From: Gossypium raimondii | Lineage: Eukaryota; Streptophyta; Magnoliopsida; Malvales; Malvaceae | Length of the DNA: 64,000 bases | Reading direction: 5' to 3' | Assembly (NCBI RefSeq): GCF_025698545.1 | Contig: NC_068573.1 | Span: 6,267,001 to 6,331,000 of the forward strand | Shown: positions 1 through 64,000 of the stretch, piece after piece | How the letters are laid out: each line of letters begins with the position of its first letter | Position numbering within the stretch: the first letter of the stretch is position 1 | Notes under the pieces: model-generated | Databases searched by the model: none | Seen by the model: the letters and a program-made list of their open reading frames with translations, nothing else | Told to the model about the DNA's origin: nothing | Program-made: the position numbers and the translations under genes

Positions 1-798
1 TGCAATTTCATCCACACCTAAGCCTAGACGAATTATATATGTGATTATAGCAGCCCATACATTTCACAATTTGACACATTTAACACATAAATTTTCATAT
101 TTCTCAATTTAACCCCTAATCCACATTTCATTAAAAATCACTTAACAAAAGTTGTTTAACTAACAACAAAGATTCATTTTCTTCCATTAAAATTTTAAAA
201 AATCAAAACTCTCTCATGGTAAAACCCTATACTTTCAACCATTTTGCAAATCAGTCCCCTGATTAGCTAGGTTAAGCTACAACAATTCCAAAAATATAAA
301 AATCAACAAAAACAAACACCAAAATCACTTACATGCAAGAGTTTCCTTGGCTGAAAATTTCAAGCTCTCCCAAGTCTATTTTTGCTGAAAATTTCGGTGG
401 TAGATGAATTAAAGATGATGGCCTATTTTGTTTTATTTAATTTACTCATTTATTACCTATTTACCATTTTAACCTTACCTAACTTTAAAATTTTCATAAT
501 TACCAAGCCATGTACATTCACTATCACTTTTAATGGTCTAATTACCATATAAGGACCTCTACTTTAAATTTCTATAGCTATTTAACACTTTTAGTTAATA
601 GAACACAACTTTTGTACTTTACGCGATTTAGTCTTTTTTCACAAATTGAGCATACAAACGGTAAAATTTCTTAATGAAATTTTATACTATAATCCTATCA
701 TACTTTAGATATTAAAATAATATTAAAATAAAATTTTTAACTTCAGATTTGTGGTCCCGAAATTACTGTTCCGATTTCACTGAAAACGGGCTGTTACA
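1..798 (-). mobile_element. LTR fossil, TGTAACA-type long LTR, cut by window edge
   Basis: The right edge ends in TGTTACA. Read on the minus strand, the sequence begins TGTAACAGCCCG and continues with a stretch matching the start of the 3.4 kb LTR at 17506. No coding region is visible. It is a partial LTR of a probable Ty3/gypsy element, non-coding and old in appearance. The other end lies outside the window. Confidence 0.7.
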
Positions 799-1675
799 TA
801 GAGAGTCGAAACTAAATTACAAATATTTTGTATGGTCAAAATGTAAATTTATCTTATATTAATTTACAATTTCATCATTTCTTGAAGGGATTAGATAAAA
901 AATCTTTATTTTAGAAGATCCAAAATATAATTTTACCATATATTAATTTTAAATTTTATCATTTATACAAAAGACGAAAACGTAACTTTTCTATTTGAAC
1001 GATCAAGCCTTGACTTACCCTTTAGATTCGCCCACAATAGAATCTACAATCAATATCAATCATAATTCTTTTCACTCCACTTGCGATTTAATTAAATAAT
1101 TTTTTTGAGTTAGACTTTTTATGGAAGTACATATGAATATTAAATATTTGTAGTTAGTTATTAGTAATTTTAATTCATTAATAAATCACTTAATTTGAAT
1201 TATATATATTTTAAAAGTATGAGTATTCATTCGTTTTAATTTTAATTTAGTGTTAACTAAAGACTTGAACACAAAAATTTATTATTTAATTGAATTAGTC
1301 TAACTTAAACATTTTATGGAATTACATATGAATATTAAATATTTATTAGTATTTTAATTCATTAATAAATTACCGAATTTTAATTTTAGATATTTGAAAA
1401 ATATGAGTATTCCAAGCAGGCCAAGAAAGTTCAGAACATAGTAAGAGGATATATATAGGTCAAAATCACTCAGCTCATGTTCTTAGTTTTGTTCAATGCT
1501 CATTCATATTCAATTTCTCATTACTAGTATCATATTTTTCATTAAAGGGAGAATCAATCATCCATCTTAAACAAATATTTACTTTATATAATAATCCTCA
1601 AAAATACATGTACACTATAACTTAATCAAATTCATAAAATTTACCATCTGCTATGTGTTAATTAAAAAAAAAAGT
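799..1675. other. Non-coding 3' flank of PG fragment
   Basis: AT-rich DNA with no gene. The part from about 1270 to 1660 is a duplicate of 6585-7190, the 3' flank of the intact PG gene at 7207, including the shared words AAACATTTTATGGAATTACA and CAAGCAGGCCAAGAAAGTTC. This copy has no tRNA-Ala where the 6.8 kb copy has one. It marks the end of a tandem duplicate. Confidence 0.6.
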
Positions 1676-1921
1676 CTAGAAATTATCATGTTTGTCCAAA
1701 CAAGGTACATTAGGATGGACCCTTCCATTTCTCAAGCCATGAGCATTGAGGCAATACGATGAAGTTTTGCCTTTTTGCTTCTCATTTCTCAAGTTAATAT
1801 TTTTCATGGTAATGTTTCTACAAGGACTGGATTCACTGCACGAAAGTTGCACTGCTGTTTCTTTATGTGATGTGCCATTGATGTTTTCATAAGCTATGTT
1901 GCTAATCTCCACAGCTGATGT
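1676..1921 (-). pseudogene. Polygalacturonase fragment, last exon only
   Basis: This is exon 9 of a GH28 polygalacturonase. It starts after an intact CAG acceptor and ends at TAG, 246 nt as in the complete copies. It encodes the C-terminal beta-helix coils ([37 protein letters not shown]). The protein sequence matches the last exon of the intact gene at 7207-9404. About 80 nt of intron 8 remain before homology stops near 2003, where LTR fossils begin. Exons 1-8, with all the catalytic motifs, are missing, so this is a dead 3' remnant of a tandem PG duplicate. Confidence 0.85.
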
Positions 1922-2003
1922 CTGCAAAGTATATATAGTACTAGTTAACATTAAGACCACTTCATTTTTAAATATGGACGAAAAACCATTAACAATCCTA
2001 TAA

Positions 2004-4265
2004 GGGAATCAGAAACCCAAACAGCAGAAATCGGCCCAATTGGCCTACAACATGTTTTTGGCAAAGGAGTCAGAAACCCTAGGACGTGCCTCACGACTCC
2101 CTCGCTCGCCTCCACGAATGTCGCCCCACGTTGCCTCTCCCACTTTCAGCAGCCTTGCACATTGTGCACGTTTCCTCTAGTCTTCTTGAAACAAGTCACG
2201 ATCAGCACACCGGGCAGTTTCCACATACTGGCAACAAAGGAACCACGAACAACATTAAGAGGAGATATGCAGCAAATGGAAAAGATTTGGGGGGAGGGTA
2301 TAAAAAGGGAAATCGAATCTGTAATAGGGGTTAGCAAAATTTTGTATTGAAAATTAAAAAAGAAATTACAGGAGAAAAACGTTTTTTGAAGGTGATAGAT
2401 TTTGTTTTTCCTTTTGTTTTTTACTGTTTTTACTTTGTTTTTGTTTTTTTTTCGTTTATAAAAACAAAAAAAGAAAGAATAAAGAAAGGGAGTAGAGGGA
2501 AACTTACCGGTGTGGCGTCGTTGAAGCTCCTTCATTTCGTTGCCATTGGAGCAGGGGAAGGGTTTTGAGGGCAGAGATACGGCGCAACTTCAAAGAAAGA
2601 AAGAAAATGGTTTTTAGGGTTGGAAAAGGGGTTTTTATTTGATTTAAAAAACGGCGCTGTATTTGGTGTACCTGAATGCCCGTATGACCTGACCCAAAAC
2701 CCGATTAGATCCACATGTTTTAAGTTGATGGGTTATTTATAATTCTGGCCCTTCATGTTTTTATTATTTTCAAATCGCTTCTTTTTATTATTTTCAAATT
2801 TTTTTCATGAAACATTATTAATGTTTTGATTTAATCCAATGTTGCGCAATGCTTTGGGTGGTTTGGGTAAATTGTTTTTTGGGCCTCCTCCACTTACGCA
2901 TGTTTTAATTTGCTCCCTTTCTTGTTTTTTTTTTTTTTAGGAATTTAACCTTTAAATTCTGCCTTTTTTTTTACTTAACCTTTAGTTTGTTATTTTAGTT
3001 TTATTTATTTATTATTATTTTTAATACTGTTTATATTATTATTACTGTATTGTTATTAGTTTATTATTATATGATATATTATTATTATTATACTTATTTA
3101 TATGCGCATATGCATATTAATACATATATATTTTTAAAACGTTTTAAATATATATTCTATATACATATTTTATTATTATTATTATTATTTTATAGTTTTT
3201 TATATATAAATATACACATTTTATTTCATAATATTTATCGTTTCCCATATTTTATAATTTATATATGTTTTTTTATAATGTGTACATATATATTTTATAC
3301 TCTATTCAAAGCTATTATAAATATTTTCCATGTTTTTATATTTACTAATATATTATATTTATACTTTTTTTAAATGTATGAATATATTTTATATGTGTTT
3401 TATTATTGTTTTATTCTTATGACTTATGTATTCATATAGATATATACATTAACATTTTATAATGCTTATGCATTTTTTTCTCTCATATCCATATACATAT
3501 TTGCAAAATTCATTTATATATCATACTTATGTGTACATATAATTTAAATTTAAATTTTTGTTTCATATTGCATTCACATTTTTAACATATCTTTTAAAAT
3601 GTATTTTGATTTTGTCAAAACATTAAAATCATTTTTTTATTTTTATTTTTATTTTTATTTTTATTCAAAGGCTTTTAAAATATAAACGATATTCAAAGTT
3701 AGGGATTTTTGAGAAAATTGAGCCCTAACGTCTTGGGTTCCGATTTTCTTTGTTAATTCCAAATAACCGAGAATATTCGTTATTCAAAACGCATAAGTTT
3801 AAAAATAATTTTCGGGAACTTAATTTGTGGTGTCCTAATGTATTGCGCATGACATTTTGCTTTCTCGAAATGAAGATTTTCTTTAAAAAACTAAAAAGTG
3901 ATATTCAAAGTTCGGGGGTTTTGAGAAATTGTACCCTAACGTATTGGGTCTCGATTTCTTTATCTAGCTTGAACAATTGATTATCCTTTTCAAGTTTCAT
4001 CATTTGAGTTTTTTTTAAAGATCTTTTTAAATCCTCGACACTAAGACATTAAATAATCAATTTGGTACCGATTTTTGGGCGTTACGAGGGTGCTAACCCT
4101 TCCTCGTGCGTAACTGACTCCCGAACCTATTTTCTCAAATTTCGTAGGCCAAAACTATTTTTTAGGTGAACCGATCACACCTCGATAAAGGATTGGTGGC
4201 AACTCCAGTTTTTGTTTTTAAAGTCGACAACTAAATTTTTGTTTTATCAAAAAATGGTTTCGACA
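2004..4265 (+). mobile_element. Partial LTR fossil, gypsy-type
   Basis: Homologous to the solo LTR at 34670-36999. Both share a GC-richer start region, a long AT-rich middle, the segment GGGCGTTACGAGGGTGCTAA followed by CCTTCCTCGTGCGTAACTGA, and the end GGTTTCGACA. The 5' part is missing here, since it begins inside PG intron sequence without a TG start. It has the look of a Ty3/gypsy (Tat-like) LTR. It is broken and non-coding. Short open frames inside are chance frames. Confidence 0.65.
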
Positions 4266-5292
4266 AATGTCAAAAACAAACGCATGAAATGAATTATTTT
4301 GTTATTTAAATTAATAAATTTAATGAAATTATTAATTTAGATCAAGATTGGGTGGAAAATCGAGAGAAATGGAAAATTACCAAAATGCCCCTGAATCTTG
4401 GTATTTCTACAATTTAGCCTAGTAAGTTCGTATGAACTATATTCATATAATTTTGCTTAAAGTGAATGTTATTTGGTGATGGATATTATATATATATGTG
4501 TGTGTTCTATTGTTGGAATTGAATTATTATTGGAAATATATTATCGTATTTAATATTCAGTTTGGATTGAATGCGGGATTCGAGTACATTCGTAAATTGG
4601 TGTATGGTGGTATTCGAGGGAGACATCAGAATATTACCCAAGTAAACCGGGGTTCAACATCTATTGCGAACTCTCGTGTTTTACTTTCTGTTTGGAGTGA
4701 TTTGGGTGGATCAACTCTCACGAGCTTCGCATTCGACTCTTATGAGCTTCTATTGGTGTGTTCTGGTGGACTAGCTCTATAAGCTTCTGTTGATGATGTA
4801 CTCTTATCCGTAAGTCGTTCTTCGTATGAAAAATCTCGATAAGGTAAATTATTAAAGGAATTTGAAAGATTTGTTAATTGTTGAATATTAACCCGAACAT
4901 AAGTGAAAATAAGATATGTTGTGACTAAATGAGATACATGAGTTATGTACTCATGAATTGAGTATTGAATGGCTAATGCCAATGTATAAACAATTGTGGT
5001 TTGATATGTGAATAACTATTTATATAGCAATTGTGTGAATTGGGACATTGTTAATCAAATAAAAGATGTTAGCATGTGCAATTTGAGTATTTGACACTTT
5101 GTTATTAAATTGAATTCAAGTTGGTCGAATGGATTGAAATTGATATATATATTGAATGTATTGATTATTTGAATTGAAATGAATATTGGTTGTATTTGAA
5201 AAATGAATTGGAACCTTATTAACTGTATCGTGCTGAGTCGGATATAGATGACATGCCATAGGATTGGAAGAGTTCAGGGATTTCTTCGACTT

Positions 5293-5440
5293 CGAGTCGA
5301 TGAGACACTAGGTGTCAATTTATTACTTCGGATTTATTTGATGAGGCACTGGGTGCCAACTTACTTCGGTTTAACCAATGAGACACTGGATGTCAGTTTA
5401 CTACTTCGAATTATCTAATGAGGCAGTAGGTGCCAAACTG
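5293..5440 (+). repeat. Minisatellite inside LTR, about 4 units
   Basis: An imperfect tandem repeat with a unit near 40-46 bp. The recurring core is ATGAGRCACTRGRTGYCA followed by ACTTCGRATT. It occupies the same relative position in the LTR as the different minisatellite at 18718-18843. Confidence 0.7.
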
Positions 5441-5953
5441 ATGTGTTTGGTTAGATCCGTGTATTCGTCCGAGTCAGAGTCGTGTTAATAGGGATAATTA
5501 AATAAAACAGTACTATGATTGATGTTGGATGATATTGTAAGAGAATTGAAAATGGGATAGTGATTTGAAACATGAAAATGAGTTATATACATAAATGTAC
5601 TAACTTGTGTATTGATGATGGTGATTAGGCTTATATCAAGCTTGATATGATGATTGATGTATATACTTATGTCTAGTATTATACAAATGAAACGGTAAGT
5701 TCATAATTGAAATGTGATATGATGAAAAAGGGATTGATGAGTTGATTAATGTACTTACATATATGAGAAATTACGTATGTTATGGTTGAACTTACCTATG
5801 TTATGAATAAATATATTAATTAGTTAATTGATGTTGTTATTTAAGTTTATGTTTAATAAATAGAATGAAAAATAAGTAGAGGAAGTTATTTGTAGTTTTA
5901 TGAAAAGGTTAATGATGGTGTATAATGTTTATAAAATCCTATTAAATTAGAAA

Positions 5954-5954
<1 letters not shown>

Positions 5955-5990
<36 letters not shown>
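5955..5990. repeat. (AT)n microsatellite
   Basis: An uninterrupted run of about 17 AT dinucleotides within the LTR fossil. Confidence 0.95.
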
Positions 5991-5994
<4 letters not shown>

Positions 5995-6832
5995 TTGATA
6001 GACTTACTCATTTATGAGCTAGTGGTTATGTAGTTGATAAATCTTGAGGCATTGGTATAGCTTTATATTGAATATATAAAATTTATTATTGAATTGAAAT
6101 ATTATGTTTAAAGTTTGTACGAGCTTACTAAGCATTCATTGCTTACCTAGTTGTTTATCCTTTATTTCACAGATTATTGGAAGCTCGATTGGGTTGGAAG
6201 CTTGTCAGAGTTATATCACACTATCCATTGGTTCTATCGGTACTTTTGAATGTTTTGATTTTGTTATAATGACATGTATATGTTATTTTGGTTAAATGTT
6301 GGTCTATATGTGTTTTGTTGATATTAGTCATATATTTGGTTTATGTTTTGGAATTTTAGTATGTGCTTAATTTGCCTTATAATGTTGATGTGTGGAATAA
6401 TGAAAGACAAAATAGTAGTTGAAAATGCATATGAGGTATGTTTTATAACTTGGTGTGATTTGGTACTATGTTATAGTAAGTTTATATGTATTTTATGCTA
6501 TTGAATAAGTGGTACAACTGGTACCAAATGGTAAGTTTTAGTAAATGATTTACATGTTGTGTATTAATGCGATTAGACATAAAAATTTAATTGAATTAGA
6601 CTAACTTAAACATTTTATGGAATTACATATGAATATTAAATATTTATCACTAGTTATTATTATTTTTAATTCATTAATAAATTACCTAATTTTAATTGTA
6701 GATATTTGAAAAATATGAGTATTCCAAGCAGGCCAAGAAAGTTCAGAACATTGCAAGAGGAAAGCGATTTCTATAAACTTTGGGCAATTTGGATTTTCAT
6801 TATGAGTGTGAAATTAAAAATGGAAGCATCAA

Positions 6833-6904
6833 GGGGATGTAGCTCAGATGGTAGAGCGCTCGCTTAGCATGCGAGAGGTACGGGATCGATACCCCGCATC
6901 TCCA
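6833..6904 (+). tRNA. tRNA-Ala (AGC), one-base-deleted copy
   Basis: Cloverleaf with acceptor GGGGATG/CATCTCC, D arm GCTC/GAGC, anticodon stem CTCGC/GCGAG and loop TTAGCAT (anticodon AGC). Compared with the 73-nt copies elsewhere here, one G is missing before the T loop (TACGGGATCGATA), so the T stem loses a pair. It may be a pseudogene. It sits in the 3' flank of the PG gene at 7207, where the duplicate at 1.4 kb has no tRNA. Confidence 0.8.
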
Positions 6905-7206
6905 TTTAATGTTTTTCTCTCAAGTTTTTTAAGTTCTTTCTTCAGCCATAATAGGTATATATATATATATATAGTTTCAATGAAAAACAATCAGCTCATC
7001 GTTCTTAGTTTTGTTCAATGCTCATTCATATATATGCAATTTCTCATTACTTGTAAATCATATTTTTCATTAAAGGGGAGAATCAATCATCCATCTTAAA
7101 CAAATATTTACTTTATAAAATAATCCTCAAAAATACATTTACACTAAAACATAATCAAATTCATAAAATTTACCATCTGCTATGTGTTAATTAAAAAAAA
7201 AATAGT

Positions 7207-9404
7207 CTAGAAATTATCATGTTTGTCCAAACAAGGTACATTAGGATGGACCCTTCCATTTCTCAAGCCATGAGCATTGAGGCAATATGATGAAGTTTTG
7301 CCTTTTTGCTTCTCATTTCTCAAGTTAATATTTTTCATGGTAATGTTTCTACAAGGACTGGATTCACTGCACGAAAGTTGCACTGCTGTTTCTTTATGTG
7401 ATGTGCCATTGATGTTCTCATAAGCTATGTTGCTAATCTCCACAGCTGTTGTCTGCAAAATATATATGGTACTAGTTAACATTAAGACCACTTCATATTT
7501 TTAAATATGGACGAAAAACCATTAACAATCCTATAAGGGAATAAGAAGTCACGTTGTCCTACTAGTTGAGTTCCATATCAGTAAATTAAACTAACGTCTT
7601 ACTTGATTCTTGCATTGTTTATGAGGGCAATAATATTGATCGATAACAATAGGTCGAGTTGAAGCATGAGAAGTTATATCTTCAAATCTAATGTTCCTCG
7701 CATGACCATGTCCCCCCTAAACACACAACAATGCTAATTATGGATTATATAATAGTTATTAATATATATGTTTTAAAGAAATGCATTATATATACCTGCC
7801 AAGTTTTGATTCTAACTCCATTAGTTGTTCCATGGAAAGAAACATTTCTTACATGAACAAATTCAACTTCCTCAGTTTTCCCCATAATTCCAAGGCTCCC
7901 AATGCTTCATATGGCAATCAAATATTAAAAGTGATATTAATACAGAAAGTTAATATCATAAAACAATGAAAGGAAGATGATTGTAAAGAGCATACCTTAT
8001 TCCGTGACCCGGACCGCATTCGATGTTAGTGATACTGATATATTTGGAGCCATCTCCAACTGATATACAATCATCACCTGAATTAATGAATAAGTATATA
8101 TAAAATATTAAAACAAACATATATACAAAGTAATATGGAAAGTATAATGAAATGAAAGCAGCAAAGAAAGAAAGAAAGAAAGAAACCAGTTTGAATGGTT
8201 GTATTGTGGATAGAGACATTGGTGGAACGTTGGATGTGAATGCCATCAGTGTTGGGGCTGTTTCCCGGAGCTTTGATTGTAAGTTGAGTGGCATGAATCG
8301 AAGTAGAGTCTTCAAATGCAATGTGCATTTTGGGACTGTCTTCAAAGGTTAAACCTTTCATATCTACATTCTTGGAGTGTCCTATCATAAAACCCTAAAA
8401 CCAAAAGCCACATAATTCTCATACAATTACAGTATACACAATTTATGTCAATGTTTCTTCTTAGTATATCTTTGTAAAAATATCTTTAGAAACTGAAAAA
8501 CTTGAAATTTGAACACATACCGTTGGTTTCCGAAGTTGGCACGACTGTTACAAAGAGCAATGGACATGTATATATCAGTAAAACCCAACAAGAAAGTTTT
8601 ACCATAATGTAAAATCTTATGTGCTTGAACTACAATATAAACAATTACCTTTTGGTTATCTTTGCAAGAAAGTTTCCACCAATTATCTCCCTGGCCATTG
8701 ATGATACCAGATCCTTGAATGTGGAGACCATCGAAATTCTGAAAGCCAATCCAATGGTGACAATTTGTATTGCATTCCCATGTAGAAGGTTTGGTTGGGG
8801 CTATGATTCTCCCATCAATCTGCACCCCAGTTTATATGCAAAGTTTCTGATTAATACAATATTATATATCCTTAGTTTTATACACTACTGGTACTATTGC
8901 TAAATATATATAACTGAATTTACAATGGAAGTAGAGAAAGATAGATTGAAATACCTGGAAAGTAATGTTATTAGAGTTGCAATGTTTGCCGTTGAAAGTT
9001 AAAGGTTGCAGCAGAAACGTCTTCCCTTGAGGTACAAGAAAGGTTGGTGACGGAGTTGATGAATCGCAAGCAGCATCCCATGCACGCTTAAACCCCTACA
9101 GTACATACATATTACATTATACACGACATTAAGCCAAGCATTTATTATCAGTAGGCATACAACACCAGTCCTTAAAATTAGCACCACACACAGCAGATAA
9201 AATTAAAAGGAAAAAAAAAAAGAAAAAGAAAACCTTAGAATCATCCTTCTTTCCATCCCCAATAGCTCCAAAGCTAATGACATTGAATGTATTGTCACCA
9301 TAGCTATCAATATTTATGTTGCTCTTCTTCAACTGACGAGAAGAGCCAGTGAATACAGTGCATTGGATCAAAAGGACAAAGAAGAAGATTTTCAAAGTTG
9401 CCAT
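7207..9404 (-). CDS. Polygalacturonase (GH28), nine exons, intact
   Basis: Secreted pectinase that hydrolyses alpha-1,4-galacturonosyl bonds of homogalacturonan in the cell wall. The start ATG (9404-9402) opens a hydrophobic signal peptide ([16 protein letters not shown]). The mature N-terminus carries [18 protein letters not shown], typical of plant GH28. Exons follow on the minus strand with GT-AG boundaries, including a tiny 24-nt exon 4 (SCQLRKPT) near 8521-8545. All catalytic motifs are present: [29 protein letters not shown] and [10 protein letters not shown]. It ends at TAG with DKHDNF. The estimated product is about 420 aa, normal for the family. I see no break. It differs clearly from the 24 kb and 46 kb pair (for example an extra SYG in exon 1), so it is an older paralogue. 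Endo or exo action cannot be decided from sequence. Confidence 0.9.
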
Positions 9405-12160
9405 AGTACGGATGATTTCTTAATTTGATGCGTATGTGGAATGGAAGATACATTCATGCATGCTTGCATGCATACATATATATATATAGTAAATTGTTTT
9501 CATAATCCAACAATGAAAAGGAGTTGGTTTTTGTGTTAATATTGACGTGAGTTTGTGTCCTTTTCCTACTATAACTATAATAGCTATATAAATATGTAAT
9601 CGAAGAAGTGTAGTAAAAGTAGGAATCATGAGTTGGAAGCATAGTGGATGATGGTTAAAGCCCACTATTCACTAATTATTTTGTGGTCTTCTCTTTAAAT
9701 TTACTACAAGTATGTAAAAATGAATTCATTGACATGATTATGATCAGCTTAATTCAACATTTTGGCTATTGCTGGAAACAAAATTTACATCTTTGTTATT
9801 ATATGTTCCAGTTTGATTTTTTTTTCTTTTAAGTTTACCTAATTTTATGTTCCAAATGTTTTTCTTTTGTGAATTCGAAATTTAGATATTTTGACCTTAG
9901 TGGTTAAAATAAAAATTCCAAACTCTGATAATTAAAACTGAAATATATTAATAATTAGATAATTCTTTTTACAATTTACCCTAAAAAATAGTTCCACAAA
10001 ACTTAAATCTGTTTTTACTTTATTTTATTTATACTTTTTTAAGTTATTATTTTTAATACTTGAAACTATCAAAAAATTTAAATTTATTATCTAAACTAAA
10101 AGGAAATTCAAATAATAGAGTACCACGTCACTATAAACTTTTAAAAACATTTTCTAAATTCTTTTATTTTTTTCTATCACGCTATTTCTCTTTTCATTTA
10201 TTTTTTATTATATTTTTTCTTCTAAATTGACATTAGAATAATAATTTTTATTATTATAATATGATAATAATAAAAGTAATATTAATTAATAGGATAGTGT
10301 ACTAATTTTAAATTAATTCATTTGGTTATATCTTTTAAAATTCCACTTTAAAAATAACATAATATAATTGAACATAATTAGATAAATTAAAATAAAAAAA
10401 TCAAATTATTTTAATTAATAAATATAATTTTTATTTTATACGATAATAATTAATAATTTTAAAATCAATTTTTATAATTAATAAAATTTAAATATGTGAG
10501 ATTAACATTATATATATATAAAGATAATACTAATATATTGGTAATATAATCAATAATGTTTATTCTTAATTTATACGTAAAAATTCAAAAAAATAATTAA
10601 ATTAAATATTGATGTGTATGAATATTAATTGCATCTAATCAAATTGGTTTAATTTTATATTCGATAGTTTAAGTCTTATTTGATTTTAATAATCTTATAT
10701 CAAAAGTAATGAACTATCAAAGTAATGGTTCTTTGTAGAAAAAAATTTGACAGAAGTAAAAAGAAAAATGGTTGATTGTGAAATTTAATTCAAGACCAGT
10801 GGCAAATTAAACAACTACAACATTTATGTATTAGATAAAAGGAAAGATGATCATGGAGAATAACACAAGCTTAAAATGATTGATACTGATAACAAGCTTA
10901 TATATCCCATTTTTTTTATCAGATAATATGATTGAACAGAAGGCAGAAAGATGCATACCTATGGCTGCAGTACGTTTCCACTGTACCTCTTTACATGCAT
11001 TACCTTACCCCACTTCATTAGAAAATGCGACAGTTAGGCAGAAGCAGCATCAGGTACTGATGCAATCCACCAAATCCTTTTGTCTTGTGATTTTGGTCTC
11101 TTAGGGGAAAAAACCAAAATGACTTATCAGATTTAGAGTTCATCATGTATAAAGGCTCCAAGAGAGAGCTTGTACTTGATTAATTTTGCCATTCAGTAGC
11201 CTCATTTCACTGACAAACAAAGAAACTGTGAAATTAGGTGTTATTAATGTTCTATTTCTGCCCTAAGCAGAAAATATTCCTCTTGGTCTTGGCTCTTGTA
11301 TGTGCAAATGAATGACTTATCAACCAATAGCATTGCCTTGTGATTTACAGGCATTTTAATGCAGGCTCATGTACCACTTTACTATTTCTTCGTCCAAATG
11401 GTGCCTTAAAAAATAGCATAGCAGTTAGAACATTTGATTAAAATTTGACAGTCTATTTAGGGTGACTTGGCTTCCAAATGAAAGCCTCGCAGTCCTTTGC
11501 ATAATGACATATCAATCCCAGCATTTCAATAGATTTGACATTACAAACAAGAAAAAACCAAGTAAAAAGAAAAAGGGAAAGAAGTGTCTAAGATGGGATG
11601 CAATAAGCTTAGTGTTTCAGCAAAGCTACTCTAGGAAGAATAGTTCCATTTCAAACTATGTTTATAAACAGTGTGTTTTAAATTCATCGCAGAAGGAAAT
11701 GCCTAGCCTACAAGTATCTCTAAAAACATCTTTTCAACTTAATGCAGCATGGAAGAAAAATATTTATGCATCCTACATTGGCCCTTTTAATTAACTGAAC
11801 ACAACATTTATCTATTCAAACTATTTTTAGTACCGTCCCCCACCTCTCAAATGCATTGTTTGGTGTTATAACCATGAATTTTTTTGGATTGGATAAATAA
11901 GTATTTTGGGTTGGATCTCGCATCGAGTTATTATATATTTTATTATAATTATATAACAGATCTTTAATACCAATCAAATTTAAATATATATTTTTTAAAA
12001 TTTTAAATTATAACCATAAATAAAATTACAAATAAATTGACAAATTTCTGAACAAATAAGATGTGATTTTTGTAAACTTGATACTGCGCTGCATGTTTCC
12101 ATGTTAATTTTATTACATTATAACTAATAATTTACAGTTCTGTCTCGCAAATAGAGGTAT
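9405..12160. other. AT-rich intergenic DNA
   Basis: 9405-9700 is the promoter side of the PG gene, with a TATATATATATA run near 9477-9488 upstream of the start. 9700-10800 is very AT-rich, with no gene seen. 10880-11800 has more normal base composition and short open stretches, for example a possible exon coding MAAVRFHCTSLHALPYPTSL before a GT (about 10960-11052), but I recognise no family. 11800-12120 is AT-rich. Confidence 0.5.
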
Positions 12161-12233
12161 GGGGATGTAGCTCAGATGGTAGAGCGCTCGCTTAGCATGC
12201 GAGAGGTACGGGGATCGATACCCCGCATCTCCA
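12161..12233 (+). tRNA. tRNA-Ala (AGC)
   Basis: A complete 73-nt cloverleaf. All stems pair, the anticodon loop is TTAGCAT (AGC), the discriminator is A, and B-box-like GGATCGATACC is present. TTTT follows directly as a Pol III stop. The sequence is identical to the copies at 21639, 52239 and 58755. CCA is not encoded, as expected for a nuclear tRNA. Probably functional. Confidence 0.95.
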
Positions 12234-13299
12234 TTTTGCGTTATTATTTAGTTTTCCTCACCCATTGGAATATTTTCTGTTAAAGCTTGTGCTTAGAAAA
12301 ATTAATTTTCGTTTTTCAGCCATAATAGATGAAAAAAAATTGGGTTAAATATAAAAGTGGTATTTGAATTCCTCTATTTTCTTAGATTAATATTTAAAAT
12401 TTTCTTTTGTTTTAGACAGGTACTTGAATTTTTTTGTTCCCTAGTTTGATATTTTTTTAACACCGTTAAGTCTGGGACAAATGGCAATTCAGACAACACA
12501 ACACATGTCATTAATGACATCATCATGATGTCATAATTTAAAAATATATTAAAATCAATAAAAATTTAAATATCATAATTTAATTTTTTTAAAATTTTAA
12601 AATCTAAATATATATATAAATGATAAATTAAAAAAATCCTTTCTCAAATTTCGAATATCTCTATAAATTTGCTCAATTTCCTTTGCTTGCACTATGGTTC
12701 ATCTCTTGCTTCATTTATTTGTCTTACAAGAGCTTTTATTAGTTGTTTTCTATTTGAGTTGGATGTGTTCAACTTGGATTTTTATCGATTTTATTTCCAC
12801 CGAGGGTTTCTTTTTCACGTTAAAGGAGATCATGTTTTGAGAATTTATGATATTTTGCAAATAAATCTCTTTCCTTGGCTTATTGTCTTTCCTGGTAGGG
12901 AATAGTCGCTCTTTGATTTGATAGAAGAAGTGACATCTAAGGGGAAATAAGATATGGTATCGAAAAGGAGAAGGAAAAGGCACTAAAAAAGAGTGTCTCG
13001 AGAAGGGGCTTTAAAGGACGGTTGGTTGACCTTCGACGCAAGAAGCATCGAATTGCATTAGCGGGATAGCTTACTTAAATACTCCCCCAAGCTAGGAAAG
13101 CTAGTGCTCGTGACCATCAACTCTTAACCCCCATCAACAAACCATTCAATCCTTCATAATATCAAGACCCTCAAACCCCATGGCTGTAGAAAATGATTCG
13201 ACTAAGGGCCAAATACCGATCACCATGATATAATGACCAACCCATTTAAGAGATCGAGTGGTGAAACCCATTAGAGAGATTTGAGTTGGCACACCGGTT
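12234..13299. other. Intergenic spacer, no gene seen
   Basis: 12234-12660 holds AT-rich repeat-like DNA (ACACCGTTAAGTCTGGGACA, ATCATCATGATGTCAT). 12660-13300 has open stretches on both strands without a recognisable domain, followed by text that may belong to the next LTR fossil. Confidence 0.4.
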
Positions 13300-16165
13300 T
13301 CCCTCAAAATTTGAAAATTTCAAACCTTTAGGGGTTAAATTAAAAGAGACCGTAAGCTGACGGTCTCTACTAGAAAATTTGAGAAATATAGAGGCTAGTT
13401 TGAGCATAGTTGAGCTTCAAATACGGTTCCTTAGTGGGGGACAAAAAGATTAAGGATGAATGGTTGATATACGGTGAGAAATCACACATGAAGGGCTATA
13501 AATAGCTAGAGAGTGACTTCCTAGGAGACTTATTCTCCAATCTGTTTCATTTCCTTTCCTTCATCTTCCTTCTTGGCTACTCCAAAGGAAAGATGGCCAT
13601 GGAATGGAAACTCTACATAGAGCAGTGATCGTGAGTCTTGAGTCGGGAAAAATAGAGGATCCAGTAAGCTGCTAATGTTCTAAGTCCTTTAGTGTATGTA
13701 AGATTTAAGAACCAAGGTTAAAGGCTTCAAAAAACATTTTAAAGATTCTGCGTGTTTCTAAAAAAATGAGTTTTAAACTGAGATTACTAAGCTTAACCCA
13801 TGAATTGGTTGTCTTGCTTAGCTGCCAGGAGAGTGGAAGCTCCAACGTCCAGAAGAGCTAAGTAGACAAGGCAAAGAAGCATTAGGCGAAGAAGCATCCC
13901 ATCTTTAATGATTTTTATGTTTTTGTGATCATATTAGCTTAATCTAGCTAGCCTAGGGGTTAATTTGAAAAAATATTAAAGGTTGTGGGACTCACCATGA
14001 ATGCTTTTGAATTAATTTTGATTTTAATTGATAGATTATGAGTCCTTATTGAAAAATAAACAAGTTTTGTTAAGTGATTTTTGATGAATTTTGGAAATAG
14101 GGATTAATTTGTAAAATGTATAAATTCTAGGGTTTTATTGTGAAATAATGGTAAAATGGGTTTTTTCAAGTCCCTTTCATCTATGGTTAATACGGATTTA
14201 GATTAAAATGGTTGGACTTTAAGTTATAAGCTTAAGGACTAAATTGTGAAAAAATTAAAATGTTAGGGGCAAATTGGTAATTTTTTATAAACATGAAATA
14301 TGGATTAAATTGAATACTAGAAGTATTTAATTGATTGAAATTACCTATTTAGATCAAGATAAACCACATTTGAACTTAGATCGAGGAAAAGCTAAAGCTT
14401 CAGACTAGTTCGATTATATCACTACGCCCCTAATTGTCGAGGTAAGTTCGTATGAATTGTAATTGTGTTAATTTTATTTAAATTGAATGTTTATTATGCT
14501 ATGTTTAATGTAAATGGATCGATATATAAATGTGACAATGCTATGATGAATTGACGGATATTGAGTCCCGATTGAACCTTAGGAATTCTTAGGATACAAA
14601 TGACATGTCATTAGGGATTTCATGTTTCGGGTGTTGGTCTTGATTGTCCTACTGATGGCTGAGGTCCTACATTTGTTGCAGATTCTCCATAGCTCGTGTG
14701 AGCAGACCCATTTCACAGCTCATATGAGCAATGATGTAAAGGAAATGTTACGGTTATATCTAAAGGCGCACTTCGTGTGATCTTTCCCGAGCATCCGAGG
14801 AAATTCTAGATGGTTCAAAGGGTATGAAAAGGAATGAAATGGTAAGCGTTCAACTGGAATGTATCATGAACTTATGAAAAGGAATTATGAACTAAATGAT
14901 GAAATTATATGTGCAAATCTACTTGTTATTGGATGAATTCATTTGCACCATGTACAAGAGTATTAACTTGTGATTTTGATGATGTTGTATAGGTTTATGG
15001 CAATCTTATGGTTTTGGTTGATTTTATACTTATACTTTATATTATGCAAATGAAATGGTAAGTTATGTTTTGGTTTATACGAGCTTACTAAGCATTCATT
15101 GCTTACGTAGTTGTTTTCCTCTGTTTTATAGATTATCGAAAGCTCGATTTGGTTGGAAGCTCATCGGAGATTTATCACACTATCCAGCAGTTAATTTGGT
15201 AGCTTTTGAACATTTTGGCCAAGGTTTATAATGGCATGTATAGGGTGTGTGTATTGGTATTTTGATGAATGAGTTAATTGTTTGGCATGTATAAGTTTTG
15301 AAAGTTATGTTGGTTTGGTACCATTTGATGCTTTGTCAAAATATGTCATTTTGGTTACCTTATTATGCATGTTTGTAAAGCTCCTTATGAAATGTTTGGA
15401 AAGGCTTGATAATGGACACTTTGTGGTATGTTTTGGTAACTAATTGAACTAGGTTATGATGCTTGAATAATGAATTGTTGATTTGTTTTGACATGTTATG
15501 TTTGGATGTTAATTGTGGTGCCTTTGAATGTCATATTGGTTAATTGAATTAAGATCTTGAAATGGCATTTTGATGTGTGCTTAAGTAGTGTTTAGGTCCC
15601 TTTAAAGTGTGCTTAAATGGGTTAAAAGGTTATACATGAAGTGGTTTGAAATTCCTTGATTATAGGTAAATTTTGGGTTCACACAGTCTGAGACACAGGC
15701 GTGTCTCAGCCGTGTGAGGCGCACGACCTGGAAACTTGACCGTGTGTCATCTGAAAATTTCAAAGGGTACAAGTCAGTGAGTTACACAACCTAGCACATG
15801 GCCTAGGACACAAGTGTGTAGGGTGACTCAGAGAGTTACACAGGTGAGGACACAGGCTGGGACACAGTCGTGTGTCCCTTGTTCTAAAGTTACACAGCCT
15901 AGGGTTATTCCACACGGCCGTGTGACCCTTGTTTTCAATTTTTGCAACTTTTTCCTAAACTTCCTGTTTTGTTTCAAATTAGTCTTAAATTGCACCTAAG
16001 CTAATTTTAGGGCCTTGAGGGCTCGATTTAGAGACAGTATGCATGTAAATGGATGGTTGAGTATATTATTAACATGTTGAATGGTATGATGTTTAAATGT
16101 TTCTGATTGTACAGTAATATTTCGTAACCCTAATCCAACGATAGAGACGGGTTAGGGGTGTTACA
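13300..16165 (+). mobile_element. LTR fossil inserted in F-box intron, left copy
   Basis: The right end is certain: GGGTTAGGGGTGTTACA stops at 16165, next to intron sequence of the F-box exon. The left limit is approximate. It shares its last 1.4 kb with the inverted copy at 60926-62377, and shares landmarks (AGCATTCATTGCTTAC, GAAGCTCGAT) with the 17.5 kb LTR. Near 15680-15930 it carries a cluster of ACAC/GTGT palindromic words such as CACACGGCCGTGTG. It is non-coding; no internal retroviral genes are visible. Old: it predates the inverted duplication. Confidence 0.65.
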
Positions 16166-16180
16166 CAATGATTTACTTAC

Positions 16181-16307
16181 CAAATTGTTGCCAAGAACTA
16201 GAAACCAAGCTAACCCTAATGAGATCAGAAGGGTTAACCAATATCATGAGAATCTTCATTGAAATATCATGTCCAAGCAATTCTATAAAATCACCAAAAT
16301 AATCCAA
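16181..16307 (-). pseudogene. F-box protein first exon, start codon lost
   Basis: Inverted copy of the exon at 60784-60910. It encodes an F-box (LGHDISMKILMILVNPSDL, VSLVSSSWQ) followed by a GTAAGT donor. The codon aligned with the start ATG of the other copy reads TTG here. The rest of the gene is missing, because an LTR follows a few bases into the intron. F-box proteins are substrate receptors of SCF ubiquitin ligases. From memory the wording is closest to Arabidopsis At4g00755-type proteins. A single exon cannot be functional. Confidence 0.7.
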
Positions 16308-17505
16308 TTTTGGATCCTTTGTATAGCTTTAGCAATAACTGTAAAATATCAAAAACCCCAATTCACAATTGTCTATAATAAGAAAAAAGAGATTTAAAAA
16401 AATCTTTATTCTGGGTTTTCATTGAAGATCAATACAAATTTGTTACCCTAAACTGAAAACATATTAAAGACTAATCAAAAGACAGAGTTAAGCGAGCATA
16501 CGAAATACCCAATACTAAAATAAAAATATAGGGACTAGTTTTAACAAATGGAAAACATAGAAAAACTATGTTAAAAGAAATGGAGAAGATAGGAAAATAA
16601 AGGGAGAAGCAAAAGATAATGGGAAATAAAGAAAAAAAGTTAAAAACATAAAAGAAAAAATTAAATTGCTCAAAACGAAAAAATATAGGGACTAATTGTA
16701 TAATTTAACTTAAAATTTTCATTTAAAATGATGATTTAACGTGCCACATCAGCTTACCGTTATACTATTAACGACAATTAACGGCTTAATGACTAAAATG
16801 TTACAATACGATAACGTAAGTGACTAAAACATAACATTTCAAAAATAAGTGACTAAAATGTAACCTGATGTAAACAAAAGTGACTATTTTAGTAGTTTAC
16901 CCTAAAAAATTTCTTGGTAAAAAGACCTTTTGGGTCCCTCTCAATTTTGATATTAAGCAAATTGGTTCCTCTCAAAAACCTTAATCTTTGTCAATTTTGA
17001 AAGTGAGCAATTAACGACAATTAATCATGGCGTTAATTCTCGCAAAATGAGCACCCACGTTACAAAGTTTGTTCATTTTGGTCATCCTAGTTAAAATTGC
17101 AAACAAAAATCTTAGCATTCCAAGTAATTTTTTTATTATTTTCCACCTTGGATATTAATATCTACCTCATTAATTTACATTCAAATAATTTACTTTCCTT
17201 TGTTTTCAACCTAGTAATTCCTCTAATGCCGCCTCATCTAGAACAGAAATAACACACAACTCTGCTTTCTATGTTCTACATATCCATCCATTGCAACTAA
17301 CACTTTCTTCATTTTTTTTATTTTACCTTTATACACTCTAAGGAGTAAGTTATTTAAATGCATGAGATGGATATTACTATCTAGCTGGAAAATAACAAAA
17401 ATTAACCAGAATGGCAGGTATGATTTTCGCTTACAATTTTAACAAGAGTGATCAAAATGAACAAATTTCATAATATGAATGCCCATTTTATTAACTTTTT
17501 TTGTG
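16308..17505. other. Spacer: F-box upstream region and repeat block
   Basis: This is the inverted counterpart of about 59590-60783. It holds the F-box upstream region (16320-16700), a block with repeated GTGACTAAAATGTAAC words (16780-16910) that resembles a common plant MITE, and the tRNA-upstream repeat (17040-17300). There is no other gene. Confidence 0.6.
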
Positions 17506-20500
17506 TGTAACAGCCTGATTTCGACCCTAATCGGACATAGTGGTTTCGGAACCACAAATCTGAGTCAAAAAAATATTTTAATATTATTTTGTGTGTTTAT
17601 TATGTGTAAATTTGATTGTGTGAAATTTTTGTGTCTTAATTTTATCGTTTAAGTGACCGATTAAAGAAAAAGGACTTAATCGCGTAAATAGTAAAAGTTG
17701 CTAACTAATTGTTAAAGTGCTAAATTGATTTGTTCTTTTAGTGGTAGGTGTTTATGTTGTAATTATACCATGAGTTATATTGATGGACGGTTATGTATAT
17801 TGTATATAAAATGTGTATATTGAATTATAAAGGTTATTTTGGTAATTATATTAATTATGATAATATAATAAAACATAAAATAAAAACATCACATGCATGT
17901 TCATCTTTAGTCTAAGGAAAATAAAAGAAAAGAAAATCTACATTCGGCCTTTGTCTTGCTCAATTAAGGTATGTAATTTGTTCGGTTTTTAATAATTTTT
18001 ACGTTTTTGAAATCGTTGCTAAGTTATCTTCAAAGCCCATGTTTCAATTTTTGAAATTTATGATGATTTTGTGTTTTGCCATTGATGATAGCTTGTGATT
18101 TTTGTTGTTTGATGGTGAAATATTAAAGATATGTGAAAGATTAATATGTTTTGTCTTTGAATTTTTGGTGAAATCGAGTAATTAGGGTTAAATTGTGAAA
18201 ATAAATTTTTGAGGGACTAAAATGACAAATAAATGAAAATATGGACTTGCATGGACTAGGGTAAAATTCGGCCTAAGCATGGTATGTGTGAATTTTGTGT
18301 TTTATGTAATAGGGACTAAATTGCAAAAAGTGTAAAATGTAAGGGGCAAAATGGTAATTTTCCCATTTATGTGTTTTTGGATTAAATTGAATGAATTAAT
18401 GAATAAAAAGGCTAAATTTGAATATGTTTAGATCAAGAAACGAAGAAAACGGAATTGGATCGGGGGAAAATGAAAGTAGTCGAGTAGTCGATCGTGTCCG
18501 TCGATATCCGAGGTAAGTCGATAAGCATTTAAATTCTGTTAAATTCAATTGGTATATAGTATATATATGTGATAAATAGAATTATTATAGATAATGTTAG
18601 TCTTTGGCAGAATGTATTTGTTAAAATAGGTAAGTAATTGAGTTCAATTCAAATAGTATTTAACATCTGCAAGCCCGTACGAACCCTAGAAATGCATGAG
18701 ATTTTTCTGATAAATGTTTTCGTGTAAGACCACATCTGGGACGTTAGCATCGACTTGTGTTTTCGTGTAAGACCCTGTCCGGGACAGCGGCATCGATCAG
18801 TGATTACATGTAAGACCACGTTTGGGATGTTGGCGTTGTATAAATCTCTTGATTATTCGAGTATCCTATTTAATTTCGAACGGTTCAACGGGCAATGATA
18901 AATGAAGATCGGATATGAAATTGAATTGCATATTCAAGTATGTGTTTGTTAAATGTATGTTTACAAATAGGTTAAGTTGTTATTTATAATTATGGAAAGT
19001 ATGTAAAAATGGCATTTGAATTAACTAAATCCATATATATGTATATAAGCTGTTGATTCGGCCCTTGTTGAATTAAATGTTGTTCAATGGAAAGGTTATA
19101 ATTATATATATATATAAGTTTATTTTCGATTATATAGCTTGAGTTTGAAATCAAGGTATGAAATTATAATGGATGATGTATTTATATATGGTATGGTATA
19201 TAATATAGGTAGTATTAGTTAAATGTTATATGTTATGAATAATAAATATGCTTAAGCTTATGACTTACTAAGCTTTAAATAACTTACGGTGTATTTGTTT
19301 TGGTTGCTTTTGTTTTATAGATTTTGAGGTTGTTACGAGCTCAGGGATTCGTCAGAAAAGCTCATCACACTATCAAATAACTACGGTATTTTAAACTGAA
19401 ATTTCTTTTGAAACTATGGCATGTATAGACCTTTGAAGGTTGTTTAATTCGAAGATGTATATATTAAAGCCATGCGAAAATGGCTTAACATCTTGTTATG
19501 TTTGGTTTTGGATTGAATTATGAATTATACATGACTTGATAATAGTTAGTATTTTATGGATAGTATTTTACATGCGAATATTATGTGTGGTTTATTTGGT
19601 TGGCATCAAAATGAATATATGATATGATCTATAAATAGAAGTATATTTGTAAATGTTGAAGAGTAAAAGAATGTTAAGTGTTCGGTTGTATATTGATTTG
19701 GTTTGAGGTGTGATTATAAAATTTTAAAGGGTTTGTATAATTCATTGAGATGTATATTTAAAATGTTAATGCCTATGTACATGTTTGTGGTTGTTTATTT
19801 TGTTTGATAGGTTAATGAGATTACCGAGTGTTATAAAAGTGATATTTGTTTTGCATCTTAGATTAAAGTGGTAATGAAATGGAATGTGGAATTGGGAAGT
19901 GAATTATGTTTGAGCATTTATGAACATGCATGAAAATGGTTAATTCGGTTATATGCATTTAAACTGGTATATGAATTGTTGTTTAAACATTGGTTTTTGA
20001 TAGATAATTTGATTAATAAGAATAGGTTTGTTTTGGGCGTACAATGTAATAGTGATAACTTATATACATATAATAGGACATATGTAATTCAGTTGTATAA
20101 TTAGAACATGTATATTTGTTTTACATTTGGGAGTGAGTTGATTTGGTTACAAGATGAGCTAATTACGAACACTGTTAAAATATTTTGGATGTTGTTAAAA
20201 GAGATATATGTGTGAATCAACATTAGTACGTATAAGGTACTTTTATTGTATAATTCGGTTTTGGTAAATTATAAGTTTGGCTATGGCATAAGTTTCTTTT
20301 CTTGTATATGTGCATATTTTAGTTAGTTAAGAATTAGACTATAGCTTGTTTTATATATATAACATATATGTAATCAATGACCAAATTATATTTGGCTAAA
20401 CATAATTTCAAATTATATGCATTTATAATCGGCTTTATAGGTAAGTATCAAATTGGCTATTATGTGTTTGTATTTTTTTCCTTTTTTTTTTCGAATAGGT

Positions 20501-20873
20501 GAGTCATTAAATTAGTTAATTATATGACTTAATTATATAGCATATTTAGTTATAGTATTTAATTGAAATAGGCTTGGTTATATTAACATAAAGTGCTATT
20601 GATTAAATAATTTATGTACAATGACTGAGTTTGTTTATGTAAAAAAATAAAATTATGGAGACTATGAAATTATGAAAGGTTAAATTGTTTAGGCTATTGA
20701 ATTTGGAAATGTTAAAATGTACATTATTTTATTTTATTTTTTTTTGTTCGTTTAATTAGTTTGGATAATTGAATTAAATTATCTTATTTGTTATTTATTT
20801 TTGAAATAAGCTTAATATTAAGTAATACTTCGCAACCCCAATCCAGCGACGGATACGGATTAAGAGTGTTACA
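17506..20873 (+). mobile_element. Solo LTR, 3.4 kb, with target duplication
   Basis: It begins TGTAACAGCCTGATTTCGAC and ends GATTAAGAGTGTTACA, so it has TG...CA ends. Direct flanks are TTGTG on the left and TTATG on the right, a 5-bp target duplication with one mismatch. The paired site in the other arm (59581-59600) reads straight through without it. The body has no gag or pol and looks like a solo LTR of a large Ty3/gypsy element. It inserted after the arms duplicated. Confidence 0.8.
18718..18843 (+). repeat. Minisatellite inside LTR, 3 units
   Basis: Three imperfect units of about 42-46 bp built on TTTTCGTGTAAGACC, GGGAC and GCATCGA. It occupies the same LTR position as the minisatellite at 5293 but with an unrelated monomer. 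Confidence 0.75.
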
Positions 20874-21638
20874 TTATGCTTAAAATGAACATTTTTGAAA
20901 GTTGAGTGACTATTTGTCTAGTTTACCCTAGAATCTATACTACTTTATATAAATTTCTTAAAAATGAATTTTTTGTGCCTTCCTTACATGACATTTGTCC
21001 TTTTTCTTGTTTTTTTTTTACATGAGAAGATGATGGTTAAATTTCAGTTTTAATCCATCTACTTTTGTGAGATTATATAAGAAAGGTATTTCAATTTTGA
21101 TCTTTATATTTCGCTCAAATTTAAAATTTTATCTCTATGCTTTAATTTTGACATAATTTGCTACCTTAATTCTTATAATGTCATTAGTTAGTCTAAATAC
21201 TTTATTTTGAGTAAAATGTCTATATGAGTTTTAAGAAATTTTAACACTGTTAAAATTCTCTATTAAATTTAAGTCCATTATAGTGTCATCTTTTGTTAAA
21301 TAGATATCAAATGAGTAATTTTTAATTTAAAAATGTCATACTAACAAATTTAACGGAAAAATTATAACATAAAAGTATAGACATTAAATTGTAAACATAC
21401 AAAGAACTTATTGTAGCCTTTTAATTTTTACTCTATAATTTAACCAAAATAAATAATTAACTAAACCCAAACCTCCGATGAACCCTAAAAACCATACTAG
21501 TATAATATAATGTAACAAATTAAGGAAAATTTAGAATTCGAGGGGGAGGAAAGCGATTCCTGGGCCAAAAAGGAAAAAAACTTGAGGCAATTTCTTTTCT
21601 GAGTAATGAAATATAAAAGTGAAAAGGGTACAAGGAAG
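20874..21638. other. tRNA upstream spacer
   Basis: A non-coding duplicated spacer found beside the tRNA copies (compare 58828-59580, inverted). Close to the tRNA it carries a TATAAAA-like word and CAA (GTACAAGG), typical upstream elements of plant tRNA genes. Confidence 0.55.
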
Positions 21639-21711
21639 GGGGATGTAGCTCAGATGGTAGAGCGCTCGCTTAGCATGCGAGAGGTACGGGGATCGATACC
21701 CCGCATCTCCA
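21639..21711 (+). tRNA. tRNA-Ala (AGC)
   Basis: A 73-nt complete cloverleaf with anticodon AGC, identical to the copies at 12161, 52239 and 58755. Upstream lie ATATAAAAG about 30 nt before and a CAA at -8. The nearest T5 run downstream is about 20-30 nt away, further than in the other copies. Probably functional. Confidence 0.95.
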
Positions 21712-22216
21712 CTTACTACTGTTTCAATTAGTTTTTAAAACATGTTTCTATTCCCCATTTGCATGGGTGATAAAGTTTTAAAGTGATGTAGCAGAGTTTC
21801 TATGAAACACACCTCCTCTGCTAAATCAACTGTTTATGACAATCACCGACGCTTTATCAGGTACCCAATTAATGGAATTTTTGCTGTTACAAACTGTGCT
21901 TGCCAGAACAGAGTACACCTTTTCTTTGCATTCCATTGTTGGGTCCTGATGGAGATAATAAGTGGATCTTTGATATTTCACCCCACCTTTGCAGGTTTGG
22001 TCTTCAACTCTTGAGTTTGCCACTTATATTCATATTCAAATTGTCATTCACTATCATCTGCCTTGAACAACTTTAAAATTACAAGCTCTCAAGTTCCGGT
22101 TTTACTTGCTTTCCTCAACAAACATCTTTCTTGTTCATTAAATTCATAGATATGGCTTTCCCAAGCTATGCGTATGAATAAAGAATAAAATAAAATTGAT
22201 AGAGATCTTCCAGGAA

Positions 22217-22712
22217 TTAAACATTTTCTGGACCTGGCACAACATCCCTTATAAGTTTGCTGCCATTGATGATCACTTTGCTACTTGGTGCAGAAACTCC
22301 GACCACTTTGATTCTAAGTGTGCAGCAAGAGTTAGCAAATTGATGGGGATCGCAATTATGGACCAAGTATAAGAAGAAGAGAAAATAACTGGTAGAAACT
22401 GCAGCGCCAAACATAAAAACAGCTACAAGAGGGTGAACAAAGGTGGAGAATTGACGAGCAAAGCCGAAAAAGAGAACAGTGGCTAAAACCCATATGATAG
22501 ATTTCAAGAAATCTTTCTTTGGTGAAGTGTGGGTTGGAGGTAAAGCTCGGAGTTGGTTTATGCAATACATGAGACCCAAATAACCAAACTAAACCATAAC
22601 TATGAAACCCACCAGGGGAAAGTCACCATGGGTGTAGGCCTGGTACATTGTGGAGATGCAGCTGAATGTCAGATAATAATCAGCTATGGCTGTTAGATTT
22701 ATGGGGATTGAC
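22217..22712 (-). pseudogene. PM4 membrane-protein pseudogene (left arm)
   Basis: A copy of the intact four-helix protein gene at 38391-38939. The last 120 codons are open (LMYCINQLRALPPTH to DVVPGPENV). Upstream, the second membrane helix is interrupted by TAG where the intact gene has TAC (Tyr). The N-terminal about 20 codons and the start are gone: homology stops at about 22712, where sequence from 1.6 kb further upstream in the paired right arm is joined directly, so a deletion removed the start. Function unknown; not expected to make a full protein. Confidence 0.8.
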
Positions 22713-23400
22713 TAACACCTTCACTACTACCATGACATCATTCATGACAAACTCAACAATATTATCTTCTCACAAAATAAACCACCTTCAAACCAATCAA
22801 TAATCCAAGTAAACAACAATTAATAATCCCCAAATAATCACAGAGAGTCAAAGATTAGACAATGACCGGTGACAGAGAAGCACATATTAGAAAATCGAGC
22901 TGATCTAATGGCCGACAACAGATATTCAATCCTAGATAGTCCAAAAGATGGAGATTTTTTGAGATATTTTTGAAAGGAGGTCATGGTAATGGTGAAGGTG
23001 TTCGTGGATGAAATGTAGATGATGGGTAGTGGTGAAGGGTTTTGATGATTAGCAGATATGATTGATTTATGAGTTTTGGTTATAGGTGATTTCTTTCAAT
23101 TTCCTACTTTTTTTTACTATCAATTTAACTTCTTGATATGTTAAAAGAAATGCAGAAGTAAGAAAACAGAGAGAGAAGCAAAAGATAATAAAAAAAAATT
23201 TAAATACCATAAAAGAAAAACAATAAATTGTTCAAAACAAAATAACAGCTTATTGTTAATAGTAAATAACGGGTTAATAATTAAAAATTACAAAACAATA
23301 ACATAACTGATTAAAATGTAATATTTAAATATAAATAACTAAAATGTTATGTGAGCTAAACAAAACTGAAGTAGATTAGCCATAATCTTATTACTTTGGA
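22713..23400. repeat. Small palindrome between PM4 and PG
   Basis: Two inverted half-copies of a segment containing TCATGGTARTRGTGAAGG, separated by about 220 bp with TGACCGGTGACAGAGAAGCA. The same palindrome occurs at 48900-49600 in the right arm. The outer parts match the F-box upstream region (AGAGAAGCAAAAGATAAT). No gene is seen. Confidence 0.5.
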
Positions 23401-23404
23401 GAGT

Positions 23405-23900
23405 ACTACAGAGTCACATGGATCTGGGCTTTGGTGAAGGAGACAAAAGGGTCTGATATGGACGTAGGCGGAAGCGATAATGGGGCTGAAATGATAAATT
23501 CATTAGAGGGAAAACTAGGGCATGAGAAAGTAAAGAGCGAAGGGTCATCGAAGAAAATGCAAAAAGGAGAGGCTGAGGGTGGTGTCCGTGGTGGAGTTGA
23601 ATCAAACAAGATTGAACAAGGAAAATCATATTCATATAGCGACCTGTTTTTCTTCACAAACATCACAATACCTATCTCTAGTCTACTGCATTCATTTTCG
23701 AATTTGAATTGGCTTGGGTTTTATTATTGTGATGTTTGTGAGGAACAAAAGGTACTGATATGAAGCGAACGGCGATGACGAGGACGCCACTTCTGGAAAT
23801 ACAGCCACGGCCTGGTGCGTGCTTCTTTATTATCAATGCTATTTCAATTCTTGGGGGGATTTTATCATTAGTGATTAGGGTTGATAGGATTGAATTAGCT
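23405..23900 (+). other. PG upstream cassette, copy 1
   Basis: A block about 0.5 kb long that precedes each PG copy of the central array (also at 33171, 41340, 43860 and 48760). It has a charged open stretch (INSLEGKLGHEKVKSEGSSK) from 23431 that ends after the hairpin at 23641-23754. Other copies of the block are disrupted and I recognise no family. It may be an exon of a captured gene or a long 5' region. Confidence 0.45.
23641..23754. repeat. Conserved hairpin in PG upstream cassette
   Basis: Near-perfect inverted arms of about 28 nt: CACAAACATCACAATA on one side and TATTGTGATGTTTGTG on the other, with a loop of about 55 nt. The same hairpin occurs in all five cassettes. Confidence 0.75.
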
Positions 23901-24243
23901 GTTTATGTGAGGTGGAGTTCCAGAATTTAGCTTAAATGGTGGCATAATGAAACTGCTATGGAGTTTTATCTTTACATGGATGAATGCATTTAACTCATCA
24001 TTCCTACTTCTACTGAACTTCTTTCTTTTAATCTTTTATTTCACTTTTAATTACTTCAATAATAAAAGTTCATATTTATATGTAGTTATATAGTTGCAGT
24101 ATGAAAAGGACTAATTCTATCATACGTATACAAACTCTTAACAACTCCTTTTCATTGTTGAATTATGAAAACAATGTACTATATCAATACATACCCTCTA
24201 TACGTATGTATCTTCTCTTCCATATACGCATCAAATCAATACT

Positions 24244-26408
24244 ATGGCAACTTCGAAAATCTTGTTGTTACTTCTTTTGATCCAATGCATTGTATTCATT
24301 GGCTCTTCTCGTCAGTTGAAGAACAACATAAATATCGACAATACATTTAATGTGATTAACTTTGGAGCTATTGGAGATGGACAGAAAGATGATTCTAAGG
24401 TTTTCTTTTCATTCTCTCTGCTCTCTGTGCTGCTAATTTTAACTAGACATTGTTTAGGATTGATGTTGCAGGCCTACTGATAATATGTGCTTGGTCTAAT
24501 GGTGTGTATGTATTTTAGATGTTTAAGCATGCCTGGGATGCTGCTTGTGATTCTTCAGCTCCATCACCAACCTTTCTTGTGCCTCGAGGGAAGACGTATC
24601 TGCTGCAACCTTTAACTTTCAATGGCAAACATTGCAACTCTAATAACATTACTTTGCAGGTATTTCTTTCTCTAATTTCGATTGTAAATTTATTTACATA
24701 TATATTTAGTAATGGTGCTAGTAGTGTATAAAACCAAGGATACATAATACGAGGCCTATGTCTTTTGTGTTAGTTAGAAACTGCTTCCTTTACATTTGTT
24801 TTGTGAAAACTTTGCATATAAATTGGGGTGCAGATTGATGGGAGAATCATAGCCCCAACCAAACCTTCTGCATGGGACTGTGAAACAAATTGTAACCATT
24901 GGATTGGCTTTGAAAATTTCGATGGTCTGCACATTCAAGGATCTGGTACCATCAATGGCCAGGGAGATAAATGGTGGAAACTTTCTTGCAAAGATAACGA
25001 AAAGGTAATTGTTTATATCCTATTATAATCCCATAAGATTTCTACCTATGTATATAATATTTTCTGGTTAAACTTTCTTGTTGGGTTTTTACTGATGTAT
25101 ACATGTTCATTGCTCTTTGTAACAGTCCTGTCAACATCGGAAACCAACGGTATGTGTTCGAATTTCATGTTTTTGCATTTATAAAGATACCAAGATTTTT
25201 AGTATGGCAGAAAAACATTGACATAAATTGTGTATACCGTAATTGTATGAGAATTATGTGGCTTTTGTTTTAGGGATTCATGATAGGACACTCCAAGAAT
25301 GTAGATATCAAAGGTTTAACCTTTGAAGACAGTCCACAAATGCACATTGCATTCGAAAGCTCTACTTTGATTCATGCCACTGAACTTACAATCCGAGCTC
25401 CGGGACACAGTCCCAACACTGACGGAATTCACATCCAACGTTCCACCAATGTCTCTATAGATAATTCAACCATTCAAACCGGTTTGTTTGTTTGCTTGTT
25501 TTATTTCTTTTTACATACAGCTTTATGTTCATTCTAATATCCTATACGTATTTGTTTATTCATTCAGGTGATGATTGCATATCAATTGGCAATGAATCTA
25601 AATACATTAACATTAGTAACATCGAATGCGGTCCAGGTCACGGAATAAGGTACATTTTTCGGTTTTTTAATCTATTTTCGTACTTTATTGCAATGATCTT
25701 TCCTCTTGCTTCATGAAATTAAATCTCTATGTTAATTTATTTTTGAATATTTGATTGTCATGTGAAGCATTGGGAGCCTTGGAATTATGGGAAAAACTGA
25801 GGAAGTTGAATTTGTTCATGTAAGAAATGTTACATTCCATGGAACAACTAATGGAGTTAGAATCAAAACTTGGCAGGTATATATCACTACTCTGATTCAT
25901 TTTTAAAAAAAATTATATTAATAATACTGTTACGTATTATCGTTGTTGTGCGCTTAGGGAGGACACGGTCATGCGAGGAACATTAAATTTGAAGATATAA
26001 CTTCCCATTCTTCGACTCGACCTATTGTTATCGATCAGTATTATTGCCCCCATAAACAATGCAAGAACCAAGTAAGCGGTTAATTATTAGATTCCATTTT
26101 TATATTTGAAACAATGTAGCATTCTTAATTTTAATTACTATATATATATATATATGTTGCAGACATCAGCTGTGGAGATCAGCAATATAGCTTATGAAAA
26201 TATCAACGGCACATCACCTAAAGAAATAGCAGTGCAGCTTTCATGCAGTGAGTCTGTTCCATGCAAAAATATCACCATGAAAGACATTAACTTGATATAC
26301 GAGAAGCATAAAGACAAAACGTCATCGTATTGTCTTAATGCCCGTGGCTTGAGAAACGGAAGGGTCCATCCAAGTGTATCTTGTTTGCAAGAAGAAGATA
26401 ATTTTTAG
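24244..26408 (+). CDS. Polygalacturonase (GH28), nine exons, intact
   Basis: Secreted enzyme that cuts alpha-1,4-linked galacturonic acid in pectin. Exons: 24244-24399, 24519-24659, 24834-25004, 25126-25149, 25274-25481, 25568-25649, 25768-25876, 25958-26071 and 26163-26408. All junctions are GT-AG and the frame stays open for 416 aa. Residues 1-22 form a signal peptide rich in Leu. The conserved N-terminal FNVINFGAIGDGQKDDSK follows. GH28 catalytic motifs are all present: NTD (212-214), DD (235-236), GHG (257-259) and RIK (292-294). Exon 4 is a microexon of 24 nt (SCQHRKPT) that replaces the usual CHRPTAL region. An upstream hairpin cassette (23.4-23.9 kb) and a broken PM4 gene precede it. 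A near-identical inverted copy lies at 45736-47942. Expression cannot be judged from sequence. Confidence 0.92.
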
Positions 26409-27129
26409 GCTTTTTTTCTTTTTTAATGAGTTCATAGTATATTGTTTATAACATGATAATTATTTTTAGGTTTTTTTTTAATTAGTAAATAGTATTTTTA
26501 GGTTTAATGTATCATCTATTATCACATATAATAAAAATATTAGTATAGATGAAGTTTTCACTAATTTTCCATTTTTCAATTACAGGCTTTATAATTTCTA
26601 TTTTTTTTTATAAAAGCCCTTTTTTAAAATTCCTTTCTTATTTTTAAAATTATTTCCAAAATATTTTATTACGTATTAAATAAAAATGGAATTATTTTAG
26701 ATTAATTTGTGTAGTGTTATTTTGTCCAATGTATAGAATAATAAATCATAATTTTTTAATCCATGATTGTTTCATGTATAAACATCTTAAACTACGAATA
26801 TCATCGACAAAATTTTAAACTAGAATTGATAAAAGAAAAAAATTTATACAAACTTTTTATTTTTGGAAGATGTAAACTAAATGAAAATTGATTTTAGGTT
26901 AAAATATGCCATAAGTCTCTGTATTTTTATTTCTAGTAATTTAATCCTTCTATTTTTAAAATTTACAATTCGAGTCCAATTGTTAAAATTAATAATATTA
27001 TTTTACTAAATTTAGATTCATTACAACATTTTTTTAATTGCATTGTTGCCAAGTGTGTATTTTTTATTTTAAAATATCAAACTAAAAAAGTTAACAGTGT
27101 TAACAATTGAATATGAATTTTGAAATTTG
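26409..27129. other. PG 3' flank
   Basis: An AT-rich non-coding flank shared with 44277-45735 (inverted) and in part with 41380-41778. It contains the empty counterpart (about 26905-26925) of the hAT MITE insertion at 44534. TTG at 27127-27129 is the target duplication of the Harbinger element. Confidence 0.6.
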
Positions 27130-27374
27130 CATTATGTTTGGTTGGGTGTATTGGCTAATCGGTGGCCCCACCTAATCCCCCCTTATTCCTATGTTTGGTT
27201 CATGGTATTGCTAATACCATTGTAATCCATTACTGACTTAATCGTTGAAATTCACCGATTTGTAATCCACCCCTTTTGCCCAGATTAGGCGCCGCTTCAG
27301 TAAACCGTCCCTGTTTTACCCTCCCATCAGCTTCCCCTTTGTTTCTCTTCTGTTCCTTCTAGCCTCTGCCGATT

Positions 27375-27515
27375 TGCTCCCTCCGTTTCTTTTCTTTTCT
27401 TTTCTGCCCTCTGTTTATTTTCTTTTCTTTTCTGCCGATTTGCTCCCTCCGTTTCTTTTCTTTTCTTTTCTGCCGATTTGCTCCTTTGTTTCTTTTCTTT
27501 TCTTTTCGTCGATTT
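27375..27515 (+). repeat. Pyrimidine-rich tandem repeat in Harbinger
   Basis: About three to four imperfect units mixing TTTCTTTTCTTTTCT with GCCGATTTGCTCCCTCCG, in the likely 5' leader region of the element. Confidence 0.75.
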
Positions 27516-27839
27516 GCGGTTTCTGCGATTTTGATTCTTGCTGGCTGAAAGGTAGGTTTCTAACTCTCTGTCAACCTTATTCTTGTCTTTTGTTTTTTTC
27601 GCATGTAAGCGATTCGAATCCTTGCCTTGTTAGTGCCCTTTTCTCATTAATCGGTAACTGCATGTAATCGGTTTTCCCTTTTCTCATTACAGGTTCTTCT
27701 TCATCTCACTGTGCCCCAATTTGCTCATTTACAGGTTAGTTTTCCATAGTTATTTTGTTTGTATTGCATGTCCGATTGAAATGTAGTTTTCACGATTGCA
27801 TGTATACTCTTACGCATAGGATGACATTAGTTCGGAGAA

Positions 27840-28110
27840 ACAATTTTCGGATTAGGCTTAAGAATTGATGACTGTTGTTTGTTGATAAGGTGCCTTGGCT
27901 TAAGAATTGATGAATGTTGTCTGTTGTTTGTTGATGTGTTTTCTGTTGTTGGTTAGGCTTAAGAAATGCATATTGTTGTTTGTTGATAGTGTTGCTTGCT
28001 TTAATATGGATGGATGGGGCTATTGAATTATAGTGTTATTATGCATATTGTTGATACTGTTGTCTGTTGTTTGTTGATGTGTTTTGTGTTGTTGGTTAGG
28101 CTTAAGAAAT
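27840..28110 (+). repeat. Imperfect tandem repeat in Harbinger
   Basis: Several units with TTAAGAATTGATG or TTAAGAAATGCATATTG plus TGTTGTTTGTTGAT. Non-coding, probably intronic or leader sequence of the element. The stretch from 28110 to 30540 shows no recognisable gene on either strand. Confidence 0.6.
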
Positions 28111-30696
28111 GCATATTGTGGTAAGAATGATAGAAATTTGTAAGAATGATAGAAGGATTATTCTCAGGCACATCTCAAATACATCTTAAACCAGTTAAAT
28201 GTCTCATATCAGTTATATAAGTAATGTCGCACTTTACCAGTCCATACCTCAACAAACAATTAACTTTGGAGTGTAACCAGATTTTCTTACACATCATATC
28301 ATACCTATCAAAAAGAATTCTAGGTTGGTGATAAACATATTTATTTTCTTTTGAAATCTCATATTCCCTTCTTTTATGATGTAGGTAAACCACAAATTTG
28401 AATTTAGAGAATCAATTAATTGCTGCTTGCAAATAAAAGTACCATTTTAAATGGAAAATAGATTCATGAAGTATGCAGTTCATGGAAACAATATGACACA
28501 GAAAGTAACTGTTATTAGGACAAGTATCTAGCGAGTGAATAGGGAATATGAGAGATCTTGTAGATTATCCTTTACCTGCCTTCTTGCTTTGGTGAGTGCA
28601 ATGGAGTCTCCGTTCTGATCTTACCTAAACCTGATAAACCAGAATAAACTTGGGTAATACCATGTTATTAGGATGTTGAAATTTGAAAACCAAGATCACT
28701 GCATCAGTATCTTGATAACATAGAAAACAAGTAATTAATCAAAGTTGAGATACCTTCATTAGTGATGCACTAGCAGGTTAATTAGAGCCTAAATGGGTAA
28801 CTGTAATTCCTTCTATAATACTGAGAAATGCATACATTATCTGTTAATGTATTTTTATTTATTTATGAAATTTACCTTTTTCGATCTTTTTACTGAAAAG
28901 TATAAAGGGAGCAGGTTTGTTAATCGTCTTTAAAACTGACTTGACTACTTCAACTTTGAATGCTTTGAAATGTTTGCTCACTGATAAATGAATGGAGACA
29001 GATTAATTTCGTGAATGATCCTCTATTCTCTAAATTATGTTTTAATATATATAAATATTGAATGTGTGTTAATACGACTAGTTTGAAATGAATTAACACC
29101 CAAGTACATTTACTGCTAATTTGATCTCCAAGTTGGTGTGGAATTATGAAACTAAGGGAGTTTTTTCCTATATGTTGCTTTTACATTTCACTCTTTTTGA
29201 AATATGTATGTGTAGCGTATGTTTGGATATATGTATGAAGATCTTGATACTTCAATATCTTTCAAGTATTCCATTTTTCTAAAATAATTAAACATACACA
29301 TGGTGGGTTACATAGATATCAAAGACCTTATGATTTCAATCTTGTAGGTAAAGTACTTGTACATTACAAATTCATGGACGAGAATATTGTTATAAAAGGA
29401 GCAATATATAATTTGGTACTTGTGTTTTTCTTTTTTAATCTATTATTTGTATTTGATAAATATTTTGATACTTAAAGATAATGGTGTACCAATTCTTGTA
29501 TTAATATCAAAAATGTGAGTACTACATGGATCAAAAAATGATGAGATCGTTATAATTTAAAAGGACATCAAACTTTAGTACCAATTCTTGTATTAATATC
29601 AATTATGATCTTTATTTAACGATTTTGATACTTTCAAAGATCTCGTTCAAATTTAAACATTATTAAAATAAATTGTGCTAACTTTAAGCTCAAATAAAAA
29701 TTTGCATGAAGGAATGGTATATTCATGGTACCTAAAAAGATGGGGAAGTAACCAAGAGAACCACAAATGATGAAAGAGCAAAATAATAGCAATAAATGAA
29801 GGCGTGTGGGCATTGGCCTAGAATGGTACCCCCAAATTAATTGATGAAAAAAGAATTAAAAGAAATTTTATATCATAAATTCAATGACACAAAATTATAA
29901 GCAGATGCTGAAAAATAAACCATGGGTTCCCACAAACATCTATGTTTGTTGTATTAATCAATTCCTTTACCTACATTGTGGACTTTAGCTTTTTCTTCCC
30001 CTAATTTCAGCTTTTATTACAGTTTGTACCAAATTTTTCATTCCAAAACCAATATAGCTCTTTGCCTCTTAATTCTCTAGCCCTTAACATGGACTACGTA
30101 CATATATATATATACATAAAACCTAGTTGCTCTCATTTTTAATTTGTTTGTCTCTCAATTATTTTTATAAAATTTATATTTGATACATTGATTGTATATA
30201 AGATTATTTTATAGGAACATAACAAGTAAACTTTATATATAGCTTTAAAAATATAACCTAATTTTAGGTCAATGTTCAAACTTTGAACATGCATTATAAT
30301 TTTAGGTCAATTATACATATACCAACAATTAATTTTAGGTCAATTATACATGCTCCATAATTTCTTTCCTGTTTGGGTGATTGATAAAGAAATGAAATTA
30401 AAGTTGCAACGATATCAAAATAGAATAGATACTTTTTTGCTTCGTGTGTTCTAAATTAATATTGTTTATTTTTATTTGATAATGTGTAATTGCAACTTCA
30501 ATTCTTTGATAGTGTATTCTAATTTTAATATGTTGCAGTAATGGCTCGTCTACCTTTAATTGCACAAAGTGTGAGGCGTAAAAGAATTGGTATTGCATTG
30601 ACAATATGGTTGGAAATCTGTAGAATTGCGATTTGGTTCTTATTTAGAATGGGTGCCAGCCTTAGCCTACAGACTTATAGATCAAGGATTACCTCC

Positions 30697-30854
30697 TATA
30701 CCTTAGATTTTTATGCAAAACGGGATTACCTAGTAATGTGGTGGATGACGATGAACCGAATATCACAAATATTCATCCATCGGATGCTTGGGCTACTTGG
30801 AGGATGGAACTAGCCAACCAAATGTTCGATGAATGGCAAGCATCTAGAAATTAG
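30697..30854 (+). pseudogene. Possible Harbinger transposase C-terminal remnant
   Basis: One frame reads DDDEPNITNIHPSDAWATWR then MELANQMFDEWQASRN and stops at TAG (30852-30854). The ending resembles the tail of plant PIF/Harbinger transposases and lies where the transposase should end, upstream of the Myb-like gene. No catalytic DDE region is visible upstream. The overlapping frame from 30541 is open but unrecognised. This assignment is tentative. Confidence 0.4.
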
Positions 30855-31123
30855 TTAGGTTTAGGGACAAATTGAGTTTGACTTAATTTGTTGATGTTAT
30901 TTTATGTATCTAGTTTATGAAACTTTGGTGGTGTTTGAATAAAATTTTGTACTGTACTAAACTTGTTGAATTATAATTTAATTTCTTTTCATTCAGTATG
31001 TGTTATAATTTTGATTCATGATATTGAACAAACGATATAATTTTATAAATTGTTCACCTTTTGATTCATAATATTAAAAATTCTATCATAATGTGTTTTT
31101 GTTTTTTTTTTCTTAAGATAATT

Positions 31124-32171
31124 ATGTCAGGTGTTCCACAATCACATGCTTCTTCTCAAGCTTCTCGAGGAACCAAAAGAAAATGGGTTCCAGAAGAAGA
31201 TGCAGCCTTAGTTTCTTGCATGGTGGACTTGCACAATGTTGGAACATTTAATGCTGATAACGGGTTCAAAGCCGGTTATTTGAACGAGTTGGAAAAAATG
31301 CTAGAAAAGGCTTTACCAAATGCAATGTTGAAGGCGAAACCAAATATTGAATCGAGGATTAGATTACTAAAAAGGGAATGGTCAATTGTCTATGACATGC
31401 TTAATGGTCAAAACAATAGCGGTTTTGGTTGGGACGAGCATAGGCAGCTCGTTGTTGCTGAAGATGCAGTCTGGGACTCCTATGTAAAGGTAAAATGTAT
31501 TTCATGTCTTTATTTGTTTTTTTTTACCAAACTTATAACTAATATGATTTCCTCATTTTTTTTAGAGTCACAAAGAAGCCGCTCAATTCAGACATCGTAC
31601 TTTCCCTTACTACAACCACTTCTTCGCCATATCGCAAGAGATCGGCATTTGGGAAAGATCATAAGCAATTTACCGATGTTCTTGAAGAAATAAATCTTGA
31701 GGATGTACCTACTACAGATATGAATGAAGAGAAACACATTCTATGATGCGAAGTCGACGTCTCTTTGGACGACATGGATGTTTACGCATGCAGCCGCCAA
31801 GAGATAGAGACCAAGGGGTTCCTCATCTTCAAACAAGAGAAAGAAGAAATCTAATGCTCGTGATAATATGTATTCTTCATTTGATGAGGCTGCCACTTTA
31901 TTGGCTGAAAACATCAAGGCCGTTGGCGATCAAATCGATGAGGAGTATTGCCTCAGGGTGGTAGTTCAACAGAAGTCGAAGAATATCAAAGATGGAATTG
32001 AAAGCTTCAAATTTATATTCATCCTTACCGGAAATTGAAGGTTTAACCGACGATCAGCGGTATGACGCTTTGAGTAAAATTCCAGATCATCCAACTCAAA
32101 TGATCGTTTTCTTTAGTTTACCTTCTGTTGCGCGATTGGAATGGGTTAGAAGATTTCTTTCTCACCATTAA
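31124..32171 (+). pseudogene. Harbinger Myb/SANT-like protein, frameshifted
   Basis: The accessory DNA-binding protein of PIF/Harbinger elements, which helps the transposase act on the element ends. Exon 1 (31124-31489, 122 codons) holds the Myb/SANT-like domain: KRKWVPEEDAALVSCMVDLH near the start, then the trihelix-like ESRIRLLKREWSIVYDML and GFGWDEHRQLVV. A 76-nt GT-AG intron follows (31490-31565). Exon 2 begins SHKEAAQFRHRTFPYYNHF, which fits the family, but the frame shifts soon after, at the segment that should read YRKRSAFGKDHKQF, and shifts again further on. The family ending (LPSVARLEWVRRFLSHH, stop 32171) is still recognisable. At least two frameshifts make it non-functional. Confidence 0.8.
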
Positions 32172-33170
32172 AAATCAATGTTCAAACTTTTTGATGTTGT
32201 AAAACTATATAACATATGGATTATGATGTAGAATTTCATTTTCATCTAATCTTTTCTTAATATAAGTTAATTATGTTTATCCAGAATATAATTTTCAAGT
32301 TATATTTTGATTTGAGTAATTTTATGAAATTATATATCATTATTAAATTAAATTTAATATTAATTATTTTAAATTGTATAAATTCATATAAGAAAATTTA
32401 TTATCAAGGATTTTATGAAATTATATATTATTATTAAATTATACAAATTCATATAAGATAATTTATTAGTTATAATTATTTTAAATTTTATTAAATCAGA
32501 TATTTTAATTAAAATATATTTAATATTAATTATTTAAAATTATCTTTTATAATATAATATATTATGATTTGAGTAAATTCATATAAGAATATTAATTATT
32601 AAGAATTTTATTAAATTATATATTTTAATTATAATATATTTAATAATAATTATGTTAATTTATATTTTATAGTATCATATATTATGATTTGAGTAAATTC
32701 ATATAAGAATATTGATTATTAAGAATTTTATTAAATTATATATTTTAATTATAATTTATTTAATAATAATTATGTTTAAATATGATTAAATTATTTATTA
32801 TTGATAATAATAATCTTATTAAAATTTAAATAACAATAACAATAATCATTTACCAAAACAAATTTATGCTAAGAGTATTCTAGTCATTTTAGTTTTTTCC
32901 ATTATGCTATTACACCTCTATTCCATTCAACCAAACACAAGATTACTATTACGCCTCTATTCCATTACATTCAACCAAACAATTGATTTGCTATTACACC
33001 TCTATTCCATTACGCCTCTATTCCATTGCGCCTCTATTCCAATACAGCGAACCAAACGTGCTCTTGAAAAGTAAGGGACTAAATTCTTAAAAATAAAAGT
33101 ATAGAGATTAAATTTCAAATTTATAAAAGTACAAGGACCTATGACAAATTTTAACCATTTATAATAGAGA

Positions 33171-33715
33171 ATGGAATGTGGATCTGGCTTGGGTGCCTAT
33201 AAATTCTTTAGAGGAAAAATTAGGGCATCAGAGGTGTGGCCGAATGTGCAAAAAGGCAAGGGTGATGGTGATGGTGATGGTAATGGTGAGGGTGGAGTTT
33301 GAATCAAACAAGATTGGACAAGGAAATCATTTTCTTACCTTCTTTTTTTCACAAATATCACAATAAAACATGGATGAAACTATCGATTGATGATAGAGTT
33401 CTATTATTGTGATATTAGTGAAAAACAAAAGGTACAGATATGAGGCCGACGGCGATGACCAGATTCTGACGGAAATACGCTCACCGTCTGCTGCGTGCTT
33501 CTTTACTATATTTGCCTCTCTCTCTCTCTCTTTTTACTGTTGATTTTATTAGTGCTATTTCAATTCTTGGGGGCTGGGGATTTTTATCATTAGTGGCGGA
33601 AAATAGTGATTTGATTCAATACACTGTATTGACTGAATCTTGTTATCAGTGGAAGATTGATGGTTATGGCGACAATAGATCTGATGCCATTAACTTCGGA
33701 TCTGTCGGAGATTAG
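33171..33715 (+). pseudogene. PG upstream cassette and polygalacturonase exon-1 remnant
   Basis: 33171-33434 is the hairpin cassette (INSLEEKLGH, then arms at 33336-33434). From 33590 a decayed PG first exon follows: LIQYTVL aligns with the signal-peptide end of the intact genes, and YGDNRSDAINFGSVGD with [16 protein letters not shown]. It then stops at TAG. Nothing of exons 2-9 is visible downstream. It is the inverted partner of the 39.7-41.1 kb pseudogene. A short (TC)n run lies near 33517-33532 and a GGTGAT repeat near 33262-33285. Confidence 0.7.
33336..33434. repeat. Conserved hairpin, copy 2
   Basis: Arms CACAAATATCACAATA and TATTGTGATATTAGTG, extended by TACCTT.../...AAAGGTA, about 30 nt each, with a loop of about 40 nt. 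The sequence changes seen between cassettes leave the arms largely paired. Confidence 0.75.
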
Positions 33716-34669
33716 ACGGCTTTTAACTTCGGATCTGTCTGATGCCATTAATCCAATAGTTTATATGAGCAAAACCATGACAGTGTCTAGCTTACGGGCC
33801 CTAAAACCTCCTCCATGTATGTCCTTGCATGCAAATGCAATACTCTTTATTTCGATTGATGAAGCCAATCAGGCAGTGAGACAGTGGGAGATGAAGCCAC
33901 CTCCCATCAGAGCTCATTTTGAAATATTACTACACACGAACACTCACCATCCCTTCTTGTTTGCAACTACAATTCAGTTTTGTTTCCCTGATATAAGAAA
34001 AGCTCTCCATCCTGATCCTATTATTTGAATCAACCCAACAACGAGTAGAATCCACCAACATTTCCACGCTTGCTTGCCTACTTTATTTTTCTTTTTCTTA
34101 AATATTTGGGGAATGAGGATTTTTTTTATATATATAAATAAAGTTATAAATATATTTGTTTATTTTTTATAAAAAAATAATTTCTTTATGAAAATTCTCT
34201 TTAACTTGATATTAAACAAATTGGTTTCTCTCAAAATCTTAATCCTATCAATTTGAAATTCAGCGATTAATGAAAATTAATCAATTTGAAAGTGAGCGAT
34301 TAATGACAATTAATCATAGCATTAATATTTTAGTTAATTGTACATAATTTTGATTGATACAAAAATAGATTTAGCCTTTAAATTTTAATTCAGCCAAATG
34401 TTGCATATTAAATTTGTTAAACTTTTTAGAATCAAGACAAAATTGACAAAATATTTAAACATAGAGAGCTAAATTTATCGTTATACCAATTAAAATTATG
34501 TATAATTTATGAAAGACATTAACGTCGTAATTAATTTTCCTTAGTTGCTCACTTTGAAAAATATATATGGGTTAAATTGCTCTGTCTTTTTAAAAGGACC
34601 AAGTGTTCAATTTTAAAATTGAGAAGGACCGGAGAGTTATTTTTACTTAAATTCTTTCACAAAATATAA
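33716..34669. other. Spacer without recognised gene
   Basis: 33716-34030 has an open stretch on + (about 100 codons) with no recognised family. It repeats the words CTTCGGATCTGTC and GATGCCATTAA of the preceding PG remnant, so it started from a local duplication. 34080-34669 is AT-rich; its right part includes TTAATGACAATTAATCATAGC words shared with the tRNA spacers. Confidence 0.45.
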
Positions 34670-35893
34670 TGTTCAAGCCCAATAATGTCCGGCCCACTAA
34701 AAAAACCAAATTAACAGCCCAATTGACCCAATACACTACCCAACCTAAACCCTAGCCCAATACACCTAAAACAACAGCAGCGAACTTGGCGCCGCAACAG
34801 CCTCACCCTCCCACGCCTCCGCGATTGTCGCAGCACGGCCCTCCGTGCGAGCGCGCCTCTTCAACGGCCACCAAACCTGCGAGAACATAGCAACAAACGC
34901 TAACGAAACAGAATGGCAAAGGGAAACATAGTAGATTTTTTTTTTTTATTTTTTCCTTTTCTTTTCCATTTCGGCTATTTAAAGCCATGAAATCTGTAAC
35001 AAAAGGGGGGAGACAAATTTTGTACCAACGAAATTAAGGAAAATAAAAAGAAAATCAGAAAAAACAAAAAGTTTCTTTGAAGGTGATTATTTTGTTTTTC
35101 TTTTTACTTTTACTGTCTTTTTTTGATGTTCTTCTTTGTTTTTTAAAACAAATAAATGAAGAGGGAGAGAAAAGAGACTTACCGGCGTTGAGTAGTCAGA
35201 GGATCTTCACTTCGTCGTCATCGGAGTTGGAGGCTCCATCTCCAGAGGCGGCGGCGGCAGCGCAAAAGAAACCTAGGGTTTCTCTGCTATTTTTTTAAAA
35301 AAATCAAAGAGAAAAATGAAGTTTTTTTAGGGAACTTTGGTTTTTATAATGGCTGCGAAACGACGCCGTTTAAGGCCTGCTTCAGTGGCCTCAAAACGGC
35401 GTCGTATAGGCCGAAACCCGACAACCCGACCCGTTTCCTCAGGATCCGCGTGTTTTATTTCAATGGTCAATTTGCGCAATCAGGCCCTTTGTTTTTGCAG
35501 CACATTTAAATTACATTTCCTATTTCTTTTAAATTTTGCTGTGCATTTTATGCAATTGCATATTGGTCCACGATTGCTGCGCACCGTTTTAGGAGGCGGG
35601 TTATTTCCATTCTAACCCCCCGAAGACAAGGCGTGCTTCACAATTTGGTCCTTCATTCCGTTTTAATTGCATTCTTTTGTTTTTTTCCTCTCTTTTGACT
35701 TTTTTTTAAGATCGTTATTATTGTATTATTTATTATTATTATATTTACCTATATACGCATATGCATTTTATATACATATGTTACATATTTTGTTATTATT
35801 TATTTTCATAGTTTTATGCATATATATGTGCGCGTACACTATCTGAAAATTGTTGTAAATATACTTTTCTACATTTTAATATATACATGCATT

Positions 35894-35933
<40 letters not shown>

Positions 35934-36999
35934 TATTTAAACTTTTAAAATATATATGCATATATATAAAGCCATGCATATATACATGCATTCTTATAAT
36001 ATATATGCATATATAAAGCCATGCATGAATTTGACACATACGGACATTTTTTAAAATATATGTATTCTTTATATTTTGTTATGAATAAGTATGTACGTTT
36101 AGTCCATTTTTATGTAATATTTCTCATATTTTTTAAATATATTTATGTACACGTTTTAAAAAATCATTGTAAACATTTTTTACACATTCTATTATTTTAT
36201 ATGCATATTGTACATATATACATATATTTACATACACACATATTTTCATGATATACCCATACATTTATATTTTGTAAATACATACACATTTATAATTTAA
36301 ATTAAAGTATGTGTTTCATGTTGTGTATTAACATTTTATCTTGCTTTTAAAGAAAATGTATGTTTTCATTAAAGCATGAAAATCATCATATTTTATGAAT
36401 TTTCAAAATATTTGGCATTCGTGATTCTCGAGAAAGATCGTGTCTTAACTTACTGGATTGCGGTTATTTTTCGACGAATTTAGAAAGCTAAGTATTTGTT
36501 TTGCAATAAATCCGCAAATTTCAAATAAAAGCTTATTCTCGGGAATTCAAAAATGTTGGGTCCTAACTTACTGGTCATGACATTTTCTTCTCGAAATAAG
36601 AATTTTCAAAAGCAAAAGGCAATATTCAGGTATTTTGAGAATTTAAAAACATTGTGCCCTAACTCACTGGGTGTGGTGTTTTATTTCTTTGAAATACGAA
36701 TGTCTTATCGTTTTAATTCATTCATGAAATAAAAAAGTTTCCTTTTAAAATCTTTTCAAGTTTTCGACACCAAGGCATAAATAAAATCAATTTGGTACCA
36801 ATTTTGGGCGTTACGAGGGTGCTAATCCTTCCTCGTGCGTAACTGACTCCCGAACCTGCTTTCTCAAATTTCGCAGACCAAAATTATTTTTAAGGTGCGC
36901 CGATCACACCTTAATAAAGGATCGGTGGTGACTCCAATTCCAGTTTTTGTTTTTTAAGTCGACAACTAAAATTTTTGTTATCAAAAAACGGTTTCGACA
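34670..36999 (+). mobile_element. Solo LTR, 2.3 kb, exact TATAA target duplication
   Basis: It starts TGTTCAAGCCCAATAATG and ends GGTTTCGACA. Flanks are TATAA at 34665-34669 and TATAA at 37000-37004, an exact 5-bp duplication. It has a GC-richer leader region (34780-35450), an AT-rich middle with an (AT)n run near 35897-35931, and a 3' part with GGGCGTTACGAGGGTGCTAA. It has no gag or pol, and short open frames within are incidental. Probably Ty3/gypsy (Tat-like). The exact target duplication suggests it is younger than its relative at 2.0 kb. Confidence 0.85.
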
Positions 37000-37578
37000 T
37001 ATAATATAGAGTAAGTTACATAGATAGCCACTCAACTTTCAAAAATTTTCATTTTAAACACTAAAAAATGTTTACAAAGTTTGCTCATTTTAATCACTCC
37101 GATTGAAATTGCAAACAAAAATCTTACGAGACATTTCGATTATTATTATTTTCATTTTCCTCCTTGGATATTAATATCCACCTAGTTATTTTACATTCAA
37201 ATAATTTATTCTCATCAAAATCGAAATAACACAGGATTCCGCTTTCTATTCTCTACATATCCATCCATTGCCATTAACACTTTCTTTCATTCTTTTTTTT
37301 TTTTTTTTTTATCTTTACGCGCCTGAAAATAATAACAAAATTAGATAAAATGCTATATAAAATTTTCGTTTGCAATTTTAACATGAGTTATCAAAAATGT
37401 ATACCATTTTGCTAAATTTTTTATGTTTAAAATAAAATTTTTTGAAAGTTTAACCTAAAATATAATAATAATAACAAATTAATGAAAGTTTAGAATATGC
37501 CGGGATAAAAGCGATTTCTATAAACTTGGGCCAATTTTGTTCTAATGATTAATAAAAATGAAAACTAGCGTGTCCGTC
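37000..37578. other. tRNA upstream spacer
   Basis: A diverged copy of the spacer seen before the other tRNA-Ala genes (compare 17040-17300). It contains AAAGCGATTTCTATAAACTT just before the tRNA, as at 6.77 kb. Non-coding. Confidence 0.55.
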
Positions 37579-37650
37579 GGGATGTAGCTCAGATAGTAGA
37601 GCGCTCGCTTAGCATGCGAGAGGTACGGAGATCGATACCCCGCATCTCCA
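37579..37650 (+). pseudogene. tRNA-Ala (AGC) pseudogene
   Basis: Recognisable by GCTCGCTTAGCATGCGAG with anticodon AGC. It differs from the consensus copies at the first acceptor base (C instead of G, mismatched with the last C), in the D loop (AGATAGTAG for AGATGGTAG, losing a conserved G) and in the T stem (CGGAG for CGGGG). TTTTT follows. Probably inactive or weak. Confidence 0.75.
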
Positions 37651-38390
37651 CTTTTTGTTTATCTTTTCATTTTCAAACAAGCTTGCAGCCTCTGCTCAGT
37701 GCGATGAGAATATTCTCTTCAAATAGTTGAGTGAGACTCTGTTTCCCCTAGCTTTTAAAACATATTTCTATTCCCATTTGTATTGGTTTTAAAGTGAAGT
37801 ACAGACAAATGGATTCCTTAGGACTGTTTTTGCCCATGAGTTTCTATGAACACACCTCCACTGCTTATCACATTCACACGCACTTTTAATTAACTACCCA
37901 TTGGAAGATCTTCTGTTTGTAGACTGTTCTTAGAAAGCATAAACAATGAGCAGTAGAAGAAAACCCAAGCTTTTTTTTTCTGCCACAACACCTTTGCTTT
38001 GCATTCCATTATTGGGTCCTGATTGAGATGGTAAATGGATATAGTTCCAAAATCACCCTCACCTTTGTTGTTTTTGTTTAGTAGAAACATAATCAAAGAT
38101 TGGTCTTCAATTCTTGAGTTTGCTACTTATCACGATATGGTATTCAATATTCAAATTGTCATTAACTTGTTTTTTTTCTTAAGAAACATCTTTCTTGTTC
38201 ATTAAATTGATTGATATGGTTTAGCTTTACCAAAGAATTTCCATCAGCTTTTAAAGCTTTTGACTTGATTGAATGATATCAAGGAACAACAAGCTTTACC
38301 TATGAATAAAGAAATAAAAAAAATAAACTTAGATCACTCTCACCACAAGCCCTATTCTATTAACTCCTAAATCTAGAGATCTTCCAGGAA
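37651..38390. other. PM4 downstream region
   Basis: Non-coding 3' flank between the tRNA and the intact PM4 gene, homologous to 21712-22216. The part shared by all copies includes CATTCCATTRTTGGGTCCTGA and GATCTTCCAGGAATTA just past the stop. Confidence 0.55.
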
Positions 38391-38939
38391 TTACACATTT
38401 TCTGGACCTGGAACAACATCCCGTGTAATTTTGCTGCCATTGTTGGTCACTTTATAATTGGCACAACATCCCCTAGACACTTTGATTCTAAATATGCAGC
38501 AAGAGTTAGCAGATTGATGGGGATCGCAATCATGGACGAAATATAAGAAGAAGAGGAAATAACTTGTAGAAACTGCAGCAGCAAACACAAAAACAGCTAC
38601 AAGAGGGTGAACAAAGGTGGAGAATTGAAGAGCAAAGCCGACTAAGATAGCAGTGGCTAAAACCCATATGATAGATTGCAAGAAATCTTTCTTTGGTGAA
38701 GCGTGGGTTGGAGGTAAAGCTCGGAGTTGGTTTATGCAATACGTGAGACCCAAATAACCAAAGTAAACCATAACTATGAAACCCACCATGGGAAAGTCAC
38801 CATGGGTGTAGGCCTGGTACATTGTGGAGATGCAGTTGAATGTCAGATAATAGTCAGCTATGGCTGTTAGATTTATGGGGATTTCTGGATTGGTTGATGG
38901 CAGATTTGTGGTTTGGTTTTCATCACCAATTGCCTTCAT
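38391..38939 (-). CDS. PM4: small four-helix membrane protein, function unknown
   Basis: A single-exon open frame of 182 codons with start MKAIGDENQT and end DVVPGPENV. It is the only undamaged copy of four. Hydrophobic segments lie at about residues 24-42, 50-68 (FPMVGFIVMVYFGYLGL), 88-108 (SIIWVLATAILVGFALQF) and 112-134. Between helices 2 and 3 is a Pro/basic loop (RALPPTHASPKKDF). The tail is hydrophilic with paired Cys (SANSCC). It looks like one of the uncharacterised plant multi-pass membrane proteins; I cannot assign a function. A TATATATATATA stretch at about 39005-39019, some 70 nt upstream of the start, may be the promoter TATA region. It always sits next to tRNA-Ala, divergent from the PG upstream cassette in the intact unit order. 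Confidence 0.8.
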   Translation of the reverse strand: MKAIGDENQTTNLPSTNPEIPINLTAIADYYLTFNCISTMYQAYTHGDFPMVGFIVMVYFGYLGLTYCINQLRALPPTHASPKKDFLQSIIWVLATAILVGFALQFSTFVHPLVAVFVFAAAVSTSYFLFFLYFVHDCDPHQSANSCCIFRIKVSRGCCANYKVTNNGSKITRDVVPGPENV

Positions 38940-39369
38940 TGTTTTTGGATCGAAAAAGTTATATGAGTTTTGAGATTATGGTGGGAACCATACGCAAAAA
39001 ATGCTATATATATATATAGTTGTGTGTGTATGCTTATGATGATGATGAAGTGATTGGTTCGTGGGCAAAATCAAAGAAACTGAAGAGAAAATACCTGGAA
39101 GTTGACCGAGGAACAGAAAAAGGGTGGGGGGCGGGGGCAAGTCTGTTTGGAGTTTCTAGGAACTAGGAATTGGGAAACTTCTTTGCATTATTTTTTAATA
39201 TATGCGTGTGTAAATTCATGGAAAAGTGATGTCATTGTCAAGTGTATAAATTCATCGAAAGATTCTTTAAAACAGAACTTCGAAAATCTCATATTCGAGT
39301 TAAAGATCGACATTTTCATATATATCATATATCATATATACGCACATTAGGTAGTTAAAGAGAAGATTT
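38940..39369. other. PM4 upstream region
   Basis: Promoter side of the PM4 gene, with a TATATATATATA stretch. Further out is a G-rich run (GGGTGGGGGGCGGGGGC, 39123-39139) and AT-rich DNA. No gene is seen. Confidence 0.5.
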
Positions 39370-39640
39370 TTCATCCAAAAAAAATGAAAACTTTGCTATT
39401 TTATTACCCAAGAAGCAGCAAAAGTTGCTACAAAAGAACAACAAAACAAAGTCAAATGCTATACAAATTCAACCTAACCACAATGATTCAAAATACAGTA
39501 TCCCTCATATTAACACATTTACCCATCAGTCTAATCTTAACTGTTTCTTTAATCTTCAAAACCAGTGTATCTGCCATGGTAGGAGTCTTCCCAAAAAAGC
39601 CTCTCATTCCTTTCACACCAAATAGTATGGATATAACTGT
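39370..39640 (-). mobile_element. LINE 3'-end fragment
   Basis: On the minus strand it reads IHTIWCERNERLF, then (with a one-base frame change) KTPTMADTLVLKIKETVKIR and MGKCVNMRDTVF, stop at 39488. This is the typical zf-RVT C-terminus of plant L1-type (LINE) reverse transcriptases (IWxERNxR followed by an amphipathic tail). Only the last about 60 codons and the 3' UTR are present. No clear poly(A) tail is seen. It replaces the end of the last exon of the PG pseudogene next to it, as expected for a 5'-truncated LINE insertion. Confidence 0.65.
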
Positions 39641-39644
39641 ACTG

Positions 39645-41110
39645 CTATTTCACTATATGATGTTCCCTATTGATATCTTGATAAGCTATACTACTGATCT
39701 TCACAGCTGATGTCTGCAAAAGATATATAGTAATTAATTGATATTGGCAAAATATATATACAAAATAAAATAAGAGTGATTAATTTTAATATAGGAATGA
39801 AAAGAAAGATTATTAACCCTAAAGGGGAATAAGTAGTCATATTACGATAACCGTAAGTCAATTGAAGCATGAGAAGTTTTGCATTCAAATTTATTGATTC
39901 TAAGTTTAGTGGCATGAATCAAAGTAGAACATTGCATTTTTGGACTATCTTCAAATGTTAACCCTTTAATCTCTATACATTCTTGGAGCATGCTATGATA
40001 AAACCCTAAAAACAAAACCAAGAGGAGTCTCATGCAATAAAAGTAATTATCGTTTTATGTTGACAATTTTTCTGCCATATCATCTATCTTTATATAACAC
40101 ATCTTTAGAAACTCAAGAACTCGAAATTCAAGCACTTAAAACATTGATTTCCAAGGTTGACAGGCCTGTTACAAGAGAGTAAAGAACATATATATATGTG
40201 TATGTGTTTATCAGTAACTACCTTTTCCTTATGTTTGCAAGAAAGTTTCACCACTTATCTCCCTGGTCATTGATGGTGACAATTCCTTTTGCATTCCCAT
40301 GCAGAAGGTTTGTTTGGGGCTATGATTTTCCCATCAATCTGTAGCACAATTTATATGCAAAGTTTTCACAAAACTAATTAAAAACAGCTTCTAAATCATA
40401 CAAAAGACATCATTGTTATATATCCTTAGTTTCATACAATACTGTTGCTAAATATATAATTGAATTTAGGACGGAAGAGAAACGTAGAATTACATGGAAA
40501 CTAATATCATTGAGTTGAAAGTAAAGGGTTGCAGTAGAGAAGTCCTTCCTTGAGGTACAATAACAGTTGGTGACGAAGCTGAAGAACCACAAGCAAGCTT
40601 AAACCCTTATATATTATTCATATTATATACACTTAAATAGGTTGGTTTCTAAAAGCTTCTAACACGCCATAAAACAAAGCATATCAGTAGGCATACAACA
40701 CCAGTCCTAACCAATGTCTGCTTCGAACATCACAAAATTAGAAGCTTACAGAGCAAACACAATCAACCTTACAACGAAAAAAACGAAAACCTTAGAATCA
40801 GCATTCAGTCCAATCTCCGATAGATCCAAAGTTAATGGCATCAGATCTATTGTCGCCATAGCCATCAATCTTCCACTGATAATAAGATTCAGCCAACACA
40901 GTGTAATGAATCAAATCACTATTTTCCGCCACTAATGATAAAAATCCACCCCCCAATAATTGAAATGGCACTAATAAAATCAACAGTAAAAATAAATAAA
41001 TAGAGGCAAAGATAATAAAGAAGCACGCAGCAGACGGTGAGTGTATTTCCGTCAGAATCTGGTCATCGCCGTCGGCCTCATATCTGTACCTTTTGTTTTT
41101 CACTAATATC
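39645..41110 (-). pseudogene. Polygalacturonase pseudogene, exons partly retained
   Basis: Decayed inverted partner of the 33.5 kb remnant. On the minus strand: exon 1 remnant (YGDNRSDAINFGSIGD, about 40860-40800), exon 2 remnant at about 40500-40610 (VPQGRTSLLQPFTFNS-like), exon 3 remnant at about 40220-40340 with an internal deletion, the microexon near 40150, exon 5 start at about 39880-40010 ([14 protein letters not shown], then STLIHATKLRIN), and the first codons of exon 9 at about 39650-39716 (TSAVKISSIAY). Exons 6-8, with the catalytic DD, GHG and RIK motifs, are missing. It is a dead gene copy with many disruptions, capped by a LINE tail. Confidence 0.8.
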
Positions 41111-41345
41111 ACAATAATAGAACTCTATCATCAATCGATAGTTTCATCCATGTTTTATTGTGATATTTGTGAAAAAAAGAAGGTAAGAAAATGTTTTCCT
41201 TGTCCAATCTTGTTTGATTCAAACTCCACCCTCACCATTACCATCACCATCACCCTTGCCTTTTTGCACATTCGGCCACACCCTCTGATGCCCTAATTTT
41301 TCCTCTAAAGAATTTATAGGCACCCAAGCCCAGATCCACATGCCA
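41040..41345 (-). other. PG upstream cassette, copy 3, with hairpin
   Basis: Inverted, very similar copy of 33171-33485. The hairpin arms run 41087-41185 (CACTAATATCACAATA and TATTGTGATATTTGTG). The charged coding-like end (INSLEEKLGHQR) is at 41300. No functional gene is evident. Confidence 0.65.
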
Positions 41346-41778
41346 TTCTCTATTACTGTCCAATCCAGTATAAACAAATAAGCTTAATAACTGAGATTAA
41401 ATAAATGGTTAAAATTTGTCATAGTCCTTGTACTCTTTATAAATTTGAAATTTAATCTCTATACTTTTATTTTCAAGAATTTAGTCTATTACTTTTCAAA
41501 TTTCAAAATTCATATTCAATTGTTAGCACTATTAAATTTTTTGGCGTCACATTTTGAAATAAGAAGATAAATGCAATTAAAATTTTCTTCAAACAATTAT
41601 GGATTAAAAATTATGATTTATTATTCTATACATTAGACTAAAAGAACTACACAAACGAATCTAAAATGATGCTATTTTTGTTTAATAGGTAATAAAATAT
41701 TTTGGAAATAATTTTAAAAATAAGAAAGGAATTTTAAAAAATGGGTTTTTTATTAAAAAAATTAAAAATTATAAACTC
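41346..41778. other. Remnant 3' flank of a lost PG copy
   Basis: Matches the 3' flank of the PG genes at 26.4 kb and 45.3 kb (TTTGGAAATAATTTTAAAAA, then TAAGAAAGGAATT) up to AATTATAAA, after which the sequence switches to the RRP6-like fragment. The upstream cassette of this unit is at 43860-44220, so the PG body between them was replaced. The position of the Harbinger empty site is about 41491-41510. Confidence 0.6.
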
Positions 41779-42586
41779 TGATGATTCAAGCAAGCAACTT
41801 GTAGCATCTTCTGGGAGCCCTTGTACCACATTTGATGTTTTTGACCCAGATCCTTTAAGGGATGGTGGTTTGCGAGTGTTTATGCCCAAATCTACAGATG
41901 TTGATTCAACTTGCAAGGCTAACAAGGAAGGCATATACTTGTGCAATCTCCTCGACACTGAACAGGCCTCAAGGGTCTTGAAATTGGAATGAAATAACTT
42001 GGAGCATCTTCTGCAACACTATTGTGGAGTTACTGTCAACAAAGAGTACCAAAATGCAGATTGGAGATTGCGTCCTCTTCTTGATGAAATGCTCAGATAT
42101 GCCAGAGAAGACGCACATTATTTGTTGTATATTTATGATTTTATGAGAATCAAACTGCTATTGATGCTCAAGGAACTCGTACATTTTGATGCTCCTTTGG
42201 TAGAGGTCTATAAGCGAAGTTCTGCTGTATATATGCAACTGTACGAGAAAAAGCTACGGATGGAGAATTCGTATCTCCATATATATGGGTTGCAGGGAGC
42301 TGGTTTCAATACCGAGCAGCTAGCTAGAACTTGTTGATGCGCTTTGTGAACGGCGAGACATTATTGCCCGCACAGAGGATGAAAGGACCAATTACTTCTT
42401 GCCAAACAAAGTGCTTCTTGAAATTGCCAAGCAGATACCTGTAAACAAGAATGCAGGGGACGAGGTATTCTCTGATTCTACTGACAAACAAGGTGAGATT
42501 GAGGCTGTTGTTATTGTCACTGATGTGCACACCTTCAGAAAAATTGCTCACCTTGTTGACAATGCCAATAACGTAGAGCACTTGTA
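41779..42586 (+). pseudogene. RRP6-like exosome exonuclease fragment, intronless
   Basis: A part of the nuclear exosome 3'-5' exoribonuclease RRP6/EXOSC10 family (RNase D-type DEDD fold plus HRDC). From about 41950 it reads LLDTEQASRVLKLE, an in-frame stop, then NNLEHLLQHYCGVTVNKEYQ and NADWRLRPL. The exonuclease III motif YAREDAHYLLYIYDFMR follows, then the linker and start of the HRDC domain ([20 protein letters not shown], then [13 protein letters not shown]). One frame change lies near 42325. The first about 55 codons (SSDDSSKQLVASSGSPCTTF onward) are not recognised. No intron is visible across about 600 nt. It ends at TAA 42586 and adjoins the H+-ATPase fragment. Not functional. Confidence 0.8.
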
Positions 42587-42629
42587 ACAGGTGTTGGCAG
42601 CCATTGGAAACTTTTGTATATGCTTAGTT

Positions 42630-43575
42630 GGGTTGGGAATCAAGATGCTATTGTTTGCCTGTGTTGTTGGAATGCTAGGTGATCCAAAAGAGGCCAGAGC
42701 AGATTGAGGACTTGGCTCTCTTGCTGTGGTTAGACAAACTGTGCAAGAAAAACACAAGGTTGCTCAAGGAGAAGCATGGGAGTTTGTGGGTATACTCCCT
42801 TTGCTCGATCCTTCAAGGCTTTTAGTGCAGAGACAATTCATCCGGTTCTAAATCTCGGTGTCAATGTCAAGGTGATCTCTAGTGATCAACTAACCATTGG
42901 CAAAGAAACTGGTCACAGGCTCGATGGTTCCTATGAGCACAAATATGAGATTGTAATGAGGTTACAACAAATGACTCATATTTGTGGCATAACTGGAGAT
43001 GGTGTGAATGATGCACCTGCGCTTAAGAAGGCAGGCATTGGAATTGCAATGGATGATGCAACTAATGTAGCTAGTGGTGCATCGGATATAGTGCTAACAG
43101 AACCAGGGCTTAGTGTCATTGTTAGTGCTGTTCTAACAAGCCGAGCCATTTTTCAAAGAATGAAAAACTATATGCTTAGTCCAGTACTATCCAATTTGTG
43201 TTGGGATGTATGTTTCTTGCTCTTATTTGGAAATTCGATTTCTCGCCTTTCATGGATTTGAGGATTGCCATACTGAGCTATGAAACCATTATGACCATTT
43301 CCAAAGAGCCATCTCTTATGCCTATCTTATGGAAGCTCAAGGAGATATTTGCCACTAGCATGGTCCTCAATACCTACCTTGCTTGCATGACTGTTGTTTT
43401 CTTCTGGGCTGCTAACGGTTCCGACTTCTTTTCTGACAAGTTTGGGGTCAGTGGAGTGTTAGGGGAGTGGCCAATATGTTTCCTGAAAATGCTACTTGAG
43501 CCACAGCAGCAGCTGTGTGCAAATTTTCCCTACTTGAGGACAATAATCTTTTCTGGGAGACAGTATTTGTTATGA
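42630..43575 (+). pseudogene. Plasma-membrane H+-ATPase fragment, intronless
   Basis: A P3A P-type proton pump piece. It begins with LGDPKEARA, then [14 protein letters not shown]. The hinge region [20 protein letters not shown] follows (normally MITGDQLAIGKET). Then, after an internal deletion, [32 protein letters not shown] (the hinge TGDGVNDxP motif intact) and [20 protein letters not shown]. Next come membrane helices 5-6 in another frame ([20 protein letters not shown]) and [20 protein letters not shown]. The N-terminus, phosphorylation-site region (DKTGTLT) and regulatory tail are absent. There are several frameshifts and stops. It directly follows the RRP6-like fragment on the same strand without introns. 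Confidence 0.85.
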
Positions 43576-43859
43576 ACAAATTTAAAATTAAAGAAATAAA
43601 GTAAATAGTAAACGATGCGTTTAGGAGTTCAAAACATTATTGTAAAACGGTACGTGTTGATTAGTTAAAACAGTGTGTATAGGGATAGTCTAATGAAACT
43701 GCGTTCTAAGGGGACTCACGGTCTGAGCTGTGAGAAGGGCCAACTAACTGTTCAGTCTGTCATTCCTTCCTCTCGATTCTCTCTTCTTCTTCTTCCTTTC
43801 TTTTCTATCAAAATTTCTCTCTCAATAACAACCCCCCCCCCCCGAATTGAAATAGCACT
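43576..43859. other. 3' border of captured fragments
   Basis: Short non-coding stretch after the H+-ATPase piece, with a pyrimidine-rich run (TCTCGATTCTCTCTTCTTCT) and a run of about 12 C near 43830-43842. The origin is unclear. Confidence 0.4.
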
Positions 43860-44225
43860 AATGAAATCAACAGTAAAAAAAAGGAGGCAAAGATTATAAA
43901 GCAGCACGCAGCAGACGGTGAGTGTATTTCCGATAGAATCTGGTCATGGCCGTCGGCCTCATATCAGTACCTTTTGTTCCTCACTAATATCACAATAATA
44001 GAACTCTATCATCGATACAAGACGCAGCTTAGGGCATCCATAGTTTCATCCATGTTTTATTGTGATATTTGTGAAGAAAAGAAGGTAAGAAAATGATTTT
44101 CTTGTTTGATTCAAACTCCACCCTCGCCTTTTTGCATATTCGGCTATACCCTCTGATGCCCTAATTTTTCCCCTAAAGAATTTATAGGCACCCAAGCCCA
44201 GATCCACATGCCATTTTGTTGTATT
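43860..44225 (-). other. PG upstream cassette, copy 4, with hairpin
   Basis: A copy of 41040-41345, with the hairpin at 43968-44087 (CACTAATATCACAATA and TATTGTGATATTTGTG) and a short insertion in the loop (ACAAGACGCAGCTTAGGGCA). Its PG body is missing. Confidence 0.65.
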
Positions 44226-44533
44226 ACTGTCCAATCTAGTAAATAAATAAGGTTAGTAACTGAGATTAAATAAATGGTTAAATTTTGTAGTATTTTTTAT
44301 AAATTTTAAATTTTTATTTTTATTTTCAAGAATTTAATTTATTACTTTTTAAATTTTGAAATTTATGTTCAATTATTAGCACGATTAATTTTTTTGGTAA
44401 CAATATAATTAAAAAAATATTGTAATGAATCTGAATTTAGTAATATAGCCTTAACAAATTTAACAACTGAACCTGAATTTTGACATTTCAAAATAAAAAG
44501 TTTAAATTTTTAAAATAAAAATGCAGTTACATA

Positions 44534-45276
44534 TAGGGGTGTTCAGTCGGTTAACCGATCCGAAATAATATTAACCGAATTAATCGATCTTTCAAAAATT
44601 TTAACAGTTAACCGAACCGAAATTTTTCGGTTAATTCAGTCAGTTAACCGAATTAACCGAAAATTATATATTTTTTATTTTTGGTTAAAAATTACCCGAA
44701 TTACCCGAATTAACCGAATTGAATCACTACATAATTAAAAACATTACATAAGTCTTTGAATCACTAACATTACATAAGTCTTGAGATTAACACATAATTG
44801 AAATGTAAGTATTTAATATTCTCCATTTGTATCCATTTCTTCTCTCTCCAAAAGATCTCCATTTGCATTAAACCTAAAAAAATGTGCAAAAATTTAGCAT
44901 ATAATAGAAATATACTGAATTAAAAAAATCAAATAATATAAACAAACGAATAGATTATAAGTTAACAAGAATAAAATTTATTTTATTTATTAAATTATTT
45001 ATAATTTTTATGATTGAATTGGGTTGGATACTTGGGTTTGGATTGAGTTTAGGTGAATAGTGTGCCTATTTATATATTATAATTTTATTTATTAATTTTT
45101 TCGGTTAAACCTAAAAAATTCGGTTAACCGACCGGTTTCAAGCCAAATTAACCGTTAACCGAAAAATTAAAAAATAATTAACCGACCCCCGACCGAAAAA
45201 ACTCGGTTAACCGACCGATTTAATTCGGTCGGTTAACCGAATTTTTTCGGTTTTGCACGAATTTTGCACACCCCTA
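44534..45276. mobile_element. hAT-type MITE, 743 bp, exact 8-bp target duplication
   Basis: Ends TAGGGGTGTTCA and TGCACACCCCTA (one mismatch). Exact duplicate flanks are GTTACATA at 44526-44533 and 45277-45284. The 8-bp duplication and TAGGGGTG ends point to the hAT superfamily. Both ends are packed with CGGTTAACCGA and TTAACCGAA palindromic words. There is no transposase, so it is non-autonomous. The paired arm (about 26905-26925) lacks it. Confidence 0.9.
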
Positions 45277-45284
45277 GTTACATA

Positions 45285-45735
45285 TAGCCTATTTTAACCT
45301 AAAATAATTTTTGTTTTAGTTTACATCTTCAAAAATAAAAAGATTGTATAATTTTAGATTTTAGTTTTCTTTTCTTTTATCAATTCTAGTTTAAGTCTTT
45401 AGGAGTTTAAAATTTTCTTGAAACAATCATGGATTAGAACTTTATGATTTATTATTCTATACATTGGACTAAAATAACTACACAAACGATTCTAAAATAA
45501 TTCCATTTTATTTAATACGTAATAAAATATTTTGGAAATAATTTTAAAAATAAGAAAGGAATTTAAAAAAGGGCTTTTATAAAAAAATAGAAATTATAAA
45601 GCCTGTAATTGAAAAATGGAAAATTAGTGAAAACTTCATCTATACTAATATTTTTATTATATGTGATAATAGATAATACATTAAACCTAAAAATACTATT
45701 TACTAATTAAAAAAAACCTGAAAATAATTATCATG
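45285..45735. other. PG 3' flank (right arm)
   Basis: Inverted counterpart of 26409-26900. Non-coding and AT-rich. Confidence 0.6.
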
Positions 45736-47942
45736 TTATAAACAATATACTATGAACTTATTAATAAAGAAAAAAAGCCTAAAAATTATCTTCTTCTTGT
45801 AAACAAGATACACTTGGATGGACCCGTTTCTCAAGCCACGGGCATTAAGACAATACGATGACGTTTTGTCTTTATGCTTCTCGTATATCAAGTTAATGTC
45901 TTTCATGGTGATATTTTTGCATGGAACAGACTCACTGAATGAAAGCTGCACTGCTATTTCTTTAGGTGATGTGCCGTTGATATTTTCATAAGCTATATTG
46001 CTGATCTCCACAGCTGATGTCTGCAACATATATATATATATATAGTAATTAAAATTAAGAATGCTACATTGTTTCAAATATAAAAATGGAATCTAATAAT
46101 TAACCGCTTACTTGGTTCTTGCATTGTTTATGGGGGCAATAATACTGATCGATAACAGTAGGTCGAGTCGAAGAATGGGAAGTTATATCTTCAAATTTAA
46201 TGTTCCTCGCATGACCGTGTCCTCCCTAAGCGCACAACAACGATAATACGTAACAGTATTATTAATATAATTTTTTTTAAAAATGAATCAGAGTAGTGAT
46301 ATATACCTGCCAAGTTTTGATTCTAACTCCATTAGTTGTTCCATGGAATGTAACATTTCTTACATGAACAAATTCAACTTCCTCAGTTTTTCCCATAATT
46401 CCAAGGCTCCCAATGCTTCACATGACAATCAAATATTCAAAAATAAATTAACATAGAGATTTAATTTCATGAAGCAAGAGGAAAGATCATTGCAATAAAG
46501 TACGAAAATAGATTAAAAAACCGAAAAATGTACCTTATTCCGTGACCTGGACCGCATTCGATGTTACTAATGTTAATGTATTTAGATTCATTGCCAATTG
46601 ATATGCAATCATCACCTGAATTAATAAACAAATACGTATAGGACATTAGAATGAACATAAAGCTGTATGTAAAAAGAAATAAAACAAGCAAACAAACAAA
46701 CCGGTTTGAATGGTTGAATTATCTATAGAGACATTGGTGGAACGTTGGATGTGAATTCCGTCAGTGTTGGGACTGTGTCCCGGAGCTCGGATTGTAAGTT
46801 CAGTGGCATGAATCAAAGTAGAGCTTTCGAATGCAATGTGCATTTGTGGACTGTCTTCAAAGGTTAAACCTTTGATATCTACATTCTTGGAGTGTCCTAT
46901 CATGAATCCCTAAAACAAAAGCCACATAATTCTCATACAATTACGGTATACACAATTTATGTCAATGTTTTTCTGCCATACTAAAAATCTTGGTATCTTT
47001 ATAAATGCAAAAACAAGAAATTCGAACACATACCGTTGGTTTCCGATGTTGACAGGACTGTTACAAAGAGCAATGAACATGCATACATCAGTAAAAACCC
47101 AACAAGAAAGTTTAACCAGAAAATATTATATACATAGGTAGAAATCTTATGGGCTTATAATAGAATATAAACAATTACCTTTTCGTTATCTTTGCAAGAA
47201 AGTTTCCACCATTTATCTCCCTGGCCATTGATGGTACCAGATCCTTGAATGTGCAGACCATCGAAATTTTCAAAGCCAATCCAATGGTTACAATTTGTTT
47301 CACACTCCCAAGCAGAAGGTTTGGTTGGGGCTATGATTCTCCCATCAACCTGCACCCCAATTTATATGCAAAGTTTTCACAAAACAAATGTAAAGGAAGC
47401 AGTTTCTAACTAACACAAAAGACATAGGCCTCGTATTATGTATCCTTGGTTTTATACACTACTAGCACCATTACTAAATATATATGTAAATAAATTTACA
47501 ATCGAAATTAGAGAAAGAAATACCTGCAAAGTAATGTTATTAGAGTTGCAATGTTTGCCATTGAAAGTTAAAGGTTGCAGCAGATACGTCTTCCCTCGAG
47601 GTACAAGAAAGGTCGGTGATGGAGCTGAAGAATCACAAGCAGCATCCCAGGCATGCTTAAACATCTAAAATACATACATACCATTAGACCAAGCATATAT
47701 TATCAGTAGGCCTGCAGCGTCAATCCTAAACAATGTCTAGATAAAATTAGCAGCACAGAGAGCAGAGAGAATGAAAAGAAAACCTTAGAATCATCTTTCT
47801 GTCCATCTCCAATAGCTCCAAAGTTAATCACATTAAATGTATTGTCGATATTTATGTTGGTGTTCTTCAACTGACGAGAAGAGCCAATGAATACAATGCA
47901 TTGGATCAAAAGAAGTAACAACAAGATTTTCGAAGTTGCCAT
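45736..47942 (-). CDS. Polygalacturonase (GH28), C-terminus altered by frameshift
   Basis: Inverted near-identical copy of the gene at 24244-26408, with the same nine-exon plan including the 24-nt exon (about 47040), the same signal peptide (MATSKILLLLLLIQCIVFIG) and all GH28 motifs ([27 protein letters not shown]). Exon 1 has one extra codon (LKNTNINID). In exon 9 a 4-nt deletion after GLRNG shifts the frame: the usual ending RVHPSVSCLQEEDNF is replaced by a longer unrelated tail stopping at 45736. Also, a Cys of QLSCSES is Phe here, and the Cys in the lost tail is gone too. These are the family's C-terminal disulfide region, so folding may suffer. The catalytic part is intact. Could be a recent pseudogene or still active. 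Confidence 0.8.
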
Positions 47943-48360
47943 AGTACTGATTTGATGCGTATATGGAAGAGAAGATACACACGTATAGAGGGTATGTATT
48001 GATATAGTACATTGTTTTCATAATTCAACAATGAAAAGGAGTTGTTAAGAGTTTGTATACGTATGATAGAATTAGTCCTTTTCATACTGCAACTATATAA
48101 CTACATATAAATATGAATTTTTATTTTTGAAGTAATTAAAAGTGAAATAAAAGAGTAAAAGAAAGAATTTCAGTAGAAGTAGGAATGATGAGTTAAATCC
48201 ATCCATCCATGTAAAGGTAAAACTCCATAGCAGTTTCATTATGCCACCGTTTAAGCTAAATTCTGGAACTCCACCTCACATAAACAGCTAATTCAATCCT
48301 ATCAACCCTAATCACTAATGATAAAATCCCCCCAAGAATTGAAATAGCATTGATAATAAA
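47943..48360. promoter_or_regulatory. PG upstream region (right arm)
   Basis: Probable promoter region of the 46-48 kb PG gene, nearly identical in inverse to 23900-24243. I see no single box I can assign with confidence. The sequence similarity suggests both genes share the same control. Confidence 0.4.
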
Positions 48361-48765
48361 GAAGCACGCACCAGGCCGTGGCTGTATTTCCAGAAGTGGC
48401 GTCCTCGTCATTGCCGTTCGCTTCATATCAGTACCTTTTGTTCCTCACAAACATCACAATAATAAAACCCAAACCAATTCAAATTCGAAAATGAATGCAG
48501 TAGACTAGAGATAGGTATTGTGATATTTGTGAGGAAAAAAAGGTAGCTATATGAATATGATTTTCCTTGTTCAATCTTGTTTGATTCAACTCCACCACCC
48601 TCAGCCTCTCCTTTTTGCATTTTCTTCGATGACCCTTCGCTCTTTACTTTCTCATGCCCTAGTTTTCCCTCTAATGAATTTATCATTTCCGCCGCATTAT
48701 CGCTTCCGCCTACCTCCGTATCAGACCCTTTTGTCTCCTTCACCAAAGCCCAGATCCATGTGATT
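48361..48765 (-). other. PG upstream cassette, copy 5, with hairpin
   Basis: Inverse of 23405-23860. The hairpin arms run 48432-48545 (CACAAACATCACAATA and TATTGTGATATTTGTG). A charged open stretch (INSLEGKLGHEKVKSEGSSK) is kept in the same frame as in copy 1, though the reading frame beyond it differs in the other three copies. Confidence 0.55.
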
Positions 48766-50381
48766 CTGTATTATTCTCCAAAGCAATAAGATTATGGCTA
48801 ATCTACATATTCTCACTTTTGTTTAGTTGAAATTATATTTTAGTTATTTATATTTGATATTGCGCAATAGTAAGTTGATGTTTTGTTTTGAGCAATTTAT
48901 TGTTTTTCTTTTATGGTATTTAAACTTTTCCTCTTTTTTTTTTCATTATCTTTTGATTCTCTCTGTTTTCTTACTTCTCCATTTCTTTTAACATGTCAAG
49001 AAGTTAAATTGATAGTGAAAAAAAAAAGTAGTAAATCGAAAGATATCATTGCCTATAACCAGAACTCATAAATCAATCATATCTGCTAATCATCAAAACC
49101 CTTCACCACTACCCATATCTACGTTTCATCCACTAACATATTCACCATTACCATGACCTCCTTTCGAAAATATCTCAAAAAATCCCTAACTTTTGGACTA
49201 CTCAAGATCAAATCTCTGTCACCGGCCATTCAATTGGCTCAATTTTCTGATATGTGCTTCTCTGTCACCGGTCATTATCTAATCTTTGACTTTCTGTGAT
49301 TTTTTGGGGCTTATTAATTGTTGTTTAGTTGGATTATTGATTGGTTTGAATGTGGTTTATGTTGTGAGAGGATGATATTGTTGGGTTTATCATGAATGAT
49401 GTCATGGTAGTAATGAAGGAGTTAGCGGATGAAATGAAGATGATAGGTGATGGTGGAGGGTTTTGATAGTTAGCAGATGATATGGGTTTATGGGTTTTGA
49501 TGGCTTTCGACTTCTTACTTCTTACTTCTTTCTTCATTGCCAATTCGACTTCTTGATATCTTAAAATAAAAAGAGAAGCAAAAGAGAATGGAAAATAAAG
49601 AAAAAAAAAGAGAGAAAAGTTTAAAAAACATAAAAGAAAAAAATTAAAGTGCTCAAACGAAAAAATATGAGGATCAATTGTATAATTTAACTTATATTTT
49701 TTGTTTGAAATGATTATTTAACGTGCCAAATCATAATAAAGAGGCACATAAAATAATAAATAAAAAACGAACCTCATTACTATAAATCAAGTTATTAAAT
49801 ATTTCGAACAAATCTTGAAATTCGAAACTTCCCTTTATCCAATAAAAAACTTGAGATTACTAATAATAAACCAAAATTGCCTATCCGATTAGTTACAAAC
49901 ACTTTTTGACAAGCGTTTGCCACAACGAGTTGTGTGAACCAAAAACCTATTAATAGATAAGAATACGTTCAACTAATTCTCAAAAAAATATAAATTTGTA
50001 TCAAATTCGAGCTTACACCGTTAACAGCAATTAACGACTCAGTGACTAAAATATTACAACACGATAACATAAGTGAATACGATGTAATATGAGGTAAACA
50101 AAAGTGACCATGAGTATAGTTTACCCTAAGATTATTTTAGAAATGGATTAAAATAAATAATAAATGAGATTAAATAAATGATAATTCTTTTCGTGAATTT
50201 ATTTTATCATAATCGAAAAATATTTCCTAAATTAATTAAATAATTAATATAGATAAAGTGATTTTAATATGATTGAATTTACATGACTAAAATATATTTT
50301 AGAAGCTTTATGACTAAAATGTAATTTTAATTAAATATACTGGAAATGGTATTATTATCACTATTCTTCCACGAACTTATT
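48766..50381. repeat. Spacer with small palindrome, right arm
   Basis: 48900-49150 and 49370-49600 are inverted half-copies of each other (ACCATTACCATGACCTCC against GTCATGGTAGTAATGAAGGA), separated by sequence with TCTCTGTCACCGG repeated twice. It matches 22740-23200 of the left arm. 49600-50381 is AT-rich repeat DNA with GTGACTAAAAT words. There is no recognisable gene; a short frame (MTSFRKYLKKSLTFGLLKIK) at 49153 lacks support. Confidence 0.5.
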
Positions 50382-50915
50382 GGGTAAATTACCAAAAAAG
50401 CCCTTTTTTTAAAATTTACCGAAATGGGCCCTTTATGTAATTATTTACCAGAATGGTCCGTTTTCCGCGAAATCGCGTCCACGTCGGCGCGATGTCAAGG
50501 TACGCGCCAGGAAATCGCGTCCACGTAAGCGCTATTTGCTGACGTGGACACAAATCGCGCCCCCTAGGACGCGATTTGCTGACGTGGCATGAACAGTTTA
50601 TGTTTTTTAGCTTGGAAAACTTTGAAAGGCCATAACTTTTCGCTCGGTTGTCCGATTGAGACGAATTTTTTTTATTTCGAATAACATTTCGAGATCTACG
50701 CGCTGACAAACGTCAGCAAATCGCGTCCTAAGGGGTGCGATTTGTGTCCACGTTAGCAAATCGCACTTACGTGGACGCGATTTCCTGGCGTGTACCTTGA
50801 CATCGCGCTGACGTGGACGAAATTTCGCGGAAAACAGACCATTCCGGTAAATAATTACATAAAGGGCCCATTTCGGTAAATTTAAAAAAAAAAGGCTTTT
50901 TTTGGTAATTTGCCC
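50382..50915. mobile_element. Mutator-type foldback element, 534 bp
   Basis: Very long inverted arms, well over 150 bp each. They begin GGGTAAATTACCAAAAAAGC and the mirrored end GGGCAAATTACC, and run through GC-rich words AAATCGCGTCCACGT and GCAAATCGCG. Flanks are GAACTTATT (50373-50381) and GACCTTATT (50916-50924), a 9-bp target duplication with one mismatch, typical of Mutator-like elements. The GC-rich arms contrast with the AT-rich surroundings. No transposase is present. Confidence 0.85.
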
Positions 50916-51229
50916 GACCTTATTCTCCTCAGTCCACATTGCTCAAAAATTTCTAGGAAAGTTCATTTTTTTCTTAGGGGTTCAAATCAAACTAAAAAAA
51001 AAATGAAAAGAAGTGCCCCCACTTCCAAGAAACTTCAAATAAAGTGCAGCTTCCAAATATTTTCTCTTTCATTTTCTTTGTGTTTCCCGGGAACCAATCA
51101 CTTGATCATAAGAATATATATTTGCTGTAAACTCCAAAACCATGCCAATTCTTGAAGAACCTCAGCTTTTTATGCATATAGTTTCCACCATAATCTCAAA
51201 GCTCATATAACTTTTTCGATTCAAAAACA

Positions 51230-51755
51230 ATGAAGGCAACCAGTGATGAAAACCAATCCACAAATCCCCATAAATGTAACAGCCATAGCTGACTATTATC
51301 TGACATTCAGCTGCATCTCCACAATGTACCAGGCCTACACCCATGGTGACTTTCCCATGGTGGGTTTCATAGTTATGGTTTACTTTGGTTATTTGGGTCT
51401 CATGTATTGCATAAACCAACTCCGAGCTTTACCTCCAACCCACACTTCACCAAAGAAAGATTTCTTGAAATCTATCATATGGGTTTTAGCCACTGTTCTC
51501 TTTTTCGGCTTTGCTCGTCAATTCTCCACCTTTGTTCACCCTCTTGTAGCTGTTTTTATGTTTGGTGCTGCAGTTTCTACCAGTTATTTCCTCTTCTTCT
51601 TATACTTGGTCGTTAATTGCGATCCCCATTAATCTGCTAACTCTTGCTGCACACTTAGAATCAAAGTGGTCGGAGTTTCTGTTCCGAGTAGTAAAGTGAT
51701 CATCAATGGCAGCAAACTTATAAGGGATGTTGTGCCAGGTCCAGAAAATGTTTAA
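51230..51755 (+). pseudogene. PM4 membrane-protein pseudogene (right arm)
   Basis: Inverted copy of the 22.2 kb gene and homologue of the intact 38.4 kb gene. The start is kept (MKATSDENQSTN), but a deletion in the N-terminal region shifts the frame. The main frame IPINVTAIADYYLTF through the four helices is open, then ends early at CDPH where a CAA codon has become TAA. The remaining tail (SANSCCTLRIK to DVVPGPENV) follows after the stop. At least two disabling changes. Confidence 0.8.
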
Positions 51756-52238
51756 TTCCTGGAAGATCTCTATCAATTTTATTTTATTCTTTATTCATAC
51801 GCATAGCTTAGGAAAGCCATATCTATCAATTTAATGAACAAGAAAGATGCTTGTTGAGGAAAGCCAGTAAAACCTGAACTTGAGAGCCTGTAATTTTAAA
51901 GTTGTTCAAGGCATATGCTAGTGAATGACAATTTGAATATGAATATAAGTAGCAAACTCAAGAGTTGAAGACCAAACCAGCAAAGGTGGGGTGAAATATC
52001 AAATATCCACTTATTATCTCCATCAGGACCCAACAATGGAATGCAAAGAAGAGGTGTGCTCTGTTATGGAAAGCACAGTTTGTAACAGCAAAAATTCCAT
52101 TAATTGGGTACCTGATAAAGCGTCGGTGATTGTCATAAACAGTTGATTTAGCAGAGGTGTGTTTCATAGAAACTCTGCTACATCACCAATGCAAATGGGG
52201 AATAGAAACATGTTAAAAAAGCTAAAGGAAACAAAAAG

Positions 52239-52311
52239 TGGAGATGCGGGGTATCGATCCCCGTACCTCTCGCATGCTAAGCGAGCGCTCTACCATCTGA
52301 GCTACATCCCC
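52239..52311 (-). tRNA. tRNA-Ala (AGC)
   Basis: A 73-nt complete cloverleaf with anticodon AGC, identical to the copies at 12161, 21639 and 58755. TTTTT follows three bases after the 3' end on its strand. Probably functional. Confidence 0.95.
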
Positions 52312-53142
52312 CTTCAGTGTAACCTTTTCACTTTTCTGATTTATTACGTAGAAAAGAAATTGCCTCAAGCTTTTTTCCTTTTGGCGCAAGTTTATAGAAA
52401 TCTCTTTCCTCCCTGTAAATTCTTAACTTTCCTTAATTTGTTACGTTATATTAACTTTACTTCAGCTTCGAGTTGGGTTAATTATTTGTTTTTGTTAAAT
52501 TATAGAATAAAAATTAAAAGGTTATAATAAGCTTAAAGTTCTTATACTTTTTGTAAATTTTAAATTTAATCTCCATACTTTTATTTTCAAGAGTTTAATT
52601 CCTTTACTTTTGAATTAAAAATTTAGGTCTATTTGTTAATAATATTATAATATTCCGTTACATTTAATCAAAACTAAAAGCGTAGAGATAAATTTTTAAA
52701 TTTGTGAAATATAGAGATCAAAACTGAAATTTTGCCTTTCTTATATAATCTCACAAAAGTAGAGGGATCAAAATTGAAAATTAGCCATTATCTTCTCATG
52801 TAGAAAAAAGAAAGAAAGAAAAGGACAAGTGCCATGTAAGGAAGGCACAAAAAATCATTTTAAGAAATTTATATATAATACTATATATTTTAGGGTAAAC
52901 TAGACAAATAGTCACTTAACTTTCAAAAATTTTAATTTTAAAGAAGTTAACAAAATGAGCACTCATATTATAAAGTTTGTTCATTTTATTGCTCGTGTTA
53001 AAATTGCAAGTGGAAAGCTTACATGACATTCCAACTAATTTTGTTATTTTCCAGCTAGATATTAATATTGATCCACCTCATGCATTCAAATAACTTACTC
53101 CTTGAAGTGTGTAAAGGTAAAAGAAAAAAGAAAAAGAAAAAA
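52312..53142. other. tRNA spacer repeat
   Basis: The spacer block that recurs at 56247, 58828 and 63248. It includes GCAAGTTTATAGAAATCTCT just upstream of the tRNA and long AT-rich text. It is interrupted at the right by the copia fossil after GTGTGTAAAGGTAAAA, where other copies read on. Non-coding. Confidence 0.6.
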
Positions 53143-55490
53143 TGTTAATTGTTGGAAATTGTAGATTGCAAATTCATAATTATTCATGAGCACTTATTAG
53201 AAAGTGATGATTTATTCAAAAGATACATTTGATTCCAGGAGACATGTTTTTCTAAGAAGTATGTCCAATGGAAATCAAACATAAAGGATTGTGACTCTTC
53301 AAAATAGTGTCTATTGAGTGTATATAAATAGAGGGTCTATGGTGCTCACAAATCACAAATACAATCAATCCTATTTTTCAAAAATTAAAGTAAGAGTTAG
53401 CGAATTCCTTGATTTTGCTAATCAAAAGAAATTCAAAAGCTTTATTGTATCCCAGGAGGACCTTTGTCTTAACCTTCTAGCAACTGTGGGGGTAAATAGT
53501 TCTTTTTGGAAAGCATCACCCGCACCTCGAAGTCTACTGTTTATTTCAATATCGTCTTCGAATCTATCTTCTCCATTCTATATTTCCAACGATCAAAGAG
53601 AACTAATTTTGGAGATGGCAATGAAGGCTACCACCACATTCAAAGCGATGAACCAAGAGTTTGTGAACTTGACCGATTTGATGGTTCAAACTTCAATAAT
53701 TAGAAGGACAAGATGTTGTTCCTTCTTACTGTCTTAAATGTGCCGTACGTTCTGGATCCAAACCTACAACCTGTGGAGGATCCCGCCCCCAATGCAAACC
53801 CTAAGAAAATTGAAAAAAATGGTCGAACTCAAGAAGAAGCATGAAGAAGACAATTTCACATGTCAAGAGGACACATTCTCAACACCTTGTCTAATCAATT
53901 GTATGATCTCTACATGTCGATGCAATCCCCGGTGGAAATATGGAAAGCTCTTGAAGAGAAATACAATATCGAACAACAAGGTACTAATAAATTTTTAATG
54001 ATGAAGTATCTCAAATTCAAAATGCTCTATAGCATCCCGATCATGGATCAAGTTCATGAATTACAAGTCCTTGTAAGTAGGCTTCATGACTTGAAAGTTG
54101 TTATTCCAGAATTGTTACAAGTCGAGGCTATCATCTCGAAGTTGCCCTCGTCTTGGAACAATTATCAGAAGAAACTTCTGCATATGGTAGAGGACTTCAC
54201 TATGGAGAAAATACTTAGGCATTTGCGTATTGAAGAGGAAACTTGAGAGCGTGATGCAATGTATCTTCCCCAAAGTTTTAAACTGATCCATGTGAGCGAG
54301 TCCAAAAACTCTCGAAATAGTAAGCGAAAGGTCACATCCAAGACTAAGGACGTGCAAGAAAAGAAGAAAAAAAAACATCGCAATTGTTATAATTTCAATA
54401 AGAAAGGATACTATATTAAGAATTGTAGACTTCTCAAAAAGAAGCAAGATGCCACAACTTCTAAAGCTAATATGGTGGAGGACATGAACTTAGTGGCCAT
54501 GGTTACGGAAGGGATAAAGAGTTTGGAGATTGGTATGATTGCTGAACTCAACATAGCCATGACTGATAAGTCTTATAATTGGTGGCTCGAGTCCGGAGCT
54601 ACTATCCATGTGTGTAATGACCAACAACAATTCAAGAGTTATGAACTAGTGGCAAATTGTGAAGTGCTTATGGACAACTATCAATTGGCTAAGGTGCTTG
54701 GTCAAGGGACGGTGGAACTCAACTTCACATCTGGGAAGAAATTGACTTTCACCAATATGTTGCATGTTCCCGATGTAAGAAAGAATTTAGTGTCCGCAAG
54801 TATTCTGTGTAACAAGAGGTTCAAGATTATCTTGGAATCTGATAAGTTTGTCTTTCTTAAGGGTGATATATATGTAGGAAAAGGATATTGTAATGAGGGT
54901 ATGTTCAAGTTGAGCATTGATATGAATAAATTTAATTCTTCTACTTATATTGTTGAATTTTATCTTTTGTGGCATGCGCGTTTAGCATATTTTAATTTTT
55001 AAACTTTACAATATATGCAAAAGAATGGTTATATATGTCTAAGTAATGATGGGTTTGTGGATAAATGTGAAATTTTTATTCAATCAAAAATTACCAAGAA
55101 GCCATTTCCTAATAAGTGTGAAAGGAATTCGCAAGTGTTAGATTTAATTCATTCAAATGTTTGTGAATTAAATGGAACTCTAACAAAAGGTGGAAAATGA
55201 TATTTTATCACTTTTATAGATGACTTCTCTAGATTTACTTATATGTATCTCATGAGAAGTAAAGACGAGGCGTTTGATATGTTTAAACGTTTTAAAAATG
55301 AGGTTGACAATTTGTTTAATAAGAAAATCAAAGTGCTTCGTAGTGATAGAGGTGGTGAATATTTTTTAAATGAATTTAATGTATTTTGTGAGGAACAAGG
55401 TGTGGTACATGAGTGTTTCGTGCCTTATACTCTGCAACAAAATGGTTTGGCAGAAAAAAAATTAACCGTACTTTAGGGAGACTGTCGAGT
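53143..55490 (+). mobile_element. Ty1/copia retrotransposon fossil, incomplete
   Basis: It begins with a probable 5' LTR start at TGTTAATTGTTGG, then a leader. Recognisable parts in order are a UBN2/gag-like region (about 53.6-54.25 kb), a Cys/His zinc knuckle, a protease-like WWLESGAT motif, a GAG-pre-integrase segment (LLWHARLAYF) and an integrase core (TFIDDFSRFTYMYL, RSDRGGEY) up to about 55.48 kb. I see no reverse transcriptase and no 3' LTR. It is broken, with several interruptions. It inserted in a tRNA spacer of the right arm and is moderately old. Confidence 0.85.
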
Positions 55491-56160
55491 ATTAAGGTAC
55501 GCCTTATACTAGCAGCTTTTATCTGCAATTACCCGAATTCAAATATGGTATTAGGTCCACAAAATTGGAGTGATGGTATATTTGTATGGTATATTTGACA
55601 ATTTATGCATGCATGAATAAGTTACTTGATGAAACAATTGAGATGATTTATGAGCATATATCTTGCATGAATAGCGTGAATAACTTTGAAATTGATTCGT
55701 TTGATTGCCTATGTTTGAAAATATTATTATTGCTTGACTAAAGCAGCCGCACTAAATTACCGTATTTGAAATTCCTAGATATTTATAACCGATTGCTATT
55801 TTTGGTAATGATATATGATGTGTGTTTAATGTTTTAATAGTATAACTGTATGATTTGGTTTATTGTAAAGGGAGTCACATTGAGTTTCCATAGCTCACTC
55901 CCCCTAATTTCCATCTTTAAAAACAATCCATTAGGCTAAGACGTAGACACGACACTGGGAGAGTCTCGGCTTTGGTTTTTTTTCTTTTATTTCATTAATG
56001 ATTACTATTTTTATTTACTTAGGAAGTTGAATTATTTCCGTTTTCTTTTTATTATGAACCGTGATTTGGGATTTGATTTTAATTTAGTTATTAGGTGCAT
56101 CTCTTTCAGTAAACATTATAAAATTTAGGTGTTTATTATTCATTAACATATGGAAAAAAA
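55491..56160 (+). mobile_element. LTR fragment, probably gypsy
   Basis: Non-coding. It contains GAGTCACATTGAGTTTCCAT followed by AGCTCACTCCCCCTA, wording I associate with Malvaceae gypsy LTRs. It has no clear ends, is broken, and joins directly to the copia fossil. Confidence 0.45.
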
Positions 56161-56173
56161 AACCAACAAAAAT

Positions 56174-56246
56174 TGGAGATGCAAGGTATCAATCCCTATA
56201 CCTCTCACATGCTAAGCGAGCACTCTACCATCTGAGCTACATCCCC
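56174..56246 (-). tRNA. tRNA-Ala (AGC), diverged copy
   Basis: 73 nt with anticodon loop TTAGCAT. The acceptor is intact. Compared with the consensus copies, several transitions are seen: the anticodon stem CTCGC/GTGAG (a G-U pair), the T stem TAGGG/CCTTG with wobble pairs, and the B box GGATTGATACC. It still folds, but the changes and weak B box suggest a decaying gene. Confidence 0.7.
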
Positions 56247-58754
56247 TTTGCTTGTACTATTTTCACTTTTATAGTTCATTACTCAAAAACAAAATTGCCT
56301 TAAGTTTTTTTCCTTTTGGTGCAAGTTTATAGAAATCTCTTTCCTTCTTGCAAATTCTAAATTTTCCTTAATTTGTTACATTATATTATTTTTACCTGAT
56401 CTTGAGTTGGGTTCATTATTTATTTTTTGTTAAACTATAGAGTAAAAATTAAAAGGCTACAATAAGCTCAAAGTTCTTATACTTTTCATAAATTTTTAAA
56501 TTTATTCTCCATACTTTTATTTTCAAGAGTCTAGTTCCTTTACTTTTGAAATAAAAAATTTAGGTCCCTTTGTTATCACCGTTATAGTTTTTCCATTAAA
56601 TTTCTTTGGTGTGACATTTTGAAATTAAAAAAAAGTACTCACTTGGTATCCATGTAACAAAAGTTGACATTATAATGGACCTAAATTTAATAGAGAATTT
56701 TAATGGTGTTAAACTTTCTTAAAATTCACATAAATATTTTACTCAAAATAAAATATTTAGACTAACTAATGACATTATAAGAATTGAGGTAGCAAATTAT
56801 GTCAAAACTAAAGCATAGTGATAAAATTTTAAATTTGAGCGAAATATAGAGATCAAAATGGAATTTAACCTTTCTTATATAATCTTACAAAAGTAGAGGA
56901 TTAAAATTGAAATTTAACCATCATTTTCTCATGTAGAAAAAAAACGACAAATTTGTAAGAAATTTATATAAAATAGTATAGATTCTAGGCTAAACTAGAT
57001 AAGTAGTCACTTAACTTTCAAAAATTTCATTTTAAGCATAAAAAGTTAACAAAATGGGCACTCATATTATGAAGTTTGTTCATTTTGATCGCCCTTGTTA
57101 AAATTGCAAAGAAATACTACCTGCCATTCCAGTTAATTATTGTTATTTTCTAGTGGATATTAATATTCACCTTATTCATTCAAATAACTTACTCCTTGAA
57201 GTGTATAAAGGTAAAATAAAATAATAATAATAAAAAGAAAATGAAGAATGTGTTATTTTTGTTCTAGATGAGGCGACGATGGAGGAATTGCTAGGTTGAA
57301 AACAAAGGAAAATAAATTATTTGAATGTAAAATAATGAGGTAAATATTAATATCCAAAGTGGAAAATAAAAAAACATTAATTGGAATGCCATGTAAGATT
57401 TTTGTTTGCAAATTTAGCAGGGATGATCAAAATGAATAAACTTTGTAACATGGGTGCTCATTTTGCGAGAATTAATGCCATGATTAATTGTCCTTAATTG
57501 TTCACTTTCAAAATTGACAGGAATTAAGGTTTTTTAGAGGGACCAATTTGCTTAATATCAAAATTGAGAGGGACCAAAAAGGTCTTTTTACCAAGAATTT
57601 TTTTATAAAAATAGATATATTTATGGAATCGATTGATATACCTGTCTGAACAAAAGGGTTGAACTAATTGAATTAGAAATTATGTTCATTCAATAATAAT
57701 AGTTTCTTTCCTTTTTATTTTTTTTCTTTAAATTTCTTAAATAAAAGTGGAAATCTTTGCAAACGCACTCTGCGAAAGACGAATTTGTTTTGAGGCAATT
57801 TCTTCATTTGCTATATATAATTCATCCATATGAAATCTGATGTATATGTTTTTGTATGATTAGTGAAGGAGAAAATGGCGATGAGTTTAATTTGTTTAAT
57901 TCATCTATATAAAATCTGATATGCACATGAAAATTCAATGCTGGACACCAAGACCAAAACCAATGTTTGTATCATTCCCTGCCCTTCCTTCCCTTGCTTT
58001 TTGTTTTCCTTTAAATGTTGTATTGGATCATAAACACTTGCAATGGATTATTTTAGGGACAATGAATCAAAGCAGACAAATTCCCATGAAAAAGGTAATA
58101 GCACTGAACACTCTCATGATCTAAGCCTTAACTCGAATGGTCCAGAGAGTTTAATAACAAATAATGATGGGTCGTCCCCAAGTTTAGCCCTATGCCAAGA
58201 AGAACTTGTGAGTAAGGTTGCAGTTTCAGACTGTATTAGCTTTTATGCAGTACAACATCAATATCAATGACCATCGTCTTAAGTACTTTTTTTATTTGTT
58301 TACTTTTGTACATTGGGTTGAATGTTGGTGGTATACATTTCGACTAAATGTTAGTGTATTTTTATTGTTGGATCAATTTTTGTAGTGAATATTCAACATT
58401 TATTTTAATTTTATATTTTTTTAGTTGTATTTAAAGCACAATTTATATCATTATTCACTAGAAATGTTTATGAAAATATATTAATATTGAAATAATAAAA
58501 AATAGAAAAAAATTACCTTAGACATGTCTATCCCAACCCTTTTAAGGTTGCCTTAGAATCTGTCTATCCCAACCTTTTTAAGGTCACATTTGGCGTGGGA
58601 ATAACCCAACCTGATAAAGCGTTGGTGATTGTCATTAACAGCTTATTTAGCAGAGGAGGTGTGTTTCATAGAAACTCTACTACATCACTTTAAAACTTCA
58701 TCACCAATGCAAATGGGGAATAGAAACATGTTTTAAAAGCTTGGAAACAAAAAG
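56247..58754. other. tRNA spacer and unidentified open stretch
   Basis: 56247-57620 repeats the tRNA spacer (also at 58828-60190). 57620-58600 is not repeated. At 58043-58270 there is an open frame (MDYFRDNESKQTNSHEKGNS, then SLITNNDGSSPSLALCQEEL, ending AVQHQYQ) of 75 codons with coding-like composition but no family I recognise. It could be an exon of a lost gene. 58600-58750 is the PM4-side flank of the next tRNA. Confidence 0.45.
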
Positions 58755-58827
58755 TGGAGATGCGGGGTATCGATCCCCGTACCTCTCGCATGCTAAGCGA
58801 GCGCTCTACCATCTGAGCTACATCCCC
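58755..58827 (-). tRNA. tRNA-Ala (AGC)
   Basis: A 73-nt complete cloverleaf, identical to the copies at 12161, 21639 and 52239. On its strand the upstream region has ACTATAAAAGTG about 30 nt before and AACAAGGA with CAA close to the start. TTTTT follows the 3' end. Probably functional. Confidence 0.95.
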
Positions 58828-60783
58828 TTTCCTTGTTCCCTTTTCACTTTTATAGTTCATTACCCAAAATAGAAATTACCTCAAGTTTTTATCCTTTTTG
58901 GCCCAGAAATCGCTTTCCTCCCCTCGAATTCTAAACTTTCCTTAATTTGTTACATTATATTATACTAGTATGGTTTTTAGGGTTTATCGGAGGTTTGGGT
59001 TTAGTTAATTATTTATTTTTGGTTAAATTATAGAGTAAAAATTAAAAGGCTACAATAAGTTTTTTGTGTTTAAAATTTAATCTCTATACTTTTATGTTAT
59101 AATTTTTCCGTTAAATTTGTTAGTGTAACATTTTAAATTAAATAAAATTACTCATTTGATATCTATGTAACAAAAAGATGACACTATAATGGACCTAAAT
59201 TTAATAGATAATTTTAACGGTGTAACAATTTCTTAAAACTCATATAAACATTTTACTCAAAGTAAAGTATTTAAACTAACTAATGACATTTTAAGAATTG
59301 AGGTAGAAAATTATGTCAAAACTAAAGCATAAAGATAAGATTTTAAATTTGAGCGAAATATAAAGATCAAAATTGAAATTTAACCTTTCTTATATAATCT
59401 CACAAAAGTAGATGGATTAAATCTGAAATTTAACCATCATCTTCTCATGTAAAAAAAAGACAAGAAAAGGACAAATATCATGTAAGGAAGGCACAAAAAT
59501 TTCATTTTAAGAAATTTATATAAAGTAGTATAGATTCTAGGGTAAACTAGACAAATAGTCACTCAACTTTCAAAAATGTTCATTTTAAGTACAAAAAAAG
59601 TTAACAAAATGGGCATTCATATTATGAAATTTGTTCATTTTGATCGCTCTTGTTAAAATTGCAAGCGAAAATCCTACTTGCCATTCCAGTTAATTTTTGT
59701 TATTTTCCAGCTGGATAGTAATATCCATCTCATGCATTTAAATAGCTTACTCCTTAAAGTGTATAAAGGCAAAATAAAAAAAAATGAAGAAAGTGTTAGT
59801 TTCAATGGATGGATATGTAGAACATAAAAAGCAGAGCTGTATGTTATTTCTGTTCTAGATGAGGTGGCATTAGAGGAATTGCTAGGTTGAAAACAAAGGA
59901 AAATAAATTATTTGAATGTAAATTAACGAGGTAGATATTAATATCCAAGGTGGAAAATAAAAAAATTTAGTTGGAATGCTAAGATTTTTGTTTGCAATAT
60001 TAATCGGGATGATCAAAATGAAGAAACTTTGTAATGTGGGTGCTCATTTTGCGAGAATTAACGCTATGATTAATTGTCCTTAATTGTTCACTTTCAAAAT
60101 TGACAAAGATTAAGGTTTTTGAGAGGAACCAATTTGCTTAATATCAAAATTGAGAGGGACCCAAAAGGTCTTTTAACCAAGAAATTTTTTAGGGTAAACT
60201 ACTAAAATAGTCACTTTTGTTTACATCAGGTTACATTTTAGTCACTTATGTTTGAAATTTTACGTTTTAGTCACTTACGTTATCATATTGTAACATTTTA
60301 GTCATTAAGTTGTTAATTGTCTTTAATAGTATAACGGTAAGCTATGTGGCACGTTAAATCGTCATTTTAAATGAAAATTTTAAGTTAAATTATACAATTA
60401 GTCCCTATATTTTTTCGTTTTGAGCAATTTAATTTTTTCTTTTATGTTTTTAACTTTTTTTCTTTATTTTCCATTATCTTTTGCTTCTCGCTCTATTTTC
60501 CTCTCTTCCCATTTCTTTTAATATAGTTTTTCTATGTTTTCCATTTGTTAAAACTAGTCCCTATATTTTTATTTTAGTATTGGGTATTTCGTATGCTCGC
60601 TTAATTTGTCTTTTGAGTAGTTTTTAATATGTTTTCAGTTTAGGGTAACTATTTTGTATTGATCTTCAATGAAAATCCAGAATAAAGATTTTTTTAAATC
60701 TTTTTTCTCTTATTATAGATAATTGTGAATTGGGGTTTCTGATATTTTACAGTTATTGCTAAAGCTATACAAAGGATCCAAAA
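58828..60783. other. tRNA spacer and F-box upstream region
   Basis: Inverted counterpart of 16308-21638 minus the solo LTR. The uninterrupted site at 59581-59600 (CATTTTAAGTACAAAAAAAG) is the empty site of that LTR. 60190-60350 is a MITE-like block with repeated GTTACATTTTAGTCACTTA words. 60350-60783 is the likely upstream region of the F-box exon. Confidence 0.6.
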
Positions 60784-60910
60784 ATGGATTATTTTGGTGA
60801 TTTTATAGAATTGCTTGGACATGATATTTCAATGAAGATTCTCATGATATTGGTTAACCCTTCTGATCTCATTAGGGTTAGCTTGGTTTCTAGTTCTTGG
60901 CAACAATTTG
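60784..60910 (+). pseudogene. F-box protein first exon, interrupted by LTR
   Basis: It starts ATG at 60784 and encodes MDYFGDFIELLGHDISMKIL, then MILVNPSDLIRVSLVSSSWQ and QFG. This fits the F-box motif (L-x-DI-x-x-x-IL-x-x-L-x-x-x-DL-x-R-x-x-x-VS-x-x-W) that binds SKP1 in SCF ubiquitin ligases. A GTAAGT donor follows (60911). Fifteen bases into the intron the LTR at 60926 begins, and beyond it the sequence is not F-box gene but a PM4 fragment, so downstream exons are lost here. From memory it is closest to At4g00755-type F-box proteins. Its inverted twin at 16181-16307 has lost the start codon. Confidence 0.75.
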
Positions 60911-60925
60911 GTAAGTAAATCAATG

Positions 60926-62377
60926 TGTAACACCCCTGACCCGTCTCTATCGCTGGATTAGGGTTACGAAGCATTACTGTACAATCAAAAACATTTAAGC
61001 ATCATATCATTCAACATGTTAATAATATCCTAAACCATCCATTTACATACATAGTCTCTAAATCGAGCCCTCAAGGCCCTAAAAATAGCTTAGGAGCAAT
61101 TTGGGACTAATTTGAAACAAAACAGGAAGTTTAGGAAAAAGTTGCAAAAATTGGAAACAGGGGTCACAAGGCCGTGTGGAATCACCCCAGGCCGTGTAAC
61201 TTTTGAACAATGGACACACGACTATGTCCCAGCCCGTGTCCTTACCCGTGTAACTCTCTGAGTAAGGTCACATGGCCTTGTAACTCTTTGAGTTGCCCTT
61301 CACGCTCGTGTGCTAGGCCATGTGCTAGGCCGTGTAACTCACTAACTTGTACCCTTTGAAATTCTCAAATGACACATGACCGTGTCGCCAGGTCGTGCGC
61401 CTCACACTGCTAAGTCACACGCCTTTGTCTTAGACCGTGTGAACCAAAAATTTACCTATAATCAAAGAATTTCAAACCACTTCATACATAACATTTCAAC
61501 CCATTTAAGCATACTTTAAAGGGACCTAAACACCACCTAAACACACATAAAAATGCCATTTCAAGATCCTAATTCAATTAACCAATATGCCATTCAAAGG
61601 CACCACAATTAACATCCAAACATAACATGTCAAAACAAATCAACAATTCCTTATTTCAAGCATCATAACCTAGTTCAATTAGTTACCAAAACATACCACA
61701 AAGTGTCCATTATCAAACCTTTCCAAACATACCATAAAGAGCTTTGCAAACATGCATAATAAGGTAACCAAAATGGCATATTTTGACAAAGCATCAAATG
61801 GTACCAAACCAACATAACTTTCAAAACTTATTCATACCAAACAATTAACTCATTCATCAAAATACCAATACACACACCTTATACATGCCATTATAAACCT
61901 TGGCCAAAATGTTCAAAAGCTACCGAATTAACTGCTGGATAGTGTGATAAATCTCCGATACGCTTTCAACCAAATCGAGCTTCCGATAATCTATAAAACA
62001 AAGGAAAACAACTACGTAAGCAATGAATTCTTAGTAAGCTCATATAAACTAAAACATAACTTACCATTTCATTTGCATAATATAAAGCCTTAAGTATAAA
62101 ATCAACCAAAACCATAAGATTGGCATAAGCCTATACAACATCATCAAAATCACAAGTTAGTACTCTTGTACATGGTTCAAATGAATTCATCCAATAACAA
62201 GTAGATTTGCACATATAATCTCATCATTTAGTTCATAATTCCTTTTCATAAGTTCATGATACATTCCATTTGAACACTTACCATTTCATTCCTTTTCATA
62301 CCCGTTGAACCATCTAGAATTTCCTGGGATACTCGGGAAAGCTCATATGAAGTGTGCCTTTAGATATAACCGTAACC
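60926..62377 (-). mobile_element. LTR fossil in F-box intron, right copy
   Basis: It begins TGTAACACCCCTGACCCGTC right after the intron bases and matches the last 1.4 kb of the left copy (to 16165) in inverse. It includes the ACACGGCCGTGT-like palindromic cluster (61140-61440). It stops abruptly near 62377, where a PM4 gene fragment is joined. Non-coding and partial. Confidence 0.75.
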
Positions 62378-62699
62378 ATCTGACATTCAGTTGCATCTCC
62401 ACAATGTACCAGGCCTACACCCATGGTGACTTTCCCATAGTGGGTTTCATAGTTATGGTTTACTTTGGTTATTTGGGTCTCATGTATTGCATAAAGTTTT
62501 TATGTTTGGTGCTGCAGTTTCTACCAGTTATTTCCTCTTCTTCTTATACTTGGTCCATAATTGCGATCCCCATCAATCTACTAACTCTTACTGTACACTT
62601 AGAATCAAAGTGGTCGGAGTTTCTACACCAAGTAGTAAAGTGATCATTAATGGCAACAAACTTATAAGGGATGTTGTGCCAGGTCCAGAAAATGTTTAA
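62378..62699 (+). pseudogene. PM4 fragment joined to LTR
   Basis: It begins mid-gene at LTFSCISTMYQAYTHGDFPI and VGFIVMVYFGYLGLMYCI, then skips helix 3 and its flanks (an internal deletion of about 150 nt), resuming at VFMFGAAVSTSYFLFFLYLV and running, in a different frame, to DVVPGPENV with stop 62699. The N-terminus is replaced by LTR sequence. A clear non-functional remnant. Confidence 0.8.
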
Positions 62700-63174
62700 T
62701 TCCCGGAAGATCTCTATCAATTTTATTTTATTCTTTATTCATACGCATAGCTTGGGAAAGCCATATCTATCAATTTAATGAGGAAAGCAAGTAAAACCGG
62801 AACTTGAGAGCTTGTAATTTTAAATTTGTTCAAGGCATATGATAGTTAATGACAATTTGAATATGAATATAAGTAGCAAACTCAAGAGTTGAAGACCAAA
62901 CCAGCAGAGGTGGGGTGAAATATCCACTTATTATCTCCATCAGAACCCAACAATGGAATGCAAAGAAAAGGTGTACTCTATTATGGCAAGCACAGTTTGT
63001 AACAGCAAAAATTCCATTAATTGGGTACCTGATAAAGCGTCGGTGATTATCATAAACAGTTGATTTAGCAGAGGAGGTGTGTTTCATAGAAACTCTGCTA
63101 CATCACTTTAAAACTTCATCACCAATGCAAATAGGGAATAGAAACATGTTTTAAAAGCTAAAGGAAACAAAAAG
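62700..63174. other. PM4 downstream region, fourth copy
   Basis: Same PM4-to-tRNA flank as 51756-52238, including CAATGGAATGCAAAGAA. Non-coding. Confidence 0.55.
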
Positions 63175-63247
63175 TGGAGATGCGAGGTATCAATCCCCGT
63201 ACCTCTCGCATGCTAAGCAAGTGCTCTACCATCTGAGCTACATCCCC
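63175..63247 (-). tRNA. tRNA-Ala (AGC), diverged copy
   Basis: 73 nt with anticodon AGC. Changes from the consensus are the anticodon stem CTTGC/GCGAG (a T-G wobble), the D-stem side GAGCAC, the T loop ATTGATA and the stem CGGGG/CCTCG (one weak pair). Pol III stop TTTTT follows. It may still fold but is probably decaying. Confidence 0.7.
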
Positions 63248-64000
63248 CTTCTTTGTACCCTTTTCACTTTTATAGTTCATTACTCAGAAAAGAAATTGCC
63301 TTAAGTTTTTTTCTTTTTGGTGCAAGTTTATAGAAATCTCTTTCTTCCCTGCAAATTCTAAAATTTCCTTAATTTGTTACATTATATTATTTTTACCTAA
63401 TCTTCGAGTTGGGTTCATTATTTATTTTTTGTTAAATTATAGAATAAAAATTAAAAGGTTACAATAAGCTCAAAGTTCTTATACTTTTCACAAATTGTTA
63501 AATTTAATCTCCATACTTTTATTTTCAAGAGTTTAGATCCTTTACTCTTTGAATTAAAAATTTAGGTTCCTTTGTTATCACCGTTATAGTTTTTCCATTA
63601 AATTTGCTGGTGTGACATTTTAAAATTTAAAAAAAGTACTCACTTGATATCCATGTAACAAAAAGTGGACATTGTAATGGGCCTAAATTTAATAGAGAAT
63701 TTTAATGGTGTTAAAATTTCTTAAAATTCACATAAATATTTTACTCAAAATAAAATATTTAGACTAACTAATGACATTATAAGACTTGAGGTAGCAAATT
63801 ATGTCAAAATTAAAGTATAGTGATAAAATTTTAAATTTGAGCGAAATATAGAGTTAAAAATGGAATTTAACCTTTCTTATATAATCTTACAAAAGTAGAG
63901 GATTAAAATTGAAATTTAACCATCATCTTCTCATGTAGAGAAAAAAGGACAAATATCATGAAAGGAAGGCACAAAAATTCATTTTAAGAAATTTCTATAA
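63248..64000. other. tRNA spacer repeat, cut by window edge
   Basis: Same spacer as 56247-57000, closely similar throughout (for example ACTAACTAATGACATTATAA). Non-coding. Confidence 0.6.

Follow-up and report, generated by a model that had tools for sequence, protein, structure and literature searches.

Mirrored F-box, tRNA-Ala and polygalacturonase (PG) sequences lie in a stretch of 64,000 nucleotides of Gossypium raimondii (contig NC_068573.1, positions 6,267,001 to 6,331,000; the window, from whose first letter all positions below are counted), and they raise the question of whether the locus is one large palindrome, whether its arms correct each other and how far the assembly can be relied upon. 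Gene-bearing palindromes with arm-to-arm gene conversion occur on human sex chromosomes. Among the open-licence papers listed for such a locus, for inverted-repeat conversion in plants or for cotton PG clusters, as judged by titles and the starts of abstracts, no description of such a locus was found.

Two nested inverted repeats

In a self-BLAST of the window, the blocks of 14747-26916 come back inverted and in mirrored order at 45280-62376 with 88-96% identity, namely 23291-26916/45280-48890 (96.2%), 22712-23252/48871-49425 (88.0%), 21407-22709/51263-52531 (91.5%), 20879-21862/58609-59589 (93.5%) and 14747-17504/59591-62376 (93.1%). Twenty shuffles of the window that preserved dinucleotides gave no inverted match longer than 43 bp at E ≤ 0.01, and the arms are reverse complements of each other beyond chance. 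The large gene-bearing inverted repeat proposed in a first-pass annotation is thus borne out, and the ends given there (14740-62377) agree with the self-BLAST limits of 14747 and 62376. A second inverted repeat encloses it: 2014-13526 is mirrored at 93006-104491 (6360006-6371491 of the contig), 29-40 kb beyond the window end, and its arms, at 98.7% identity over 11,550 columns, are more alike than those of the inner mirror. The centres differ (36-39 kb for the inner repeat, 53 kb for the outer), and the inner arms are interrupted, the left one by a 3.4-kb insert and the right one by a Copia fragment and additional tRNA units. With two centres and private stretches in both arms, the one continuous anti-diagonal predicted in the first-pass annotation is contradicted. 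A single palindrome of ~100 kb, in which outer block, F-box, tRNA, DUF6490, cassette and PG first looked collinear, was dropped because the centres differ and because 13527-14746 has no counterpart among matches of at least 200 bp at E ≤ 1e-20.

Content of the inner arms

The left inner arm begins with an F-box block (14747..17504, − strand) holding an F-box piece at 16307-16032 that is broken relative to the tblastn query. The next ~3.4 kb (17506..20873) are found in the left arm only and form a candidate LTR element, with LTR-like TGTAACA...TGTTACA ends and no clear target-site duplication at the junctions. Then come a tRNA-Ala and DUF6490 unit (20879..22711, +; tRNA 21639-21712, +; DUF6490 22711-22220, −), the left copy of a cassette adjoining PG (22712..23461) and PG copy A (24244..26408, +). 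The product earlier called 'PM4' is a DUF6490 protein by Pfam (E 1.6e-5; 25.4 bits, cut-off 23.7). The spacer between the arms (26917..45279) contains a Myb/SANT-like ORF (31049-31693), a tRNA-Ala (37579-37649), a DUF6490 ORF open over 182 aa (38939-38394, −), PG remnants (39896-40603) and a HAD/P-type ATPase-like fragment (42734-43261) that was named by eye, its Pfam score lying just under the cut-off.

On the right, PG copy B (45779..47942, −; aligned to copy A) is followed by the right cassette (48871..49666), which self-BLAST shows to be itself an inverted repeat (49401-49666 inverted to 49157-48878, 75%); among the matches listed, this hairpin is complete only in the right arm. Outward of it lie a tRNA-Ala and DUF6490 unit (51249..52531, −; tRNA 52238-52311, −; DUF6490 51249-51752, +), right-arm extra material with a tandem tRNA unit (52668..58280; tRNA 56174-56246, −) and a Copia gag/pol fragment (53845-54999, +), and a tRNA-Ala and F-box block (58609..62376, +; tRNA 58754-58827, −; F-box piece 60784-61107, +). 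A further tandem unit of DUF6490 fragments and a tRNA-Ala (63174-63247, −) occupies 62377..64000, and matches run on to ~65.9 kb, past the window end. The order first proposed for the units (F-box piece, tRNA-Ala AGC, 'PM4', hairpin cassette, PG) holds by Pfam, Rfam and self-BLAST, the F-box piece scoring over the cut-off of F-box-like (E 5e-6) and under that of PF00646; so do the two near-identical PG genes facing each other (24244-26408, + vs 47942-45779, −).

Outer arms and their junctions

The outer left arm (2014..13526, +) carries PG copy C and two tRNA-Ala genes. Its junctions cut PG fragments: a fragment of a PG 3′ end (1462..2014, −), a 95.6% direct copy of 6983-7547, adjoins the left junction, and a PG 5′ fragment (92730-93009), 98.9% identical to the full copies, lies beside the right one at 93006, which is sharp and has 4 bp of microhomology. 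The sequences beyond the two arm ends are unlike, and older, partial units (77-85%) lie in the right flank at 89.1-90.7 kb.

Polygalacturonase and tRNA-Ala genes

There are four full-length PG copies (A, B, C and D) of a subfamily that a DNA search of the genome finds only at this locus, apart from short remnants. Copy A is open and complete, with nine exons, including one of 24 nt, and 416 aa; copy C (7207..9404, −), modelled by alignment to copy A, likewise has nine exons and is open over 421 aa. The GH28 domain scan, which took in these two copies, gave 303.4 bits (E 2.3e-90) for A and 306.5 bits (E 2.6e-91) for C against a cut-off of 22.9. Copy B is 99.4% identical to A in CDS and 98.8% in introns (Ks 0.012, 3 synonymous differences), so the low divergence of this pair does not come from coding constraint alone, and that cause was rejected; a 4-bp difference alters the last residues of B, which also has a Cys-to-Phe change. 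Between D and C there are no substitutions in 1260 aligned CDS sites, and six one-base gaps break D. Copy D as a real pseudogene is not favoured, because these gaps are single bases in same-base runs of two or more, with no adjacent CDS substitution. As for the 'active gene copies' of the first-pass annotation, A and C are open and complete and may be active, B has its altered C-terminus, and D is broken by one-base gaps only.

The usual GH28 motifs are NTD, DD, GHG and RIK, and the models of A, B and C contain SPNTDG, GDDC, GHGIS and RIKTW. The locus PGs, which are predicted polygalacturonases, align near full-length with plant GH28 proteins, namely PDB 7b7a ('pectin lyase-like superfamily protein'; E 3.5e-96 with copy A) and 7b8b (ADPG2; E 1.5e-81).

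The locus also holds eleven tRNA-Ala-type genes, eight in the window and three to its right, which account for 11 of at least 42 tRNA matches in the genome. All eight tRNA-Ala(AGC) genes of the window score over the Rfam tRNA gathering score, and the three others were called by ARAGORN only, one as tRNA-??? with a 4-base anticodon because one base is missing. Plant tandem tRNA gene clusters have been described (PMC12652284, PMC12308677, PMC10701932), the main text of the first not naming Gossypium. The locus resembles such clusters in that copies of a single isoacceptor are concentrated in it; unlike in them, neighbouring tRNA genes are 2.6-26 kb apart, beyond the <1 kb that defines a tandem cluster in PMC12652284, and lie within protein-gene units in mirrored orientation.

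Patchy divergence and probable consensus noise

Between the inner arms, divergence is 1.4% across the PG block, reaches 11% next to it and is 3-6% further out, and the change from the cassette (75 substitutions in 690 aligned sites between its two copies) to the adjoining PG block (45 in 3232) is abrupt (Fisher P 7.5e-29). The outer arms differ by <0.1% over a 6.9-kb core and by 1-3% on either side. The outer substitution total depends somewhat on the aligner (61 with MAFFT, 48 with a second one). Of the 61, the emptiest 6.9-kb stretch held 7, compared with at least 20 in each of 500 random placements; once all those within 10 bases of an indel were removed, the comparison was 3 with 13 or more. 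The substitutions are clustered, with 20 in 4271-5640 and 29 in 12551-13526 (12 and 19 without those near indels). Two points tell against a reading as simple conversion. Few substitutions (6 in 2241 sites with the second aligner) are present at the far end of the arms (2014-4270) as well, which does not fit a single simple tract, and the cassette, being repeat-like, may have a higher mutation rate than the PG block.

Bounded tracts of raised arm identity, a mark of gene-converting palindromes, are therefore present, and the patchy divergence fits arm-to-arm gene conversion, although duplications of different ages could also give patchy identity. Conversion between the arms, as first suggested, is in this way supported indirectly, short of proof. 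The locus shares with gene-bearing palindromes that convert from arm to arm its inverted arms with genes and its near-identity bounded by diverged sequence; it departs from them in that private stretches interrupt its arms, identity exceeds 99% in parts only, and a single genome is the basis for inferring conversion.

Indels tell a different story from substitutions. The outer core has 42 indels to 6 substitutions with MAFFT (44 to 4 with the second aligner), compared with 9 to 44 in the inner PG core with both. Homopolymer runs of at least 3 contain 42 of the 52 one-base outer indels, and the shorter copy alternates in patches along the arms (15 runs vs 26.9 expected, P 0.0006). One-base indels of the inner arms favour runs too (11 of 18 across three pairs of blocks). 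Location in a homopolymer is therefore no proof by itself, and the ratio of indels to substitutions is the main argument; because of this ratio, evolutionary indels are not favoured as the cause of most outer-core differences. The single-base indels would rather be consensus noise left unpolished, since the copies are too alike for unique polishing, and this noise would break PG copy D and dent two tRNA genes. The most alike copies thus look as if they differ almost only by apparent sequencing noise.

Origin of the locus

The locus probably arose on one cotton chromosome by nested duplication, both inverted and in tandem, of a small neighbourhood of F-box, tRNA-Ala, DUF6490 and polygalacturonase genes, with some copy-to-copy correction. 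An inner inverted duplication would have come first, the outer blocks of its arms now being 3-6% apart; a second event would have left an 11.5-kb block inverted ~90 kb away, one junction bearing the 4 bp of microhomology; and later short non-allelic gene conversion may have reset the PG block (1.4%) and the outer-arm core (<0.1%). It counts against this history that the F-box blocks do not extend at both sides into the outer arms.

Without conversion, blocks copied inverted at different times would make the identity patches a record of ages. The different centres, the sharp junction at 93006 and the older partial units of the right flank all accord with such stepwise duplication, but it requires the PG block to have been set beside the cassette, mirrored, in both arms, and neither end of the low-divergence outer core coincides with a junction; this account is unlikely. 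A head-to-tail duplication of 11.5 kb followed by an inversion of ~2014-93006 breaking within a PG gene is distinctly doubtful, although compatible with the duplication-and-correction history: reversal on paper puts the outer blocks in direct tandem and joins the PG 3′ (1462-2014) and 5′ (92730-93009) fragments in one orientation, but ~1.8 kb of the gene would be missing at the break and the two fragments are unequally similar to the full copies (95.6% vs 98.9%).

As for the assembly, the outer right arm as a false duplicate of the left is improbable: the lack of CDS substitutions between C and D and the mostly homopolymer indels of the outer core speak for it, whereas the clustering of substitutions in two parts of the arms, the unlike sequence past each arm end and the absence of any N in the 244 kb examined speak against it. 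An artefactual inner mirror is very unlikely, because substitutions (1-11%) and private insertions set its arms apart in a sequence free of N. Assembly error, a risk raised in the first-pass annotation, is accordingly not likely for the inner mirror; in the outer arms, base-level noise is apparent.

A bolder possibility, held only tentatively, is a nested plant nuclear palindrome with ongoing arm-to-arm conversion, which would have cleared a 6.9-kb outer tract of almost all substitutions very recently and would keep the PG family and the tRNA-Ala(AGC) set homogeneous. Under nested duplication with some correction, the locus looks like ordinary repeated local duplication, and the likely effect would be to retain at least two working GH28 PGs together with several tRNA-Ala(AGC) genes, with no dedicated mechanism necessary. 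Homopolymer noise in near-identical repeats of long-read plant assemblies may make intact genes pass for pseudogenes and tRNAs seem aberrant, and calls for caution; as a compact locus, it would also lend itself to testing non-allelic gene conversion in the inverted repeats of plants.

Organization of the inner inverted repeat

Self-comparison bears out the mirrored order reported in the first-pass annotation, the matching blocks (14747-26916 on the left, 45280-62376 on the right) ending at 14747 and 62376, while the gene named "PM4" there, from sequence alone, proves to be a DUF6490 gene. Identity between the mirrored pairs is 93.1% for the F-box block, 93.5% for the tRNA-Ala block, 91.5% for the tRNA-Ala and DUF6490 block, 88.0% for the cassette adjoining the GH28 polygalacturonase (PG) gene (22712-23461 and 48871-49666), and 96.2% for the PG block; as a chance control, inverted matches in 20 shuffles never exceeded 43 bp. 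The left arm has a private stretch of approximately 3.4 kb (17506-20873) with the ends TGTAACA...TGTTACA, and the right arm is contiguous at the matching site except for a few bases. This stretch was likely gained by insertion on the left, yet loss from the right arm is possible because the junctions, when examined, displayed no clear target-site duplication. Additional tRNA units and a Copia fragment are found in the right inner arm, which also carries a hairpin at 50382-50915 (arms of ~205 bp, 92% alike, ~125 bp between them). Self-comparison of the spacer revealed an inverted pair, 33162-33717 and 40808-41355 (94% alike), with a further, more diverged copy (80-83%) at 43825-44397; the spacer also contains a P-type ATPase-like fragment recognized by eye (42734-43261), for which the Pfam HAD match falls just below the cut-off.

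A second, outer inverted repeat

When the window was compared together with 80 kb to its left and 100 kb to its right (244 kb in total), the longest match was an outer inverted repeat, 2014-13526 against 93006-104491 (11,550 columns, 98.7%), of which the left arm alone lies within the window, so that the mirror is both confirmed and enlarged. The two repeats differ in their centers, at 53 kb for the outer and 36-39 kb for the inner. To the right lie Gypsy-type ORFs (~66-88 kb, named by eye from ORF reading), a direct repeat pair (71978-72694 and 86629-87340, 94.4%), and older, partial PG/tRNA units at 89-91 kb. The inner end of the right outer arm abuts a 280-bp PG 5' fragment, with TCCT common to both, and the end of the left outer arm abuts a PG 3' fragment. 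Undoing an inversion between 2014 and 93006 would make the outer blocks direct tandem neighbors and rejoin the PG fragments, a reading of the outer repeat that is attractive but unproven. Left of the window, between -40867 and -31390, is a direct repeat pair (88-89%) that contains sequence resembling the F-box block (74-77%).

tRNA-Ala and polygalacturonase genes

Eleven tRNA-Ala-type genes, the leftmost four on the plus strand and the remaining seven on the minus strand, are present between 6.8 and 99.7 kb; ARAGORN calls ten of them tRNA-Ala(AGC) and one tRNA-???. Copies at 37579, 56174, and 63174 each carry two to six substitutions, counted by eye, and those at 6833 and 94318 are each one base short in a run relative to the mirror copy. 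The locus contributes 11 of the 42 tRNA-containing places, some of which could represent remnants or different Ala isoacceptors, among at least 49 genome matches (40 of 139 candidates scored). Elsewhere on the same chromosome, four tandem tRNA-Ala-like matches are spaced by ~147 bp (C9:3084172-3084689), and at C11:8268736-8276621 a tRNA-Ala match lies ~7.5 kb from a DUF6490-like match (78%), possibly an old duplicate of the tRNA-Ala/DUF6490 unit.

Four PG genes were modeled by alignment, with nine exons. In the inner arms, PG A (24244-26408, plus strand) is open over 416 aa, and PG B (47942-45779, minus strand) has its last residues changed by a 4-bp difference and one Cys changed to Phe. In the outer arms, PG C (9404-7207, minus strand) is open over 421 aa; PG D (97136-99322, plus strand), beyond the window, has zero substitutions relative to C over 1260 CDS sites, its frame being disrupted by six one-base gaps, each inside a run of at least two identical bases. 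Ks and Ka are 0.012 and 0.004 between A and B (3 and 4 differences), and 0.32 and 0.07 between A and C; the latter values therefore indicate that the PG family is under constraint. The nearest solved structures are 7b7a, 8ikx, and 7b8b. In the genome (750.8 Mb, 281 contigs), where the window spans C9:6267001-6331000, a DNA search with 24000-25500 returned, outside the locus, one 133-base match elsewhere on C9 and, on C8, two partial matches. Counted exon by exon, GH28 has at least 163 matching stretches genome-wide (123 of 301 candidates scored), those among the matches listed being on contigs C1 to C13. Large terpene synthase clusters occur at C5:54.03-54.31 Mb and C11:5.94-6.24 Mb, and several terpene synthase copies on the small contig C186. 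Three copies on C5 each match 125 residues of the delta-cadinene synthase from cotton (PDB 3g4d) at 98% identity, which places the genome in Gossypium.

Uneven divergence between the arms

Along the inner arms, substitutions per aligned site amount to 44/3224 in the PG block core (the same by a second aligner), 37/1031 in the DUF6490/tRNA block (32/1029), 26/514 in the tRNA block (45/973, over a longer tRNA stretch), 154/2751 in the F-box block (143/2745), 75/690 in the cassette, and 23/187 in the far flank. Constraint does not account for the low divergence of the PG block, because the introns of A and B are themselves 98.8% identical. The outer arms are also patchy, with 6 substitutions in 2014-4270 (6 by the second aligner; 5 after setting aside those 10 or fewer bases from an indel), 20 in 4271-5640 (15; 12), 6 in 5641-12550 (4; 3), and 29 in 12551-13526 (23; 19). 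Of 61 substitutions, 7 fall in the emptiest 6.9-kb stretch, against at least 20 in each of 500 random placements; of the 39 left after the same exclusion, 3 do, against at least 13.

Gene conversion leaves bounded tracts of low divergence, and copy-to-copy conversion, which the first-pass annotation had raised, is the best account of these patches, although a single tract does not account for the far end, 2014-4270, which is also low in substitutions. The chief rival is that the patches reflect duplications of differing ages. The earlier interpretation is supported in part.

Indels and probable consensus noise

The nearly substitution-free stretch 5641-12550 contains 42 indel events against 6 substitutions (44 against 4 by the second aligner), whereas the inner PG core contains 9 against 44 by both aligners. 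In the outer arms, 42 of 52 one-base indels fall in same-base runs that are at least three bases long in the longer copy. Which copy is the shorter one switches in patches (15 runs against 26.9 expected in shuffles, P = 0.0006). Long-read consensus errors behave in this way where short reads lack unique placement, and we infer that the outer-arm one-base indels are consensus noise; the argument rests on the indel-to-substitution ratio rather than on context, because, over three inner block pairs, runs of at least three also hold 11 of the 18 one-base indels. Noise, if the cause, would explain the broken PG D and the two tRNA genes each lacking a base, with no real decay required. Noise alone does not show whether a recent copy is true or false; the clustered substitutions and unlike flanks speak for two true outer copies.

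Origin of the locus

The cluster would have formed through local duplication, both inverted and tandem, after which conversion among the copies would have produced the patches of low divergence. Title and abstract listings of the literature yielded no account of the locus. Structures of this sort are already known, and none of its features calls for a new mechanism; as a test case, its interest is moderate.
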